From Aeromonas rivipollensis (lineage in GTDB: Bacteria > Pseudomonadota > Gammaproteobacteria > Enterobacterales > Aeromonadaceae): 64,000 nt of DNA. Below the pieces are notes generated by a model that saw only the letters and a program-made list of their open reading frames with translations, ran no database searches and had not been told where the DNA came from. How positions within the stretch are numbered: position 1 is the first letter of the stretch; the number at the start of each line of letters is the position of its first letter. Of this stretch, positions 1 to 64,000 are shown in pieces. The DNA lies in NCBI RefSeq assembly GCF_010974825.1, contig NZ_JAAILA010000022.1:1-64000 (forward strand), in the 5' to 3' direction. Made by a program: the position numbers and the translations under genes.

Positions 1-427
1 AGATAAGTAATGTCGGCGACCACAAGTTGCTCTGGAGCCACCGGCGTGACCTGCTCAGACCCTGCCTTGAGCAAGTTGGGATGACGGTAGAAGCGGTGAA
101 AACTGTGGGTGGTCTAGTGATACGCCCGCCTGGGGTGAACCAGCAGGCGGTGCTCGGCAAATATCCGAAACAGCCTGTCCCGCCCCACCTTGAGCCCGCC
201 ATCATCCTGACCCTGCAGCAGATAATGCAGCTTGCGAGTACCGACCCGCGGTTGGCGCAGTCGTACCTGACGCACGAAGCGCACCACCTGCAGCCCCTGT
301 GCATGGCGCAGGTCTGCAACCCGATTGCGCTTGTAGTAAGCCTGACGGCTTATCCCCAGAAACAGGCAAGCCCTGACGATGGTCAGCCTCTGGACTTGCC
401 GCTGCGAGAGGACTTGCCGGGTCGCTT
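1..427 (-). pseudogene. IS3-family transposase OrfB, interrupted by an amber codon
   Basis: Reading the -1 frame after the slippery site gives a typical IS3 OrfB N-terminus: LSQRQVQRLTIVRACLFLGI, then SRQAYYKRN, then VGTRKLHYLLQ, then an ADITY motif holding the first catalytic Asp at the window edge. In the stretch that should read RAYHKTTHS the Lys codon is TAG (114-116), while the frame continues cleanly on both sides. A single AAG to TAG change explains it. The remainder of the gene lies beyond the window. Confidence 0.8.
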
Positions 428-781
428 TTTTACGATGGAGACGCCGTAGTCGTTCTTCAGCACATCGACGACGGCCTCAAAGAACTGGGCCTTCTGGCTC
501 ATCAGCGCCAGCTGCTGCTCGAGTTCCTTGATGCGCTGTTCGGGCGTCTGGTTGTCGGGGTCAGGCATGGTGATAGTCCTGCCGGCGCGCACAGAAGCCC
601 CCTGGCTCCAATCTTGCCGACCATGTTTACGCAACCATACCAGAACGGTGGAGCGGCCCTGAATGCCATAACGAGTCTGCGCCTGTTTGTAGGTGAGCTC
701 GCCTTTTTCAATCTGCTCGACCAGCGCCAGTTTAAAAGTCAGCGAGTAATCGCGCTGTGTTCGTTTCACACCTTGTCCCAT
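383..781 (-). CDS. IS3-family transposase OrfA
   Basis: DNA-binding subunit of an IS3-family transposase, about 132 residues. The N-terminal half (RTQRDYSLTFKLALVEQIEK, then TYKQAQTRYGI) is the family's helix-turn-helix. The C-terminal half has the acidic heptad-like helix EQRIKELEQQLALMSQKAQF that mediates oligomerisation in these proteins. I place the start at the second ATG (781) because GGAG lies six bases upstream of it; an ATG at 793 is also possible. The 3' end carries an A AAA AAG heptamer for a -1 shift into orfB. Identity is seen from the family pattern; the exact IS name is not determined. Confidence 0.8.
   Translation of the reverse strand: MGQGVKRTQRDYSLTFKLALVEQIEKGELTYKQAQTRYGIQGRSTVLVWLRKHGRQDWSQGASVRAGRTITMPDPDNQTPEQRIKELEQQLALMSQKAQFFEAVVDVLKNDYGVSIVKKRPGKSSRSGKSRG
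425..431 (-). other. Programmed -1 frameshift heptamer A AAA AAG
   Basis: On the minus strand the orfA codons read GTA AAA AAG CGA, which places A AAA AAG in the correct phase for -1 slippage. The orfB frame (GCG ACC CGG CAA GTC) is indeed the -1 frame. This is the standard way IS3 elements make the OrfAB fusion transposase. Confidence 0.75.
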
Positions 782-842
782 CGGATTCTCCATTTATGTG
801 GGGGAAAGGTGTAAACCATATTCAGGACGGGACAGGGTAAAT

Positions 843-870
843 AAAAAAGCCCTGAATAATCAGGGCCTTT
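843..870 (-). terminator. Intrinsic terminator of the nitroreductase gene
   Basis: GCCCTGA and TCAGGGC arms (849-855, 860-866) followed on the minus strand by a run of six T residues. Confidence 0.85.
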
Positions 871-886
871 CTGCACTATCCGTGGC

Positions 887-1435
887 TTAGAAGCGACGCA
901 CGAAGTCAGCGACAGGCAACTCGCGCAGCTTGCGCGCCTCCAGCATGGGGGTGCCCAGGTAGAGGAAGCCCACCAGTTGATCCTCCGGTGCCAGCCCCAG
1001 CCCCTGATTGATCACCTCATCGAAGATGAACCAGCCGGAGCGCCAGATGCCGTTGAACCCCTGTGCCTGGGCCGCCATCTGCATCGCCATCAGGGCGCAG
1101 CCGGCGGAGAGCTCCTGCTCCAGTTTAGGTACCTTGGGGTGTGCCTGATAGCGGGTCGCGACGGCCACCACCAAGGGCGCTCGCAGGGGCGCGGCGCGGC
1201 TCTTCTCGATGCTCTCGTCATCCTCGCCGCGGGCGCGAGCGGCGTCCGCCAGCAGGGCCCCCAGACGCTCGCGCCCCTCCCCTTCAAACAGGATGAACTG
1301 CCAGGGTGTCAGGGTGCCGTGATCCGGTGCCCGCAGGCCGGCCTTCAGAATATTGTCGAGCACCTCGCCACTCGGGGCCGGTGTGGTCAGACGGCCACAG
1401 GAGTGGCGGTTGAGTAACAGGGAGAGGGCATCCAT
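887..1435 (-). CDS. Nitroreductase-family oxidoreductase, YdjA-like
   Basis: FMN-dependent oxidoreductase of the small nitroreductase family, 182 residues, expected in the cytosol. The N-terminal RHSCGRLTTPAPS (Arg-His-Ser FMN phosphate contact), LRAPDHGTLTPWQFI, and the C-terminal GFLYLGTP are the family landmarks and match E. coli YdjA closely in layout. I chose the ATG at 1435 rather than 1459 because AAGGAA lies about seven bases upstream and the protein then begins MDALSLL, at the usual family position. The physiological substrate is unknown. It stands alone, with its own terminator. Confidence 0.85.
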   Translation of the reverse strand: MDALSLLLNRHSCGRLTTPAPSGEVLDNILKAGLRAPDHGTLTPWQFILFEGEGRERLGALLADAARARGEDDESIEKSRAAPLRAPLVVAVATRYQAHPKVPKLEQELSAGCALMAMQMAAQAQGFNGIWRSGWFIFDEVINQGLGLAPEDQLVGFLYLGTPMLEARKLRELPVADFVRRF

Positions 1436-1525
1436 GGTCAGTTCCTTATCAGGGGGCAATGATGGCGCTACCTTAGCACAGCCCGAAGGGGAGCACAGCC
1501 AGGGCCAGCCCGCGCCACCAATAGA

Positions 1526-1548
1526 AACCCCCTGATAGTCAGGGGGTT
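1526..1548 (-). terminator. Hairpin terminator after fadH
   Basis: Perfect 10-bp arms AACCCCCTGA and TCAGGGGGTT around TAG. The T tract on the minus strand is weak. Confidence 0.6.
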
Positions 1549-1578
1549 ATCATCATGCTGTCAGCCAAGGCCAGGGCG

Positions 1579-3921
<2,343 letters not shown>

Positions 3922-5766
3922 ATGTCTATTTTCAAAGGTCTGGGGTGGCTGTTTCGCAGCCTCTGGCGTCTGCTCAACTTTACCCGCTTGATGCTGGTCA
4001 ATCTGCTGTTTCTCATCGTCGTGCTGGTCATCGCCTTCAGCCTCAACCAGAGCGAGACCCCAAGCACCCCCATAGAGGGCGCCCTCACCCTCAATCTCGC
4101 AGGCGTGCTGGTGGAACAGCGCACCCAAACCGATCCGACGGTGCAGCTGCTGAGACAGATGGAGAAGAGCGACGATCAGCCCAGTGAAATCGTCCTCTCC
4201 GACCTGCTGTGGGCCATCAAGAGCGCCGGAGATGACGATCGCATCAAGGCGCTGGTGATCAAGCCCCAGGGACTGCAGGGGGCCAGCCTCTCCAAGCTAC
4301 AGGAGGTGGCGAGCGCCATAGACGCATTCAAGGAGAGCGGCAAGCCGGTCATCGCCATGGCCGACTACTACAGCCAGGGCGCCTACCTGCTCGCCGCCCA
4401 TGCCGATCACGTGCTGCTCAACCAGAGCGGCGCCGTGCTGATCGAAGGCTTTGGGGTCTACCAGACCTACTTCAAGTCGGCGCTGGAGAAGCTCAACGTC
4501 ACCCCCCATGTGTTCAAGGTCGGCACCTACAAATCCTTCGTCGAGCCCTATACCCGTGACGAGATGTCCCCCGAGAGCAAGGAGGCGAACCAGCGCTGGC
4601 TGGATCAGCTGTGGCAATCCTATGTCACCGACGTGGCCGAGCAGCGGGAGATAGAACCGGATGCGGTCGCGCCAGACAAGGATCACTTCCTCGAGCTGCT
4701 GCGCAAGGCCGGTGGCAATGCTGCCAGCTACGCCCTCGACAACGGTCTGGTGGATCAGCTCGCCACCCGCGACGAGATGACCCAGGCGGTCATCAAGGAG
4801 GTGGGCGAGAGCGAGGATCACGGCTGGAAAGGGGTCGGGCTGAAAGAGTATCTGGCCGCCATCCCCGAGCAATATCCCCAGAGCGGCAAGGATGAGGTGG
4901 GCCTCATCACCGCCAGCGGCGCCATCATGGACGGGATCCAGCCGGCCGGCACCATAGGCGGTGACAGCCTCTCCGAGCTGCTGGCCGAGGCCCGCCGCGA
5001 CGATCTGGTCAAAGCCGTGGTACTGCGGGTCGACAGCCCAGGGGGCAGCGCCTTCGCCGCCGAGCAGATCCGCGCCGAGCTGCTGGCCCTGAAACAGGCG
5101 GGCAAGCCGGTAGTCATCTCCATGGGCAGCTACGCCGCCTCCGGTGGCTACTGGATCTCCGCCGATGCGGACAAGATCTTCGCCTCCCCCACCACACTCA
5201 CCGGCTCCATCGGGGTGTTCGGCATGTTCGCCACCATCGACAAGGCGCTCTCCCAGTACGGGGTGCACACCGACGGCGTCGGCACCACAGACTTCGTGGG
5301 AGTCGGGCTGACCCGGGCCCTGCCGGAGCACGTCGGCCAGGCCATCCAGCTGAGCGTGGAAGACACCTACCAACGCTTCGTCGGTCTGGTCGGCAAGGGC
5401 CGCGGCCTGAGCCCGGAAGAGGCGGAGAAAGCCGCCGAAGGCCGGGTCTGGACCGGTCAGGATGCCAAGGAGCTGGGGCTGGTGGACGAGTTCGGCAACC
5501 TGGACGACGCCCTCAAGGCCGCCGCCGAGCTCGCCAACCTCAAGAGCTGGCAGGTCACCCCCATAGCGCCGGAAGAGTCGGCAAGGGACAAGTTCCTGCG
5601 CGAGCTGTTTGACAGCAGCGCCCAGGCGCTGGCCCCGCACCTGCAAAGCTGGCTGCCCGCAGGGTTGGGCCAGGCGCTGGTGGAGATGAACCGCAGCCTG
5701 GACCCGCTGACCCGCTTCAATGACCCGCAAGGCACCTACGCCTTCTGCCCGGTCTGCGTGCCCTGA
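3922..5766 (+). CDS. sppA: Signal peptide peptidase SppA, 67K type
   Basis: Inner-membrane serine protease that degrades signal peptides left in the membrane after secretion. The protein has 614 residues, close to E. coli SppA (618), and is the long tandem form. One N-terminal membrane segment (about residues 23-42) follows a basic, aromatic stretch (LFRSLWRLLNFTRLM). The Ser/Lys dyad is visible: Lys204 in VFKVGTYKSF in the first half and Ser407 in SYAASGGYW in the second. The second half carries the conserved VLRVDSPGGSAFA strand. The ATG at 3922 has only a poor ribosome binding site but fits the family N-terminus. Confidence 0.95.
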   Translation: MSIFKGLGWLFRSLWRLLNFTRLMLVNLLFLIVVLVIAFSLNQSETPSTPIEGALTLNLAGVLVEQRTQTDPTVQLLRQMEKSDDQPSEIVLSDLLWAIKSAGDDDRIKALVIKPQGLQGASLSKLQEVASAIDAFKESGKPVIAMADYYSQGAYLLAAHADHVLLNQSGAVLIEGFGVYQTYFKSALEKLNVTPHVFKVGTYKSFVEPYTRDEMSPESKEANQRWLDQLWQSYVTDVAEQREIEPDAVAPDKDHFLELLRKAGGNAASYALDNGLVDQLATRDEMTQAVIKEVGESEDHGWKGVGLKEYLAAIPEQYPQSGKDEVGLITASGAIMDGIQPAGTIGGDSLSELLAEARRDDLVKAVVLRVDSPGGSAFAAEQIRAELLALKQAGKPVVISMGSYAASGGYWISADADKIFASPTTLTGSIGVFGMFATIDKALSQYGVHTDGVGTTDFVGVGLTRALPEHVGQAIQLSVEDTYQRFVGLVGKGRGLSPEEAEKAAEGRVWTGQDAKELGLVDEFGNLDDALKAAAELANLKSWQVTPIAPEESARDKFLRELFDSSAQALAPHLQSWLPAGLGQALVEMNRSLDPLTRFNDPQGTYAFCPVCVP

Positions 5767-5781
5767 TCCGGCAACGACAAC

Positions 5782-5809
5782 AAAAAAACCGCCGAAAGGC
5801 GGTTTTTTT
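5782..5809. terminator. Bidirectional terminator between sppA and the Nudix gene
   Basis: AAAAAAACCGCC, GAAA loop, GGCGGTTTTTTT: an intrinsic terminator usable from both sides, between convergent genes. Confidence 0.92.
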
Positions 5810-5830
5810 ATCTTCAGAAACCCATGACTA

Positions 5831-6388
5831 TCAGCTCAGCAACCCGGCCTCTGCCCAGTGCTGCAACTCGGCCAGCACCCGGGTCTCGCGCACAGTCCAC
5901 TGGGGGCAGGGGCCGGCCAGCTGGGTCTTGTTGGTCTGCAGGGCCTCTTCCATGGCGAACCAGCCCGGGGTGAAGCCAAGACGTATCTCGTAGGGCTGGG
6001 GGTGCGGCTCGCTCCAGTCCTCCCCCACCTGGCAGAGGTAATAGAAGGAGCGGATGCAGTAGGCGTCATAGTAGGCCTCGCGGGCGGCGCGAAACTCCCG
6101 GGTCTGCCCGAGCAGCAGACCCACTGCCACCAGCTCGGCGCCGCACTCCTCGCGCAGCTCCCGGGCCAGGGCCGTATGGTGACACTCCCCCGCCTCTATG
6201 CCGCCCCCGGGGAACATGAGATCCCCGTTGACGCGAGAGTGCACCAGCAACAGTTCATCCCCGCGCATCACCACGGCCCTGACCGTGGTCCGCTCGAGCA
6301 CCCTCCCCTCGCAGGGAACCTGACCATGGACGAGGCGGATGTCGAAGGCATGGGCCCACTCGGGGGCACCGGATGGCAGCGATATCAT
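5831..6388 (-). CDS. Nudix hydrolase
   Basis: 185-residue nucleotide-diphosphate-type hydrolase. The Nudix box is complete: GGIEAGECHHTALARELREE followed by CGAEL, fitting GX5EX7REUXEEXGU, with the metal-binding glutamates in place. The beta-strand before it (TTVRAVVMRGDELLLVHS) is typical. The substrate cannot be told from sequence. Its ATG overlaps the stop codon of the upstream lipoprotein gene by four bases (ATGA), so the two are probably translated from one message. Confidence 0.88.
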   Translation of the reverse strand: MISLPSGAPEWAHAFDIRLVHGQVPCEGRVLERTTVRAVVMRGDELLLVHSRVNGDLMFPGGGIEAGECHHTALARELREECGAELVAVGLLLGQTREFRAAREAYYDAYCIRSFYYLCQVGEDWSEPHPQPYEIRLGFTPGWFAMEEALQTNKTQLAGPCPQWTVRETRVLAELQHWAEAGLLS

Positions 6389-7188
6389 GGGGCCTGGTAG
6401 CTCCCGGCTCTAAGCGCCTCGACTATGGTGGCGGCCGCCTGATCCAGCCTCTCCTGCTGCTCCTTGCCGATGGCATGGTAGATCCCGAGGCGGGTGGACG
6501 AGACCTCGGGGGTCTCCTGAAACGACTCGCTCACCTTGCCCCACTGATAGGCCAGATCAAACGCCTTCTGCCCCATGTAGAGGGTGCTGAGAGCGGTGAG
6601 GATCCGGCTGTTGACCTTGTCCCCTTCCCCATAGAGGGAGAGGGCGTGATGCATCAGGGCGATGGCCTTCTGGGGCTCGCTCTTGGCATAGATACCCCCC
6701 AGAGCCAGCTGCAACTCCGGCTCCTCGAGGGCGGGGGTGCCTTCCAGCGCCAGGAAGCTGGCACGGGCCGCTGGATTGGTGTTGTTGGTCCAGTGCCAGA
6801 GCAGCAGATAGGGATCCTGGGAGCCACGGGTCTGGGCATCCAGCTGCTCCAGCTGAGCGCCGGCGGCCAGCATGCCCTCCACCCTGGGGCTCTTCTGCTC
6901 GCGGGCCCGCTTGTATTCGATGTTGGTGGAGTGTTCGGCGCACTGGAGGTAACGCTCCAGGTCACGCATCAGCTCGTACCTGTGCCTGTCCGTGCCCTCC
7001 TCCTGGAGGTAGTAGCGGGCGCGGATGACATCGCTGCGCTCATGGCGACACCAGCCGTCGTCCACCAGATCCGCACAGAGCGCCGGAGACTGGGTGCAGA
7101 TGTTGTGGATCCTGTCGTCATCGCAGGCCATCAGCGTCAGACAACAGGCGAGGGGGAGCAGTAACGGACGCTGTGAGAATAGGGTCAT
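6385..7188 (-). CDS. DUF2989-family lipoprotein
   Basis: 267-residue predicted lipoprotein. The signal peptide ends in LTLMAC, a good lipobox, with Cys22 as the lipidated residue, followed by Asp-Asp-Asp. Asp after the Cys suggests retention in the inner membrane under the enterobacterial +2 rule. The segment ICTQSPALCADLVDDGWC is the hallmark of DUF2989 proteins in Aeromonas, Shewanella and Vibrio as I remember them. The second half (LQLALGGIYAKSEPQKAIAL, ILTALSTLYMGQKAFDLAYQ) looks like TPR-type helical repeats. Function is unknown. Co-transcribed with the Nudix gene. Confidence 0.75.
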   Translation of the reverse strand: MTLFSQRPLLLPLACCLTLMACDDDRIHNICTQSPALCADLVDDGWCRHERSDVIRARYYLQEEGTDRHRYELMRDLERYLQCAEHSTNIEYKRAREQKSPRVEGMLAAGAQLEQLDAQTRGSQDPYLLLWHWTNNTNPAARASFLALEGTPALEEPELQLALGGIYAKSEPQKAIALMHHALSLYGEGDKVNSRILTALSTLYMGQKAFDLAYQWGKVSESFQETPEVSSTRLGIYHAIGKEQQERLDQAAATIVEALRAGSYQAP

Positions 7189-7398
7189 GGTTCACATCTG
7201 GTTGGTAACAATCGCAACCCGCCCTGGCCACCGCCAACTAGCAAACAGGCTACATATCCATTACAATGCGCGCGCCGTATAAGGCCGCGACTGCAGAATA
7301 ATATAACGAAACCGTCAGCCCTACACTGATCTGCATTCGACGAATTTCAATTTGCCCAGGCAACTTGCTTCAACAACGTGAAATAAAGGATCTGGTTA

Positions 7399-8832
7399 AT
7401 GACCCACGAGCACTACTTGCAGGCGTGGCAGGAGAGCCAGGAGCTCGCCGAAGCCATGCAGCCCTTGATTGGTCGCCTCTACCGACAGCAAGGGATAGAA
7501 ATCACCCTCTACGGGCGCCCCCTGCAGAACGCCTCCACCATCGACATCCTCAAGGCCCACAGGGTCGTTCGCCGCCACCAGGGCACTCCCCTCCCCATCC
7601 AGCAAAGCTTCCCCCTGCTCCAGGCCATGGTCGCCCTGAACCCGACCGCCGCCGAAGTCGATCTCGGCAAGCTGGCGGTGGGTTACTGGCAGGATCACCA
7701 GGATGAAGCCGGCATAGACGACTACCTGCGTGCCAAGCTGGCCCCGGCCCTGAACCGCGATTCAGTGCCCGCCCCGACCGACGTGGTGCTCTACGGCTTT
7801 GGCCGCATCGGCCGCCTGCTGGCCAGGCTGCTGATCGAGCGCACCGGCGCCGCCAACTCCCTGCGCCTGCGCGCCATAGTCGTGCGTGGCGGTCGCGAAG
7901 GAGATCTGGAGAAACGCGCCAGCCTGCTGCGCCGCGACTCTGTGCACGGTCCCTTCAACGGCTCCATCGAGGTGGATAATGAGCGCAGCGCCATCATCGC
8001 CAACGGCACCTTCATCCAGGTGATCTATGCAAACAGCCCGGCGGACATCGACTACACCGCCTATGGCATCGACAATGCGCTGATCGTCGACAACACAGGG
8101 GTCTGGCGCGACGAGGCGGGTCTGTCCGAGCACCTCAAGGCGCGCGGCGCCGCCCGGGTGCTGCTGACCGCCCCCGGCAAGGGGGAGATGAAGAACGTGG
8201 TGTTCGGGGTCAACCACGAGGTGATAGGCCCGGATGACAAGATCATCTCTGCCGCCTCCTGTACCACCAACGCCATCACCCCCGTGCTCAAGGTGATGCA
8301 GGACAAGTACGGCATCCGCCACGGCCACGTGGAGACGGTGCACTCCTACACCAACGATCAGAACCTGATCGACAACTATCACAAGGGCGAGCGCCGCGGT
8401 CGCAGCGCAGCCCTCAACATGGTGATGACCAGCACAGGCGCCGCCAAGGCGGTGGCCAAGGCGCTGCCGGAGCTCAAGGGCAAGCTGACCGGCAACGCCA
8501 TCCGGGTGCCGACCCCCAATGTGTCGCTGGCCATCATCAACCTGTCGCTGGAGCAGGGCACGGATCGGGAGAGCCTGAACGCCTATCTGCAGCAGATGGC
8601 CCTGAGCTCGGCCCTCCATCGCCAGATCGATTACAGCGCCAGCACAGAGCTGGTCTCCTCCGACATGGTGGGTTCGCGCTTCGCGGGCATAGTGGACTCC
8701 CAGGCCACCATAGCCGAGGGGGATCACTGCGTGCTTTACGTGTGGTATGACAACGAGTTCGGGTACAGTTGTCAGGTGGTGCGGGTGATGGAGCAGATGG
8801 CTGGCGTGGTACGCCAGGATTTGCCTGCCTGA
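7399..8832 (+). CDS. Glyceraldehyde-3-phosphate dehydrogenase, long N-terminally extended form
   Basis: 477-residue GAPDH that converts glyceraldehyde 3-phosphate to 1,3-bisphosphoglycerate with NAD(P). The dinucleotide fold starts only near residue 130 (VVLYGFGRIGRLLARLL), after an extra domain of about 125 residues absent from GapA (about 330 residues). The catalytic Cys288 sits in SCTTNAITPVLK, and HSYTNDQNLIDN and the C-terminal WYDNEFGYS are present. Such long forms are known in Vibrio, Shewanella and Aeromonas. The role of the extension is not known to me. The start at 7399 has AAGGA about seven bases upstream. Confidence 0.92.
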   Translation: MTHEHYLQAWQESQELAEAMQPLIGRLYRQQGIEITLYGRPLQNASTIDILKAHRVVRRHQGTPLPIQQSFPLLQAMVALNPTAAEVDLGKLAVGYWQDHQDEAGIDDYLRAKLAPALNRDSVPAPTDVVLYGFGRIGRLLARLLIERTGAANSLRLRAIVVRGGREGDLEKRASLLRRDSVHGPFNGSIEVDNERSAIIANGTFIQVIYANSPADIDYTAYGIDNALIVDNTGVWRDEAGLSEHLKARGAARVLLTAPGKGEMKNVVFGVNHEVIGPDDKIISAASCTTNAITPVLKVMQDKYGIRHGHVETVHSYTNDQNLIDNYHKGERRGRSAALNMVMTSTGAAKAVAKALPELKGKLTGNAIRVPTPNVSLAIINLSLEQGTDRESLNAYLQQMALSSALHRQIDYSASTELVSSDMVGSRFAGIVDSQATIAEGDHCVLYVWYDNEFGYSCQVVRVMEQMAGVVRQDLPA

Positions 8833-8865
8833 TCCCTTCATGGCTCAATTTGCAAGGAGAGGCCG

Positions 8866-9144
8866 ATGTCGTTTCAACAGGTGATAGGGCAGATGCCCAA
8901 AGAAGTGTACGAGCGGCTCAAGACCGCGGTCGAGCTGGGCAAGTGGCCGGACGGCCAGCCCCTCACCGAGGAGCAGAAGGCCACCTCGCTGCAGGCCGTG
9001 ATGGCCTGGCAGGCGATGCACCTTGCCGATCCCGAGCACATGAACATAGGCCGCGACGGCGAGATCGTGATGAAGAGCAAGAGCGAGCTCAAGCGCCAGT
9101 ATCGCGATGAGGAAGAGATAGTCAGGATCGACCTCAACCACTGA
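8866..9144 (+). CDS. yeaC: YeaC-family protein (DUF1315)
   Basis: Small 92-residue soluble protein of the DUF1315 family, with the typical start MSFQQVIGQMPKEVYERLK and the GKWPDGQPLT segment. Function unknown. It follows the GAPDH gene by 33 bases with a strong AAGGAGAGG site, as yeaC sits near gapA and ansA in other gammaproteobacteria, so it is probably cotranscribed with it. Confidence 0.85.
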   Translation: MSFQQVIGQMPKEVYERLKTAVELGKWPDGQPLTEEQKATSLQAVMAWQAMHLADPEHMNIGRDGEIVMKSKSELKRQYRDEEEIVRIDLNH

Positions 9145-9181
9145 GCCTGACCTGCTAGGTAGCCCGCAGCAGCTACAACAA

Positions 9182-9214
9182 AAGGGGAGCCAATATGGCT
9201 CCCCTCTCTTTTTT
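9182..9214 (+). terminator. Terminator after yeaC
   Basis: AAGGGGAGCC / GGCTCCCCTC-type hairpin followed by TCTCTTTTTT. Confidence 0.9.
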
Positions 9215-9220
9215 CTGACA

Positions 9221-9385
9221 TATCCCCCTCATCCCCAGCCCTTCTCCCGCCAGGGGAGAAGGGAGCAGGCCCGCAGCCTGCGGATAGTAAGCGGGCCACC
9301 TGCCGGCAATCTTCATGGCGAGCCTGGCTGCCAACAGCACCTCCATCTATCCCCTCTCTCCCTGGGAGAGGGCCAGGGTGAGGGC
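9221..9385. repeat. Intergenic 'boilerplate' G/C-rich repeat pair
   Basis: Two related self-complementary blocks lie between yeaC and ansA. One (9228-9270) reads CCCTCATCCCCAGCCCTTCT, then CCCGCCAGGGGAGAAGGG. The other (9351-9383) reads CCCCTCTCTCCCTGGGAGAG, then GGCCAGGGTGAGGG. They resemble the noncoding repeats built on CCCTCTCCC...GGGAGAGGG...GGGTGAGGG that are scattered between genes of many proteobacteria. Each can fold on itself, and the two ends are inverted relative to each other. No reading frame is supported here. Confidence 0.65.
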
Positions 9386-9393
9386 CGCAATGC

Positions 9394-10401
9394 TCAGGGG
9401 GTCAGCTCGCCCCGCAGGGACTGCTGCATCAGCTCGCGGATGCGCGGGGCCGGCAGATCCTGGCTCAGCAGGAAGTGCAGCTTGGTGAGCGCCGCCTCGG
9501 CCGTCATGTCGAAGCCCGAGATGACACCGGCCCGGGAGAGGGCGTTGCCGGTGGCATAGCCGCCCATGTTGACCTTGCCGTGCAGGCACTGGCTCAGGTT
9601 GACTATGATGACGCCCCGGGCCGAGGCCTCGGAGAGCAGCGCCAGCATGGCCGGGTTCTGGGGCGCATTGCCCACCCCGAAGGAGAGCAGGATCAGCGCC
9701 CGCACCGGTTGCTGCAAGATGTTGGCGATCACCTCGGCCGAGATGCCGGGATAGAGGGTCACCACGCCGATGGGCTGGGGGGTGATGTCGTGCAGCACCA
9801 GCGGACGCTCGGACGGCTCCCCCAGCTCCCCCGCTTCCAGAGAGATGGCGATGCCGGCATTGAGCAGCGGCGGGTAGTTCGGCGAATCGAAGGCGTGGAA
9901 GCCGTCCGCGTGCACCTTCTTGCTGCGGTTGCCGCGATAGAGCTGATTGTTGAAAAACAGCGTCACCTCGTGGATCGGGTAGTTGGCCGCGATATAGAGG
10001 GCATTGAGCAGGTTTTGCTGGCCGTCGGAGCGCAGCTCGGCGAGCGGGATCTGGGAGCCGGTGATGATGACCGGCTTGTGCAGATCTTCGAGCATGAAGG
10101 AGAGGGCCGAGGCGGTGAACGACATGGTGTCGGTGCCGTGCAGGATCACGAAGCCGTCGTACTGCTCGTAGTTGTCACGAATGTCCTCGGCGATGCGCTG
10201 CCAGTCCGCCGGGGTCATGTCGGAGGAGTCGATGAGGGGGGCATATTCGTGGATATGATAATCCGGCATCTCGGGCCGGTGAAACTCGGGCATCCGGGCC
10301 AGACAATCTTCCATGAAACCCGCCATCGGCACATAACCGTGGTCGGAACGCTGCATCCCTATGGTGCCGCCCGTGTAGGCGATATAGATAGACTTCTTCA
10401 C
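9394..10401 (-). CDS. ansA: Type I L-asparaginase
   Basis: Cytoplasmic asparaginase that hydrolyses asparagine to aspartate and ammonia, 335 residues. The N-terminal nucleophile motif YTGGTIGMQRSDHGYVPM and the second motif HGTDTMSFTASALSFMLE, with the Thr-Asp pair, are intact, as are GSQIPLAELRSDGQ and LYRGNRSKK. It aligns end to end with E. coli AnsA. I chose a GTG start at 10401 (VKKSIYIAYTGG) with GGAGAG just upstream; the ATG at 10443 would add 14 residues unlike the family. Confidence 0.92.
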   Translation of the reverse strand: MKKSIYIAYTGGTIGMQRSDHGYVPMAGFMEDCLARMPEFHRPEMPDYHIHEYAPLIDSSDMTPADWQRIAEDIRDNYEQYDGFVILHGTDTMSFTASALSFMLEDLHKPVIITGSQIPLAELRSDGQQNLLNALYIAANYPIHEVTLFFNNQLYRGNRSKKVHADGFHAFDSPNYPPLLNAGIAISLEAGELGEPSERPLVLHDITPQPIGVVTLYPGISAEVIANILQQPVRALILLSFGVGNAPQNPAMLALLSEASARGVIIVNLSQCLHGKVNMGGYATGNALSRAGVISGFDMTAEAALTKLHFLLSQDLPAPRIRELMQQSLRGELTP

Positions 10402-10834
10402 ACCCTCTCCTCTCTCTGGACTGACAACCGGCGGACAATTCAAGGTTCAACCGGTTCCTTCACTTCCTATTCCGGTTCCGCTCATGGGCGGGAAACTGGC
10501 GAATTATAGAGACTGCCGCTGCAAATGACAGCAGTCATTGTTGCGGGCAGGAGCACGCCCAGGACATAGTTTTAAATGCTAGGTTAATGCACTGTTTTGA
10601 GCATTAATATGATGAACATGGATATAAACGGTGATTTTTGCTACTATCCGGCGGATTTTTCATGAATGTCATCTGGATGCCTGATGAAATCGGGCTCGCA
10701 TCGATCCCATTTTTGCCTGGGACTGGGGCTGTGGCCCCCTCTTGAACTGGCGCCTGCGCCACACTGTTTTTATCCCGGCTGAATCTGTGAGTCTTTCTCG
10801 CCAAAGACACAGCCGATCAACATGGGAGTACCGC
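10402..10834. other. Divergent intergenic region ansA / gltS
   Basis: About 430 bases holding the promoters of two divergent genes. An imperfect inverted repeat spans 10513-10550 (CTGCCGC...AATGAC / GTCATT...GGGCAG). The AT-rich stretch at 10565-10665 is the likely gltS promoter area. I see no reading frame with coding character and no operator I can name. Confidence 0.5.
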
Positions 10835-12034
10835 ATGATACAACTTGATTCCTACGCCACCCTGGTCGCCGCCACCCTGGTGTTGCTGCTCGGCCGTCTG
10901 CTGGTCAACCGGATTGGCCCCCTGCGTACCTTCAACATCCCCAAACCGGTGGCTGGCGGCCTGGTGGTCGCCCTGGTGCTGCTGCTGCTGCGCTCCACCA
11001 TGCAGCTTGAACTGCAATTTGACACCACACTGCAAACCCCGCTGATGCTGGCCTTCTTCGCCTCCATTGGTCTCTCCGCCGATCTGGGCAGCCTCAAGCG
11101 CGGCGGCAAGGCGGTGATCACCTTCCTGCTGGTGGTCACCGGCCTGCTGCTGGTGCAAAACAGCCTGGGGGTCGGTCTGGCCACCCTGCTGGGTCTGGAC
11201 CCGCACATGGGGCTGCTGGCCGGCTCCATCACCCTCTCCGGCGGCCACGGCACAGGCGCGGCCTGGGGCTCCATCTTCACCGAGAAGTACGGCGTTCAAT
11301 CTGCCGCCGAGCTCGCCATCGCCTGCGCCACCTTCGGCCTGGTGCTGGGGGGGCTGATCGGCGGGCCTGTCGCCCGCTACCTGGTGAAGAAGGTGCAGGT
11401 GCCCGGCGAGGAGCACAACCGTGACGGCGCCCCCCAGGGCTTCGAGATGCCGGACATGGAGCGGCCGCTCACCACCTTCAGCCTGATCGAGACCCTGGCG
11501 CTGATCGCCATCAGCCTGAAGGGGGGCGAGATGTTCTCCCTCTACCTCAAGGGCAGTGCCCTGGAGCTCCCCGTCTTCGTCTGCGTGCTCTTCGTCGGCG
11601 TGCTGCTGCGCAACCTGCTGACCCTGCTCAACTGGCATGAAGTGAGCGACCGCGAGGTCTCCCTGCTCGGCAACGTCAGCCTGTCGCTCTTCCTCGCCAT
11701 GGCGTTGATGAGCCTGAAGCTGTGGGATCTCGCCAGCCTGGCCCTGCCCATCTTCATCCTGCTGGCCGCCCAGACGGTGGCGATGGCGCTCTACGCCATC
11801 TTCGTCACCTTCAGGGTCATGGGCAGCAACTATGACGCGGCCGTGCTGGCGGCGGGCCACTGCGGCTTCGGTCTGGGGGCCACCCCCACCGCCATCGCCA
11901 ACATGCAGGCCATCACCCAGCGCTTCGGCCCGTCCCACCTGGCGTTCCTGGTGGTGCCCATGGTGGGCGCCTTCTTCATCGACATCATCAACGCCGTGGT
12001 GATCAAGCTGTTCCTGGCCCTGCCCTTCCTGTAA
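10835..12034 (+). CDS. gltS: Sodium/glutamate symporter
   Basis: Inner-membrane Na+-coupled glutamate carrier of the ESS family, 399 residues, close to E. coli GltS (401). It is almost entirely hydrophobic helices and shows the two inverted halves with conserved re-entrant loop motifs: SGGHGTGAAWGS in the first half and AGHCGFGLGATPTAIANM in the second. The start MIQLDSYATL at 10835 is preceded by GGGAGTA and matches the family; an upstream ATG at 10742 adds a non-membrane tail of 31 residues and is rejected. Confidence 0.95.
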   Translation: MIQLDSYATLVAATLVLLLGRLLVNRIGPLRTFNIPKPVAGGLVVALVLLLLRSTMQLELQFDTTLQTPLMLAFFASIGLSADLGSLKRGGKAVITFLLVVTGLLLVQNSLGVGLATLLGLDPHMGLLAGSITLSGGHGTGAAWGSIFTEKYGVQSAAELAIACATFGLVLGGLIGGPVARYLVKKVQVPGEEHNRDGAPQGFEMPDMERPLTTFSLIETLALIAISLKGGEMFSLYLKGSALELPVFVCVLFVGVLLRNLLTLLNWHEVSDREVSLLGNVSLSLFLAMALMSLKLWDLASLALPIFILLAAQTVAMALYAIFVTFRVMGSNYDAAVLAAGHCGFGLGATPTAIANMQAITQRFGPSHLAFLVVPMVGAFFIDIINAVVIKLFLALPFL

Positions 12035-12057
12035 GCCCGGGTGCCAGACCCCATATG

Positions 12058-12085
12058 AAAGAGCCCACCTTTTGGTGGGCTCTTT
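12058..12085 (+). terminator. Terminator after gltS
   Basis: GAGCCCACC, TTTT loop, GGTGGGCTC, then TTT. Confidence 0.85.
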
Positions 12086-12192
12086 GCTGGCGCTCTCCCG
12101 CCCCCCTGGTTCCCAGGAAGGCCAGAGCATCCCGGGATTCAGCCCCTGCGACAGTCAGGACGCATCACGGCCTTGGCCGGATGACGGACAAC

Positions 12193-12224
12193 AAAAAGCC
12201 CCGCACTCCAGTGCGGGGCTTTTT
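12193..12224. terminator. Terminator of the chemoreceptor gene
   Basis: AAAAAGCCCCGCACT / AGTGCGGGGCTTTTT hairpin. Its T tracts allow use in both directions; on the minus strand it ends the chemoreceptor transcript. Confidence 0.88.
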
Positions 12225-12263
12225 ACATCGGGCGCCGCAGTGGCGCCGCTTCTCGACCCTTTC

Positions 12264-14135
12264 TTACAGGATAAAGGTCGAGACCTGCTGGTTCAGATTG
12301 GTGGCGCGTCCCTTGAGGTGGTGCGCCTGATCCAAATCCCGCATGGCGGCGGCGGTGATCTCGTCACTCACATCCTTGATGGCGGTGGTGTTCTGGGTGA
12401 TCTCGCCAGTCACCTGGGTCTGCTCCTCGGCGGCGGTGGCGATCTGACCCGCCATGTCGGAGATGAGGGAGACGGCCTGGGTGATCTCTTCCAGCGCGGC
12501 GGCCGCGGCATCGGCGTCCTTGACGCTGTTGTCGGCCAGCCCCTGACTGGTCTGCATCAGGCTGACCGCACGGGCCGTGGTCTGCTGCAGCGTCTCTATG
12601 GTGGACTGGATCTCCTGGGTGGAGTCCTGAGTACGGCGCGACAGCACCCGCACCTCGTCCGCCACCACGGCGAAACCGCGACCCTGTTCACCGGCACGGG
12701 CCGCTTCGATGGCCGCGTTCAGCGCCAGCAGGTTGGTCTGCTCGGCAATGCCCTGAATGGTGGAGAGGATGCCGGAAATGGCCTGGGCGTGGCGGCTCAG
12801 CTCGCCGATGACGCCGGTGGCCTGACCCACTTCCTCGGCCAGGTTGTTGATGGACTGACGAGTCTGGTTCACCAGCATCTTGCCCTGCTCGCTGCTCTGG
12901 GCAGATTGCTGAGCGGCGGCGGCTGTGTTCTCGGCGTTGCCGGCGATCTCCATGGTGGCGCTCGCCATCTCGGTGACCGCGGTGGCGACCATGGTCACCT
13001 CCTGCTGTTGACGCTGCAGCTCTTCCACCGCGGCCTGGTTGGTCACCAGGCTGCGCTCCGCATCGGCATTCAGCTCGTTGGCGAGTTGGCGGATATTGCC
13101 GATCAGCTGGTGCTGGCTGCCGACGAAACGGTTGAAGCTGTTGGCCAGCTGACCCACCTCGTCATTGGCATCGATCTTGATGCGCTGGGTCAGATCGCCG
13201 TTACCGTCGGCGATGCGGGCCAAGGCCTGGGAAACCTTGCCGAGGGGGCCCAGCAGCAGGCTGACCAGCCAGGAGATGGCGATGATGCTGCCCACCAGCA
13301 CCAGCAGAGCCAGGCCGAGCTGGGTCATCAGCAGGGAGGAGAGCGGTGCCTCCAGGGTGGCCTTGTCCAGCACCAGCACCAGCTCCCAGTCGGTGTTCGG
13401 GATGTCCGTCGCCCACAGCAGCTTGTCGCGGCCTTCGTTGTCAAAATAGGCGGGGAGCAGGCTGTTGCTGCTCTTGCTCTGCTCGATCAGGGCATTGGAG
13501 AGATCGTTGTCGATCTCGCTCGCGGGCTTCATCGCCTTGGCCGCATCTTTATAGGCAATGACAGTGCCGTCCTTGTGCATCAGGATGGCGACACCGTCCG
13601 CCGGCAGGGCCATCTTGGTGACATCCTCCACCAGGGAGGCGATGGAGAGATCGCCGCCGACCACGCCGCCCTGGGCCGGTTGGGCCAGGGTCACCACCAT
13701 GACGTTGTAAGCCACGTCCAGGTAGGGCTTGGTCACTATCATGCCGCCCTTGGCCATGGCTTCCTGATACCAGCCACGGGAGCGGGGATCATAGCCGTCA
13801 CGGTTGATGGAAGGGTCAGAGTCGTTCATCTTGCCACTGCCCTCACCGAAATAGGTGAGCTGGAAACGGCCGGAAACTTGCGCCTGTTGCAGGGCATTGA
13901 GGGGTTCGGGGCCAGCCTTGTTGCCAAGGGCCTGGATGACATCGCGACGGGCGGCGAGCCAGTCACTGACGCTGGCGGCCTGCTGGCTGCCGAGGCGCTG
14001 CACCTGTTCCTGACTGCCTTGCAGCAACAGGGACTTCTGGCTGCTGTAGCTCTGCCAGGAGAGCAGCAGGATCACCAGGGAGAGGGCGATCACCACAGAC
14101 AACAGTATCTTCTGCTTGAGTGATAGGTTTTTCAT
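12264..14135 (-). CDS. Methyl-accepting chemotaxis protein with dCache sensor
   Basis: Transmembrane chemoreceptor of 623 residues. Membrane helix 1 is at about residues 8-27 and helix 2 at about 275-298. The periplasmic part between them is a dCache domain containing [19 protein letters not shown] and GGDLS. The Arg-Trp-Tyr plus Asp arrangement resembles the amino-acid-binding dCache motif, so an amino acid ligand is plausible but not shown. A HAMP domain follows, then the coiled-coil signalling domain with the kinase-control hairpin ([20 protein letters not shown]). The start at 14135 gives [12 protein letters not shown], a normal N-terminal anchor. It is a stand-alone gene. Confidence 0.93.
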
Positions 14136-14390
14136 CGTGCTTTCTTCTTGTGGGGTCAGGAACAGGATTACTCGAAAAGTGCGCGGCACTCCATGTTGTT
14201 GTTAGCGGCCAAAGCGCACAGAACTGAAGCGGAGAATGGCGCGGCTGGCGATATTTTCTGCAAGAAAGCACAAAATAGCCTCCGAAATCGGTGACAGAAG
14301 GCGGCCAGGGCCAGCCAACCCTGTTTATTCCTTCCACAATTGGCTAGAATATCCCGTTTTTAAATCACATCGACCCCGAGAGTTTTCACG

Positions 14391-15489
14391 ATGTTTGAAG
14401 TCAATCCTGTATTAAACAAACTTAAGGAGCTGTCTGAGAGGACAGAGCTTCTTAGGGGGTACCTTTGACTATGACGCCAAGAAAGAGCGTCTAGAAGAGG
14501 TCAACGCCGAGCTGGAACAGCCGGACGTATGGAATGAGCCCGAGCGCGCACAGGCGCTGGGCAAGGAGCGCGTCTCCCTGGAAAACGTGGTCGGCACCAT
14601 AGACGTCTTGACACAAGGTGCTGAGGACGTCGAGATGCTGGTCAGTCTGGCGGTCGAAGGCGAAGACGAGGAGACCTTCAACGAGGCAGTGGCCGAAGCC
14701 GATCAGCTGGAAGCCAAGCTGGTGGATCTCGAATTCCGCCGCATGTTCTCCGGTCAGCACGACGGCTCCGACTGCTACATCGACATCCAGTCCGGTTCCG
14801 GCGGCACCGAGGCTCAGGACTGGGCCAACATGGTGCTGCGCATGTACCTGCGCTGGGGCGATGCCCACGGCTACAAGCCGGAGCTGATCGAGCTGTCTGA
14901 CGGCGACGTGGCCGGCATCAAGTCCGCCACCGTCAAGTTCACCGGCGAGTATGCCTTCGGCTGGCTGCGCACCGAGACCGGCGTGCACCGCCTGGTCCGC
15001 AAGTCACCGTTCGACTCGGGTGGCCGTCGTCATACCTCGTTCTGCTCGGTGTTCGTCTACCCCGAGATCGATGACGACATCGAGATCGACATCAACCCGG
15101 CGGATCTGCGCATCGACGTCTACCGCGCCTCCGGTGCCGGTGGTCAGCACGTCAACCGGACCGAGTCCGCGGTGCGTATCACCCACGTCCCCACCGGGGT
15201 GGTGGTGCAGTGCCAGAACGACCGTTCCCAGCACAAGAACAAAGATCAGTGTATGAAGCAGCTGAAGGCCAAGCTCTACGAGCTGGAAATTCAGAAGCAG
15301 AACGCTGAGAAGCAAGCCCTCGAAGAGACCAAGTCCGACATCGGCTGGGGCAGCCAGATCCGCTCCTACGTACTGGATGACTCCCGTATCAAGGATCTGC
15401 GCACCGGCGTCGAGACCCGCAATACCCAATCGGTACTCGACGGCGACTTGGACAAGTTTATCGAAGCCAGCCTGAAATCAGGCCTGTAA
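14391..15489 (+). CDS. prfB: Peptide chain release factor 2 with programmed +1 frameshift
   Basis: RF2 recognises UGA and UAA stop codons. Translation starts at 14391 and meets an in-frame TGA at codon 26 (14466-14468). A +1 shift at CTT TGA C continues as GAC TAT GAC and yields 365 residues, exactly the usual RF2 length. The stimulatory Shine-Dalgarno-like AGGGGG (14454-14459) sits just upstream of GGG TAC CTT TGA C. The catalytic GGQ is in [16 protein letters not shown] simple ORF caller would start at 14587 and miss the front of the gene. Cotranscribed with lysS, 20 bases downstream. Confidence 0.97.
14454..14469 (+). promoter_or_regulatory. RF2 autoregulatory +1 frameshift site
   Basis: AGGGGG, then TAC, then CTT TGA C. 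When RF2 is scarce, slow termination at the UGA allows a shift onto the GAC codon, so RF2 controls its own synthesis. The element matches the conserved enterobacterial site apart from TAC for TAT. Confidence 0.95.
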
Positions 15490-15509
15490 ACAGAGCAGCA
15501 GGAATCACC

Positions 15510-17048
15510 ATGTCTGAACAAACCACTACTCCGGAAGTCGACCAGACTCTCGAACTGAACAACGAGATGACTGAGCGTCGCTCCAAGCTGGCCGCCTTGC
15601 GCGCCCAGGGCAACCCTTTCCCCAACGACTTCCGTCGTGACAGCCTGTCCGGCGATCTGCACGCCGAGTTTGGCGACAAGAGCGCCGACGAGCTGGTGGC
15701 CTTGAATAAACGGGTGAAGATTGCCGGTCGTATCATGACCCGCCGGATCATGGGCAAGGCTTCCTTCGCGACCCTGCAGGACATGGCTGGCAAGATCCAG
15801 ATCTACGTGACCCGTGACGACCTGCCGGAAGGCTTCTACAACGAGCAGTTCAAGAAGTGGGATCTGGGGGACATAGTCGGCGTGGAAGGGACCCTGTTCC
15901 GCACCAACACCGGCGAGCTCTCCGTCCATGTGGGCGAAATCCGCCTGCTGACCAAGGCACTGCGTCCGCTGCCCGAGAAGCACAAGGGCCTGACCGACCA
16001 GGAAGCCCGCTGCCGTCAGCGCTACCTGGATCTGATCGCCAACGAAGAGTCCCGCAAGACCTTCATGATCCGCACCCAGGTGGTTGCCGGCATCCGCAAG
16101 TTCTTCAACGAGAAGCGCTTCATGGAAGTGGAAACCCCCATGATGCAGGTCATCCCGGGCGGCGCCTCCGCGCGTCCCTTCGTCACTCACCACAATGCGC
16201 TGGACATCGACATGTACCTGCGTATCGCCCCCGAGCTTTACCTGAAGCGTCTGGTGGTCGGTGGTTTCGAGCGCGTGTACGAGATCAACCGCAACTTCCG
16301 TAACGAAGGGATCTCGGTGCGTCACAACCCCGAGTTCACCATGATCGAGTTCTACATGGCCTATGCCGACTACATCGATCTGATGGACCTGACCGAGGAG
16401 CTGCTGCGCACCCTGGCCCAGGACATCCTGGGTGACACCAAGATCCGTTACGCCAAAGAGGGCGAAGAGGGTCTGACCATCGACTTCGGTCAGCCGTTCC
16501 AGCGCCTCACCATGGTCGAGTCCATCCTCAAGTTCAACCCGGATGTGACCCAGGACGATCTGGCCACCCTGGAGAGCGCCAAGGCCGTCGCCAAGGGTCT
16601 GCACATCGAGCTGATGAAGGGCTGGGAGCTGGGCCACGTGATCACCGCCATCTTTGAAGAGACAGTTGAGCACATGCTGCTGCAACCGACCTTCATCACC
16701 GAGTACCCGGCTGCCGTCTCCCCGCTGGCTCGCCGCAACGACAAGAACCCGGATGTGACCGATCGCTTCGAGTTCTTCATCGGTGGCCGCGAGCTGGCCA
16801 ACGGCTTCTCCGAGCTGAACGATGCGGAAGATCAGGCCAAGCGCTTCCAGGATCAGGTGAACCAGAAAGAAGCGGGCGACGACGAAGCCATGTTCTACGA
16901 CGCCGACTTCGTCACTGCGCTGGAACACGGCCTGCCGCCCACTGCCGGTCAGGGTATCGGTATCGACCGTCTGGTGATGCTGTTCACCAACAGCCACACC
17001 ATCCGCGACGTCATCCTGTTCCCGGCCCTGCGTCCGCAACAGAAATAA
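15510..17048 (+). CDS. lysS: Lysyl-tRNA synthetase, class II
   Basis: Charges tRNA-Lys in the cytosol; 512 residues. An N-terminal OB-fold anticodon-binding domain (about residues 65-150, [20 protein letters not shown]) is followed by the class II catalytic core with motif 1 ([21 protein letters not shown]), motif 2 ([20 protein letters not shown]) and motif 3 ([12 protein letters not shown]). It follows prfB as in E. coli. An intrinsic terminator closes the operon. Confidence 0.97.
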
Positions 17049-17087
17049 GCGATCGCCTCAGGCCTGGCCTGATGCCCGATGGCACTG

Positions 17088-17117
17088 AAAACGCCCCGCA
17101 ACTGCGGGGCGTTTTTT
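17088..17117 (+). terminator. Terminator of prfB-lysS
   Basis: AAAACGCCCCGC, AACT loop, GCGGGGCGTTTTTT. Confidence 0.92.
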
Positions 17118-17162
17118 ATGGCAAAGAATAAAGCTGCGAGCAGGGTACGCCCGGCTGGCGGC

Positions 17163-17963
17163 TTATGGGGCGGGCGGCAGCAGCCACTCCCCCTGCCACA
17201 GGGTCAGCGCCTGACCCGACATCCACACCCTATCCCCCTGCAACTCCAGCACCAGCTCCCCGCCCCGCGCGGAGATCTGCCGCGCCCGCAACTGCGTCTT
17301 GCCGAGTCGCTCGGCCCAGAAGGGCACCAGGGCGCAGTGGTTGGAGCCGGTGACAGGATCCTCCTCCACTCCGACCCAGGGGGCGAAGTAGCGGGAGACG
17401 AAGTCATCGCCTCCCCGGCTGGAGAGCGCAGTCACCATCAGGCCACGACCTGGCAGGGCCCCCAGGGCGTGGAAGTCCGGCTTGAGTGCCTGCACCTCTT
17501 CTTCGCTCTCCAGCACCAGCAGGAACTTGGCGCCGGCGGCCAGGGTCTGCAGCGGCGTGCAGCCGAGGGCCTCGGCATAGGCGGGATCCAATGTCAGCGG
17601 AGCAAGGGGGATGCGCGGAAAGTCGAGCCGGATCCACTCCCCCTCGCGGCAAGCCTGCAGCTCGCCGCTGCGGGTCTCGAAGCGCAGCACCTGGGTGCGG
17701 GCCACAGCCCCGGTCTGCCACAGCACATGGGCGGCCGCCAGGGTGCCGTGACCGCAGAGATCCACTTCAACCGTCGGGGTAAACCAGCGCAACCGATAGT
17801 GCGCCTCTCCCAGGGGAGTGAGGAAGGCGGTCTCCGACAGGTTGAACTCCGCCGCCATGGCCTGCAGCTCGGCATCGCTGCGCTCGGGGCCCAATACGAC
17901 GATGGCGGGGTTGCCCCCGAAGGGGCGCTGGCTGAAGGCATTGACATGGAACAGTCTGGACAT
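17163..17963 (-). CDS. PhzF-family isomerase-like protein
   Basis: 266-residue protein of the PhzF/YddE fold, two mirrored hot-dog-like halves. Conserved landmarks are FGGNPAIVVL, NLSETAFL with the proposed catalytic Glu, RWFTPTVEVDLCGHGTLAAAHV, and EDPVTGSNHCALVPFW near the C-terminus. Relatives range from the phenazine isomerase PhzF to uncharacterised YddE. There is no phenazine gene nearby, so the substrate is unknown. Stand-alone gene. Confidence 0.88.
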   Translation of the reverse strand: MSRLFHVNAFSQRPFGGNPAIVVLGPERSDAELQAMAAEFNLSETAFLTPLGEAHYRLRWFTPTVEVDLCGHGTLAAAHVLWQTGAVARTQVLRFETRSGELQACREGEWIRLDFPRIPLAPLTLDPAYAEALGCTPLQTLAAGAKFLLVLESEEEVQALKPDFHALGALPGRGLMVTALSSRGGDDFVSRYFAPWVGVEEDPVTGSNHCALVPFWAERLGKTQLRARQISARGGELVLELQGDRVWMSGQALTLWQGEWLLPPAP

Positions 17964-18148
17964 CGGCAGATCCTGAGAGGCGGAAGGGGACTCAATATTG
18001 CGATTTTTATACCACAGCCGGGGAGCCGCTGAGGCGGATTTCGGCTTTATAAATTCATAAATCGCATAAAGAAGATATTTTTATTCTTTGTTGTTATTCA
18101 TTGCACCCCTTAACCTGACCAAAAATCAGACCATGGAAGACGTGTGTG

Positions 18149-19939
18149 ATGCAATTGACAGCCCCAATACCCACCATAAGCCCGCTCTCTGACGAGCAGC
18201 AGCGCCAGCTGAATCAGGTCTTGTCGACCCTCAATACCCAGCAACTCGCCTGGGTGAGCGGTTATCTCTACGGCCTCTCCCAGTCAGGCGTCCAGAACGT
18301 CACCACCAGCGCCGCCGTGGCCGCCTCCGGTGGCAGCCTGACCATTCTCTACGGCTCCCAGACCGGCAACGCCAAGGGTGTCGCCAGCGCCATCCAGGCG
18401 CAGGCGAAGGCCCGCGGCCTGCCGGTGACCCTGACCTCGATGGCGGACTACAAACCCAAGCAGCTCAAGAAAGAGAGCCATCTGCTGGTGATCGTTAGCA
18501 CTTACGGGGAGGGAGAGCCGCCGGAGAGCACGGTGGATCTGTTCGAGCAGCTGAAAAAAGGCAAGATCGGCAAACTCGAAGGTCTCAAGTTCGCCGTGTT
18601 GGGGCTGGGTGACAGCTCCTACGAATTCTTCTGCCAGACCGGCAAGGACTTCGACGACTTACTGTCAAAAGCGGGTGCCGAGCGCATTCATGAACTCGCG
18701 AGCCTGGACGTGGACTATCAGGACGCGGCCAAGGCCTGGGGCGAGCAGGCAGTCAATGCCGTCGCCGCCACCCTGTCCGCAGGGGCCGCGACCGCCAGCG
18801 TAGCGGATTCGGTGCAGCAAGCCGTCGGCCACAGCCAGTATCACAAGGAGAATCCCTTCCCGGCCAAGCTCTCGGTCAATCAGAAGATCACCGGCCGCGA
18901 CTCCACCAAGGACATCCGCCACATAGAGATCAACCTGGAAGAGTCCGGCATCACTTATCAGCCGGGTGATGCCCTCGGCATCTGGTTCGACAATGACGCC
19001 GATCTGGTGGGCGAAGTGCTGGCCCTGACCGGCCTCTCCGGCGATGAAACCACCGCACAGGGCCCCTTGCGCGCGGCCCTGACCCGCCACTTCGAGCTGA
19101 CCCGCTTGCACGGCGGCTTTATCACAGGACTCGCTGACATATCGGGCAATCCGGCGCTCAAGGATCTGGCCGGCGACAAGGCCCAGGTCAACGCCCTGGT
19201 GGCCAGCGCCCAGGTGGTGGATGTGCTCAAGCGCTTCCCCTCCTCCCTGAGCGCGGATCAGCTTGTCAAACTGCTGCGCCCGCTGACCCCGCGCCTCTAC
19301 TCCATCGCCTCCGCCCAGAGCGAGGTGGAGGAAGAGGTACACCTGACAGTCGGCGTGGTGCGCTATGCCCAGGAAGATGGCACAGTGCGATCTGGCGGCG
19401 CCTCCTCCTATCTGGCGGACCGTCTGGCCGAGGACGCCGAGGTCAGGGTGTTCGTGGAGCACAACGACAACTTCCGTCTGCCGGCCAATCCCGATACCCC
19501 CGTCATCATGGTGGGTCCGGGCACCGGCATAGCCCCCTTCCGCGCCTTTATGCAGGAGCGTGAGGCACAAGGGGCCGAGGGCAAGAACTGGCTCATCTTC
19601 GGCAACCCTCACTTCACCCAGGACTTCCTCTATCAGGTGGAGTGGCAGCGTTATGTGAAATCCGGCCTGCTGTCGAAGATTTCCCTGGCCTTCAGCCGGG
19701 ATCAGGCCAACAAGATCTATGTGCAGGATCGCCTGCGCGAGGCAGGGCAGGAGCTCTACCAGTGGCTGGAAGCAGGTGCTCACTTCTATGTGTGCGGCGA
19801 CGCCAACCACATGGCGAAGGATGTGCAGGAGGCCCTGCTGGATGTGATCAGCGATCATGGCCACAAAAGCCGTGAAGAAGCAGAAGAGTATTTGAGCGAA
19901 TTGCGTCGTGCCAAACGTTATCAAAGGGATGTCTACTGA
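18149..19939 (+). CDS. cysJ: Sulfite reductase [NADPH] flavoprotein alpha subunit
   Basis: Delivers electrons from NADPH through FAD and FMN to the CysI haemoprotein. About 596 residues (E. coli 599): an N-terminal flavodoxin domain (residues about 65-200, [17 protein letters not shown]) and a ferredoxin-NADP reductase-type half with [36 protein letters not shown] and the C-terminal [17 protein letters not shown] (18146) immediately precedes the ATG at 18149; the ATG has the better spacing from GGAAGA. First gene of cysJIH; the stop overlaps the cysI start (TGATG). Confidence 0.96.
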
Positions 19940-21663
19940 TGAGCAAGCAACCAATCTCGAAACAAGCAGCAGGACCGGTTGAAGGACCACTGTCCGACAA
20001 CGAACGCCTCAAGCGCGAGAGCAATTTCCTGCGCGGCACCATAGAGCAGGATCTGCAGGATCCCCTCACCGGTGGCTTTAACGGCGACAACTTCCAGCTG
20101 ATCCGCTTCCACGGCATGTATCAGCAGGATGACAGAGACATCCGCCCGGAGCGCACCGCCCAGAAGCTGGAGCCCCTGCACAACGTCATGCTGCGCGCCC
20201 GTCTGCCGGGCGGCATCATCACCCCGGCCCAGTGGCAGGTGATCGACAAGTTCGCCGAGGAGCACAGCCTCTACGGCAGCATCCGCCTGACCACCCGTCA
20301 GACCTTCCAGTTCCACGGCGTGCTCAAGCGCGACATCAAGCTGATGCACCAGACCCTCAACAGCACGGGCATAGATTCCATCGCCACCGCCGGCGACGTG
20401 AACCGCAACGTGCTCTGCACCAGCAACCCGGTGGAGTCCGAGCTGCACCAGGAGGCCTACGAGTGGGCCAAGAAGATCTCCGAGCACCTGCTGCCCAAGA
20501 CCCGCGCCTACGTGGAGATCTGGCTGGATGGCGAGAAGCTGGGCGGTGACGAGGAGCCGATCCTGGGTTCCAACTACCTGCCGCGCAAATTCAAGACCAC
20601 AGTGGTGATCCCGCCCCACAACGATGTGGACATCCACGCCAACGATCTCAACTTCGTGGCCATCGCAGATGGCGGCAAGCTGGTGGGCTTCAACGTACTG
20701 GTGGGCGGGGGTCTGGCCATGACCCACGGCGACACCAGCACCTATCCGCGCAAGGCGAGCGATTTCGGCTTCATCCCGCTCTCCCACGTGCTGGAGGTGG
20801 CCGCCGCAGTGGTCAGCACCCAGCGCGACTGGGGCAACAGGGTCAACCGCAAGAACGCCAAGACCAAGTACACTCTTGAACGCGTGGGGGTGGAGGCCTT
20901 TAAGGCCGAGGTGGAGAGCCGCGCCGGCATCCCCTTCGCCGAGAGTCGCCCCTACGAGTTCACCAGCCGTGGGGATCGCTTTGGTTGGGTCGAGGGGATC
21001 GACGGCAAGCACCACCTGACCCTCTTCATCGAGAATGGCCGCCTGCTGGACTTCCCGGGCAAGCCCCTCAAAACCGGCATGCTGGAGATCGCCAAAGTGC
21101 ATCAGGGGGATTTTCGCCTCACCGCCAACCAGAACCTGATCATCGCAGGCGTGCCTGCCAGCGAGAAGGCCCGCATCGAAGCACTCGCGCGCCAGTATGG
21201 CCTGCTGGATGACGGCGTGAGCGAGCAGCGCAAGCAGTCCATGGCCTGCGTGGCCCTGCCCACCTGCCCGCTGGCGATGGCAGAAGCGGAGCGCATGCTG
21301 CCAGCCTTCGTCACCGACATCGAAGGTCTGCTGGCCAAACACGCGCTGGCGGATGACGCCATCATCTTCCGGGTCACCGGCTGCCCCAACGGCTGCGGCC
21401 GCGCCATGCTGGCGGAAGTGGGTCTGGTGGGCAAGGCCCCCGGCCGCTACAACCTGCACCTGGGGGGCAACCTCGAAGGGACCCGCATTCCCCGCCTCTA
21501 TCAGGAGAACATCACGGAGCCGCAGATCCTGGCCGAACTCGACGCCCTGATCGGCCGCTGGGCCAAGGAGCGCAACTCGAACGAGTGCTTCGGCGACTTC
21601 GTGATCCGGGTTGGGGTGATTGCCCCCGTCATCGACTCCGCGAGGGACTTCTATGCAGCCTGA
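19939..21663 (+). CDS. cysI: Sulfite reductase [NADPH] haemoprotein beta subunit
   Basis: Reduces sulfite to sulfide at a sirohaem coupled to a [4Fe-4S] cluster. It has 574 residues (E. coli 570). The two cysteine motifs that bind the cluster and sirohaem are intact: [15 protein letters not shown] and [32 protein letters not shown] and other sirohaem-site arginines are present. Overlaps cysJ by one base and cysH by eleven, indicating tight translational coupling. It needs sirohaem, for which a cobA gene is present at 43133. Confidence 0.96.
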
Positions 21664-22459
21664 ACTCATTGATAGCGGGCGGCTGACACTGACCGCCGAT
21701 GGCAGGCTCGACCTCGACGCCCTGCTGGCCCTCGGCCGGGAGGAGCAGAGCGAGGCGCTGGCCCCCCTTAACCGGGAGCTGGACGCCATGAGCGCCTCCG
21801 AGCGGGTGCGCTGGGCGCTGGCGAATCTGCCGGGGGAACATGTGCTGTCGTCGAGCTTCGGCATCCAGGCGGCGCTGATGCTGCACCTGGTGAGCCGCGA
21901 GCGGAGCGATGTGCCCGTGGTGCTGACCGATACCGGCTATCTCTTCCCTGAGACCTACCACTTCATCGACCAGCTGACCGAGCGCCTCAGCCTCAACCTG
22001 AAGATCTACCGGGCCGAGCTCAGCCCGGCCTGGCAGGAGGCCCGCTTCGGCCTCTTGTGGGAGCAGGGGGTGGAGGGGATCACCCGCTACAACCAGCTCA
22101 ACAAGGTGGAGCCCATGGACCGAGCCCTGAGCGAGCTCGGCGCCCGCACCTGGTTCTCCGGCCTGCGCCGGGAGCAGGCGGGCAGCCGCGGCAAGCTGCC
22201 GGTACTGGCCATACAGCGCGGCCGCTTCAAGTTCCTGCCGGTGATCGACTGGAGCAACAAGGACGTCTTCTACTACTTCAAGGAGCACGATCTGCCCTAC
22301 CACCCCCTGTGGGAGCAGGGCTACCTCTCGGTGGGCGACGTCCACACCACCACCAAGTGGGAGCCGGGCATGAGCGAGGAGCAGACCCGCTTCTTCGGCC
22401 TCAAGCGCGAGTGCGGCCTGCACGAAGAGAGCGGCGAGCACGACGGCTCCGGCATCTGA
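21653..22459 (+). CDS. cysH: Phosphoadenosine phosphosulfate (PAPS) reductase
   Basis: Thioredoxin- or glutaredoxin-dependent reduction of PAPS to sulfite; 268 residues. [16 protein letters not shown] binds the nucleotide, [11 protein letters not shown] and [14 protein letters not shown] are family motifs, and the catalytic Cys is in the C-terminal [18 protein letters not shown]. The start at 21653 ([10 protein letters not shown]) overlaps the end of cysI. The N-terminal 25 residues or so are longer than in E. coli (244 residues in total). Confidence 0.95.
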
Positions 22460-22483
22460 TCCCGGGTGCAAGCGGCTGACCAT

Positions 22484-22513
22484 AAAAAACGCCCGGCAAT
22501 GGCCGGGCGTTTT
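22484..22513. terminator. Bidirectional terminator between cysH and proX
   Basis: AAAAAACGCCCGGC, AATG loop, GCCGGGCGTTTT, between convergent operons. Confidence 0.9.
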
Positions 22514-22550
22514 GCTTGCTGACATCCATGGACTGGGCTGCGCCTGGACC

Positions 22551-23552
22551 TTAGCCCGCTGATTTGTCTTGCGCTGCGGCACGCGCCTGGGTCAGCCAGT
22601 CATTGACCAGGGCCTGGTGTCCCTTGAGCCAGGCATCGGCGTGGCGCTCCACATCCGCCGGCTTGTTCTGTCCCTTGTTCATCAGGCCGTTCTGGATGTT
22701 GATGTCGTTCAACGGCAGCTTGACGATGCTGAACAGCTTGGCTGCCGCCGGGTTGGCATCGGTGAAGGCCTTGTTGGCGACTATGTGCATGGTGTTGACG
22801 GCAAAGCCGTAGTTCTTGCCGTTGGGCAGCCGGGTCTTGGCCGCCTCTTTGGCATCGGCGGGCACTTCCAGCCACACCACGTCCTTGCCCGGCACCAGCT
22901 CGCTGCTGAGCCAGTAGGGGGTCCAGGTGTAGTAGAGCACCGGCTTGCCGGCCTGATAACGGGCCAGGGTATCGGCGATCAGGGCCGCGTAGTTGCCCTG
23001 CTTGTGGGTGACTGTCGGGGTCAGACCGAACTCGTCCAGATGATGGTTGATGGCCCCTTCGCAGCCCCAGCCCGGGTTGCAGCCCACCAGATCGGCCTTG
23101 CCGTCGCCATCGCCGTCAAACAGCGCCGCCAGCTTGGGATCCTTGAGCTGACCCAGGTTGGTGATGCCGTACCGGGCCGCAGTCTTCTTGTCGATGAGGT
23201 AGCCCTGGGCGGCGCCGGCCACATAGGTGCCCTGACGGAAGAACACCTTGTCGCCCCCAGCCTGTTCGTACTTGTTGTCCTGCAGCGGTATCCAGTTGAA
23301 GGCGAGGAAGGTGCCGTCCCCTTGCGCCACCGAGGCGTAGGCCACGTTGTAATCCACCTCCTGGGCGGGCTGGACATCATAGCCGAGGCGGCCCATCAGC
23401 TTGCTGACCAGCAGGCTCTGGAAGGCCTCCTCCGGCAAGGAGCTCTGCAGGGGCTGCACCTTGACCCCCTCCCCCGGCAACGCTGTATTGGCCATGGCGA
23501 GGGAACTCAGCAGCAGGGCGCTCAGGGTCAATCCTTTGGTGATCTGTTTCAT
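22551..23552 (-). CDS. proX: Glycine betaine/proline ABC transporter, periplasmic binding protein
   Basis: Periplasmic receptor for osmoprotectants, 333 residues. A clear signal peptide ([21 protein letters not shown]) precedes a mature part of the OpuAC type, with [18 protein letters not shown] and [20 protein letters not shown], where tryptophans likely form the aromatic betaine cage. The start at 23552 overlaps the proW stop by four bases. Last gene of proVWX. Confidence 0.94.
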
Positions 23553-24697
23553 GCATTTACTCCTTTGTAATCGAGGGATTTGCCGCGGCCGCACAGGCGC
23601 AGCAGCAGGGCGACGGGACCGCGCTGATACCAGCGGCCGACCCGGCTGCGATCCGGCTGCCCCATCGCCTGGGTCAGTCGGTCGAGGACTATGGCCAGCA
23701 GCACTATGCCGAGGCCGCCGATGGAGGCGAGCCCCATGTCGAGGCGGCCTATGCCGCGCAGCACCATCTGGCCCAGGCCGCCGACCGCAATCATGGAGGC
23801 GATCACCACCATGGAGAGCGCCAGCATCAGGGTCTGGTTGACCCCGGCCATGATGGTGGGCATGGCGAGCGGCAGCTGTACCTTGAACAGCAGCTGGGAG
23901 GGGCTGGCACCGAACGAGTGGGCCGCCTCCACCAGATCGGCGGGCACCTGGCGAATGCCCAGCATGGTCAACCGGATCATCGGCGGCAGGGCGAAGATGA
24001 CGGTCACCACCACCCCGGGCACATTGCCTATGCCAAACAGCATGACGATGGGGATGAGGTAGACGAAGGCCGGGGTGGTCTGCATGGCATCCAGCAGCGG
24101 CCGGGTCCAGGTGGAGAGCCGCTCGCTCCTCGCCAGCAAAATGCCGACCGGCAAGCCTATCAGCACGCAGAAGAACAGCGAGGTCAGCACCAGGGACAGG
24201 GTCACCATTGCATCGGACCAGGCGCCGATAAGGCCGATCCCAACAAGAGACGCGAGCGTGCCGAGCGCCATGCGGCCGCCCACCAGCTGCCAGGCGATCA
24301 GGGTCAAGAGCCCCATCATCAGGGTGGAGGGCACAGTCTGCAACAGCTGGGTCATGGCCCCCAGGGCCAGCTCCACAGGGGCGCGGATCAGCTGGAACAC
24401 AGGCCGCAGGTTCTCCACCAGCCAGCCGATGCCCCCCTCGACCCAGGTATCCAGCGGCACCAGGGCCTGCTGGAAGGGATCCAGCCAGTCGACGGCGGCA
24501 CTGTTATCGACCATTGCGATCTGGCTCTGCCAGTCTGCCGCCTCTGTGGCCGTACTGCCCCAGGGATCCTCGGCTGTGGTGGTGGTCGCAGCGCCCCAGG
24601 GATCGGCCTGCGCCTCGTCGGCCCAGGCGGGAGCGCTCGTCAATAGCAACAGCGCCAGCAAGCCGGTCAGCAGACGGTTCAAGAGGTTGAGATTCAT
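23549..24697 (-). CDS. proW: Glycine betaine/proline ABC transporter permease
   Basis: Inner-membrane channel subunit, 382 residues (E. coli 354). The core (residues about 130-360) with [25 protein letters not shown] is the permease EAA-type loop and matches ProW closely. Unlike E. coli, the N-terminus begins with a hydrophobic stretch ending TSAPAWA that looks like a cleavable signal peptide, followed by a spacer with two DPWG motifs. It overlaps proV and proX by four bases on each side. Confidence 0.94.
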
Positions 24698-25890
24698 ACC
24701 GGGGTACTCCTGTCCAGGGTGTTGAGCAGATTGGCCTTGGAGATGAGTCCCAGATAGGTGCCATCCTCCTCGACCACTGGCACCTGGCAGGGTGCGGCGG
24801 CCACCTGGCTGATGAGTTCGTTGAGGGAGGTGTCGGCCAGAATGGGCTGGATGTCCGCCAGCAGCGCCTGCTCCAGGCTCCCCTTGTCACGGACCGCCTG
24901 ACCGAGCGACTCGACCGAGACGACCCCGAGGAAGCGGCGGCTGCGATCCACCACGTAGCCGTACTCCCGCTCCAGCTCCTTGAGCTGGCGCAGGGCATTG
25001 CCCGGCCCGTCCGTGGTGTGTTTCTTGATAAGCGGCATCTGCTTGCGGCTGGCCACATCCCGGGCGCTGAAGACGTTGGCGAGATCCACCCCGCGAAAGA
25101 AGGCGCGCACATAGTCGTTGGCGGGCTGGTTCAGGATCTCGTCCGGGGTGCCGACCTGCACCAGCTGGCCATCCTGCATGATGGCGATGCGATCGCCGAT
25201 GCGCATCGCCTCGTCCAGATCGTGGGAGATGAAGACAATGGTGCGCTGCTGGCTCGCCTGCAGCTTGAGCAACTCGTCCTGCATCTCGGTGCGGATCAGG
25301 GGATCCAGCGCGGAGAAGGCCTCGTCCATCAGCAGTATGTCGGGGTCATTGGCCAGCGCCCGGGCCAGGCCGACCCGCTGCTTCATGCCGCCGGAGAGGG
25401 CGTCGGGGAAGGCGTCGATCCACTGCCCCAGACCCACCTGATGGAGCGCCTGACGGGCGCTCTGCTGGCGCTCCGCCAGCGGCACCCCGGCCAGCTCCAG
25501 ACCGAAGGCGGTGTTTTCCAGCACGCTCAGGTGGGGCATCAGGGCGAAGGACTGGAACACCATGCTGATCTTCTTGCGGCGCACCTGGCGCAGTTCGCGC
25601 TCCGAGATGGCGGCTATGTCCTCGCCATCGATCAGCACCTGGCCACGGGTCGGCTCGATCAGCCGGTTGAAGAGACGCACCAGGGTGGACTTGCCCGAGC
25701 CGGAGAGGCCCATCACCACGAAGATCTCCCCCTCGTGGATGGCCAGATTGACATCCTGGACCCCCAGGGTCTGCCCGGTCTTTTGCAGTATGCTGGCGCG
25801 GTCGTGCCCTTTCGCCAGCAATTTGAACGCTTTTTCCGGATGTTCTCCGAAGATTTTATAGAGCGATTTCACTTCGAGTTTGACTGTCAT
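24694..25890 (-). CDS. proV: Glycine betaine/proline ABC transporter ATP-binding protein with CBS domains
   Basis: 398-residue ATPase. Walker A is [10 protein letters not shown], the signature is [15 protein letters not shown], Walker B is [12 protein letters not shown], and the switch His is in [10 protein letters not shown]. The C-terminal 120 residues are paired CBS domains ([13 protein letters not shown]..., [13 protein letters not shown]...), which in the OpuA family sense ionic strength. First gene of the operon, preceded by a long AT-rich region. Confidence 0.95.
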
Positions 25891-26311
25891 ACTGTCCTTT
25901 TTTTATGGCCGGCATCTTGCTGTTCCTGCTGCCGAACGCGCACCAATTACTTTCAACACTAAACAATTAAGCCAAACAACAAAAGAACCATAAGAGTCCA
26001 CTAAAACAAGTTGTGACATAAATAACTGATTTTTATAACTTATTTAAGGCAACAAAAATTCAACAGATGACCGAAATGGATCGGAAAAATATGAGGTAGC
26101 TGCATAAATAGTCCGTTTATTATCCATATCATGAGTAGAATCAAGGGGGTGAGGAGCATAAATGAGGGTCCTCCCCCGGACTGAGGCCCCCTTTCATCAA
26201 GACCCACAAAACAATTACAACATTAATCATATTTAATCCCTGTGAAGGGGGGGCGATTTAGGGGAGGATTGAGCAGGAAAGGGGCCTATGCGGAGCGCGG
26301 CGGCGAAGTCG
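25891..26311. promoter_or_regulatory. Upstream region of proVWX with strong hairpins
   Basis: The 210 bases next to proV (about 25920-26130) are AT-rich, as expected for an osmotically controlled, H-NS-type promoter; that reading is inference. Farther up, at 26143-26193, is a G/C-rich element with two competing pairings: AAGGGGG (26143-26149) with CCCCCTT (26187-26193), or GGGG plus GAGGA with TCCTC plus CCCC (26145-26177). I find no gene here. Confidence 0.45.
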
Positions 26312-26341
26312 AAAAAAAAAGCCCCTCGCAGTGGAGGGGCC
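26312..26341 (-). terminator. Terminator of folA
   Basis: GCCCCTC / GAGGGGC hairpin followed on the minus strand by nine T residues. Confidence 0.9.
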
Positions 26342-26357
26342 TTGCTGACGGGAGGGA

Positions 26358-26852
26358 TTAGCGTCGCTGCCAGGTTTCGAAGCAGTAAGGATGAGGGTTC
26401 TTCTCGTCGGGCTGATGGGGATCGCTCTCGGTGCGCACCCAGTCCCCCTCATCGAAGGCGGGGAAGCGGGTATCCCCTGCCACCGCCAGATCGATCCGGG
26501 TCAGATAGAGCCTGTCGGCCCGGGGCAGCAGCTGGCCATAGAGATGCCCCCCCCCTATCACCATCAGTTCATCCACTTTCTCGCCCCTTGCCAACAAGGT
26601 GAGCGCGGCCTCGACCGAATCGACCACCTCCACCCCTTCTGCGCAATAGTCAGGGTTGCGGCTGATCACCAGGTTGCGGCGTCCGGGCAGCGGGCGACCT
26701 ATGGACTCGAAGGTCTTGCGCCCCATCAGCACCGGCTTGCCGAGCGTCACCCGCTTGAAGTGGGCCAGATCGGCGGGCAGATGCCAGGGCATCTGGTTGT
26801 CCAGGCCAATCACGCGATCGTGCGCCATGGCGGCAATCATGGAAATGTGCAT
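26358..26852 (-). CDS. folA: Dihydrofolate reductase
   Basis: Reduces dihydrofolate to tetrahydrofolate; target of trimethoprim. It has 164 residues, with the substrate-binding Asp28 in MPWHLPADLAHFK and the NADPH motifs GRKTFESIGRPLPGRRN and VIGGGHLYGQLLP. C-terminal CFETWQRR is as in E. coli (FEILERR). Single gene with its own terminator; this is the chromosomal type, not a plasmid dfr cassette. Confidence 0.95.
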   Translation of the reverse strand: MHISMIAAMAHDRVIGLDNQMPWHLPADLAHFKRVTLGKPVLMGRKTFESIGRPLPGRRNLVISRNPDYCAEGVEVVDSVEAALTLLARGEKVDELMVIGGGHLYGQLLPRADRLYLTRIDLAVAGDTRFPAFDEGDWVRTESDPHQPDEKNPHPYCFETWQRR

Positions 26853-26876
26853 GGGTTCAGCCTCTTGCAGCCAGTC

Positions 26877-27344
26877 TCAGATAATGGGCCGGTTACGGTA
26901 CACGACCAAAGAGGGGATCGCCAAACCGAAACTGAGGGCCCCCACGATAAAGAGCACCTTGAGGCCGTTGGTCACGGCGTGATGGATAAGCTCCGTGGTC
27001 ACCCCCGAGATGTTGAGCTCCACCACGGCAATCATGGTCTTGAACGCATAGACACCCGGGATCATGGGGATGATGGAGGCAACGCTGAACACGGGACGCG
27101 GTGCCAGCAGGCGCTTCGACCAGTAGACGCAGACAAAGCCCACCGTAGTAGACGCCGCCAGGGTGGCCCACTCTATGGGCATGCCGTAATGAATGAGCAG
27201 GGTGCGCAGGCTGTGGGCCAGGGCACCTCCCATGGCGCAATACTTCAGCATCCTAGGCGGCACGTTGAACAACATGGCGAAGCCGACCGCCGGTATGGCA
27301 GACCAGAACGCATCCCTGGCGAGCAGCAAGAGCAGTTCCATCAT
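26877..27344 (-). CDS. yjjB: Threonine/serine exporter family protein, YjjB-like
   Basis: 155-residue membrane protein of DUF3815 type, about four to five helices, with VASIIPMIPGVYAFKTM, the conserved PG motif of the ThrE superfamily. It corresponds to the C-terminal half of ThrE and lies directly downstream of the yjjP-like gene, which supplies the other half. In E. coli the YjjP/YjjB pair has been linked to succinate export, so the true substrate here is uncertain. Confidence 0.85.
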   Translation of the reverse strand: MMELLLLLARDAFWSAIPAVGFAMLFNVPPRMLKYCAMGGALAHSLRTLLIHYGMPIEWATLAASTTVGFVCVYWSKRLLAPRPVFSVASIIPMIPGVYAFKTMIAVVELNISGVTTELIHHAVTNGLKVLFIVGALSFGLAIPSLVVYRNRPII

Positions 27345-27416
27345 GGCCGCGTCCCTCCCGCCAAGACCACCAGACGAGGCCCTGGCCCAACACTCACACT
27401 AATGGCACCGAAACGG

Positions 27417-27442
27417 CGCGCTATTGTCCCGCTTCTAGCGCG
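27417..27442. repeat. Inverted repeat between yjjP and yjjB
   Basis: CGCGCTA (27417-27423) and TAGCGCG (27436-27442) in the 115-base gap between the two exporter genes. There is no T tract; possibly an RNA stability hairpin that sets the ratio of the two subunits. Confidence 0.4.
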
Positions 27443-27459
27443 GATAGCGTCATTGCATC

Positions 27460-28272
27460 TCATATGGAGTTCCACCACAGTTTCCAGCCCCAGATCCCGG
27501 TGACCGACATGGCCAGCACTATGCCGATAACGGCGCTGATGGTGAGCAGGGTCGCCATGCCCCAACGGGCCAACCCCAGGTTGAAGTAGCCCTTCACCAT
27601 GTCGGAAACCGCATTGATGAGCGGAAAACCCGGCACCAGCAGCAAGACGCTGGCCGCCATGGCGAGATAGGGTTGGTCTCCCCACTGGAAGTAGGTGGCG
27701 CAGGAGGCGATCAGGGTGGCGACGAAGCCGGTCGCGGCGAAGTTGATGAGCGGACTGTGGTGATGGCGAGCCATCAGCTGGCGCACTCGCATCGCCACCG
27801 CAGCGGCGATGAAGGTCACCAGGAAGATGGGCCAGTCGCCGCCGAACAGCAGACTGAAGGCGCCGCAGGAGAGCCCCACCATGGGCACCACCAGCCAGGG
27901 GTGATAATGGAATGGCACTATGCCGTCGAGCCGCTGGCGCACCTCCCGCACACCGATCAGCTCCTTCTCCGCCAGGATGCAGATGCGCTGGACCTCGCAC
28001 ACCACCTGCATGTTGATCCCCTGATCCCGCACCCGGCGGGTGGTGGTGACGCAACTCCCCTGATAGAGGCTGGTGAGCACTATGGCACTGGCGGAGATGG
28101 CCATCTCGACGCTCTCCAGCCCCAGCGCCAACCCGAGCCGGACCGTGGTCTGCTCTATGATGCGCCCCTCGGCACCATGCTGGGCCAGCAACTGACCCAC
28201 CTTGACGATGATCCGGGTGATCTCTGTCTGTTGCTCCCGCGACAGCACCCTTCTTGGTGTGATACTTCTCAT
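27460..28272 (-). CDS. yjjP: Threonine/serine exporter family protein, YjjP-like
   Basis: 270-residue protein of the DUF1212/ThrE N-terminal family. A soluble N-terminal region (about 110 residues, GQLLAQHGAEGRIIEQTTVRLG) precedes five or so membrane helices, with PGFPLINAVSDMVKGYFNLG near the end. Partner of YjjB. ATG at 28272 with AAGGG close upstream. Confidence 0.85.
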   Translation of the reverse strand: MRSITPRRVLSREQQTEITRIIVKVGQLLAQHGAEGRIIEQTTVRLGLALGLESVEMAISASAIVLTSLYQGSCVTTTRRVRDQGINMQVVCEVQRICILAEKELIGVREVRQRLDGIVPFHYHPWLVVPMVGLSCGAFSLLFGGDWPIFLVTFIAAAVAMRVRQLMARHHHSPLINFAATGFVATLIASCATYFQWGDQPYLAMAASVLLLVPGFPLINAVSDMVKGYFNLGLARWGMATLLTISAVIGIVLAMSVTGIWGWKLWWNSI

Positions 28273-28403
28273 AATCCCTTAGAGTCGTAGCAAGATGAAA
28301 TGTGCCGAGATATTACCCCAAGCGTTATATTCCTTCATCCATATCTGCGGATTTAGCGGGCCGCCATGTTATTAAATGAGTGTGCAATGTGAATTTGCAG
28401 CAA

Positions 28404-28445
28404 ATAAAAAACAAACCACCCTGTTTATTAACATTGGGTGGTTTT
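28404..28445 (-). terminator. Terminator of the DUF3135 gene
   Basis: AACCACCC / GGGTGGTT arms (14-base loop) followed on the minus strand by a T-rich tract. Confidence 0.8.
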
Positions 28446-28493
28446 CGCTGAAGAAAATATTGAAAATAGCGGAGCAGGGTGGCGGCCAATAAA

Positions 28494-28832
28494 TTATTTA
28501 TTCCTCGGATGATCCGCCAGCACTATCACATTGTCTGGCGGCAGCCTCTCTTCGGCTTGCGCCAGAGACGTCTCCTGCAACTGGATGATGTGGCGGCGCA
28601 TGGCATACACGGAGTCGTGCATCATGTTGGCAATCCGGATGCAGCTGTCGAGATTGTTCCTGGCCAGACGGCGCTGGCAATCGATGCGAAACTGCAGGCC
28701 CCGCAACCGCCGCTGCCGATCCGGCCCCACCTGCGCTATCAGGGCCTCTATCTGCTGGTGCAACAAGGCATCGAGCCGCTCCGGCTCGGCCAGGGCCCAG
28801 TGTTTGAGCGTATCAAAATCTGGCAGCTCCAT
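28494..28832 (-). CDS. DUF3135-family protein
   Basis: 112-residue soluble protein, mostly helical and Arg-rich: MELPDFDTLKHWALAEPERL, RRLRGLQFRIDCQRRLARN, ANMMHDSVYAMRRHIIQLQ. This matches the DUF3135 family as I recall it; function is unknown. The start at 28832 has a near-perfect AGGAGG seven bases upstream; the longer frame from 28901 lacks one. Confidence 0.75.
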   Translation of the reverse strand: MELPDFDTLKHWALAEPERLDALLHQQIEALIAQVGPDRQRRLRGLQFRIDCQRRLARNNLDSCIRIANMMHDSVYAMRRHIIQLQETSLAQAEERLPPDNVIVLADHPRNK

Positions 28833-29235
28833 ATCCCCTCCTGGCCAGACTCCTCCCACATCCAAGTGCGACCACGCCCGGCACATCATTTCGCTGTCCA
28901 TAGAAAGGTTATATAAGATGGTGGGGATTTTGGGTCTGTCGGCTCCGAGTCACAGGAGTCCGCTTTTTCATCCAGTGGGCGGATATTGGGCGAGAGGAAA
29001 GATTAATTCTTTAGGATTCATGAAATTATAGTGATGCCCCATGCGTCACTTTTTTTATAAATTTTAAAGGCTTTTATGGCTCTTCTTATTCCCTATTCAT
29101 CGATAGCGAATAGATCTGCTTTTCGTTCGACTCTCAATTTAGACCTTGCCATGTCGCACCCAAGCCGGTGGTTTAACATATCTCACTGATTATGTTATTT
29201 TATTTACCACTTTTTCCAATGACCAAGGGTTGAGC
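28833..29235. other. Divergent intergenic region DUF3135 / mogA
   Basis: About 400 bases, AT-rich from 28990 to 29220, presumably the promoters of both genes. I see no hairpin or operator that I can support. Confidence 0.45.
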
Positions 29236-29766
29236 ATGAGCAAGGCAAGAATCGGTATAGTCACCGTCAGCGATCGCGCCAGCGCGGGCATCTATGAAGA
29301 TCTCTCCGGCAAGGCCATCATCGACACCCTTGACGCCTATCTGACCTCGGAGTGGGAACCCGTCTATCAGGTGATCCCGGATGAGCAGGATCAGATTGAG
29401 GCGACCCTGGTTCGGCTGGCGGATGAGGAGTCATGCTGCCTCATCGTCACCACGGGCGGCACAGGGCCGGCCAAGCGGGATGTGACACCGGAAGCCACCG
29501 AAGCCGTGTGCGATCGCATGATGCCGGGCTTTGGCGAGCTGATGCGGGCCGAGTCACTCAAGTTCGTGCCCACCGCCATTTTGTCACGCCAGACTGCAGG
29601 CCTGCGCGGCAGCTCCCTCATAGTCAACCTGCCGGGCAAGCCCAAGTCCATCCGCGAGTGCCTGGATGCGGTCTTCCCTGCCATTCCCTACTGCATCGAC
29701 CTGATGGACGGGCCCTATCTCGAGTGCGATGAAGCCGTCATCAAGCCATTCCGCCCCAGGAAATAG
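29236..29766 (+). CDS. mogA: Molybdopterin adenylyltransferase
   Basis: Activates molybdopterin with AMP before molybdenum insertion. It has 176 residues, with the MoCF signature motifs TTGGTGPAKRDVTPEAT and PGFGELMR, and the conserved LRGSSLIVNLPGKPKSIREC. It serves molybdoenzymes such as the NasA nitrate reductase at 43921. The start MSKARIG at 29236 fits E. coli MogA; the frame is open further upstream but without family similarity. Confidence 0.93.
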   Translation: MSKARIGIVTVSDRASAGIYEDLSGKAIIDTLDAYLTSEWEPVYQVIPDEQDQIEATLVRLADEESCCLIVTTGGTGPAKRDVTPEATEAVCDRMMPGFGELMRAESLKFVPTAILSRQTAGLRGSSLIVNLPGKPKSIRECLDAVFPAIPYCIDLMDGPYLECDEAVIKPFRPRK

Positions 29767-29774
29767 CTAAGTGG

Positions 29775-29801
29775 ACGGGGGATGTTAAGCCCCCGTTCCT
29801 C
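29775..29801 (+). terminator. Terminator after mogA
   Basis: ACGGGGG / CCCCCGT hairpin followed by a T/C-rich tract; lies between convergent genes. Confidence 0.7.
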
Positions 29802-29803
29802 TC

Positions 29804-30217
29804 TTATTTGCGGCCGTACACCTTGACCCCCGCCTTGCTCCCTTCCGAATTGCCATAAACCTCGATCCGCTTGATGCAGACCCGGCTGCCGAGGGACTTC
29901 CAGCCGGACTCCTGATCCTCCTTCAGCGTCTTGTCAAAGTGCAGTGTCTTGCTGCGGTCATTGCCGTAGATCACCTTGACCCTGTCCAGAGTCAGCTCCC
30001 GCCCCGCCTTGACCATGATGGACTTGGCCGGACGACAGATGATGACGGGAATGATGGCAGCATGGTCGCCCACCCCCAGCAGCATGGTCTTGCCCAGCAG
30101 AAATTCATCATCGGCCATGGCCGGGGACACAACCCCGCCGAGCAGCGCCATCGGCACCAGGATGCGCAAGGCGCGGGTAAAGGGGGATGAGAGATGAAGA
30201 GAAAACAGAGCTGACAT
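29804..30217 (-). CDS. DUF2541-family secreted protein, YaaI-like
   Basis: 137-residue predicted periplasmic protein. The signal peptide (LVPMALLGGVVSPAMA) has a good AxA cleavage site near residue 35. The mature part has two Cys residues (ICRPAKSIMVKA and SRVCIKRIEVYG) likely joined by a disulfide, and the beta-rich pattern of DUF2541/YaaI. Function unknown. The start at 30217 has AGGAGG four bases upstream; the ATG at 30241 is less likely. Confidence 0.72.
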   Translation of the reverse strand: MSALFSLHLSSPFTRALRILVPMALLGGVVSPAMADDEFLLGKTMLLGVGDHAAIIPVIICRPAKSIMVKAGRELTLDRVKVIYGNDRSKTLHFDKTLKEDQESGWKSLGSRVCIKRIEVYGNSEGSKAGVKVYGRK

Positions 30218-30390
30218 TATGCCTCCTGAAAAAAGGGGCATGATAAGGGTCCATAACCAAACCCAAGCTGTACTGGAGCTGTACCAGGGGGCAAGGCAAT
30301 AGCCAGGCGAGGCTCATGCCGATGATGGCACCTCAGGCGCCAGACCTGTGATGGCGGGGATTCAGGCCCCCGTCATCACCCCTGGGGAGA

Positions 30391-31146
30391 CTAGTTGCCC
30401 CACATGGTCATCAGCTGGGATTCCATGGCCTCTTCCGGCTCATCCGGCAGCGCGGTGAAGAAATCGAGCCCGGTCTGCTCCTCCACCGCATCCACAGTCA
30501 CTATGTAGTCCGCAAGCCGGCTGGCCGACACATTCTCCTGGGGCAGGATGAAGGCGATGGCTTCCTGATTGGCTACATCCATCACCACCCTGTAATAGGC
30601 GTGGGGCACAGTCACACCGTTGCCGATGGCGCCATCGGAGTTGGTGAAGATGGGGCCGGTGATCACCTGGACATTCTCATAGGCGATGGCCCACTGCCGG
30701 GTCTTCTCTTCCAGGATGCGCCAGGCCCCCTGATTGAGGGCCGGCAACTGCGGCGTCATGTTGGTCAGCAGGAAGCTCTGCTTCATGGTGGTGGCGCTGG
30801 TGCGCATGTCCGCCGCGGGCGCCTGATGGCCGCGATCAAAGCCCGAGCCCTTGTAGTCCGCCAGGGTGGCGCGGTACTGCACCGGCACTTCCTTGTCTTC
30901 GGCGAAGGCATCTTTGCGCGGCACCTGCCCCTGGGCGCTGGCCGCCGTCATCCGGTAAGAGACCCAGTCAGAGACCTTGGTGTCGTAGTTGTAACCGGCG
31001 GCATAGCCCTCCCGGCACAACAGCTGACTGGATTGACCTGGCACCCCCAGGGTGACGTGATCCTTGCACTGAAAGCCCGCCGCCAGGGTCGGGAAAGTGG
31101 TGAGAGCAAATCCGATAGCCAGAACCAATTTATTGATATTATTCAT
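30391..31146 (-). CDS. DNA/RNA non-specific endonuclease, secreted
   Basis: 251-residue nuclease of the NucA/EndA (beta-beta-alpha metal) family. The signal peptide MNNINKLVLAIGFALTTFPTLAA is clear. The catalytic motif DRGHQAPAADM contains the general-base His, and the metal-binding Asn is expected in the FLLTNMTPQLPALNQGAW segment. It probably degrades extracellular or periplasmic nucleic acid. The start at 31146 is set by AAGGAG and the signal peptide; the frame remains open to 31353 without a plausible protein. Confidence 0.9.
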   Translation of the reverse strand: MNNINKLVLAIGFALTTFPTLAAGFQCKDHVTLGVPGQSSQLLCREGYAAGYNYDTKVSDWVSYRMTAASAQGQVPRKDAFAEDKEVPVQYRATLADYKGSGFDRGHQAPAADMRTSATTMKQSFLLTNMTPQLPALNQGAWRILEEKTRQWAIAYENVQVITGPIFTNSDGAIGNGVTVPHAYYRVVMDVANQEAIAFILPQENVSASRLADYIVTVDAVEEQTGLDFFTALPDEPEEAMESQLMTMWGN

Positions 31147-31344
31147 TATTATGCCACTCCTTGTGTTAGGCGGAGTGATTTGACACCAGGTCGGATGAGC
31201 AAGGCAATCGCACAAATAGCGAGCAATCCGGAAATGTGAGGGGGGCGGCAGATCGGTGAAATCCCTGTCGCCAGCTGGGGGATTGCCATCCCGTTCTCGC
31301 TGTGACAGGAACGGCACTTTGACTTGGTTATCAGATAGATAGGT

Positions 31345-31372
31345 AGACAACAAGCGGAGCCACCGGCTCCGC
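31345..31372 (-). terminator. Terminator after the peroxidase gene
   Basis: GCGGAGCC, ACC, GGCTCCGC hairpin with a weak T-rich tail on the minus strand. Confidence 0.65.
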
Positions 31373-31389
31373 CACTCTCCTCATTCCGC

Positions 31390-32367
31390 TCAGCTCTTCA
31401 CCTCAGGCCTGGGGGTATCGGGCCGGGACGGCGGCAGTATGGGCAGCACTATCTGCGGCTGCTCCCCGGTCAGGCTCTCGAGGTAGGCGGTCATGTCGTC
31501 GGCCTCCTGCTCGCTCAGGCGCTGGCCGAGCTGGATGTCCGCCATGATCTGCACCGCCTCCTTGAGATCCCAGACGGCGCCGTCGTGGAAGTAGGGGTAG
31601 GTCAGTTCTATGTTGCGCAGGGTGGGCACCTTGAACCAGCCGATGAGCTGCGGCTCGCCGGTCACCGCGCCGCGCCCCTGGGCCGGGTTGTCGGTCTGGT
31701 AGTGCTTGACCAGCCCCATCTTCTGGAAGGTGTTGCCACCTATGGCGACCCCGTTGTGGCAGGCGGTGCAGCCCTTCTCCTTGAACAGCTGATAGCCCTT
31801 CAGTTGCTGCGCCGTCAGCGCCTTGCCGTCCCCCTTCAGCCAGCGATCGAAGGGGGCATTGGGGGTGATCAGGGTCTCCTCGAAGGCGGCGATGGCATCG
31901 GTGACTTCATCTATGCCGAAGTCCGCCTTGCCATAGACAGCATCGAAGCGGGCGCGGTACTCGGGCAGGGTATGCAGGGTGCCCACCGCCAGCTTGTGGG
32001 TGAAGGCCATCTCAAGCGGGTTCTCGATGGGCCCGGCCGCCTGCTCCTTCAGATCCTTGGCGCGACCATCCCAGAACTGCACGAAGTTGAGGCTGGAGTT
32101 GAGCACGGTCGGGGAGTTGATCGGCCCCTCCTTCCACTTGTGGCCGAGGGAGCTAACCTGATTATCCACCCCGCCGGTTGCCAGGTTGTGGCAGGAGTTG
32201 CAGGAGATGGCATTGGATTTTGACAGTCTGGGCTCGAAGAACAGCATCTTGCCCAGCTCGACTTTCGCCGGGTCTTTCACCTTGGCGGCCTCGACCGCTT
32301 GTATCGGCTCACTCGCCCACCCCATCCCGGGCAAGGCCAGTGCCAGCAGCAGACAATATTTATTCAT
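31390..32367 (-). CDS. Di-haem cytochrome c peroxidase
   Basis: Periplasmic peroxidase reducing hydrogen peroxide with electrons from cytochromes; 325 residues. A signal peptide (MNKYCLLLALALPGMGWAS) is followed by two haem motifs, CNSCH and CTACH, in the usual order and spacing for the CcpA/MauG family, with conserved SPTVLNSSLNFVQFWDGRA and PTLRNIELTYPYFHDGA. A possible FNR site lies about 70 bases upstream of the start. The short proline-rich C-terminal tail (PILPPSRPDTPRPEVKS) is unusual but probably just a tail. Confidence 0.92.
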   Translation of the reverse strand: MNKYCLLLALALPGMGWASEPIQAVEAAKVKDPAKVELGKMLFFEPRLSKSNAISCNSCHNLATGGVDNQVSSLGHKWKEGPINSPTVLNSSLNFVQFWDGRAKDLKEQAAGPIENPLEMAFTHKLAVGTLHTLPEYRARFDAVYGKADFGIDEVTDAIAAFEETLITPNAPFDRWLKGDGKALTAQQLKGYQLFKEKGCTACHNGVAIGGNTFQKMGLVKHYQTDNPAQGRGAVTGEPQLIGWFKVPTLRNIELTYPYFHDGAVWDLKEAVQIMADIQLGQRLSEQEADDMTAYLESLTGEQPQIVLPILPPSRPDTPRPEVKS

Positions 32368-32435
32368 CTTTTTTCTCTCCCTTGAGTCTGCGAACAATCG
32401 CAGCCTCAGCCTGCCCGGGAAAGGTTCTCTTTTAT

Positions 32436-32449
32436 TTGCCCAAGATCAA
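32436..32449 (-). promoter_or_regulatory. Possible FNR-type box upstream of the peroxidase
   Basis: On the minus strand TTGAT-CTTG-GGCAA: one perfect half-site and three of five bases in the other half. Peroxidases of this family are often FNR-activated. The assignment is inference. Confidence 0.35.
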
Positions 32450-32550
32450 TATAGGTTACAAAAAACCACAATAAAAACAATGCATTGATTTATTTCAGGC
32501 GGAGTAACGGCGGGGACTTGCGAGGTAAAAACAAGCTGAATTTCGATGCG

Positions 32551-32695
32551 TGAATTATGAGCTAATTCATCAGCAACGACAGCCTATTAATTAGATTGCT
32601 GTCATTGAATAAAGCGATTATTCAATATGCAGTGGCGACCGCCCGTTAATTAGATCCATTTAATATGCATCATAAATATGAGCCGTTGTCGCCAC
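32551..32695. repeat. Cluster of inverted repeats between the peroxidase and carbonic anhydrase genes
   Basis: In order: TGAATTA / TAATTCA (32551-32557, 32563-32569, 5-base loop); GACAGC / GCTGTC (32578-32583, 32598-32603); ATTGAATAA / TTATTCAAT (32604-32612, 32618-32626, 5-base loop); GTGGCGAC / GTCGCCAC (32632-32639, 32688-32695, 48-base gap). TTAATTAGAT occurs twice (32587, 32645), as does an AATATGCA box (32624, 32662). The pair of genes is divergent, so this is promoter or leader DNA. Confidence 0.7.
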
Positions 32696-32816
32696 CAATA
32701 ATAAAGAAGCCGGTCTGAACCGCTGTTCCCCTTATTTCAGACGATGCCATTTGTTATTCCTTCACTAAATCAAGGAGGCGAATGGTTGTGCTTTTCAATC
32801 AAGATAAGGATATATG

Positions 32817-33542
32817 ATGAGAAAGTCCCTGCTGGCCGGCGCCCTGCTGCTCTGCCCCACGGCCTTCGCCGCTACTGTGCACTGGGAATACAGTGGTGAG
32901 GCCGGCCCGGCGAAATGGGCAAGGCTGACCCCGGAGTTTGGCCAGTGCGCCGGCAGCAACCAGTCGCCGGTCAACCTCACGGCTCTGGTGGAGGCCGAGC
33001 TGGCGCCGCTGCAGTTCCACTACCTGCCAGGCGGCAAGACGCTGGTCAACAATGGCCACACGGTACAGGTCAACTATGCCCCCGGCAGCACCTTGCAACT
33101 CGACGGTATGGCGTTCGAACTCAGGCAGTTCCACTTCCACGCCCCCAGCGAAAACCTCATCGAGGGCAGGTCCTACCCCCTGGAGGGGCACCTGGTGCAC
33201 GCCAACGACAAGGGGGAGCTGGCGGTGGTAGCGGTGATGTTCGAGGCGGGCCGCGCCAACCCGGCCCTGAGCCAGGCCTGGCAGGCGCTGCCAGCCAAGG
33301 CCGGGGAAACTCGCGCCCTCAAGGTACCGCTCTCGGCAGAGCAACTGCTGCCCACCCAGCGCGGCTACTACCGCTTCAGCGGCTCGCTGACCACACCGCC
33401 CTGCTCGGAAGGAGTGCGCTGGCTGGTGATGAAGCAGCCGGTGCAGGTGAGTCAGGCCCAGATCGACGCCTTCAAGGCGGTGATGCACCACCCCAACAAC
33501 AGACCCGTCCAGCCTCTCAACGGACGCCAGGTGCTGCAATAG
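32817..33542 (+). CDS. Alpha-class carbonic anhydrase, periplasmic
   Basis: Hydrates CO2 to bicarbonate in the periplasm. About 241 residues with a signal peptide (RKSLLAGALLLCPTAFA). The zinc ligands are visible as QFHFHAPSEN and EGHLVHAN, and the mature start HWEYSGEAGPAKWARL, the NQSPVNL strand and the C-terminal TTPPCSEGVRWLVM are classic for the alpha class. Of two adjacent ATGs I take the second (32817), which is six bases from AAGGA; the first would add one Met. Confidence 0.94.
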   Translation: MRKSLLAGALLLCPTAFAATVHWEYSGEAGPAKWARLTPEFGQCAGSNQSPVNLTALVEAELAPLQFHYLPGGKTLVNNGHTVQVNYAPGSTLQLDGMAFELRQFHFHAPSENLIEGRSYPLEGHLVHANDKGELAVVAVMFEAGRANPALSQAWQALPAKAGETRALKVPLSAEQLLPTQRGYYRFSGSLTTPPCSEGVRWLVMKQPVQVSQAQIDAFKAVMHHPNNRPVQPLNGRQVLQ

Positions 33543-33569
33543 GGTTTTATGTAAGCGATTTTCGCAATA

Positions 33570-33595
33570 AAAAGAGGGCCTATTGGCCCTCTTTT
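33570..33595. terminator. Bidirectional terminator, carbonic anhydrase / psuG
   Basis: AAAAGAGGGCC, TATT, GGCCCTCTTTT between convergent genes. Confidence 0.9.
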
Positions 33596-33614
33596 GCATC
33601 TATCACAAAGATGT

Positions 33615-34516
<902 letters not shown>

Positions 34517-34523
<7 letters not shown>

Positions 34524-35608
34524 GGGTACTCCTCCAGCATGCGTTCAACGGCGGCCTTGGATAGGCCGGAAAAGACGGTATCGGAACAATTGACGGTGAG
34601 GGCAGCGCAGCCGAGGGCGAAACGGGTCGTCTCCATGATGCCCTGCTCCTGCAACCAGGCGTGGGCCAGCCCTGCCATGAAGGCATCGCCGCCGCCGGTC
34701 ACGTTGACGACGGGGCTGCCGAGCACGGACAGATGGCCCTGGCACTCCCCGTCGCTATAGAAAATCCCCTGATCCCCGAGGCTCAGGAACAGCCGCTGCA
34801 CCCCGGCGCGGTGGAACCAGGCCGCCGCCATGGGCCAGGTGTCGGGCCCCCCGATGGTGAAGCCGCACAGCTGCTCCGCCTCGGTGCGATTGGGTTTGAG
34901 GGTGTGGATGCGGTGCAGCCAGGGGCGGATCTTCTCCACCTTGGCCACCGACACGGTGTCGACGAAGATGATGTGCTCCCCCTGGCGCTCGAACAGCCAG
35001 TCCAGGGTGTGGGTGGCGAGATTGGTGTCCAGCACCCAGAGCCGGGCCGCGCCAAGGAAACCGCTGAGCGGGGTAAGCCGGGCCGGGGTGAGTTCGTCTA
35101 TGATGCCCATGTCGTTGACGGCGCAGCTCATCTCGCCGCTGCCATCGTGCAGGCTGAGGTAGCAGGAGGTCGCCTGCCCCTCCAGCACCAGCGCCTGGCG
35201 CACGTCGACGCCGGCGCGCTGGCTCACCTCCAGCAGGTGATGGCCGTACTGATCGTTGCCCACAGCCGTCAGCAGCCGGGTATCGGTGCCGAGCCGCGCC
35301 AGGTTCTCGGCTATGTTGCGCCCCACCCCGCCGGCGGAGGTGCGGACCCGGCCCGGGTTGGAGTCGCCGATGCGCAGGTTGTCGTGGCTGCAGCCACAGA
35401 TGTCCATGTTGGCACCGCCGATCACCACGGCGTAGGGCCCTTCCCGCAGCACATAGCCGCGCCCCTGCACATAGCCCTGGCGCATCAGGCTGGAGATGTG
35501 ACTCGCCAGCGCCGAGCGGCTGATACCCAGCCTGTCTGCCAGCTCCTGCTGGGCAATCATGGGATCCTGGCGCAGCAGGGCGAGGATCTCTTGTTCACGT
35601 TCCGTCAT
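34517..35608 (-). CDS. psuK: Pseudouridine kinase with N-terminal winged helix
   Basis: PfkB-family kinase phosphorylating pseudouridine, 363 residues. Residues 1-55 form a winged helix-turn-helix (REQEILALLRQDPMIAQQEL, then ADRLGISRSALASHISSLMR), absent from E. coli PsuK but present in its relative YeiI. The kinase part begins at about residue 60 (AVVIGGANMDICG) and has the PfkB signature VNVTGGGDAFMAGLAHA with the catalytic Asp. The fusion suggests that the enzyme may also bind DNA. The start at 35608 has no strong ribosome binding site. Confidence 0.9.
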
Positions 35609-35624
35609 AGACAAACATCCAGTT

Positions 35625-35659
35625 ACAAACGTTTGTCTATTATTTCCGAAAAACGTTTT
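35625..35659 (-). promoter_or_regulatory. Two ACGT-centred palindromes before psuK
   Basis: ACAAACGTTTGT (35625-35636) is a perfect 12-base palindrome. AAAACGTTTT (35650-35659) is a second one whose centre is 24 bases away. Both have the central CG and A/T arms seen in LacI/RbsR-type operators. They lie 17 to 51 bases from the psuK start, so they could serve as operators for a LacI-type regulator or for PsuK's own helix-turn-helix. Confidence 0.5.
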
Positions 35660-35788
35660 CCCGCCATCCTCTCGTGCAAGAAATGTCGGGTCAGCCACAA
35701 AAAATCACCGGGACACTCAGGGCCGGATAGTCCAGACCGCGACCGTCCATCAGGGCGTAGCGCTGTTTGTCATGTCGGGTCAGCAACA

Positions 35789-35816
35789 AGAACATCACCG
35801 GGCAAGCCCGGTGATC
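35789..35816 (-). terminator. Terminator copy (block 2) after tail copy B
   Basis: Second identical ATCACCGGGCAAGCCCGGTGAT hairpin with the same flank, 144 bases from the first. Confidence 0.65.
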
Positions 35817-35932
35817 CTTCATGGGATATGTGCGGCGCACTCAGCCCAGCCGCGCGACACTCAGGGCCGGATAGTCCAGACAGCGACCGTCCATCAGGGC
35901 ATAGCGCTGCTTGTAATGTCGGGTCAGCAACA

Positions 35933-35960
35933 AGAACATCACCGGGCAAGCCCGGTGATC
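35933..35960 (-). terminator. Terminator after nirD (block 1)
   Basis: ATCACCGGGC AA GCCCGGTGAT: ten-base arms, 25 bases after the nirD stop. T tract on the minus strand is short (GTTCTTGTT). Confidence 0.7.
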
Positions 35961-35984
35961 CTCAATACGATATACACGACCCGC

Positions 35985-36344
35985 TCAGCCCAATTGCACC
36001 CAGACAGCACCCTCATCCAACCGCACCGGCCAGCAGGCGACACTCAGGGCCGGATCGTCCAGACAGCGGCCGTCCATCAGGGCGTAGCGCTGCTTGTAGA
36101 GGGGGGAGGCGACCACGGGCTCGCCCCCGGCGTCTCCCACCAGGCCGCGCCCCAGCACGGCGACGCCGGCCAGAGGGTCCACCCCGTCCAGGGCATAGAC
36201 CCGCCCCCCGAGGCGAAACAGCGCCAGCACCCGCCCGTCCAGCCAGGCGCTGCGCCCGGCCTGCTCCGGCAGGGCGGACAGCTCGCACACCCTATGCCAC
36301 TGTCCATGCTCGGGGTGCGCTGTGCCTTCCTTGAAATCCTTCAT
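35985..36344 (-). CDS. nirD: Nitrite reductase [NAD(P)H] small subunit
   Basis: 119-residue partner of NirB with a Rieske-like fold. Like other NirD proteins it lacks the CxH...CxxH cluster ligands. HRVCELSALPEQAGRSAW, GGRVYALDGVDPLAGVAVLG and YKQRYALMDGRCLDDPALSV match the family. AAGGAGG precedes the ATG, which overlaps the nirB stop (ATGA). The frame remains open upstream of the ATG through most of nirB, so naive calls of 472 residues are wrong. Its 3' end is duplicated downstream. Confidence 0.93.
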   Translation of the reverse strand: MKDFKEGTAHPEHGQWHRVCELSALPEQAGRSAWLDGRVLALFRLGGRVYALDGVDPLAGVAVLGRGLVGDAGGEPVVASPLYKQRYALMDGRCLDDPALSVACWPVRLDEGAVWVQLG

Positions 36345-38923
36345 ACCACCTCCTTGATACTGATATCCGGCACCCACTGGCCCCGCTCCTCCCGCCGGGG
36401 CGGTGTCTCGTCCTCGGGCCGGTTGACGAAGGCCTCGAACAGCTTGAGCTTGTCCGGATCCGCCAAGGTGCTCCTCCACTCGCACTGCCAGGTACCGACT
36501 ATCCCCTCCATCATGGCCTCCAGCTCGGCCCCTATGCCGAGCCTGTCCTCGATGATCACCGACTTGAGGTAGTCGAGCCCCCCCTCCATGCCCTCCATCC
36601 AGACCGAGGTACGCTGCAGCCGATCCCCGGTGCGCACGTAGAACATCAGCAACCGGTCTATGTAGCGGATCAGGGTCTGCTCGTCGAGGTCGGTGGCAAA
36701 CAGATCGGCGTGACGCGGCCGCATGCCGCCGTTGCCGCAAACATAGAGGTTCCAGCCCCGCTCGGTGGCGATGACGCCTATGTCCTTGCTCTGGGCCTCG
36801 GCGCACTCCCGGGTGCAGCCGGAGACCGCAAACTTCAGCTTGTGGGGGGCCCGCAGCCCCTTGTAGCGGTGCTCCAGGGTCTGGGTCAGGGTCATGGAGT
36901 CCTGCACCCCGTAGCGACACCAGGTGGAGCCGACACAAGACTTCACGGTGCGCACCGACTTGCCGTAGGCCTGGCCAGTCTCGAAGCCCGCCGCCACCAG
37001 CTCGCCCCAGATGGCGGGCAGTTGGTCGACCCGGGCACCGAAGAGATCGATGCGCTGGCCGCCGGTGATCTTGGTGTAGAGGCCGTACTTGCGCGCCACC
37101 TCCCCTATGGTAATGAGCCCGTCCGGGGTGATCTCCCCACCCGGGATGCGCGGCACCACCGAATAGGTGCCGTCCTTTTGCAGGTTGGCGAGGAAGGCGT
37201 CGTTGGTGTCTTGCAAAGCGCGGTGGGGCTTCTCCAGCACGTGCTCGTTCCAGAGGGACGCCAGTATGGAGGCCACCGTCGGCTTGCAGATGTCGCAGCC
37301 AAGGCCCTGGCCGTGCTTGTCCCGCAGCGCCTCGAAGCTCTTCAGCTCGCCGACCCGGGCCAGGTGATAGAGCTCCTGGCGGCTGTAGGCGAAGTGCTCG
37401 CACAGCCCCTTGTCCGCCTCGACCCCGATCTCGCTCAGGGTCTGCTCCACCACCTGCTTGAGCAGGTTGCCGCAGCCGCCGCAGCCGGTGCCCGCCCTGG
37501 TGCAGCTCTTGACCGCCGAAAGCTCGTGGTTGCCCGCCCGAACGGCGGCCACCACCTCCCCCTTGCTGACGTTGTGGCAGGAGCAGAGGATGGCGCTGTC
37601 CGGCAGCACCAGGGGCGCGGGGGCAGCCCCCACCTCCCCCACCAGCAGGGAGAGCGGCGGCTGGGGCAGCGCCACCCCGTTCTGGTAGTACTGCAGCAAC
37701 CGCTCATAATCGGTTCCGTCCCCCACCAGGATGGCGCCGAGCAGCCGGCTCCCCTCACCGTCGGTCACCAGCTTCTTGTAGATGCCCTTGACCCTGTCCA
37801 GCAGCAGCAGCTCCTGGGCCCCGGCGGTGCTGGCGTGGGCGTCGCCGATGGATCCCACATCCACCCCCATCAGCTTGAGCTTGGTGGACATGTCGGCCCC
37901 GACAAAACGGGTCTCGCCGCCGCACAGGCTGGCCACGGCGGCCCGGGCCATCTGGTAGCCGGGGGCCACCAGGCCGAAGATGCGCCCCTGCCAGAGCGCG
38001 CACTCGCCGATGGCGAGGATGGCGGGATCCGAGCTGTGGCAGCCGTCGTCGATGCAGATGCCCCCGCGCTCCCCGACCACCAGCCCGGATTGGCGGGCCA
38101 GGGCGTCGGCGGGGCGGATGCCCGCCGAGAACAGCAGCACGTCGGTCTCAAGATGAGTGCCGTCCTTGAAACGCAGGCGATGGCGAGCCTGCTCCCCCTG
38201 CTCTATGCACTCGGTGGCCTTCTCCACCAGCACCTCGACCCCGAGGGCGCGGATCTTGTCCCGCAGCACGGCGCCGCCACTCTCGTCGAGCTGCACCGGC
38301 ATCAGCCTGGGGGCGAACTCCACCACCTGGGTCTTGAGGCCGAGCAGCCGCAGGGCGTTGGCCGCCTCCAGCCCCAGCAGGCCGCCGCCGATGACCACGC
38401 CGCTACGGGCCTGGGCACAGGCATCGCGGATGGCGGCGAGATCCCCCAGGGTGCGGTAGACGAAGCAGCCCTCCCGCTGGTGGCCGGGGATGGGGGGCAC
38501 GAAGGGCACTGAGCCGGTCGCCAGCACCAGACGGTCGTAAGGGAACTGCTCGCCGTTGGCCAGCGTCAGGGTGCGGGCGGCCCTGTCGAGCACCTCCACC
38601 CCGGCCCCCAGCCGCAGTTCGACCCCCTGCGCCTCATACCAGGCGGGATCCGCCATGCGCAGCGCCTCCGGGGCCTTGCCGCCGAACACCTCGGAGAGGT
38701 GCACCCTGTCGTAGGCGGAGTCCGGCTCGGCCCCGAATACCGTCACCTCGAAGCGCGCCAGCCCGCCGGCCGCCACCAGCTGCTCGATAAAGTGGTGACC
38801 CACCATGCCATTGCCCACCACCAGCAGGCGCTGCTTACCGGCCTTTTCGGGGGATCCGGCGCTCTGGCGATCGTTAAGATCCATGCCGTCGCCTACCACC
38901 CACAGTTGCTCTTTGTCAGCCAT
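36341..38923 (-). CDS. nirB: Nitrite reductase [NAD(P)H] large subunit
   Basis: Cytosolic NADH-dependent reduction of nitrite to ammonium, 860 residues. Order: FAD/NAD domains (LLVVGNGMVGHHFIEQL; VVIGGGLLGLEAANALRLLG), BFD-like [2Fe-2S] segment (CSCHNVSKGEV; CTRAGTGCGGCGN), and the sirohaem/[4Fe-4S] domain (CVGSTWCRYG; CTRECAEAQSKD). Compared with E. coli NirB (847), about 28 residues are added at the front, where LWVVGDGM precedes the genuine LLVVGNGM. The ATG at 38923 has AAGGAAGAG upstream. Cotranscribed with nirD and the nitrate transporter genes. Confidence 0.95.
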   Translation of the reverse strand: MADKEQLWVVGDGMDLNDRQSAGSPEKAGKQRLLVVGNGMVGHHFIEQLVAAGGLARFEVTVFGAEPDSAYDRVHLSEVFGGKAPEALRMADPAWYEAQGVELRLGAGVEVLDRAARTLTLANGEQFPYDRLVLATGSVPFVPPIPGHQREGCFVYRTLGDLAAIRDACAQARSGVVIGGGLLGLEAANALRLLGLKTQVVEFAPRLMPVQLDESGGAVLRDKIRALGVEVLVEKATECIEQGEQARHRLRFKDGTHLETDVLLFSAGIRPADALARQSGLVVGERGGICIDDGCHSSDPAILAIGECALWQGRIFGLVAPGYQMARAAVASLCGGETRFVGADMSTKLKLMGVDVGSIGDAHASTAGAQELLLLDRVKGIYKKLVTDGEGSRLLGAILVGDGTDYERLLQYYQNGVALPQPPLSLLVGEVGAAPAPLVLPDSAILCSCHNVSKGEVVAAVRAGNHELSAVKSCTRAGTGCGGCGNLLKQVVEQTLSEIGVEADKGLCEHFAYSRQELYHLARVGELKSFEALRDKHGQGLGCDICKPTVASILASLWNEHVLEKPHRALQDTNDAFLANLQKDGTYSVVPRIPGGEITPDGLITIGEVARKYGLYTKITGGQRIDLFGARVDQLPAIWGELVAAGFETGQAYGKSVRTVKSCVGSTWCRYGVQDSMTLTQTLEHRYKGLRAPHKLKFAVSGCTRECAEAQSKDIGVIATERGWNLYVCGNGGMRPRHADLFATDLDEQTLIRYIDRLLMFYVRTGDRLQRTSVWMEGMEGGLDYLKSVIIEDRLGIGAELEAMMEGIVGTWQCEWRSTLADPDKLKLFEAFVNRPEDETPPRREERGQWVPDISIKEVV

Positions 38924-38950
38924 ATCTCTCTTCCTTGAATCCGTTGGGGC

Positions 38951-39772
38951 TCAGGCACGCAGCTTGCTGCGCACTTTCTCGGCCGCCTTGAGGGGGGTCA
39001 CCTTGCGCTGCTTCTCGTAGAGGAAGCGCAGCACCTGCTGGCGCAGCTTGTGGTAGTGGGGGTCGTCCGCCAGGGCGACCCTGTCTCTGGGCCTTGGCAG
39101 GTCCACGGTCAGGATCTCCCCGACTGTGGCACTGGGGCCGTTGGTCATCATGCAGATGCGATCGGAGAGCAGCACCGCCTCGTCCACGTCGTGGGTGATC
39201 ATGATGACGGTGTTGCCAAGCTCAGCCTGGATCGCCATCAGGGCATCCTGCAGATGGGCCCGGGTCAGGGCATCGAGGGCGCCGAACGGCTCGTCCATCA
39301 GCAGCACCTTGGGGGAGAGCGACAGCGCCCGGGCTATGCCGACCCGCTGTTTCATGCCCCCCGACAGCTCGTGGGGCATCTTCCGGCTGGCGTGGTCCAT
39401 CTGCACCAGGGAGAGGTAGTAGTCCACCCGCTCCGAAGCCGCCCGCCGGTTCGGCTCAACCTGCCCCACCGCCAGCGCCACGTTCTGCTGGACGCTGAGC
39501 CAGGGCAGCAGGGCGTGGTTCTGGAACACCATGGCCCGCTCGGGCCCTGGGCCCGCCACCTCGCGGCCATCGAGTATGATGCCGCCCAGGGTCGGCTCCA
39601 GCAGCCCGGCCACCAGGTTGAGCACTGTGCTCTTGCCACAGCCCGAGTGACCTATGAGGGAGACGAACTCCCCCTTCTCGATGCGCAGGTTGACCCGGCT
39701 GAGGGCCTCGAAGCTGCCCAGCTCCGTCTCGAACGAGATGCCGACGTCGCTTATCTCCAGATAACTCTTCAT
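38951..39772 (-). CDS. Nitrate/nitrite ABC transporter ATP-binding protein
   Basis: 273-residue single-domain ATPase of the NrtD/NasD type. Walker A GHSGCGKST, signature [15 protein letters not shown], Walker B VLLMDEPFGALD, switch His in MITHDVDEAV. The C-terminus (LRQQVLRFLYEKQRK) is normal for this group and lacks the NrtA-like domain of cyanobacterial NrtC. The start at 39772 has AGGAGA upstream. It energises nitrate uptake with NrtA and NrtB. Confidence 0.93.
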   Translation of the reverse strand: MKSYLEISDVGISFETELGSFEALSRVNLRIEKGEFVSLIGHSGCGKSTVLNLVAGLLEPTLGGIILDGREVAGPGPERAMVFQNHALLPWLSVQQNVALAVGQVEPNRRAASERVDYYLSLVQMDHASRKMPHELSGGMKQRVGIARALSLSPKVLLMDEPFGALDALTRAHLQDALMAIQAELGNTVIMITHDVDEAVLLSDRICMMTNGPSATVGEILTVDLPRPRDRVALADDPHYHKLRQQVLRFLYEKQRKVTPLKAAEKVRSKLRA

Positions 39773-39806
39773 TGGCTCTTCTCCTGCCTGAATATGGAAT
39801 TTGTTG

Positions 39807-40766
39807 TTAACGCAACACCTGGCGCTTGTCCCAGGAGAGCCACTGCTGCAGGGCCAGCATGCCCCTGTCCAGGGCGCAGCCAATGAGGCCTATGGTGATC
39901 ACCGCCACCATGATCCGGGCCAGGGAGGCCGAGCCGCCGCTCTGGAACTCGTCCCACACGAACTTGCCGAGCCCCGGGTTCTGGGCCAGCATCTCGGCCG
40001 CGATCAGCACCATCCAGGCCACCCCGAGCGACAACCGCAACCCGGTGAAGATCATGGGCAGGGCCCCGGGCAGCACTATGCGCCGCACGTGGGTCACAAA
40101 GGAGAGCCGCAGCACCCGGCTTACGTTGTGCAGATCCCTGTCCAGCCCCGCCACCCCCACCGCCGTGTTGATCAGGGTCGGCCAGAGGGAGCAGAGGGTC
40201 ACCGTCAGGGCCGAGGTGAGGAAGGACTTGGCGAGCCAGGGCGCAGGGCTGGCGTAGAGGGCGCTCACCACCAGCGTGATGAGGGGCAGCCAGGCCAGGG
40301 GGGACACCGGCTTGAGCAGCTGGATCACCGGATTGGCGGCGCGATAGAGCCCCTGATTCATGCCGAGCAACACCCCGCACGGGATGGCGATCAGGGTCGC
40401 CAGAGCGAAGCCGCACAACACTGTGAGCAGGCTGGTGGCAATCTGATCGAAGAAGGTGGGACGCCCTGTGTAGGGGCGCAGCTTCACCTCGGCCGCCGGA
40501 TCCTGCGCCAGCCTTGCAGCGTTGCGCACCTGCTGGCGCTCGAGGAAGGCACTCGCCCTCTCCCGCTCGGCCAGGTGATCCTGACCCAGGGACCAGAGCT
40601 GGCTGGCGGTGGCGAGCGGCCCGGGCAGGGTGCCCAGACTGGTCTGCACCTGGCTAGCCCCCCACTGCCAGAGGCCGAGGAAGAGCAGCACGCCCAGCAG
40701 GGGCTGCACCATGACTTTCCAATTGACGGCTTTCCAATGGATGAGTGGCCACTTGTGTCGGTTCAT
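39807..40766 (-). CDS. nrtB: Nitrate ABC transporter permease
   Basis: 319-residue inner-membrane permease of the nitrate/sulfonate/taurine family, six predicted helices. VKPVSPLAWLPL-type loop (LLKPVSPLAWLPLITLV) and the EAA-like LPGALPMIFTGLRLSLGVAW are conserved. I take the ATG at 40766 (MNRHKW), which is six bases from AAGGAG; the ATG at 40784 overlaps nrtA but would place that site inside the gene. Confidence 0.92.
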   Translation of the reverse strand: MNRHKWPLIHWKAVNWKVMVQPLLGVLLFLGLWQWGASQVQTSLGTLPGPLATASQLWSLGQDHLAERERASAFLERQQVRNAARLAQDPAAEVKLRPYTGRPTFFDQIATSLLTVLCGFALATLIAIPCGVLLGMNQGLYRAANPVIQLLKPVSPLAWLPLITLVVSALYASPAPWLAKSFLTSALTVTLCSLWPTLINTAVGVAGLDRDLHNVSRVLRLSFVTHVRRIVLPGALPMIFTGLRLSLGVAWMVLIAAEMLAQNPGLGKFVWDEFQSGGSASLARIMVAVITIGLIGCALDRGMLALQQWLSWDKRQVLR

Positions 40767-40780
40767 TGGGTTCTCCTTGC

Positions 40781-42136
40781 TCATTGCACTCGCTCATCGC
40801 CCTTGAGGCCGATGGCAAACTGATGCAGATAGGCGTTGGGGTGGCGGCCGTCGTAGAGCAGGCCGTCGATGAAGCCATCCTGGGGGCCGCGATAGCCCTG
40901 CTCGCTGGCAAAATCCGGGAAGTCGGTGGCCTTGAGTTTGCCCTCGGCGATCAGCGCCTCGGCGGCCTGGCGATAGACGCCCGGCTGGTAGACGGCCTTG
41001 GCCACCTGCTCGAACCAGGCGTCCGGCTTGGCCTCGGGGATCTGGCCCCAGCGCCGCATCTGGGTCAGATACCAGATGGCGTCCGAGTAGTAGGGGTAGG
41101 TGGCGTGGTGGCGGAAGAAGACGTTGAAGTCCGGCAGCTGACGCTTGTCCCCCTTGGCGTACTCGAAGGTGCCGGTCATTGAGTTCGCAATCACCTGCTC
41201 GTCGGCCCCCACGTACTCCGGCCTTGCCAGCAGCTTGGCCGCCTCGCGCCTGTTGCCGTTCTGCTCCGCATCCAGCCACCAGGCCGCCCGCAGCAGCGCC
41301 TTCACCAGCCGGACATGGGTGTTGGGATGGCGCTCTGCCCACTGCCGGGTGACGCCGAACACCTTCTCCGGGTTGTTGCGCCAGATCTCAAGGTCCGTGA
41401 TAACGGGCACCCCTATGCCTCTGGCGACCGCCTGCTGGTTCCAGGGCTCCCCCACGCTGTAGCCGGCTATGGTGCCCGCCTCCAGGGTGGCGGGCATCTG
41501 GGGCGGCGGCGTCACCGAGAGCAGCACGTCAGCCTGACGCTGGCCCGAGTTGTCGCCAAGCTTGGGCGCGTAGAAGCCGGGGTGCAGGCCGCCCGCCGCC
41601 AGCCAGTACCTGAGCTCGTAGTTGTGGGGGGATACGGGGAACACCATCCCCATGTTGAAGGGCTTGCCCCCCTGGCGGTACTCGGCCACCACGGGTTTGA
41701 GGGTCGCGGCGCTCACAGGGGGCGGCACCTGGCCCGCCTTCGCCTTGGGCAGCTGGGGCGCCATGGCGGCCCAGACGCTGTTCGCCACCGTGATGGCGTT
41801 GCCGTTGAGATCCATGGCAAAAGCCGTCACCAGCTCGGCCTGGGTGCCAATGCCGATGTGGGCCGCCAGGGGTTGGCCCGCCAGCATCTGGGCGCCGTCC
41901 AGCTCGCCGTCTATCACCCGATCCAGCAAGATCTTCCAGTTCGCCTGGGCTTCCAGGGTCACGTAGAGCCCCTCGTCCTCGAAATAACCGCGCTCATAGG
42001 CCACCGCCAGCGGCGCCATGTCGGTCAGCTTGATGAAGCCGAGCCTCAGCTCCTCCTGCTCCGGAGCCCCCAGCGCCAGTACCGGCAGCGACAGCGTCGC
42101 CAGCAGCAAGCCCGTACATCCTTGTCTCTTGTTCAT
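40781..42136 (-). CDS. nrtA: Nitrate-binding protein of ABC transporter
   Basis: 451-residue periplasmic receptor for nitrate/nitrite. A Sec-type signal (MNKRQGCTGLLLATLSLPVLALG) precedes LRLGFIKLTDMAPLAVAYERGYF, the typical mature start. MGMVFPVSPHNYELRYWLAAGG, GYSVGEPWNQQAV and FFRHHATYPYYSDAIWYLTQMRRW are hallmarks of NrtA/NasS. There is no separate NasS in this window, so NrtA may be only the transport receptor or may share a sensing role; the signal peptide argues for transport. First gene after a leader with an attenuator. Confidence 0.94.
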   Translation of the reverse strand: MNKRQGCTGLLLATLSLPVLALGAPEQEELRLGFIKLTDMAPLAVAYERGYFEDEGLYVTLEAQANWKILLDRVIDGELDGAQMLAGQPLAAHIGIGTQAELVTAFAMDLNGNAITVANSVWAAMAPQLPKAKAGQVPPPVSAATLKPVVAEYRQGGKPFNMGMVFPVSPHNYELRYWLAAGGLHPGFYAPKLGDNSGQRQADVLLSVTPPPQMPATLEAGTIAGYSVGEPWNQQAVARGIGVPVITDLEIWRNNPEKVFGVTRQWAERHPNTHVRLVKALLRAAWWLDAEQNGNRREAAKLLARPEYVGADEQVIANSMTGTFEYAKGDKRQLPDFNVFFRHHATYPYYSDAIWYLTQMRRWGQIPEAKPDAWFEQVAKAVYQPGVYRQAAEALIAEGKLKATDFPDFASEQGYRGPQDGFIDGLLYDGRHPNAYLHQFAIGLKGDERVQ

Positions 42137-42202
42137 TCGCCTTCCTCGCTCACATCACAGTCATGGGCAGCCGTTCCCCTGCGCCGTTGCAGAGTTGCGA
42201 CC

Positions 42203-42282
42203 AAAAAAAAACCTCACCGATCCGGGATCGGTGAGGCCTCTTTGCCCTGTTGCGAGTGACGGGCCCATGGGCACCATCACTC
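42203..42282 (-). ncRNA. ANTAR-type antitermination leader before nrtA
   Basis: In transcript order: hairpin P1 with arms GAGTGA / TCACTC (42254-42282); a six-base linker; hairpin P2, GGGC-AAAGAG-GCCT (42234-42247), whose hexaloop AAAGAG has A at position 1 and G at position 4 as ANTAR proteins require; then a terminator with 11-base arms CCTCACCGATC / GATCGGTGAGG (42212-42236) and nine T residues. The 3' arm of P2 shares bases 42234-42236 with the terminator stem, so the two cannot form together. An ANTAR protein holding P2 would allow readthrough into nrtABC-nirBD. Confidence 0.75.
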
Positions 42283-42297
42283 CTTGTATGTTGACTA

Positions 42298-42315
42298 ATT
42301 CACTTTCCGTGCCAA
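42298..42315 (-). promoter_or_regulatory. Sigma-54-like promoter of nrtA-nirD
   Basis: Minus strand TTGGCACG GAAA GTGAA. The -24 element is perfect. The -12 element has GA where GC is expected. Predicted transcription start is near 42288, which puts the whole P1-P2-terminator array at the 5' end of the RNA. Confidence 0.5.
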
Positions 42316-42425
42316 ATTGGCTAATCCATAGAAACTGGCCCTATCCCGCCTCTTTCCTCCCTGTTTCTCCCCTCGTTTGCCTCAATTAGGCGCAATTGCA
42401 CCAAAACGGTTTGCCAGCGGGGCGC

Positions 42426-43007
42426 TCAGGCGGGCAGTGCCTGCAGCAGTTGCCGCGCCAGCTCCCCCAGGCTCAGGTGCCGGCTCATGGCGGTGCTGCG
42501 CATCAGGCGGTAGGCCTGCTCCTCGTCCAGCCCCTGATGGCGCATCAGACGCCCCTTGGCCTGCTCGACGAGCCGCCGCTCCTCCAGCTTCTGGCGCAGC
42601 TCGCTCTCGGTCTGCATCAGGGCCTGCACCATGGCCAGCTGGCTGCGGGCGAGCCGCAGCCACTGCTCCACCGGCTCACGCTCGCCACAAGGGTGGGGCA
42701 CCAGCAGCACCCCCTGCTGCAACAGGGCGAGCTGGGTGTCGCCCCCGAGCCGCTCGCAGAACAGCAGGCGCGGCAAGCAGGGCCAGAGGGAGAGACCGAG
42801 GCGCACCTCGGCGCCGAACTGGCGGCAACTGACCAGCAGGGCATCCCCCTGATCCATAGGGGTCAGCAACTGACGGGTGTCGAGTATCCTCGGCTGATGG
42901 CCGTAGTGGCTCACCAGCAGGGCCAGGCGGTTCGCCTGACCCGGATCATCGGCGTGGATCAGCAGGCGGGAGGGGGGGCCATCCTGGCCCCGGGGAAGAG
43001 TAGTCAT
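42426..43007 (-). CDS. nasT: ANTAR-domain antiterminator, NasT-like
   Basis: 193-residue RNA-binding regulator. The N-terminal part (about 120 residues, SRLLIHADDPGQANRLALLV) looks like a degenerate response-regulator receiver. The C-terminal 55 residues are a clear ANTAR domain: RRLVEQAKGRLMRHQGLDEE, then QAYRLMRSTAMSRHLSLGEL, then ARQLLQ. It has no nitrate-sensing NIT domain as in Klebsiella NasR. The start at 43007 has AAGGAG five bases upstream. It sits between the two nitrate units, whose leaders both carry ANTAR-type hairpins. Confidence 0.88.
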   Translation of the reverse strand: MTTLPRGQDGPPSRLLIHADDPGQANRLALLVSHYGHQPRILDTRQLLTPMDQGDALLVSCRQFGAEVRLGLSLWPCLPRLLFCERLGGDTQLALLQQGVLLVPHPCGEREPVEQWLRLARSQLAMVQALMQTESELRQKLEERRLVEQAKGRLMRHQGLDEEQAYRLMRSTAMSRHLSLGELARQLLQALPA

Positions 43008-43079
43008 GGCGCTCCTTGCCAACGGCTATCGCAACGTGTCTGCTGAACATGCCGCAACATGAAGGCCAACTATTTGAAT

Positions 43080-43108
43080 CTACCTCCTTTTTATCTATCC
43101 AGAGGTAG
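43080..43108. repeat. Inverted repeat between cobA and nasT
   Basis: CTACCTC (43080-43086) and GAGGTAG (43102-43108), 15-base loop, in the 125-base gap upstream of nasT. It lacks an AxxGxx hexaloop and a T tract, so it is neither an ANTAR hairpin nor a terminator. Confidence 0.45.
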
Positions 43109-43132
43109 TGGGGGTAGAGGGGAAACCCCGGC

Positions 43133-43891
43133 TCAGGCCACCCGCTCCATGGTCTGGTTCAGCAGGGCCTGCAGCTCGGCGCCCAGGTTCACCACCTCCC
43201 CCATGATCATCAGCACAGGGCTCTGGCCGAGCAGGGCCCGGGCGGCCAGCTCCAGCCCCTCCAGCCGGGCGTGATGGACCTGCTGGCGCGCACTGCACCC
43301 GGCCACCACCAGGGCCACCGGCAGATCCCCGGATGCCCCTGCCGCCAGCAGCCCCTGCCGGATCTGGGCCGCCCGCTCCAGCCCCATGTAGAACACCAGG
43401 GTGTGGCCGGCCCGGGTCAGCCCCTGCCAGCCTCTATAGTCCCCCTCGTCCATCAGGTGGCCCGTCACCAGGGTCAGGGAGCGGGCCAGCCCCCTATGAG
43501 TCAGGGGGATCAGGGTGCTGGCGGCGCAGCCCAGGGCCGCCGTGATGCCGGGCACCAGCTCGGCCTCTATGCCGTGGCGGGCCAGGTGCAGCGCCTCCTC
43601 CCCGCCCCGGCCGAACACCAGGGGATCCCCCCCCTTGAGGCGCACCACCCGCTTGCCGGTGCGTGCCAGGGCCAGCAGCAGGGCATTGATCTCCTCCTGG
43701 CTCGGGCTCGGCTCGCCGCAGCGCTTGCCCACGTCGAAGCGGGCCGCCCCCTGGGGGATCCGGGCCAGGATCTCGCTCCCCACCAGACGGTCATAGACCA
43801 CCACCTCCGCCGCCTCTATGCGGTGCAGGGCGCGCAGGGTCAACAATTCGAGGGGCCCGGGGCCCGCTCCCACCAGACTGATTTGGCTCAT
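43133..43891 (-). CDS. cobA: Uroporphyrinogen-III C-methyltransferase
   Basis: SAM-dependent methylation of uroporphyrinogen III to precorrin-2, the first step to sirohaem. It has 252 residues with VGAGPGPLELLTLRALHRIE, VVVYDRLVG, VRLKGGDPLVFGRGGEEA and VTGHLMDEG as the family motifs. It is the single-function form, without the CysG dehydrogenase/ferrochelatase half. Follows nasA by 29 bases and supplies sirohaem for NirB (and CysI). Confidence 0.94.
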   Translation of the reverse strand: MSQISLVGAGPGPLELLTLRALHRIEAAEVVVYDRLVGSEILARIPQGAARFDVGKRCGEPSPSQEEINALLLALARTGKRVVRLKGGDPLVFGRGGEEALHLARHGIEAELVPGITAALGCAASTLIPLTHRGLARSLTLVTGHLMDEGDYRGWQGLTRAGHTLVFYMGLERAAQIRQGLLAAGASGDLPVALVVAGCSARQQVHHARLEGLELAARALLGQSPVLMIMGEVVNLGAELQALLNQTMERVA

Positions 43892-43920
43892 CGCACACTC
43901 CTTGTGTTGCTGCCCAGGCC

Positions 43921-46545
43921 TCAGGCTTGGGCGATATAGACATGCTTGATCAACAGCTTGTCGATCTCGGGCAGACAGGTACCGCAGTTGCTGCCGCAGC
44001 CGAGCAGAGCCTGCAGCCCCGCCAGCTCGCTCACCCCCTGCCGGGTGATGGCATCGACGATGCGCTGCTCCGACACCCGCAGGCAGGAGCAGACCAGCCG
44101 GCTCTCCCCGGCCAGGGCCAGGCTCAGGGTCTGGCTCAGGGCCCCCGCCTGCAGCGGCGTGCCGAGCAGGCTGGCCAGCAGGTCAACCTTGATGTCAGGG
44201 CGCCGCTCCCCCACCAGCAAGATGCCCTCGATGCGATCTCCGGCCAGGGTCAGGGCGAGCCAGCCCTCTTTCAGGGGGAGCCGCAGCCAGTGCCCCTCTG
44301 CCCCCAGCCGCTGCCACAGCCCCTGGGTGCTGTCGGACCATGAGGCCAGCAGGGTGCAGTTGCCCTCGGGCAGGGGGCGCCTGGCCCACCAGTCCACCGG
44401 CTCGCGCCAGTCATGGCGACCGCACCAGAGCCCCTGCCAGCGGGTGGCCTGCGCCCTGGCCTGCACCCGCCCCTGCTTGAACATGGGCTGGCCCGAGAGG
44501 GGATCCACCACGGCGGCGATGAGGCGGTTGACCGCCCCCTGGCTGCACTGACTGTCGGTCCAGTGCATGGGCAGGAAGGCCTCCCCCTCCCTGAGCCCCT
44601 CGTCCAGCCCGACCAGCAGCAGGGCCTCCCCGAGCTCGTTGTAGAGGCGCACCAGATCCCCCTCCCTGGCGCCGAGCGCCAGCAGGCTGGCGGCCCCCAC
44701 CCGCACCCTGGGCCAGGGCTCGGCCTCCTGCAACCTGGGCACGTGACCTGTGCGGGTCATGGTGTGCCACTGATCCCGCAGCCGCCCGCTGTTGAGGAGC
44801 AGGGAGAGATCCTCCCCTTGGGGGGCGGCCTTCGGCTGGGGGGGGAAGTGCTGGGCCAGGGGCAGCAGGCGGGCCCGGCCATCCGGGGTGGCGAAGCGCC
44901 CGTCCTCGAACAATCGGGCTCGCCCCTTTGGCCAGTCGCCGTTGACGGGCCAGCTCAGGGGGGCGAGCGCCTCGAACTCGGCGCGGCTAAGATCCGCCAG
45001 CCCCGAGATGTCGAACTGGCGGGCCCCTTCGTTCTCGAAGCCGGAGAGGGCGGCGTGTTCACAGAAGATCTCGTGCTCGTGCCCATAGGCGAACCCCTCG
45101 CCAAAGCCGAGCCGGCGGGCGAGCTGGGTCAGGGCCCACCAGTCGGGCCTTGCCTCCCCCGGCAGGGGCAGGAAGGCGCGCTGGCGGCTGATGGTGCGCT
45201 CGGAGTTGGTGACGGTTCCGCTCTTCTCCCCCCAGGCGGCGGCGGGCAGCAGCAGGTGGGCGAGGCGCGCCGTGTCGGTATTGGCCGTCACCTCGGAGAC
45301 CACCAGCAGCTCGCAGCGGCTCAGGGCTTCGCGCACCCGGTTGCCGTCCGGCAGGGAGACAGCCGGGTTGGTGCCGAGCACCCAGAGGGCGCGGATCTCC
45401 CCCCTGTGCACCGCCTCGAACAAGGCCACCGCCTTGTGCCCAGGCCCGCGCACCATGGTCGGGCTTCCCCAGAAGCGCTGCACCCTATCGCACTCCTCCT
45501 CGCCAAAGCCCATGTGGGCGGCGAGCTGGGTCGCAAGTCCCCCTACCTCGCGCCCCCCCATGGCGTTGGGTTGCCCCGTCATGGAGAAGGGGGCCGCCCC
45601 CGGCTTGCCGATGCGGCCGCACAGCAAGTGGGCGTTGATGATGGCGTTGGCCTTGTCCACCCCCTGGTTGGACTGGTTTATTCCCTGGCAGAACAGGGTG
45701 ACAGTCCTGGGGGTGCGGGCAAACAGCTGGTAGAAACCGAGCAGATCGCTGCGGGATAGACCACAGCTGCGGGCCACCTCGTCCAATTGCCAGGCCGGAT
45801 CGTCCAGCGCCGCCGCCAGCGCCTCGAAGCCGCTCACATGCTGCGCCACATAGGCCTTGTCCCAGCCGTCGCTGTCGAGCAGATAACGGCACAGGCCGTT
45901 CCACAGCGCCACATCGCTGCCGGGCTTGAGGGCCAGATGCAGATCCCCCTGCTCCGCCGTCATGGTGCGGCGGGGATCCAGTACCACCAGCCTGAGCTCG
46001 GGGCGCCGCGCCCGCGCCTGCTGCAGGCGGCGAAACAGCACGGGGTGGGTCCAGGCGGTATTGGCACCGGTCAGCACCACCAGATCCGCCAGCTCCAGAT
46101 CCTCGTAGCAGGCGGGCACCAGATCCTCCCCGAAGGCCCGCTGATGGGCCACCACAGCCGACGACATGCAGAGCCGGGAGTTGGTGTCCACGTTGGCGCT
46201 ACCCAGATACCCCTTCATCAGCTTGTTGGCGACGTAGTAATCCTCTGTGGTGAGCTGGCCCGACAGGTAGATGCCGATGGCTTGCGGCCCAGACTCCGTC
46301 AGGATGGCGGCAAGGCGATCCGCCAGGGTATCCAAAGCCTCTTCCCAGCCGATGCGCTGCCCCATCCAGCGCGGATAGAGCAGGCGATCGGGGAAGGCCA
46401 GGCTCTCCAGCAGGCTGGCCCCCTTGACGCACAGAGCGCCCGCGTTGGCCGGATGCTCTTCATCCCCCTGCAGTTGCCAGCTCTCCCCCTCCCGGCTCAA
46501 CCGGATACCACACCCCACTCCACAATAGGCACAGGTGGTCTTCAT
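43921..46545 (-). CDS. nasA: Assimilatory nitrate reductase, molybdenum catalytic subunit
   Basis: Cytosolic reduction of nitrate to nitrite, 874 residues. The N-terminal [4Fe-4S] ligands are in CAYCGVGCG and ALCVKG; molybdopterin-binding segments follow (NSRLCMSSAVVAHQRAFG, GQPNAMGGREVGGLATQLAA, GTNPAVSLPD). A C-terminal BFD-like [2Fe-2S] domain (VCSCLRVSEQRIVDAI; GCGSNCGTCLPEIDKLL) is the mark of the NasA type in enterobacteria, where it takes electrons from a flavoprotein; no nasB-like partner is in this window. AAGGAG lies eight bases before the ATG. Confidence 0.95.
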   Translation of the reverse strand: MKTTCAYCGVGCGIRLSREGESWQLQGDEEHPANAGALCVKGASLLESLAFPDRLLYPRWMGQRIGWEEALDTLADRLAAILTESGPQAIGIYLSGQLTTEDYYVANKLMKGYLGSANVDTNSRLCMSSAVVAHQRAFGEDLVPACYEDLELADLVVLTGANTAWTHPVLFRRLQQARARRPELRLVVLDPRRTMTAEQGDLHLALKPGSDVALWNGLCRYLLDSDGWDKAYVAQHVSGFEALAAALDDPAWQLDEVARSCGLSRSDLLGFYQLFARTPRTVTLFCQGINQSNQGVDKANAIINAHLLCGRIGKPGAAPFSMTGQPNAMGGREVGGLATQLAAHMGFGEEECDRVQRFWGSPTMVRGPGHKAVALFEAVHRGEIRALWVLGTNPAVSLPDGNRVREALSRCELLVVSEVTANTDTARLAHLLLPAAAWGEKSGTVTNSERTISRQRAFLPLPGEARPDWWALTQLARRLGFGEGFAYGHEHEIFCEHAALSGFENEGARQFDISGLADLSRAEFEALAPLSWPVNGDWPKGRARLFEDGRFATPDGRARLLPLAQHFPPQPKAAPQGEDLSLLLNSGRLRDQWHTMTRTGHVPRLQEAEPWPRVRVGAASLLALGAREGDLVRLYNELGEALLLVGLDEGLREGEAFLPMHWTDSQCSQGAVNRLIAAVVDPLSGQPMFKQGRVQARAQATRWQGLWCGRHDWREPVDWWARRPLPEGNCTLLASWSDSTQGLWQRLGAEGHWLRLPLKEGWLALTLAGDRIEGILLVGERRPDIKVDLLASLLGTPLQAGALSQTLSLALAGESRLVCSCLRVSEQRIVDAITRQGVSELAGLQALLGCGSNCGTCLPEIDKLLIKHVYIAQA

Positions 46546-46612
46546 TCCCTCGCTCCTTGTCGCCGGCGGCCCCCGGGGGCCGCCTCCTTGTCCTGTTTGA
46601 TGACGGGCCCAT

Positions 46613-46680
46613 AAAAAAGCGTCCGCCCCCCTGCGGGGACGGACGCCTTTGTCCGGATGAGCCTAAATCATCTTGTATGG
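46613..46680 (-). ncRNA. ANTAR-type antitermination leader before nasA
   Basis: In transcript order: GATGA / TCATC hairpin (P1, loop TTTAGGC, about 46656-46672), then immediately P2, CGGAC-AAAGGC-GTCCG (46640-46655), with a five-base stem and hexaloop AAAGGC (A1, G4). A terminator follows with arms GCGTCCG / CGGACGC (46619-46646) and six T residues. The 3' arm of P2 (46640-46644) lies wholly inside the terminator's 5' arm, so the two are mutually exclusive. Confidence 0.8.
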
Positions 46681-46689
46681 GGAAGTGAC

Positions 46690-46706
46690 TGCAAAGCCCG
46701 CGCCAG
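46690..46706 (-). promoter_or_regulatory. Sigma-54 promoter of nasA-cobA
   Basis: Minus strand CTGGCGCG GGCT TTGCA: GG and GC ten bases apart, one mismatch to TGGCACG-N4-TTGCA. Predicted start is near 46680, exactly at the beginning of the antitermination leader. Points to control by NtrC under nitrogen limitation. Confidence 0.7.
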
Positions 46707-46860
46707 GATGCAAGGTGCGCCGCCATTGGGCGCCAGGGCGCAGGGCTGCGCCAGGGCGGTGCAACTGCTCCCTTGTTGGGCCCGCCGGGCGGGAGTCGGC
46801 ACCACAGGCTGGGCAAGGGGCCCACCGGGGGTATAATGCGCCGCCACAGAGGAGAACGAG

Positions 46861-47364
46861 ATGAAAGAGTCAGGTTACGGCGCCGCACAGCGGGTCGATG
46901 CGCGGCCGGATGCGGCCCCCGAGTATTGCGCCATCGGGCTGGTCAACCCCAAGTCACCGGAGAACGTCGGGGCCGTGATGCGGGCCGCCGGTTGCTACGG
47001 GGCAGAAGAGGTCTACTACACGGGTCAACGCTTCGAGCTGGCGCGGCGTTTTGCCACCGACACCAAGCAGATGGTGGAGAAGATCCCCCTGCTCGGGGTC
47101 GAGGATCTGCTGGCCTTCGTCCCCGAGGGCTGCACCCCTGTGCTGGTGGATCTCATCGAGGGAGCCACCTCGCTGCCGGACTACGAGCATCCCGAGCGGG
47201 CCTTCTACATCTTCGGCCCTGAGGATGGCACCCTGGAGCCCGCCCGTTTCGCGGCGGTCAAGGAGGTTGTCTACGTGCCGACGAATGGCTGCATGAACCT
47301 GGCCGCCTCGGTCAACGTGATCCTCTACGATCGGCTGGCCAAGAAGCTAAGGGCTGAAGGCTGA
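46861..47364 (+). CDS. SpoU/TrmH-family RNA methyltransferase
   Basis: 167-residue SAM-dependent RNA 2'-O-methyltransferase of the SPOUT class. The three family motifs are present: IGLVNPKSPENVGAVMRAAG, FIFGPEDGTL-type (AFYIFGPEDGTLEP) and VPTNGCMNLAASVNVILYD, which makes the knot. The RNA target is not known. The ATG has AGAGGAGA upstream. The stop codon lies inside a three-copy GGCTGAA repeat. Confidence 0.88.
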   Translation: MKESGYGAAQRVDARPDAAPEYCAIGLVNPKSPENVGAVMRAAGCYGAEEVYYTGQRFELARRFATDTKQMVEKIPLLGVEDLLAFVPEGCTPVLVDLIEGATSLPDYEHPERAFYIFGPEDGTLEPARFAAVKEVVYVPTNGCMNLAASVNVILYDRLAKKLRAEG

Positions 47365-47373
47365 AGGCTGAAG
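47351..47373 (+). repeat. GGCTGAA tandem repeat across the stop codon
   Basis: Three consecutive 7-base units GGCTGAA. The stop codon of the SpoU-family gene is supplied by the second unit. A change in unit number would shift the frame of the last codons only. Confidence 0.75.
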
Positions 47374-47403
47374 GTGAGCCTGGTGGCCGGACAGCAGGCC
47401 GCC

Positions 47404-48156
47404 TCAATCCTGTGATGGCGCCTCCCTGCGCACCCTCGCCTCCTGCTCCCTGATAAAGTCCAGGTAGTCGTCGTAGAGCCGGTTTTCCCGATAGATCCGT
47501 GCCAGTGTCCCCTCCCTTATCAGGGTGCGCATGCCGGGATCCCAGAGCCCGTGCAGCTGCCTGCCCTTCTCGTTATCGGCGAAGATGGGGTAGGTCGGGA
47601 TCCAGCGCAGGAACACCTGCGCCAGCTCGGGCGGGAGGGCATCCTTGGGGTAGAGGGCGCCGTCGGTCAGGTAGTAGCGGTAGCGCCCCTTGAGCAGCAA
47701 TTGCAGCGCCATCTCATGGCTGTCTATCTCGTACCAGCGCATCGGCAGCGGGATGAACTTGTCGAAGGCCCAGCCCCGCAGCCAGAGCACCTCCTGCTCC
47801 TTCAGGCTGTGCTCGCCGGCCCAATGTGGCAACCAGCGACGCTGCATCACCACGCTCACGTAATCCGCCGAGTCGGGGTAATCGGGCTGATGAGCGCCCT
47901 TCACCTCCCCCCGATAGACCCCCATCGCCATGTCCCCCGCCTTCTGCGACACCACCGCCAGCGCCCGCTTGTAAGGCACCAGGTGCAGGCGCACCACATA
48001 GCCCTCGGGCTCATAGATGGCGCGCACTATGTCCAGATAGACACCTTCGCCATCCTTCTGGCAGAAACCGGGCCAGTCATCGCAATAGACATGCAGGGTA
48101 TCGGCCCGCACGGGCCCGATGAGCAGCAGGCAGCAGAACAGAAAAAGACGAACCAT
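47404..48156 (-). CDS. Periplasmic solute-binding protein, family 3-like
   Basis: 250-residue secreted protein with the SBP_bac_3 pattern. The signal peptide MVRLFLFCCLLLIGPVRA is followed by TLHVYCDDWPGFCQKDGEGVYLDIVRAIYEPEGY, in which two Cys residues may pair. There is no adjacent permease or ATPase, so it is an orphan receptor rather than a clear transporter part; many Aeromonas and Vibrio proteins of this kind have no known ligand. The start at 48156 has GAGGAAA upstream. Confidence 0.75.
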   Translation of the reverse strand: MVRLFLFCCLLLIGPVRADTLHVYCDDWPGFCQKDGEGVYLDIVRAIYEPEGYVVRLHLVPYKRALAVVSQKAGDMAMGVYRGEVKGAHQPDYPDSADYVSVVMQRRWLPHWAGEHSLKEQEVLWLRGWAFDKFIPLPMRWYEIDSHEMALQLLLKGRYRYYLTDGALYPKDALPPELAQVFLRWIPTYPIFADNEKGRQLHGLWDPGMRTLIREGTLARIYRENRLYDDYLDFIREQEARVRREAPSQD

Positions 48157-48351
48157 GGGTTTCCTCGGTGGTATGACCGTCGGCAGGCACTCACCGCCAG
48201 ACGGCCCGTTCAGGCATACAGATAGCATAGAAAGCCAGCCTGCCCTGTTACATTTTTCCCGATTTTGCGAGCGGGTCGAGGGTTATTGCCCCCTCGATCG
48301 GTATCATGGATCATAAGATTCATTAGTGACCTAACTGAGGGGAGCCTTCTC

Positions 48352-48783
48352 ATGCCAACCATCAAATCCCTGCTCTGTCCCGTCGATTTTTCCGAGATGT
48401 CCAAGGCCGTGCTCGACTACGCCGTCTTCATGGCCCAGAGCCATCAGGCCGAGCTCAAGTTGGTCCACGTGGTGGATCAGCTGCACGGTTTCGACAGCTA
48501 CAAGATCCTGCACATGACCGCCATCGAGATCACCCATGAGATGGAGCGTCAGGCCAAGAGCCAGCTCAAGGAGCTGGTCGCCAGCCTGCCCATCCCGGCC
48601 AAGTTCGAGGTGCGCTTCGGCCGCGCCGCCGACGAGATAGTGATCCAGGCGAAGGAAGACAAGGTGGATCTGCTGGTCATGGGCAGCCACGGTCGCTCCG
48701 GCATCAGCCACCTGCTGGTGGGCAGCGTGGCGGAATCCGTGGTACGCCACGCCCCCTGCCCCGTGCTGGTGGTGCGCAAGTAA
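48352..48783 (+). CDS. Universal stress protein, UspA family
   Basis: 143-residue Usp-domain protein. MPTIKSLLCPVDFSEMSKAV and the C-terminal ATP-binding loop VMGSHGRSGISHLLVGSVAESVVRHAPCPVLVV (read as G-2x-G-9x-G-S) are complete, so it probably binds ATP. Exact stress role unknown. The start at 48352 has GGGGAG upstream. Confidence 0.92.
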   Translation: MPTIKSLLCPVDFSEMSKAVLDYAVFMAQSHQAELKLVHVVDQLHGFDSYKILHMTAIEITHEMERQAKSQLKELVASLPIPAKFEVRFGRAADEIVIQAKEDKVDLLVMGSHGRSGISHLLVGSVAESVVRHAPCPVLVVRK

Positions 48784-48800
48784 CCCCAACCCCCGACCGG

Positions 48801-48825
48801 AAGGCCAGCATATGCTGGCCTTTTT
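48801..48825. terminator. Terminator after the Usp gene
   Basis: AAGGCCAGCA / TGCTGGCCTTTTT; lies between convergent genes and may serve both. Confidence 0.88.
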
Positions 48826-48840
48826 GCTCTCTATGCCCCC

Positions 48841-49476
48841 TCAACCATGGGCATAGATGACGCTGCCCCCCTTGATGGTGTCTATGATGGCCCTGGACTG
48901 CTCTCGTGGCAGGGCCGGGCAACCCCAGCTGCGACCCAGCTTGTCATATTTTTGCAAATGCCTCGGGCTCGCATAGTCAGCCCCGTGCACGACGATGGCG
49001 CGCTTGCGGGCATTGCTGTTCTTGCCAGGGCTAAGGCCGTCCAGGCGCAGGGAGTAGCCGTGCTTGCCCTGATAGGTCTCGGCGGTGCGATAGACCCCGA
49101 GGGAGCTCTGGCGGGAGTTGAGCTGGTTGGAAAACTGGCGCGCGGCCAGCTCCCCCGAATTGCGACCGTGGCTGACCCAGGTGTGGTAGAGCAGCTTGTG
49201 ACGCTTCACGTCGATGACGAAGAGGCGGCGCATGGTCGAGGGTTTGCTGTAGTCGATGATGGTGAGTATGGGTTTGCGCTTGTGGCGCACATCTTGATAG
49301 CCCTGCAGGGCCTTGCGGAATACCTGCTTGTCCAGCTTGCCCGCCAGACCCAGCTGGCGATAGAGATCCTGATCCCAGCTGGCGTGGCCCTGGCTGCTGA
49401 AGCAGAGCGCACCCAGCAGCAGCGGCAACCCCAGCCAGAGGCTGGCCAGCCGCGACATCCAATACTGTCGCTTCAT
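48841..49476 (-). CDS. Murein L,D-transpeptidase catalytic domain protein
   Basis: 211-residue exported protein of the YkuD_2 type. After a signal sequence (residues about 10-32), the catalytic region contains VVHGADYASP and the active-site Cys in GRSWGCPALPRE. Likely forms or edits peptidoglycan crosslinks, or attaches proteins to the wall. The start at 49476 is the family-like MKRQYW; the ribosome binding site is spaced rather widely (GGGGAG 12 bases away). Confidence 0.88.
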   Translation of the reverse strand: MKRQYWMSRLASLWLGLPLLLGALCFSSQGHASWDQDLYRQLGLAGKLDKQVFRKALQGYQDVRHKRKPILTIIDYSKPSTMRRLFVIDVKRHKLLYHTWVSHGRNSGELAARQFSNQLNSRQSSLGVYRTAETYQGKHGYSLRLDGLSPGKNSNARKRAIVVHGADYASPRHLQKYDKLGRSWGCPALPREQSRAIIDTIKGGSVIYAHG

Positions 49477-49626
49477 CCTTGAAGTCGCTCCCCTTCCTGA
49501 ACTGGCGCTCTGAATGACGCAATGTCTCGCTGGATAGTTATATGCAAGCCACTGATAGCGCGCAATAAAAAACCACAAAAATGCCGACCTGAGTCGGCAT
49601 TGACGGCAATATGTTGACGACCTTGC

Positions 49627-50880
49627 TCAGGCACGGATCAGATAGTCCGCCTGACCGACCCACTTGTAGCTGGTCAGCTCGGTCAGCCCCATGGGGCCCC
49701 GGGCGTGCAGCATCTGGGTAGAGACAGCGACTTCCGCCCCCAGGCCAAACTGGCCACCGTCGGTGAAGCGGGTGGAGGCGTTGACGTAGACAGCCGCCGA
49801 GCCGGCGCCGTTGACGAAGCGCTCCGCATTGGCCAGATCGTTGGTCAGGATGGCATCGGAGTGGCCGGCATTGTGCTCGCGCATGTGGGCCAGCGCCTCG
49901 TTGACGTCAGCCACCAGCTTGACCCCCAGGGTCAGCCCCAGCCATTCGGTGTCGAAATCTTCCGCTCCCGCTTCGCACAGGTTGTCGGCCCCGGCCAGCA
50001 GTGGCATAGCGTTGGCGGCGCCCACCAGGGTCACCTTGCGCTCGTTCATCAGGGAGACCAGCTGCGGCAGGAAGCGGGCGGCGATCTGCGCGTGGACCAG
50101 CAAGGTATCGAGGGCGTTGCAGGCGGAGGGGCGCTGCACCTTGGCGTTGTCGATGACCGCCAGGGAACGCTCCAGATCGGCGCTCTCGTCCACAAAGATG
50201 TGGCTGATGCCAAAGCCGCCGATGATGACGGGGATGGAGCTGTTCTCCTTGCACATCTTGTGCAGCCCGGCACCGCCGCGGGGGATGATCATGTCCACAT
50301 AACGGTCGAGGCGCAGCAGCTCACCCACCAGGGCCCGGTCCGGGTTGTCGATGTACTGGACAGCCTCGGCCGGCAGACCGGAGGCTGCCAGCGCGCTCTG
50401 GATCACCCGCACCAGCTCCAGATTGGAGTGGAAGGTCTCGCGGCCACCGCGCAAGATGCTGGCGTTACCGGTCTTGAGGCAGAGGCTGGCGATGTCGATG
50501 GTGACGTTGGGACGCGCCTCGTAGATGACGCCTATGACCCCGATGGGCACCCGGCGACGGGAGAGGCGCAGGCCATTCTCCAGCACCCGGCTGTCGATCT
50601 CGGCGCCGACCGGATCATCCAGGGAGATCACCTTGCGCACGTCCGCCACTATGCCGGCGAGTCGGGCGGGGTTGAGCAGCAGGCGATCCAGCATGGCTTC
50701 CGACAAGCCAGCGTCGCGGCCAGCCGCTATATCCTTCTCGTTGGCAGCCAGGATCTGCGCACTGTGCGCCTCCAGTTCATCGGCGATAGCGGCCAGCGCC
50801 CGGTTTTTCTGCGCCGTGCTGATGGTCGCCAGCTGATAGGCGGCCTCGCGGGCCGCCTGCCCCATTTTCTCCAGACTCAT
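49627..50880 (-). CDS. proA: Gamma-glutamyl phosphate reductase
   Basis: Second step of proline synthesis, NADPH-dependent. It has 417 residues, the same as E. coli ProA, when started at 50880 ([16 protein letters not shown]), where AAGGA is seven bases upstream. The catalytic Cys is in [16 protein letters not shown], and GGRETFHSN and [10 protein letters not shown] are family motifs. Downstream partner of proB. Confidence 0.95.
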
Positions 50881-50911
50881 AACGTCATCCTTTTTCTCTT
50901 TCATAGGTGTC

Positions 50912-50968
50912 GCTCATAGCAGCACCATGTCGTCTCTGTGGATGGCCCATGATCCCATAGCCGTAGCC
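50912..50968 (-). repeat. Extra proB tail between proB and proA
   Basis: The last coding bases of proB (50997-51054) recur 85 bases downstream at 50912-50968. The first 32 bases (50912-50943 against 50997-51028) differ at two positions, and a further CCATAGCCGTA block matches after a short diverged part. On the minus strand the copy still ends IHRDDMVLL-stop. Confidence 0.85.
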
Positions 50969-50998
50969 GTAGCGGCAGGGTTTATCGGGGCCGACTGC

Positions 50999-52102
50999 TC
51001 ACAGCAGCACCATATCGTCTCTGTGGATAGCAACGGCGCCATAGCCGTAACCCAGCACGGCCTCTATCTGATCCGAGTGTAGGCCCCGCAGCTTCTCAAG
51101 CTCCAGATGATCGTAACGGCAGATGCCGCGGGCCAGCTCGCTCCCCTGAGGGCCCAGGATCCGCACCACGTCGCCACGGACGAAGTCTCCCTTGACCGCG
51201 ACTATGCCCTTGGGCAGCAGGCTGGAGCCCTTCTCCTGCATGGCGGCCACGGCCCCCTGATCCACCTGGACTTCCCCATGGGGGGGCGGCCCTGCCAGGA
51301 TCCAGCTCTTGCGCCCTTCCAGCGGCGAGGCCAGGGCCGGGAACAGGGTCCCCACCCGCTCGCCGGCGGCGAGGCGACCTATCACTTCCGGGATCTGGCC
51401 AGTGGCGATCACCACATTGACCCCGGCGCGGCGTGCCACGTCGGCGGCCTGCAGCTTGGTGGCCATGCCGCCGGTCCCGAGGCCGCTGACGCTGTCACCA
51501 GCGAGGGATCGCAGGGTGTCGTCTATGGTCTGCACCTCTTCGATGAGCTGGGCATCCGGGTTGGTGCGGGGATCCGCGGTAAAGAGCCCCTTCTGATCGG
51601 TGAGCAGGATCAGCAGATCCGCATCGGCCAGGATGGCGGCGCGGGCGGAGAGGTTGTCGTTGTCCCCCACCTTGATCTCGGCGGTGGCCACGGCGTCGTT
51701 CTCGTTGATGACGGGGATGATGCGGTGATCGAGCAGGGTGCGCAGGGTGTCGCGGGCATTGAGGTAACGCTCCCTGTCCTCCAGATCGGCGCGGGTCAGC
51801 AACATCTGGCCGATGTGCAGCCCGTAGAGGTTGAACAGGTCCTGCCATACCCGGATGAGCTGGGTCTGGCCCACCGCCGCCAGCATCTGCTTGTTGGGCA
51901 GGGTCGGCGCCAGCGGAGGGTGCCCCAGGTGCTCACGTCCGGCGGCAATGGCGCCGGAGGTCACCAGAACGACACGGTGTCCGTGTCGATGCAGGGCGGC
52001 ACATTGCCTGACCAGCTCCACCATGTGGGCACGGTTGAGACGGGCAGATCCCCCGGTGAGCACGCTGGTGCCCAATTTGACGACTATGGTTCTGTTTTCC
52101 AT
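50999..52102 (-). CDS. proB: Glutamate 5-kinase
   Basis: First, feedback-inhibited step of proline synthesis. It has 367 residues (E. coli 367), an amino-acid kinase domain ([50 protein letters not shown]) followed by a C-terminal PUA domain (about residues 275-367). The 3' end is partly repeated downstream. Confidence 0.96.
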
Positions 52103-52234
52103 GGGAACAAAGGGTTAGAAAAGTAAGGAATCCCTTTATACCCACGGCCCTGTTACCCTGCAAGGCAATTAAGCCTCACAGCTGTCATGGCAAAGAAGGA
52201 GGCCCTGCGGATATGACCGCAGGGCCCGGGCGGA

Positions 52235-52627
52235 TCAGGCCGCCGTCACGTTCAGCTCGGCGGTGACCTGCTTGGCGGGAGACAAGGTGCACTCCAGCAG
52301 GGTCAGCTTGGCGCTGATGAGCTTGTAGAAGTGGTTGAGGGTACGCTCGACCTCTGCCTGATGCTTCTTGGGCAGCGGCTTGTTGATCCACTCCCCGTCC
52401 GCATTGTAGAAGCCGACCTGATAGTGATAGCTGAAGCTGTGGTCCTCCTGCTCCAGCACCAGCCACCAGCCCCAGAACTCCCGCTTGTCCGGCGCCGGTT
52501 TGGCGCTGACGCAGACGGAAAGGCAGTCGAAGCGGTAGCGTCCCTCTTCGCACAGATCCTCGCGCAGATAGGGGCCAATGGCCGCGAATTGCCGCAGCAA
52601 TCGCTTGTAGGTCACTCTTTCTGACAT
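52235..52627 (-). CDS. crl: Sigma factor-binding protein Crl
   Basis: Helps sigma-S (RpoS) bind core RNA polymerase. It has 130 residues; FAAIGPYLREDLCEEGRYRF, then DCLSVCVSAKPAPDKREFWGWW, is the strongly conserved Crl core. The start at 52627 has AGGGAGG upstream. Its place between frsA and proB matches the enterobacterial order. Confidence 0.93.
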   Translation of the reverse strand: MSERVTYKRLLRQFAAIGPYLREDLCEEGRYRFDCLSVCVSAKPAPDKREFWGWWLVLEQEDHSFSYHYQVGFYNADGEWINKPLPKKHQAEVERTLNHFYKLISAKLTLLECTLSPAKQVTAELNVTAA

Positions 52628-52689
52628 GCTAACCTCCCTGTTGAACAAGCCATACCATCACATGATGATGTTACATTTTTAGTTCTATA

Positions 52690-53958
52690 TCATGTACATA
52701 AGTGCTTTTTTAGCCAATCTACCGTCTCTTTGAGCGCCTCGTCATACACCTCCAGCAGAGGCTGTTTGTCGAACACCACCGCCTTGCCATTGCGGCTGGC
52801 GGAGGCCAGGGCCCGGACATCCTGCTCGGGACAAATGAAGTCACGCTTGTGGCCAATGCTCAGGATGGGCACAGAGGTGCGGCTCCCCAGCAACCCCTGG
52901 GTCTTGAGGGAGAAGACCTGGCACTTGGTGCGCAGCAGATCCCACTGGGCGGCATCGGCCCCCAGGCGGTTCGCCAGCCCGTCTCGCATCATGCGCGGAC
53001 AGCGGGCAAACATCTCCTGATTGGTAAACACCTGATTGATGCCGGCCCCGATGCAGACCACAGTCCTGAGCTTGAAGGGCTCGATGAAGGCGAGGCGCGC
53101 CGCCACATTGCCGGCGAGGCGGAACCCCACCATGGCGATGCGCTGATGATCGACCCAGGCCACCTCGGAGAGGTGGTTGAGCACCGCCTGGTGCAGGCGA
53201 CTGGTGTCCTGCACCAGGGGCCAGTGCTCCGCATAGCCGGTTCCCGGCATGTCCAGCGATAGCATGCCGATGCCGTGGGGCTCGAGGCACTTGAAGTAGA
53301 AGTTGAGGAAGTCGACCTGGAGGGCGTCTATGCCACCGCTGACGATGACCAGGGGCACAGGCCTGTCGGTGGTGGGCAGGTGCAGATAGCCTTGAATGGT
53401 CTTGCCCCGGAACGGGACCTGCAGCTCCTTGAGGGGCACCTTGAACAACCTGCCTGCCTCGCGGTAGGCCATGTTGCAGAGCAACTGGGCCTGATCTGCC
53501 AGCTCGTCATTCTTGAGGTGGGGATAGCTCGCGATGGAGTAGTAGCGCACCGCCTTGAGCAGATTCTTCAACGCCCCGGCACTGTCGCCCTGGCTGACCA
53601 GCTCGCGCCCGGCATTGAAATAGCGGCCAGCCAGCTGGCTCCACTCATAGACCCAGTTGCCGGGCACATAACCTTTGATGGTATCCAGATAGCGCTCGTG
53701 GCTGCGCTCTCCCTGACCCATGGCGATGCGGGCAAGAGTCTGCTCCACTTCCACCGGATCCGCACCCTGCCAGGCCCAGGTCGGCCGGCGCAGCAGGCGG
53801 TACCAATGGGGCGACAGGGCGCCGTCGATGAAGCTCTCGGCCAGGGAGCTGTCCTGCTCATCGACCGGGCTGGAGTTGGATATTTCGGAGGTTTCCAATA
53901 CCTGTTTGACCCGGGTGAACAGCTTTTCCGTCAGGTTGGTATCGTCGTTTGGTTCCAA
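52690..53958 (-). CDS. frsA: Alpha/beta hydrolase-like protein FrsA
   Basis: 422-residue protein of the FrsA/YafA family, known as a partner of the unphosphorylated PTS protein IIA-Glc and debated as a hydrolase. The N-terminal 120 residues are a helical cap; then the alpha/beta core with VIVSGGIDALQVDF and MLSLDMPGTGYAEHW. At the nucleophile elbow GFRLAGN replaces GxSxG, as in E. coli FrsA, so normal esterase chemistry is unlikely. Confidence 0.92.
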   Translation of the reverse strand: MEPNDDTNLTEKLFTRVKQVLETSEISNSSPVDEQDSSLAESFIDGALSPHWYRLLRRPTWAWQGADPVEVEQTLARIAMGQGERSHERYLDTIKGYVPGNWVYEWSQLAGRYFNAGRELVSQGDSAGALKNLLKAVRYYSIASYPHLKNDELADQAQLLCNMAYREAGRLFKVPLKELQVPFRGKTIQGYLHLPTTDRPVPLVIVSGGIDALQVDFLNFYFKCLEPHGIGMLSLDMPGTGYAEHWPLVQDTSRLHQAVLNHLSEVAWVDHQRIAMVGFRLAGNVAARLAFIEPFKLRTVVCIGAGINQVFTNQEMFARCPRMMRDGLANRLGADAAQWDLLRTKCQVFSLKTQGLLGSRTSVPILSIGHKRDFICPEQDVRALASASRNGKAVVFDKQPLLEVYDEALKETVDWLKKHLCT

Positions 53959-54131
53959 GATGGTGACTCTTCTGTCTCAAACAATGGTCCATCTTAACCA
54001 CTTTTCACCGCGGGCAGCCACATCATAAACGCATAAGGCCCCAAACAGGGGCCCTATGAAACCATCTTGCCATCAGCGCGAGCAAACCTCCCCCACCAAA
54101 GTCAGGGGCGGGGCGCCAAGGCTGGGGGCGA

Positions 54132-54599
54132 TTACTCTTCGTCGCAGATCGGGTTGGCAAACTCCAGCGCCATGTCCCAGGGCTGCTCAATCCAGGTGTC
54201 CTGCGGGATGGCGACCTCGAAGTCATCCAGCAATTGCTCACCCATGGGCTTGGCGAAGATGGCGATGAACTTGGCCTTGGGATAGAGCTCGCGGATCGCC
54301 TTGGCGGTAGTTCCTGTGTCCACCAGATCTTCCACTACCAGCCAGCCTTCACCGTCACCGGCTGTGGTGGCGGCCTTGACGACCACCAGCTCACGCTGGC
54401 TGTTGTGGTCATAGCTGGAGATGCAGAGGGTTTCGACGTTGCGAATGCCAAGTTCACGGGCCATCAGGGCAGCAGGCACCAGGCCACCACGGCTGACCGC
54501 GATGATCCCTTTCCACTGGCTGACGGGCAGTTGACGACGGGCCAGACGGCGCGCTTCACGTTGCAGGTTATCCCACGATACATAGAACTTTTTTGGCAT
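54132..54599 (-). CDS. gpt: Xanthine-guanine phosphoribosyltransferase
   Basis: Purine salvage enzyme joining PRPP with guanine, xanthine or hypoxanthine; 155 residues (E. coli 152). The PRPP loop [15 protein letters not shown] and [14 protein letters not shown] are typical of the family, and [19 protein letters not shown] is the E. coli-like start. Upstream of frsA in the same orientation. Confidence 0.95.
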
Positions 54600-54974
54600 G
54601 CTATCGATCTCAACGAGTTATAAAGGCAATCACTAAGACGTAAGGGTCCCGGCAGACACACGGGATCCGGTAAATTCTGGCCCCCGTTTCCTGAATTTTG
54701 CTTGCACTTTTGCGGCCTCAGGAATGAACCCTCGGCAGCAAAAAGCAGATGCATTGAAAGCAGGACGGGCATGGCTGGCGGCCATCTCGATCTAGACCCA
54801 GACCTCAGGCCAGCTGTTGGGCCGGTATGATAGCACCCTTTGCAGATAAAATGACTGGCAAACGTATGCGAAAAACAGGAAAAGTCGGCCATCTCCTGCC
54901 CGTTTGGCCTCCCCTCGGGGCCCAGTCCTCATCAACAGGGTGCTCATTCGAAGAGCAAACCTCGAATTTCGGGT
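54600..54974. other. Intergenic region upstream of gpt
   Basis: About 375 bases, presumably the gpt promoter on its left side. Several open frames here lack coding character. I see no operator or repeat I can support. Confidence 0.4.
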
Positions 54975-55016
54975 AAAAAAATAGCAGGGGGAGGATGGAA
55001 CCCTCACACACCTGCT
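54975..55016 (-). terminator. Terminator after the 29-residue gene
   Basis: AGCAGG (54983-54988) and CCTGCT (55011-55016) arms with inner GGG/CCC pairing, followed on the minus strand by ATTTTTTT. Confidence 0.75.
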
Positions 55017-55056
55017 GCTTTTCTGCTTTCTCTGTCAGCCTGGCTGACTGCCCGTC

Positions 55057-55146
55057 TTAACGACGACCGGCGTAGGGGTTCGGATAGTTGAAACCCTGGG
55101 TATAGAGAGACTGGGCAAACCAATAGGTTGAATTGCTGCCTGACAT
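55057..55146 (-). CDS. Small protein of 29 residues, unrecognised
   Basis: ATG at 55146 with AGGAG seven bases upstream, 29 codons, TAA stop. The peptide begins MSGSNSTYWFAQSLYTQGF and ends NYPNPYAGRR; it is rich in aromatic residues (W, F, Y) and Asn/Ser, without a membrane segment. It has its own terminator and a leader with CsrA-type motifs, which argues that it is a real transcription unit. I do not recognise a family. It could also be the coding part of a dual-function RNA. Confidence 0.5.
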   Translation of the reverse strand: MSGSNSTYWFAQSLYTQGFNYPNPYAGRR

Positions 55147-55190
55147 AATGAACTCCTGATTGCTTAACAAGTTACGTACCTTTAATGCGG

Positions 55191-55206
55191 GTTCAGATCC
55201 TTGAAC
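55191..55206 (-). promoter_or_regulatory. CsrA-type hairpin in the leader of the 29-residue gene
   Basis: On the minus strand GUUCA-AGGAUC-UGAAC: a five-base stem showing GGA in a hexaloop. UUCAAGGAUCU matches nine of eleven positions of the CsrA consensus RUACARGGAUGU region. It lies 45 bases upstream of the start codon. Two more ANGGA motifs (AGGGA, ACGGA) are farther up. Confidence 0.55.
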
Positions 55207-55212
55207 AGACAC

Positions 55213-55258
55213 TCGGTTCCGTGGAGGCGCACTTGCTTTGCTTCGGTTCCCTGGAGGC
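55213..55258 (-). repeat. Direct repeat with ANGGA motifs
   Basis: Minus strand GCCTCCAGGGAACCGA (55258-55243) and GCCTCCACGGAACCGA (55228-55213): 15 of 16 identical, 30 bases apart. Each contains an ANGGA motif of the kind bound by CsrA. Confidence 0.7.
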
Positions 55259-55536
55259 ATTCATTGTCGTCCTGACAAGTGGTTGACCCACGGCGGCTAA
55301 TTTACCACCCGGCGGCGAAAAGACAATATTTTTGTGATATGCGTCACGAATTTCATCTTCTGCTGGTAACCATGGGCAAGGCAGTCATGTTCGCCATTCA
55401 GGCTCCCTTTATCAGCACAAGCAGACCGCAATTTGCGCAGATCGCTCACATTTTTGTGTGATTGACTGTATTATCGTTACCCTCTTCTGCGGCCCACTGG
55501 GCCCTGTCCATTTCCGTGCTGGTAAGGAGTCCCGAC

Positions 55537-56988
55537 GTGGCACAGCTTAGTTCTCTGTCTCCCAAGTTGATTTGGCAATTCTTCGAGCAGATCTGCTCCA
55601 TTCCCCACCCCTCCAAGCACGAGGCCAAATTGAGCGCCTGGATAGTGCAGTGGGCCCAGGGGGAAGGCCTGGCGGTCAAACAAGACGCCGTGGGCAACAT
55701 CATCATCAAGAAGCCGGCCACCCCGGGCATGGAAAACCGCAAGGCCGTGGTGCTGCAGGCCCACATCGACATGGTGCCCCAGGCCAATGCCGACACCCGG
55801 CACGACTTCACCCAGGATCCCATCGATGCCTACATCGACGGTGAATGGGTCACCGCCCGTGGCACCACCCTGGGAGCCGACAACGGCATGGGCATGGCAG
55901 GCTGTCTGGCCGTGCTGGCCGACAAGACCATCAAGCACGGCCCGCTGGAAGTGCTGCTGACCACGGACGAAGAGACCGGCATGACAGGCGCCTTCGGCCT
56001 GGAAGCGGGCTGGCTGGAGGGCGAGATCCTGCTCAACACCGACTCCGAAGAGGATGGCGAAGTCTACATGGGCTGCGCCGGCGGGGTGGATGCCAATATC
56101 CGCTTCCCGCTGGAGCAGGTTGTCGCCACCCAGGGTGAAGGTTTCGAGCTGCAGGTGAAGGGGCTGCGTGGCGGTCACTCCGGGGTCGACATCCACCGCG
56201 GTCGTGGCAACGCCAACAAGCTGCTGGTGCGCCTGCTCAAGGCCGCCGAGCCGCTGGGGGTGCGTCTGGCCGAGATAAGCGGCGGTACCCTGCGCAACGC
56301 CATCCCCCGCGAAGCCCGCGCCACCCTGCTGGTGCCCACCGCCAGCGTCAGCGAGTTCAAAGCCCTGGTTGACCGCTACGCCGGCATCTATCAGAGCGAG
56401 CTGGCAGCCACCGAAGCCAACCTGACAGTGCTGCTCACCGCTCAGGAAAAACCGGCCAAGCTGATGAGCGAATCCCTCCAGACCCGCCTGCTGGACGCCC
56501 TGATGGCCTGCCCCAACGGCGTCATCCGCATGAGCGATGCCATCCCGGGCGTCACCGAGACCTCCACCAACCTCGGCGTCATCAAGACCCTCGAGGGTGA
56601 GGTCTATGTGCAGTGCCTGATCCGCTCCCTCATCGACTCGGGTCGCGAGAGCGTCGAGCAGATGACCCGTTCCCTGTTCAGCCTGGCGGGCGCCAGCTGT
56701 GAATTCACCGGTGCCTACCCTGGCTGGGCACCGAACGTGGACTCCCCCGTGATGGCGCTGGTACGCAACAGCTACCAGACCCTGTTCGGCGAGATGCCGA
56801 ACGTCATGGTGATCCACGCCGGTCTCGAGTGCGGTCTGTTCAAGAGCGCCTACCCGGATTGGGACATGGTCTCCTTCGGCCCGACCATTCGCGGTGCCCA
56901 CTCACCGGACGAGAGGGTTCATATCCCGGCGGTCGAACGCTTCTGGCAGCTGCTGGTCCACGTGCTGGAACAGATCCCGGCCAAGTAA
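55537..56988 (+). CDS. pepD: Cytosol non-specific dipeptidase (aminoacyl-histidine dipeptidase)
   Basis: Zinc M20-family dipeptidase that cleaves Xaa-His and other dipeptides; 483 residues (E. coli 485). Metal ligands are in VVLQAHIDMVPQ, TTLGADNGMGMA and TTDEETGMTGAFG; GLRGGHSGVDIHRGRGNANKLL is the lid region, and IHAGLECGLF holds a C-terminal site. I start at a GTG at 55537 (VAQLSSLSPKLIWQF), with AAGGAG ten bases upstream and a perfect fit to E. coli MSELSQLSP; the open frame to 55462 is not family-like. Confidence 0.94.
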   Translation: MAQLSSLSPKLIWQFFEQICSIPHPSKHEAKLSAWIVQWAQGEGLAVKQDAVGNIIIKKPATPGMENRKAVVLQAHIDMVPQANADTRHDFTQDPIDAYIDGEWVTARGTTLGADNGMGMAGCLAVLADKTIKHGPLEVLLTTDEETGMTGAFGLEAGWLEGEILLNTDSEEDGEVYMGCAGGVDANIRFPLEQVVATQGEGFELQVKGLRGGHSGVDIHRGRGNANKLLVRLLKAAEPLGVRLAEISGGTLRNAIPREARATLLVPTASVSEFKALVDRYAGIYQSELAATEANLTVLLTAQEKPAKLMSESLQTRLLDALMACPNGVIRMSDAIPGVTETSTNLGVIKTLEGEVYVQCLIRSLIDSGRESVEQMTRSLFSLAGASCEFTGAYPGWAPNVDSPVMALVRNSYQTLFGEMPNVMVIHAGLECGLFKSAYPDWDMVSFGPTIRGAHSPDERVHIPAVERFWQLLVHVLEQIPAK

Positions 56989-57172
56989 GCACGGGCCTCC
57001 CGAGCCACTCCATGCCCCGCCCAGTGCGGGGCATGTCATTGGGGCTGTGCCCCTCCTTTCTCTGCGTTGACCCCTTCACTGCCCCTGCCGATCCCCCTTG
57101 AAATCGTATCCATAAGCAACCCTGGATTTGAAAACCTTTTCCATGATTTATGTAAATTTACAACACAATAAG

Positions 57173-57186
57173 TTGATCGAGATCAC
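57173..57186 (+). promoter_or_regulatory. FNR-like box upstream of the 39-residue gene
   Basis: TTGAT-CGAG-ATCAC: nine of ten consensus bases. The same bases also form a weaker CRP match (GTTGA-N6-TCACA). Its centre is 78 bases before the start codon. Confidence 0.55.
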
Positions 57187-57206
57187 AAAAGCCTCTAGCA
57201 TCAAAT

Positions 57207-57222
57207 TGTGACCAAGGTCACA
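57207..57222 (+). promoter_or_regulatory. Consensus CRP site upstream of the 39-residue gene
   Basis: TGTGA-CCAAGG-TCACA, perfect in both half-sites and flanked by A/T on the left (AAAT), 43 bases (centre) before the start codon. Confidence 0.7.
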
Positions 57223-57257
57223 GGAAACAATAATCAACAGAGCGAAGAGGTAAGACT

Positions 57258-57377
57258 ATGTTTGAGAACCTGGCAGTGCTGTTCCACCTGAAGGGTGCAT
57301 CCAGCAAGAAAGGCACACAAGAGAAAGACACTTATGCGCCTTCGACTCGCAACTACTACTTCCGCTATGGCGCCTGA
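57258..57377 (+). CDS. Small protein of 39 residues, unrecognised
   Basis: ATG at 57258, with AGAGG about ten bases upstream, then 39 codons and TGA. The peptide begins MFENLAVLFHLKGASSKKGT and ends APSTRNYYFRYGA. The N-terminal 11 residues are hydrophobic with no clear cleavage site; the middle is charged and the C-terminus aromatic. A CRP site and an FNR-like box upstream and a strong terminator downstream support a real, regulated transcript. I do not recognise the family. Too short for routine gene finders. Confidence 0.55.
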   Translation: MFENLAVLFHLKGASSKKGTQEKDTYAPSTRNYYFRYGA

Positions 57378-57518
57378 TGTCGCCCGCCCGGAAGTAGAAA
57401 TTAGTAACGTAATAAAACTACAAAATAACTCAGCAATTCACACCACAGCCACCCCCTCGGGGCGCTGTCCTGCCCGGGCCAGATGTTCCACGGCCAAACC
57501 TGAACTCCAACCATGAAG

Positions 57519-57544
57519 ATGGGGCCCACAGGCCCCATTTTTTT
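57519..57544. terminator. Terminator between the 39-residue gene and oppF
   Basis: ATGGGGCC, CACA, GGCCCCAT followed by a T run; convergent position. Confidence 0.88.
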
Positions 57545-57604
57545 ATTGCTCGTCCCCGACGCCACCTTGCTGCGATACCGGCCCTGGCGAAGCGGATGCC
57601 GGCA

Positions 57605-58606
57605 TCAGACCGCCTTTCCCAGCGGCGCCGCCTCCACCACGGACAAGGGGAAGTGGCAGGCCACCTGATGGGCCTCTGTGCCACAGGGCTCCAGACTCGG
57701 CGAGGTGCCTCGGCACAACTCTGTGGCATAGGGGCAGCGCTGATGGAAATGGCAGCCGCTCGGCGGCGAGATGGGTGAGGGGACGTCCCCGGTCAGCAGG
57801 ATGCGCTGGTTGCGCCTGCGGGGATCCGGCACCGGGATCGCCGAGATGAGCGCCTGGGTATAGGGGTGGCGCGGGCTCAGGTAGAGTTGCTGGGCCTCGG
57901 CCAGCTCGACGATCCTTCCCAAGTACATGACCGCAATCCTGTCCGAGATGTGTTTGACCACAGAGAGATCGTGGGCGATGAAGATGATGGCCAGATTCAT
58001 CTCCCGCTGCAGGGTGAGCAGCAGGTTCACTATCTGGGACTGCACCGAGACGTCCAGCGCCGACACCGCCTCGTCGCACACCAGCAGTTTGGGCTTGAGG
58101 GCGATGGCGCGGGCTATGCCGATGCGCTGGCGCTGGCCGCCGGAAAACTCGTGAGGATAGCGATCCACCGCACTCTTGGGCAGTCCCACCTTGTCCAGCA
58201 GCTCCAGCACCCAGCCGCGTCGTTGCGCTGTGCTGCCTTTACCGTGGATGATGAAGGGCTCTTCCAGGATCTGGCCCACTGTGTGGCGACCGTTGAGGGA
58301 TTCTGCAGGATCCTGAAAGACTATCTGCATCTCCTGGCGCAGGGATCGCATCTCCCCGGGTGACAACCGGGTGATGTCGCGCCCCTCGAAGCTTATCTGC
58401 CCCGCCGTGGGTTCAAACAGCTTGAGCAGGGAGCGCCCCAGGGTGGACTTGCCGCAGCCGGACTCCCCCACCAGCCCCAGCGTCTCCCCCTGCTTGAGAT
58501 CGAAGCTGATGCCATCCACCGCATAGACGGTGTAGGGCTTGCGCAAAAAGCCGCCACCCATCTTGAAGTGCTGCTTCAAGTCTCTGACCGACAACAAGGT
58601 GCTCAT
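57605..58606 (-). CDS. Peptide ABC transporter ATP-binding protein, OppF/DppF-like
   Basis: 333-residue ATPase. Walker [12 protein letters not shown], signature FSGGQRQRIGIARAI, Walker B LLVCDEAVSALD, switch His in FIAHDLSVVKH, and the C-terminal oligopeptide-transporter cysteines (CHFHQRCPYATELC). It would pair with the OppD-like protein to power the Yej/Opp-type permease. The start at 58606 has CAGGAG upstream and overlaps the stop of a 33-codon mini-ORF (CGATGAGC). Confidence 0.93.
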   Translation of the reverse strand: MSTLLSVRDLKQHFKMGGGFLRKPYTVYAVDGISFDLKQGETLGLVGESGCGKSTLGRSLLKLFEPTAGQISFEGRDITRLSPGEMRSLRQEMQIVFQDPAESLNGRHTVGQILEEPFIIHGKGSTAQRRGWVLELLDKVGLPKSAVDRYPHEFSGGQRQRIGIARAIALKPKLLVCDEAVSALDVSVQSQIVNLLLTLQREMNLAIIFIAHDLSVVKHISDRIAVMYLGRIVELAEAQQLYLSPRHPYTQALISAIPVPDPRRRNQRILLTGDVPSPISPPSGCHFHQRCPYATELCRGTSPSLEPCGTEAHQVACHFPLSVVEAAPLGKAV

Positions 58607-58704
58607 CGCCGCCGCTCCTGTCCATCCAGGTAAAGAGCCGACATAGCCCCTTCCCGATTGCTGAGGTGCTGCTTCAACTCCCGTACCGACAACAAGATGC
58701 TCAT
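58603..58704 (-). pseudogene. 33-codon mini-ORF: spare copy of the oppF start
   Basis: Begins at 58704 (overlapping the oppD stop, ATATGAGC), with AAGGAG upstream, and reads [19 protein letters not shown], against MSTLLSVRDLKQHFKMGGG of the real oppF. After about 13 codons the similarity ends; it closes with a TGA overlapping the oppF ATG. It keeps start, ribosome binding site and coupling, so it is probably translated, but as a fragment of a duplicated gene start rather than a functional enzyme. Confidence 0.8.
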
Positions 58705-59759
58705 ATGCTCAACTCCTTCCAGTGGTGGCAGGCCACAGCGTGGCGCTCGCTCAGCTGCTCTGTCACCGGTATGGTGCCCACGCAGATCTCGGTGGCGTGG
58801 GGACAACGGTTGGAGAAGCGGCAGCCCGCCGGCATCTCGTGCAGGGCGGGCACCTGGCCCTTGATGGTCTTGAGCAGGCTCTTGGGCACGTCTTCGAGGC
58901 GCGGGATCGAGGCCATCAGACCATGAGTATAGGGATGGCGCGGGTGGTCAAACAGCTCGAAGATGTCGGCCCGCTCCACGGCGCGGCCCGCATACATCAC
59001 CACTACCTCGTCGCACAGCTCCGCCACCACCCCGAGATCGTGGGTGATGAAGATGATGGCCATGCCGGTCTGGGCCTGCAGCGCCTTCATCAGATCCAGG
59101 ATCTGGGCCTGGATGGTGACATCCAGCGCAGTGGTCGGCTCGTCGCAGATGAGCAGATCCGGCTCGCAGGCAAGCGCCATGGCGATCATCACCCGCTGGC
59201 GCATGCCGCCGGAAAGGTTGTGGGGGTAGACGGCGAAGCGCTGGGCCGGCTCCGGGATCCCCACCTTCTGCAGCATGGCGATGGCGGCCTCCTTGCGCTG
59301 CGCCTTGCTGAAATCAGGCCTGTGCAGGCTGAACACCTCCATCAGCTGAGTCCCGACCGTCTGCACCGGATTGAGCGCCGTCATCGGCTCCTGGAAGATC
59401 ATGGAGATGCGGTTGCCGCGCACCTTGTACATCTGATCCGGCGGCAGCGACAGCAGTTCCTCCCCCTGAAAGCGGATGGATCCCGCCACCACCTGACCGT
59501 GGGGCCTGGGCAGTAGCCCCATGATGGCCAGCGAGGTGACGCTCTTGCCGCAGCCGGATTCACCGACGATACCTAGGGTCTGGCCCGGGGCGACCTGGAA
59601 GCTGACCCCGTCGAGCACCTTGATCTTGCCGTCGTCGACCGCGAACTCCACCTCGAGATCCCGCACCTCCAGGATGGGGGCCCTGCCCTGACCGTTATCA
59701 GCGGTGAACTGCCCCCCATTGTCTCGGACGTCGAGGATGGGGGCTTGTGTCTCTGTCAT
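58701..59759 (-). CDS. Peptide ABC transporter ATP-binding protein, OppD/DppD-like
   Basis: 352-residue ATPase. Walker [12 protein letters not shown], signature [15 protein letters not shown], Walker [13 protein letters not shown], switch His in [12 protein letters not shown]-terminal [14 protein letters not shown]. The start at 59759 has GGGGAGG upstream. The first 47 residues contain a doubled segment: [21 protein letters not shown] then [21 protein letters not shown]; the second unit is the normal family start. Thirteen bases separate it from the binding-protein gene. Confidence 0.92.
59619..59744 (-). repeat. In-frame 63-base duplication at the oppD start
   Basis: Codons 6-26 (59744-59682) and codons 27-47 (59681-59619) are a diverged tandem pair, each beginning GCCCCCATCCT. 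Shared residues: A-P-I-L-(D/E)-V-R-D, F, D, G at the same positions. Confidence 0.75.
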
Positions 59760-59772
59760 CGCCTCCCCCTTC

Positions 59773-61590
59773 TCAATGATGCGCATAGGTCTTGTCGATC
59801 AGGGTGATGGGAGAGAGCGACTCACCCGCTTCCTTGGCGTTGCTGGTCTCTTCCTGCACCTTGGGATCGAGCCAGAGCAGGCCGCCACTGCTGTGGGGGT
59901 AGCCATCCATGGGCCAGTAGAGCAGATCCGGGGTGTTACGGGTGGCGGGCACCTCCGGCAGCATCACGTGGCGCCAGCTGCTGGCCCGCACGTAGTTGAG
60001 CTGCACCCCGGGCACGAAGATGGCGAGGTCATAGATGCGCTGCTGGATCTGGCGGGAGATCTCGGCCCGCTTGGTCATATCGAACTCGACGTTGTAGGCG
60101 TCGATCAGGGCGTCCAGCGCCTTGTCGGCCACGTTGAACAGGTTGTTGGTCTGGGGCTTGTTGGCGTTGGCCGAGTGGAACGACTCCCAATATTGCGGGT
60201 AGAGACCACCGCCACCCCAGCCGAGCCAAGCCGCCTCGTGTTTCTTCTCCAGCATCACCTTGAAGCCGGTGGCGCCATCCACCAGGTTGAGCTCCAGATC
60301 CAGACCCGCCTTCTTGGCCTCTTCTTTGAGCACGGTCAGCCGCTTGGAGTGCTCCTGGCTGGTGTAGGTGAGGGCCAGGGTCAGCCGCTCCCCCTTGTCG
60401 TTTTGCAGGATGCCGTCCGGCCCCGGTTTGTTGTAGCCCCCCTTGGCGAAATACTCCCGCGCCTTGGTGATGTCATAGGCCCGCTCCGGCAGCTTGATGT
60501 CGGTGAATTCGCCAAAGCCCGAGCCGAAGGTGGTGGCCCTGTCATAGTCGCCGTGCAGCACTGTCGCTATCATCTTGTCCAGGTTCATGGCGTGCTGAAT
60601 GCCGAGGCGCACATTCACGTCCGCCAGCTTGGGGTTGGCCACATTGAGGTGCACCCCCTGCCCCCCTTGCTTGGTGTCTGTCATCGCCATCACCTTCTGC
60701 ACATAGCCCTTCTTGTATTCCGGGGTCACGGCTTTTTCATGCCACCAGTTGGGCAGTATCATCTCGAAGGTATCTATCTCTCCCTTGAGGAAGTGGCGAA
60801 ACGCTATGTTGTGATCCCGGATCACCTGCACCTTGATGCGGTCGATGTTGAATCTGTGCTGGTTGTAGCGATCCTGCTGGGCCCACCAATCCTTCTGCTT
60901 GCTGAAGGTGATGGACTTGCCCTTCTTCACCTCGCTCATCACATAGGGGCCAGTGGTCGGCACCACTGCCCAGTTGTACTGCTTCACCCAGTTCGGGCCC
61001 ATCTTGTAGTAGTGCTTCGGCTGGGGCCACAGCTCCGTGGTGTTGAGGAGATCCAGCCTGGCCTTGCGGCTGCCCGCCTTCACCAGGATGGTGTGATCGT
61101 CAATCTTCTCCACCGCCACCACCTCTGTGGTGTAGTAGTTGTTGAACCAGGGCCCCTTGATGTCCTTGGAGCGCATCATCTCGTAGCCGAAGGTGTAGTC
61201 GTCGGCGGTGACGGGCTTGCCGTCAGACCATTTGGCGCGGGGATCCAGCTTGAAATAGACGGTCTGGCTGTCCGGTGCTATGGCCCAGGCGCTCGCCAGC
61301 GAGGGAATGGGATTGCCTGTATTGGGGTGGAAGCTGATGAGCCTCAGCTGGTTGTCCAGGATGAAGGAGCGGAACGAACCGTTGGAGTCAGGCCCCACGG
61401 TGCGAAACGTCAGCGGAAAGCTGTCGATGAAGAGGTTGAGGGTGCCACCGGGCAGTGCCTTGGGAGAGGCAAACACGGGGTCTGTGTCATTGGTCTCCCA
61501 CTTGAGATCCGCGGGCAGGCTGGCGGCCCACACCCAGGATCCGTTCACCAGCACGAAGAGAGCACCTATCCATTTGATTTTATTGTTCAT
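59773..61590 (-). CDS. Peptide ABC transporter substrate-binding protein, YejA-like
   Basis: 605-residue periplasmic receptor of solute-binding family 5. The signal peptide ([17 protein letters not shown]) is clear. The mature part begins [28 protein letters not shown], and [34 protein letters not shown] is the family's core. YejA-type length and the neighbouring YejB/YejE-like permeases suggest oligopeptide or peptide-antibiotic uptake. Start at 61590, with GGAAG upstream. Confidence 0.9.
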
Positions 61591-61672
61591 GTTTGACTTC
61601 CAGGTCATGCCCCTGCACCGGGGGCGTCTCAATTAAGGGTTGGATACCCAGGGCCCTGAGGCGCGCCCCGGG

Positions 61673-62716
61673 TCACTGATAACGGGTAAACTTGCGCGGA
61701 TCGAACGCCTCGCGGATCGCCTCGCCGATGAAGGAGACCATGATCAGCACCAGGCTCACCGCCGCCACCACAGAGCTGACGATCCAGATCGCATCCAGGT
61801 TGTTGATCCCTTGCGAGAGCAGCTCCCCCCAGCTCGGGGTCGGCGGGGCCAGGCCGAAACCCAGGTAGTCCAGCGCCGTCAGGGTGGAGATATTCCCCAC
61901 CACGGCGAAGGGGGCCAGGGTGACTATCATCATCAGGGTGTTGGGTAGTATGTGGTTGAAGATGATCCGTTTGGTGCTCGCCCCCTGCGCCCGCGCCGCC
62001 ATCACATAGTCCCGCGCCCGCTCCTTGTAGGTGAGGGTGCGCATGTACCAGGTGATCCCCATCCAGCCGAACAGCACGTTGATCCCCACGAAGAGGCCGA
62101 AGTTCGGCTTGGCCAGCGACACCAGTATCATGATGACGTAGAGGAAGGGGACCTGGGACCAGATCTCGATAAAGCGCTGCAACACAAGGTCGAAGCGCCC
62201 GCCGAGAAAGCCCATCATGCAGCCTATGCTGACCCCGATGACATAGCTCGCCACCAGGGTGATGAAGGCAAAGCCGATGGCGATGCGAAAGCCGTAGACC
62301 AGGCGCGCCAGCACGTCGCGACCGCTGGTGTCGGTGCCGAGGAAGTGGCGCTCCGTGAGGCTGGGAGCATAGGGCGGGTAGGCCTCCTCCTTGAAATCCT
62401 GCTCATAGGGGTTCCAGGGCACCAGGGGCAGCAGCACCCAGTCCCCCTTCTCTTCCTGTGCAAATTTGCCCTTGAGCTGGCGGTAGTTGGTCTCGTACTC
62501 GTAATCGAGCCCGAACTGCTGGCCCGGGATCACGTCACCATAGGTGGGGAAGTAGAGCTCTCCCTGATAGCTCACCGCCAGCGCCCGGCTGTTGACCAGC
62601 AGCTCCGCCAGCAGGGAGATGACCACCAGGGCCGAGAAGATGACAAAGGAGTAGTAACCGCGCTTGATGGACTTGAAGCGCTTGAGTTTTTTCAGCGTTA
62701 CCGGGTTCAGGTTCAT
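61673..62716 (-). CDS. Peptide ABC transporter permease, YejE-like
   Basis: 347-residue inner-membrane permease of the OppC class, with a long periplasmic loop (about residues 50-140) after the first helix, as in YejE. HFLGTDTSGRDVLARLVYGFR is the OppC-type motif, and RAQGASTKRIIFNHILPNTLMMI the EAA loop. The gene starts three bases after the yejB-like stop, with GGAG upstream. Confidence 0.92.
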   Translation of the reverse strand: MNLNPVTLKKLKRFKSIKRGYYSFVIFSALVVISLLAELLVNSRALAVSYQGELYFPTYGDVIPGQQFGLDYEYETNYRQLKGKFAQEEKGDWVLLPLVPWNPYEQDFKEEAYPPYAPSLTERHFLGTDTSGRDVLARLVYGFRIAIGFAFITLVASYVIGVSIGCMMGFLGGRFDLVLQRFIEIWSQVPFLYVIMILVSLAKPNFGLFVGINVLFGWMGITWYMRTLTYKERARDYVMAARAQGASTKRIIFNHILPNTLMMIVTLAPFAVVGNISTLTALDYLGFGLAPPTPSWGELLSQGINNLDAIWIVSSVVAAVSLVLIMVSFIGEAIREAFDPRKFTRYQ

Positions 62717-62718
62717 GC

Positions 62719-63744
62719 TCAGTCTCCAAACCGTACGCGGGGATCAACCAAGGCAACGCAGATATCGGAGACGATATTGCCCACCAGCATCAGCATGGAG
62801 GTGATGGCCAGAATGCCCATGACGGTGGGGTAGTCCCGCTCGACGATGGCCTCGTAGCCGAGCAGACCTATGCCGTCGATGTTGAAGATGGTCTCGATGA
62901 GGAAAGAGCCACCGAAGAAGACGGTGAGCACGGACCCCAGGTGACTGGCGATGGGGATCAGGCTGTTGCGCATGGCGTGGTCGGTGACCGCCTTGCGAAA
63001 CGGCAGCCCCTTGGCTACGGCGGTGCGCACGTAATCCGCCGACAGGTTCTCCATCAGGCTGTTCTTCATGGTCATGGTGAGGATGGCAAAATCCCCGATG
63101 GCATAGGCGATGAGCGGCAGCAGGGCGTGGGCGAAGAGGGTGCGGATCTGATCCCAGCTGCTCTCCATGGAATCGAACTCGTCCCCCGGGAAGCCCCCCA
63201 TGGGCAGCCACTCCAGGTGGAAGGCGAAGACGGTGATGAGGAAGATCCCCACCACGTAGGCGGGTAGCGCATAGGCCATGTAGATGAGCATGGAGCTCAG
63301 GGAATCGAAGCGGCTGTTGTGCCTGAGGGCCTTGGCCACCCCGAGCGGGATGGAGACGGCGTAACTCAGCAGGAAGGTCGCCAGCCCGAAGAAGGCCGTC
63401 ACCGGCAGTCGCTCCTTGATGAGATCCCACACCGGCTCGTAGTAGCGGGTCGACTCCCCGAGATCCAGCACCGCCAGCTTCTGCAGCCACTCCCAGTAGG
63501 CGATCAGCATGGGCTTGTCGAGACCGTAAAAGGCCTTGAGCTCCTCGATCTGCTCATCGGAGAGTGCCTGCGCCCCCTTGCTGCCGCTGGAGCGACCTGT
63601 CTCGTTCTGCGAGACCTGTGCCTGCAGCAACATGCGCTCGACCGGGCCGCCCGGCACGAAGCGGGTGATGGTGAAGACGAGCAGGGTGATACCGAGAAAC
63701 GTCGGGATGATCAGAAGCATCCGACGTAAGAAATACGACAGCAT
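62719..63744 (-). CDS. Peptide ABC transporter permease, YejB-like
   Basis: 341-residue inner-membrane permease of the OppB class. The N-terminus MLSYFLRRMLLIIPTFLGITLLVFTI and the EAA-type loop VRTAVAKGLPFRKAVTDHAMRNSLIPI are typical. First gene of the operon yejB-yejE-yejA-oppD-oppF-like. In E. coli the Yej order is A-B-E-F, with a fused ATPase F; here two separate ATPases are present and the binding protein follows the permeases. Confidence 0.92.
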   Translation of the reverse strand: MLSYFLRRMLLIIPTFLGITLLVFTITRFVPGGPVERMLLQAQVSQNETGRSSGSKGAQALSDEQIEELKAFYGLDKPMLIAYWEWLQKLAVLDLGESTRYYEPVWDLIKERLPVTAFFGLATFLLSYAVSIPLGVAKALRHNSRFDSLSSMLIYMAYALPAYVVGIFLITVFAFHLEWLPMGGFPGDEFDSMESSWDQIRTLFAHALLPLIAYAIGDFAILTMTMKNSLMENLSADYVRTAVAKGLPFRKAVTDHAMRNSLIPIASHLGSVLTVFFGGSFLIETIFNIDGIGLLGYEAIVERDYPTVMGILAITSMLMLVGNIVSDICVALVDPRVRFGD

Positions 63745-64000
63745 GGTGGAACCTCGTCCTTGTTGTTCTTTTATGGTCAGTCACATCCGGTGACCGGCCT
63801 ATGCTTCCTGGCATTACTCACTGAATTGACTGGTATTGGCAGACAATCCCGCTCGGCCACTGTAAAAGCTCTGCAACAAAAATCAAGTAGAACTAAGCCC
63901 ATCGATCGTCAGTGAGGTCCGCAGCATAACTCACCGATGTTTTTTTCCAAAAAATCCAACTTCAATATAAAAAACTGCTACGCCTTCTCATTTAACTTGT
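63745..64000. other. Upstream region of the peptide importer operon, at the window edge
   Basis: 256 bases with an AT-rich end (63930-63990); presumably contains the operon promoter. No gene or operator that I can support. Confidence 0.4.

Follow-up and report, generated by a model that had tools for sequence, protein, structure and literature searches.

Copies of gene ends at nirD, proB and oppF

Several unrelated genes in the 64-kb stretch of DNA analysed here (the window) had been described, from the sequence alone, as carrying partial copies of their own termini. We scanned the window for ungapped direct repeats at a distance of 15-400 with a score of at least 22, merging overlapping matches. 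Three local direct repeats exceeded the threshold in the whole window and each lay at a gene end, bearing out the description for the tail of nirD (35709-35848, with a copy 144 nt off), the tail of proB (50912-50946 and 50997-51031) and the head of oppF (58564-58619 and 58662-58717). Weaker repeat pairs of 18-35 nt were also present, mostly intragenic, and Tandem Repeats Finder gave sub-threshold arrays of period 18 (11113-11154) and 15 (11574-11604) within another ORF. Curated NCBIfam cut-offs were met by nirB, nirD, proB and proA, and oppF met only that of the dipeptide ATP-binding subfamily. Rfam, applied to the window at the gathering threshold, returned 0 matches. All features of the window described below are on the reverse strand.

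The last part of nirD (35985..36344; NCBIfam TIGR02378, above cut-off), at 36037-36098, recurs twice, so that the gene is followed by two extra tails. Copy 1 (unit 35853..35992, tail 35854-35915) has its own stop codon, lies between two terminator hairpins and shares 95% identity with the parent across 62 nt of tail. Copy 2 (unit 35709..35848, tail 35710-35771) comes with the second terminator hairpin and then half of a third terminator, and its unit is 89% identical to the preceding one over 140 nt, with a period of 144. The two 3'-end copies first proposed were thus found, but each consists of a tail plus a terminator and extends beyond the gene end. In the 12 other loci with anchors in nirD and in the same neighboring gene, the two genes were 127-135 nt apart, as against 360 in the window, indicating that no copy is present there.

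Directly after the stop codon of proB (50999..52102; NCBIfam TIGR01027) and upstream of proA, an 85-nt unit (50914..50998) carries a tail copy that runs to its own stop codon and is 91% identical to the parent over 35 nt. By pattern search, 10 of 30 loci in the genus had a proB tail copy, and G019 had three tails. A hairpin holds the proB stop codon in its loop, both where a species has a single copy and in the copied tail; in one species this hairpin shows paired changes.

The head of oppF (57605..58606; copied part 58564-58606) is repeated with 79% identity over 56 nt. As had been noted, this copy opens a separate small ORF; we found it to be a complete mini-ORF of 33 codons (58603..58704) with ATGA overlaps both with the oppD stop codon and with the true oppF start. 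The lengths of 30-65 bases originally given for the copies apply to the parts still alike, whereas the duplicated units measure 85, 98, 144, ~63 and ~78 nt. Assembly error, which had already been dismissed, was ruled out by copies in the single-contig genomes G010, G023 and G036; G023, a closed genome of the same species, has two oppF head copies that form two mini-ORFs in series.

In-frame repeats at the N-termini of oppD and nirB

Two further heads had been proposed as in-frame copies, nirB less firmly than oppD. The parent oppD (58701..59759; best NCBIfam match OppD, below the curated cut-off) carries an N-terminal tandem unit of ~63 nt next to the native unit (59619..59744), and nirB carries one of ~78 nt (38750..38923), with repeat starts near 38905 and 38827. 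Both heads were below the scan threshold and not significant from the window alone. Unit numbers in relatives were deduced from the spacing between anchors: at the oppD N-terminus 0, 1, 2 and 5 extra in-frame units of ~63 nt occurred in 6, 20, 3 and 1 of 30 loci (the five in G014), and at the nirB N-terminus 0, 1 and 2 extra units of ~78-81 nt in 4, 9 and 3 of 17 loci, with one locus lacking the second anchor. Because relatives vary in the number of in-frame units, both repeats were accepted.

Enrichment of copies at gene ends in Aeromonas

The comparison of gene ends with internal segments that the sequence-only reading had proposed was run on 1.26 Mb of Aeromonas DNA and on three comparison genomes, with genes called by a home-made gene caller. 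An annotated A. caviae record, consulted as independent annotation, showed no annotated feature in the stretch concerned. Copies adjoined 31 of 999 gene ends and 15 of 953 gene starts in Aeromonas but only 1 of 968 internal segments; the same test gave 2/983, 0/950 and 0/908 in the comparison genomes. Pooled termini differed from internal segments (46/1952 versus 1/968, P = 1.6e-7), as had been predicted, although the counts are not fully independent, some orthologous duplications being common to the Aeromonas samples (for example, pncB in G023 and G010). Three rows classed as edge and one classed as spanhead were excluded from the tail and head counts. Most of the Aeromonas stretches were evenly spaced; the exceptions were the window, which is the finding itself, and L167, picked to hold the nir region, and without these two stretches copies were present at 27/929 tails and 14/885 heads. 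Shuffled controls gave 0 matches, which rules out a chance origin. Gene-end copies are therefore enriched in Aeromonas over the three comparison genomes. A survey of titles and the beginnings of abstracts, with few subscription papers covered, found no report of such copies in Aeromonas.

Tail and head copies were adjacent, direct and of constant period (45-178 in three Aeromonas samples), and arrays of 3-4 units occurred at nirD, L199, L209, L285 and rnfD in G024. At the junctions read, copies were ~0-100 nt apart with mostly diverged parent sequence between them. Two recent arrays showed microhomology on inspection by eye (GACA in L199, CCGG in L197), other junctions being too diverged, and no common motif was noticed by eye in the post-stop sequences of the junctions examined. 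All 45 repeats classed as gene-internal had a period divisible by three, whereas 28 tail units that lacked a head part had periods not tied to three (remainders 0, 1 and 2 in 9, 12 and 7).

We also compared the placement of copies with that expected if selection against broken genes were the only departure from randomness. The two disagreed: purely intergenic pairs numbered 9 (raw) versus 42 gene-end pairs, against an expected share of 45% (P = 3e-5), a scarcity to be read with the faster decay of intergenic pairs in mind. Of 33 tail copies, 20 began no farther than 20 nt from the stop codon of the parent, as against 35% predicted from geometry (P = 0.0025), and similarity between copies often ended at the stop codon; at nirD and others the copy edges lay 50-95 nt out.

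Mini-ORFs opened by copied gene starts

A copied start opened a mini-ORF that stopped no more than 7 nt from the true start in 14 of 15 cases (P = 8e-8), or in 13 of 14 loci with pncB counted once (P = 3e-7); the remaining copied start broke this rule. In 8 of 15 the stop formed ATGA with the true start (P = 5e-4). Among 3881 simulated duplications, 26% stopped within 7 nt of the start and 15% formed ATGA. At some junctions the mini-ORF was joined to the upstream gene's tail. In all 10 genomes having the copy, the chain from oppD through the mini-ORF to oppF was open and had an ATGA overlap at either end, and this architecture was kept even though the oppF copy and its parent matched at only 52-93% over the first 42 nt. 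Judged from their layout, the mini-ORFs may couple translation of neighbouring genes in the cell.

Divergence, polymorphism and polarity of the copies

The copies have diverged, as had been described. Third positions accounted for 46% of the differences between tail and copy (pooled, 33 tails) and for 47% of those between head and copy; the reference shares are 33% for neutral change and 78% for functional proB tails between species. As the tail copies showed 46% rather than 78%, most of their divergence seems to postdate copying, and they decay mostly like neutral DNA. In the pooled data the two copies thus did not differ like two functional alleles, but some single loci fitted that pattern, with differences at third positions only at proB (0/0/3) and L167 (0/0/5).

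Presence of copies was polymorphic within a species: nirD copies occurred in G000 and were absent from G023, and an rnfD copy occurred in G023 and was absent from G000. In G024, rnfD had four tails. The rnfD copies had two differences in 49 nt; the outer copy in G023 agreed with the tails of G000 and G019 at 47 of 49 positions, the inner tail at 45, and the inner linker, by eye, had a layout like that of G022 and G025. Polarity was measured within homologous coding parts only. In 30 tails the 3' half was the more alike in 19 and the 5' half in 10 (P = 0.018), and in 11 heads the 5' half was the more alike in 9 and the 3' half in 0 (P = 0.004), so that tails and heads mirror each other. Unrestricted figures (29/33 tails, 11/11 heads) were set aside as inflated by non-homologous linker. 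Tracking of a copy with its own parent was weak or moderate (permutation P = 0.08 for proB and 0.01 for oppF). Recombination among strains has been published for the A. veronii group (PMC3040217).

Proposed origin and maintenance of the copies

The reading that we favor, and consider probable, is that tandem duplications are filtered by translation and kept recognizable by allelic recombination. The copies are short tandem duplications, mostly of 45-180 bp and probably of ordinary illegitimate origin, lying across a gene boundary, and would survive if they blocked the translation of no gene. Duplication across a stop codon would leave the gene intact with a useless, decaying tail copy. Across a start, an in-frame duplication would yield an N-terminal repeat (oppD, nirB), and an out-of-frame one a mini-ORF with its stop on or directly beside the true start (oppF and most others), where the ribosome would terminate and then re-initiate. 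Copies are gained and lost between strains, and recombination with single-copy alleles probably refreshes their outer end (3' in tails, 5' in heads), which would keep old copies recognizable in a recombining genus. In favor of this reading are the enrichment and the contrast between termini and internal segments, the mini-ORF rule with its preserved chain at oppF, the periods of internal and tail units, the third-position shares, the within-species polymorphism, the mirrored polarity, the published recombination in the A. veronii group and the known coupling by overlapping codons.

Internal copies would be nearly absent because only units that span a gene end, or are in frame, keep the gene whole. 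The earlier doubt that slippage would favor gene ends so strongly is thus answered for internal segments, whose scarcity also fits duplication plus selection, but it stands elsewhere: selection alone accounts neither for the few intergenic pairs nor for the near absence of copies from the three comparison genomes, which has no explanation in our proposal. Observations that count against the favored reading also include the 9 intergenic versus 42 gene-end pairs, the 20 of 33 edges near the stop, the weak or moderate parent tracking, the two rnfD differences and the one break in 15 of the translation rule.

We regard as possible, if doubtful, a duplication process in Aeromonas that prefers ORF boundaries, the places at which coding similarity, ribosomes or transcripts stop, and steadily yields gene-end copies. 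If it exists, start copies would turn into translationally coupled mini-ORFs of chimeric make-up, from which new small proteins, overlapping genes and N-terminal extensions would keep arising. In a rival account, which we consider unlikely, DNA from another strain or species pairs with a conserved gene as far as the coding similarity reaches, and resolution of the joint slightly upstream places the donor's gene end next to the resident one. The excess of gene-end over purely intergenic pairs, the frequent end of similarity at the stop codon, the third-position-only differences at proB and L167 and, in G023 rnfD, both the outer copy's match to the G000 and G019 tails and the resemblance of the inner linker to the G022 and G025 layout would follow from such an event. 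It would also predict a pooled third-position share of ~78%, not 46%, and foreign intergenic DNA in the linkers, which by eye are diverged parent sequence; linker features common across species at proB and rnfD point to old duplications. Polymorphism within a species and polar divergence are signs of recombination between alleles, but the third-position shares do not support recombination with incoming alleles, suggested by the sequence-only reading, as the maker of the copies.

A mutational process at the ends of transcription or translation (for example, at R-loops or at forks stalled where ribosomes leave the message), unusually active in Aeromonas, appears improbable. In its favor are the excess of edges near stop codons beyond geometric expectation, the rarity of intergenic-only pairs and the difference from the comparison genomes, three in number. 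The edge excess is modest (20/33), however, other edges, such as those at nirD, lie 50-95 nt out, and no motif or enzyme was noticed by eye. It is harder still to see the copies as selected regulatory elements, such as RNA hairpins or decoys next to genes: tail copies decay almost as neutral DNA, are absent from close relatives and have, by eye, no sequence or structure common across genes, which must be set against the hairpin around the proB stop codon with its paired changes and the oppF mini-ORF that stays open in each of the ten genomes having it. Island attachment sites typically carry copies of 3' ends, which speaks for remnants of integrating elements that use gene ends, but such remnants are a very improbable source, given the variable number of tandem units (four rnfD tails in G024, five extra oppD units in G014), the copies at gene starts and the short sequence between copies at the junctions read.

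Relation to known systems and implications

Among the closest known systems are the distal 178-bp repeats of E. coli tyrT (RtT RNA, Rfam), where a gene is followed by tandem units holding a copy of its own 3' end. That system concerns one tRNA locus, whereas the copies described here involve many protein genes and both gene ends in one genus, and the scan of the window found no Rfam match to the RtT family. Overlapping stop and start codons are reported to couple translation (PMC6728339, PMC10666635), and most of our mini-ORFs, with stops that overlap the true start or lie within 7 nt of it, have a layout suggestive of termination-reinitiation at ATGA or TGATG. The coupling described there joins two functional genes; here the upstream partner would be a mini-ORF made by copying the head of the downstream gene. 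A 410-bp duplication reported to break hmgA in Vibrio anguillarum (PMC6787238) is likewise a direct copy of a short segment, but the Aeromonas copies lie on gene boundaries, are often old, recur and are concentrated in Aeromonas among the compared genomes. Tandem repeats in Borgs, extrachromosomal elements of archaea, arise independently and fast, some within proteins, and make new disordered protein regions; neither a gene-end rule nor a mini-ORF relay appears in the accessible portion of that paper (PMC9879509).

The copies may offer a direct view of the birth of overlapping genes, leader mini-ORFs and N-terminal extensions, and oppF, with one or two mini-ORFs in series, provides natural variants for testing the reach of a termination-reinitiation relay. 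A specific cause behind the enrichment, if there is one, would point to an unrecognized mutational or recombinational bias. Annotation of Aeromonas calls for caution, since some of its predicted small ORFs and some of its intergenic stretches are copies of gene ends. By extrapolation, an Aeromonas genome would hold ~160 such duplications.

Copied gene ends in and around the window

The sequence-only reading held that nirD, proB, oppF, oppD and perhaps nirB carry diverged partial copies of one of their own ends, and all five genes do. A repeat scan of the 64-kb window found three local direct repeats, corresponding to the 3' ends (tails) of nirD and proB and the 5' end (head) of oppF. The head repeats of oppD and nirB fell under the scan threshold in the window alone, and these two genes were settled by unit-number variation among relatives, in a genus search of 37 genomes that included G023, a closed genome of the same species (single contig, 4.55 Mb). 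By anchor-to-anchor distance, 6, 20, 3 and 1 of 30 loci have 0, 1, 2 and 5 extra copies of an in-frame oppD N-terminal unit of about 63 nt. Variation of about 78-81 nt at the nirB N-terminus gave 0, 1 and 2 extra units in 4, 9 and 3 of 17 loci, with one locus unread. Two small tandem arrays lie within another ORF (window 11113-11154 and 11574-11604; periods 18 and 15; Tandem Repeats Finder) and score under the repeat-scan cut-off.

The oppF unit is 98 nt long. The 85-nt proB unit starts directly after the proB stop, grows more like the gene end along its length and finishes with its own stop. The nirD units have a period of 144 and include the terminator. Two nirD terminators, the first and the second (window 35680-35960), have a common tail, GTTCTTGTTGCTGACCCGACAT, which was not found in the 12 other anchored loci, and the 28 nt immediately before them differ far more than this tail. 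Such a mosaic suggests conversion between units.

A hairpin of 9-11 bp holds the proB stop codon in its loop in both single-copy species folded (window 50911-51010, minus strand; proB loci L002-L031), and does so at the end of the proB copy in the three others folded. Locus L016 has matching changes in both arms, GGTAC/GTACC in place of GGTGC/GCACC. The G018 assembly breaks at the proB-proA junction (contigs C9 and C26), where an inserted sequence or an extended array may lie concealed.

Frequency of gene-end copies

The flank self-alignment proposed in that reading was run: the 100 nt at either end of every gene were aligned to 300 nt of flanking DNA, and internal segments and shuffled sequences served as controls. 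The Aeromonas set comprised the window and 400 kb each from G023 and two other Aeromonas genomes, G036 and G010; the comparison set was G061 (same family) and G045 and G050 (same order). End copies were far commoner than internal ones. Within Aeromonas, 31/999 tails had a copy (window 2/53, G023 10/307, G036 5/309, G010 14/330), as did 15/953 heads (1/52, 4/296, 3/299 and 7/306, respectively) and 1/968 internal segments (ends versus internal, Fisher P = 1.6e-7). The comparison genomes gave 2/983 tails, 0/950 heads and 0/908 internal segments, differing from Aeromonas for both tails (P = 1.1e-7) and heads (P = 5.8e-5). Shuffled controls gave 0 copies. As the G023 stretch L167 had been picked to contain the nir region, figures were also computed without it and the window: tails 27/929 (P = 4e-7) and heads 14/885 (P = 3.5e-5).

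An ungapped classification, which left out three 'edge' rows and one 'spanhead' row, yielded 32 tails, 10 heads and 27 repeats inside genes in 1.2 Mb of Aeromonas, versus 2, 0 and 18 in 1.2 Mb of the other genomes; by extrapolation, an Aeromonas genome would hold about 160 gene-end copies. All three repeats in an additional 35 kb of A. caviae were at gene ends. G061 has an ordinary diverged tail copy (L247:10881-11025) and G050 a near-exact 373-bp duplication (L261:3366-4115); therefore copies of this kind also occur outside Aeromonas.

Head copies and translation

In 14 of 15 local repeats that cover a head, the frame opened by the copied start stopped no more than 7 nt from the true start, and 8 of these stops formed an exact ATGA; in the remaining repeat the frame stopped 42 nt short of the true start. 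When 3881 duplications were simulated across real gene starts, and 1251 in-frame extensions set aside first, 26% ended within 7 nt and 15% as ATGA (P = 8e-8 and 5e-4 for the observed counts). Counting once a gene present in two species, which we take from its sequence to be pncB, left 13/14 (P = 3e-7).

The oppD-oppF copy was present at 10 of 30 loci and absent from 20. Every one of the ten genomes carries it as an uninterrupted mini-ORF that both begins and ends in an ATGA (spacings 95, 98 or 104), and in each the oppD frame stays open through 82 codons and reaches the first ATGA; G023 has two 98-nt mini-ORFs in series. Copy and parent are between 52% and 93% identical over the first 42 nt, so the frame has been maintained through sequence drift. 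In DNA this rich in G+C, open frames of 33 codons are common by themselves (found in 62-84% of shifted windows), so the weight rests on frame and stop position. By eye, a mini-ORF at overlapping gene pairs can be a fusion of downstream head and upstream tail, as at pairs that are presumably trpE-trpG (G036) and etfB-etfA (G010). The in-frame oppD and nirB units are another route to unbroken translation.

Selection, placement and proposed origin

Repeats internal to genes had periods divisible by three in 45/45 cases. As an out-of-frame duplication inside a gene breaks it, a bias to gene ends over interiors is expected from selection alone. Selection is only part of the answer. With random placement of the observed unit sizes, about 45% of gene-sparing duplications should fall fully between genes, and the raw count was 9/51 (P = 3e-5), several of the nine being, by eye, tRNA arrays, a microsatellite or unrecognised tail arrays. 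Quicker decay of intergenic pairs can explain part of this deficit. The comparison genomes, with 2 tails and 5 intergenic pairs (3/5 simple heptamer or hexamer arrays), had no such deficit, in small numbers. Unit edges lay within 20 nt of a stop in 20/33 cases versus 35% expected (P = 0.0025). G036 has the octamer TGATTGGC arrayed between genes (L197:11589-11670), and G023 has consecutive AAGGCTG heptamers at a gene end, separating the gene from its own tail copy (L167:18440-18500).

We propose that ordinary short tandem duplication would supply the copies, translation would filter them and allelic recombination would preserve them; only the translation filter is well shown. A process that targets gene edges would also be compatible with the stop-edge excess, the scarcity of pairs lying wholly between genes and the difference from the comparison genomes. 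The repeats of E. coli tyrT are a single-locus precedent. In the open literature searched, neither head-copy mini-ORFs nor copied gene ends in Aeromonas were found described. The component parts are of known kinds; what appears new is how abundant the copies are, together with the rule on translation. Stop/start overlaps are described as coupling translation (PMC6728339, PMC10666635), and strains of the A. veronii group are documented to recombine with one another (PMC3040217).

Decay and differences between strains

Compared with their copies, 33 tails had 76, 71 and 124 differences at codon positions 1, 2 and 3 (46% third), versus 78% third-position differences for functional proB tails between species, so the copies decay mostly as neutral DNA. 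Heads gave 27, 28 and 48. Single loci looked allele-like (proB 0, 0, 3; L167 0, 0, 5). Over homologous coding parts, the 3' half of tails was more alike in 19/30 and the 5' half in 10/30 (P = 0.018); heads mirrored this, with the 5' half more alike in 9/11 and the 3' half in 0/11 (P = 0.004). This polarity would fit recombination with single-copy alleles entering from the outside flank, and other causes would fit too. Copies were slightly nearer their own parent than other parents (oppF P = 0.01, proB P = 0.08).

The nirD copies of the window genome, G000, occur in 0/12 other loci sharing the next gene, including that of G023. Within this one species, G000 has one oppF copy and no rnfD copy, and G023 has two oppF copies and also the rnfD copy. 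Among ten genomes, the rnfD copy was found in G023, G022, G025, G033 and G024 (four tails), and not in G000, G019, G012, G010 or G036.

The window belongs to an Aeromonas genome, and its proB had an 89% match to a plasmid-collection record labelled A. caviae. NZ_AP026896.1 (L301), named A. caviae plasmid pKAM479_3, is a 4.94-Mb circular record that bears just 18 annotated features; it has proB and the nir region and appears to be a chromosome entered as a plasmid.
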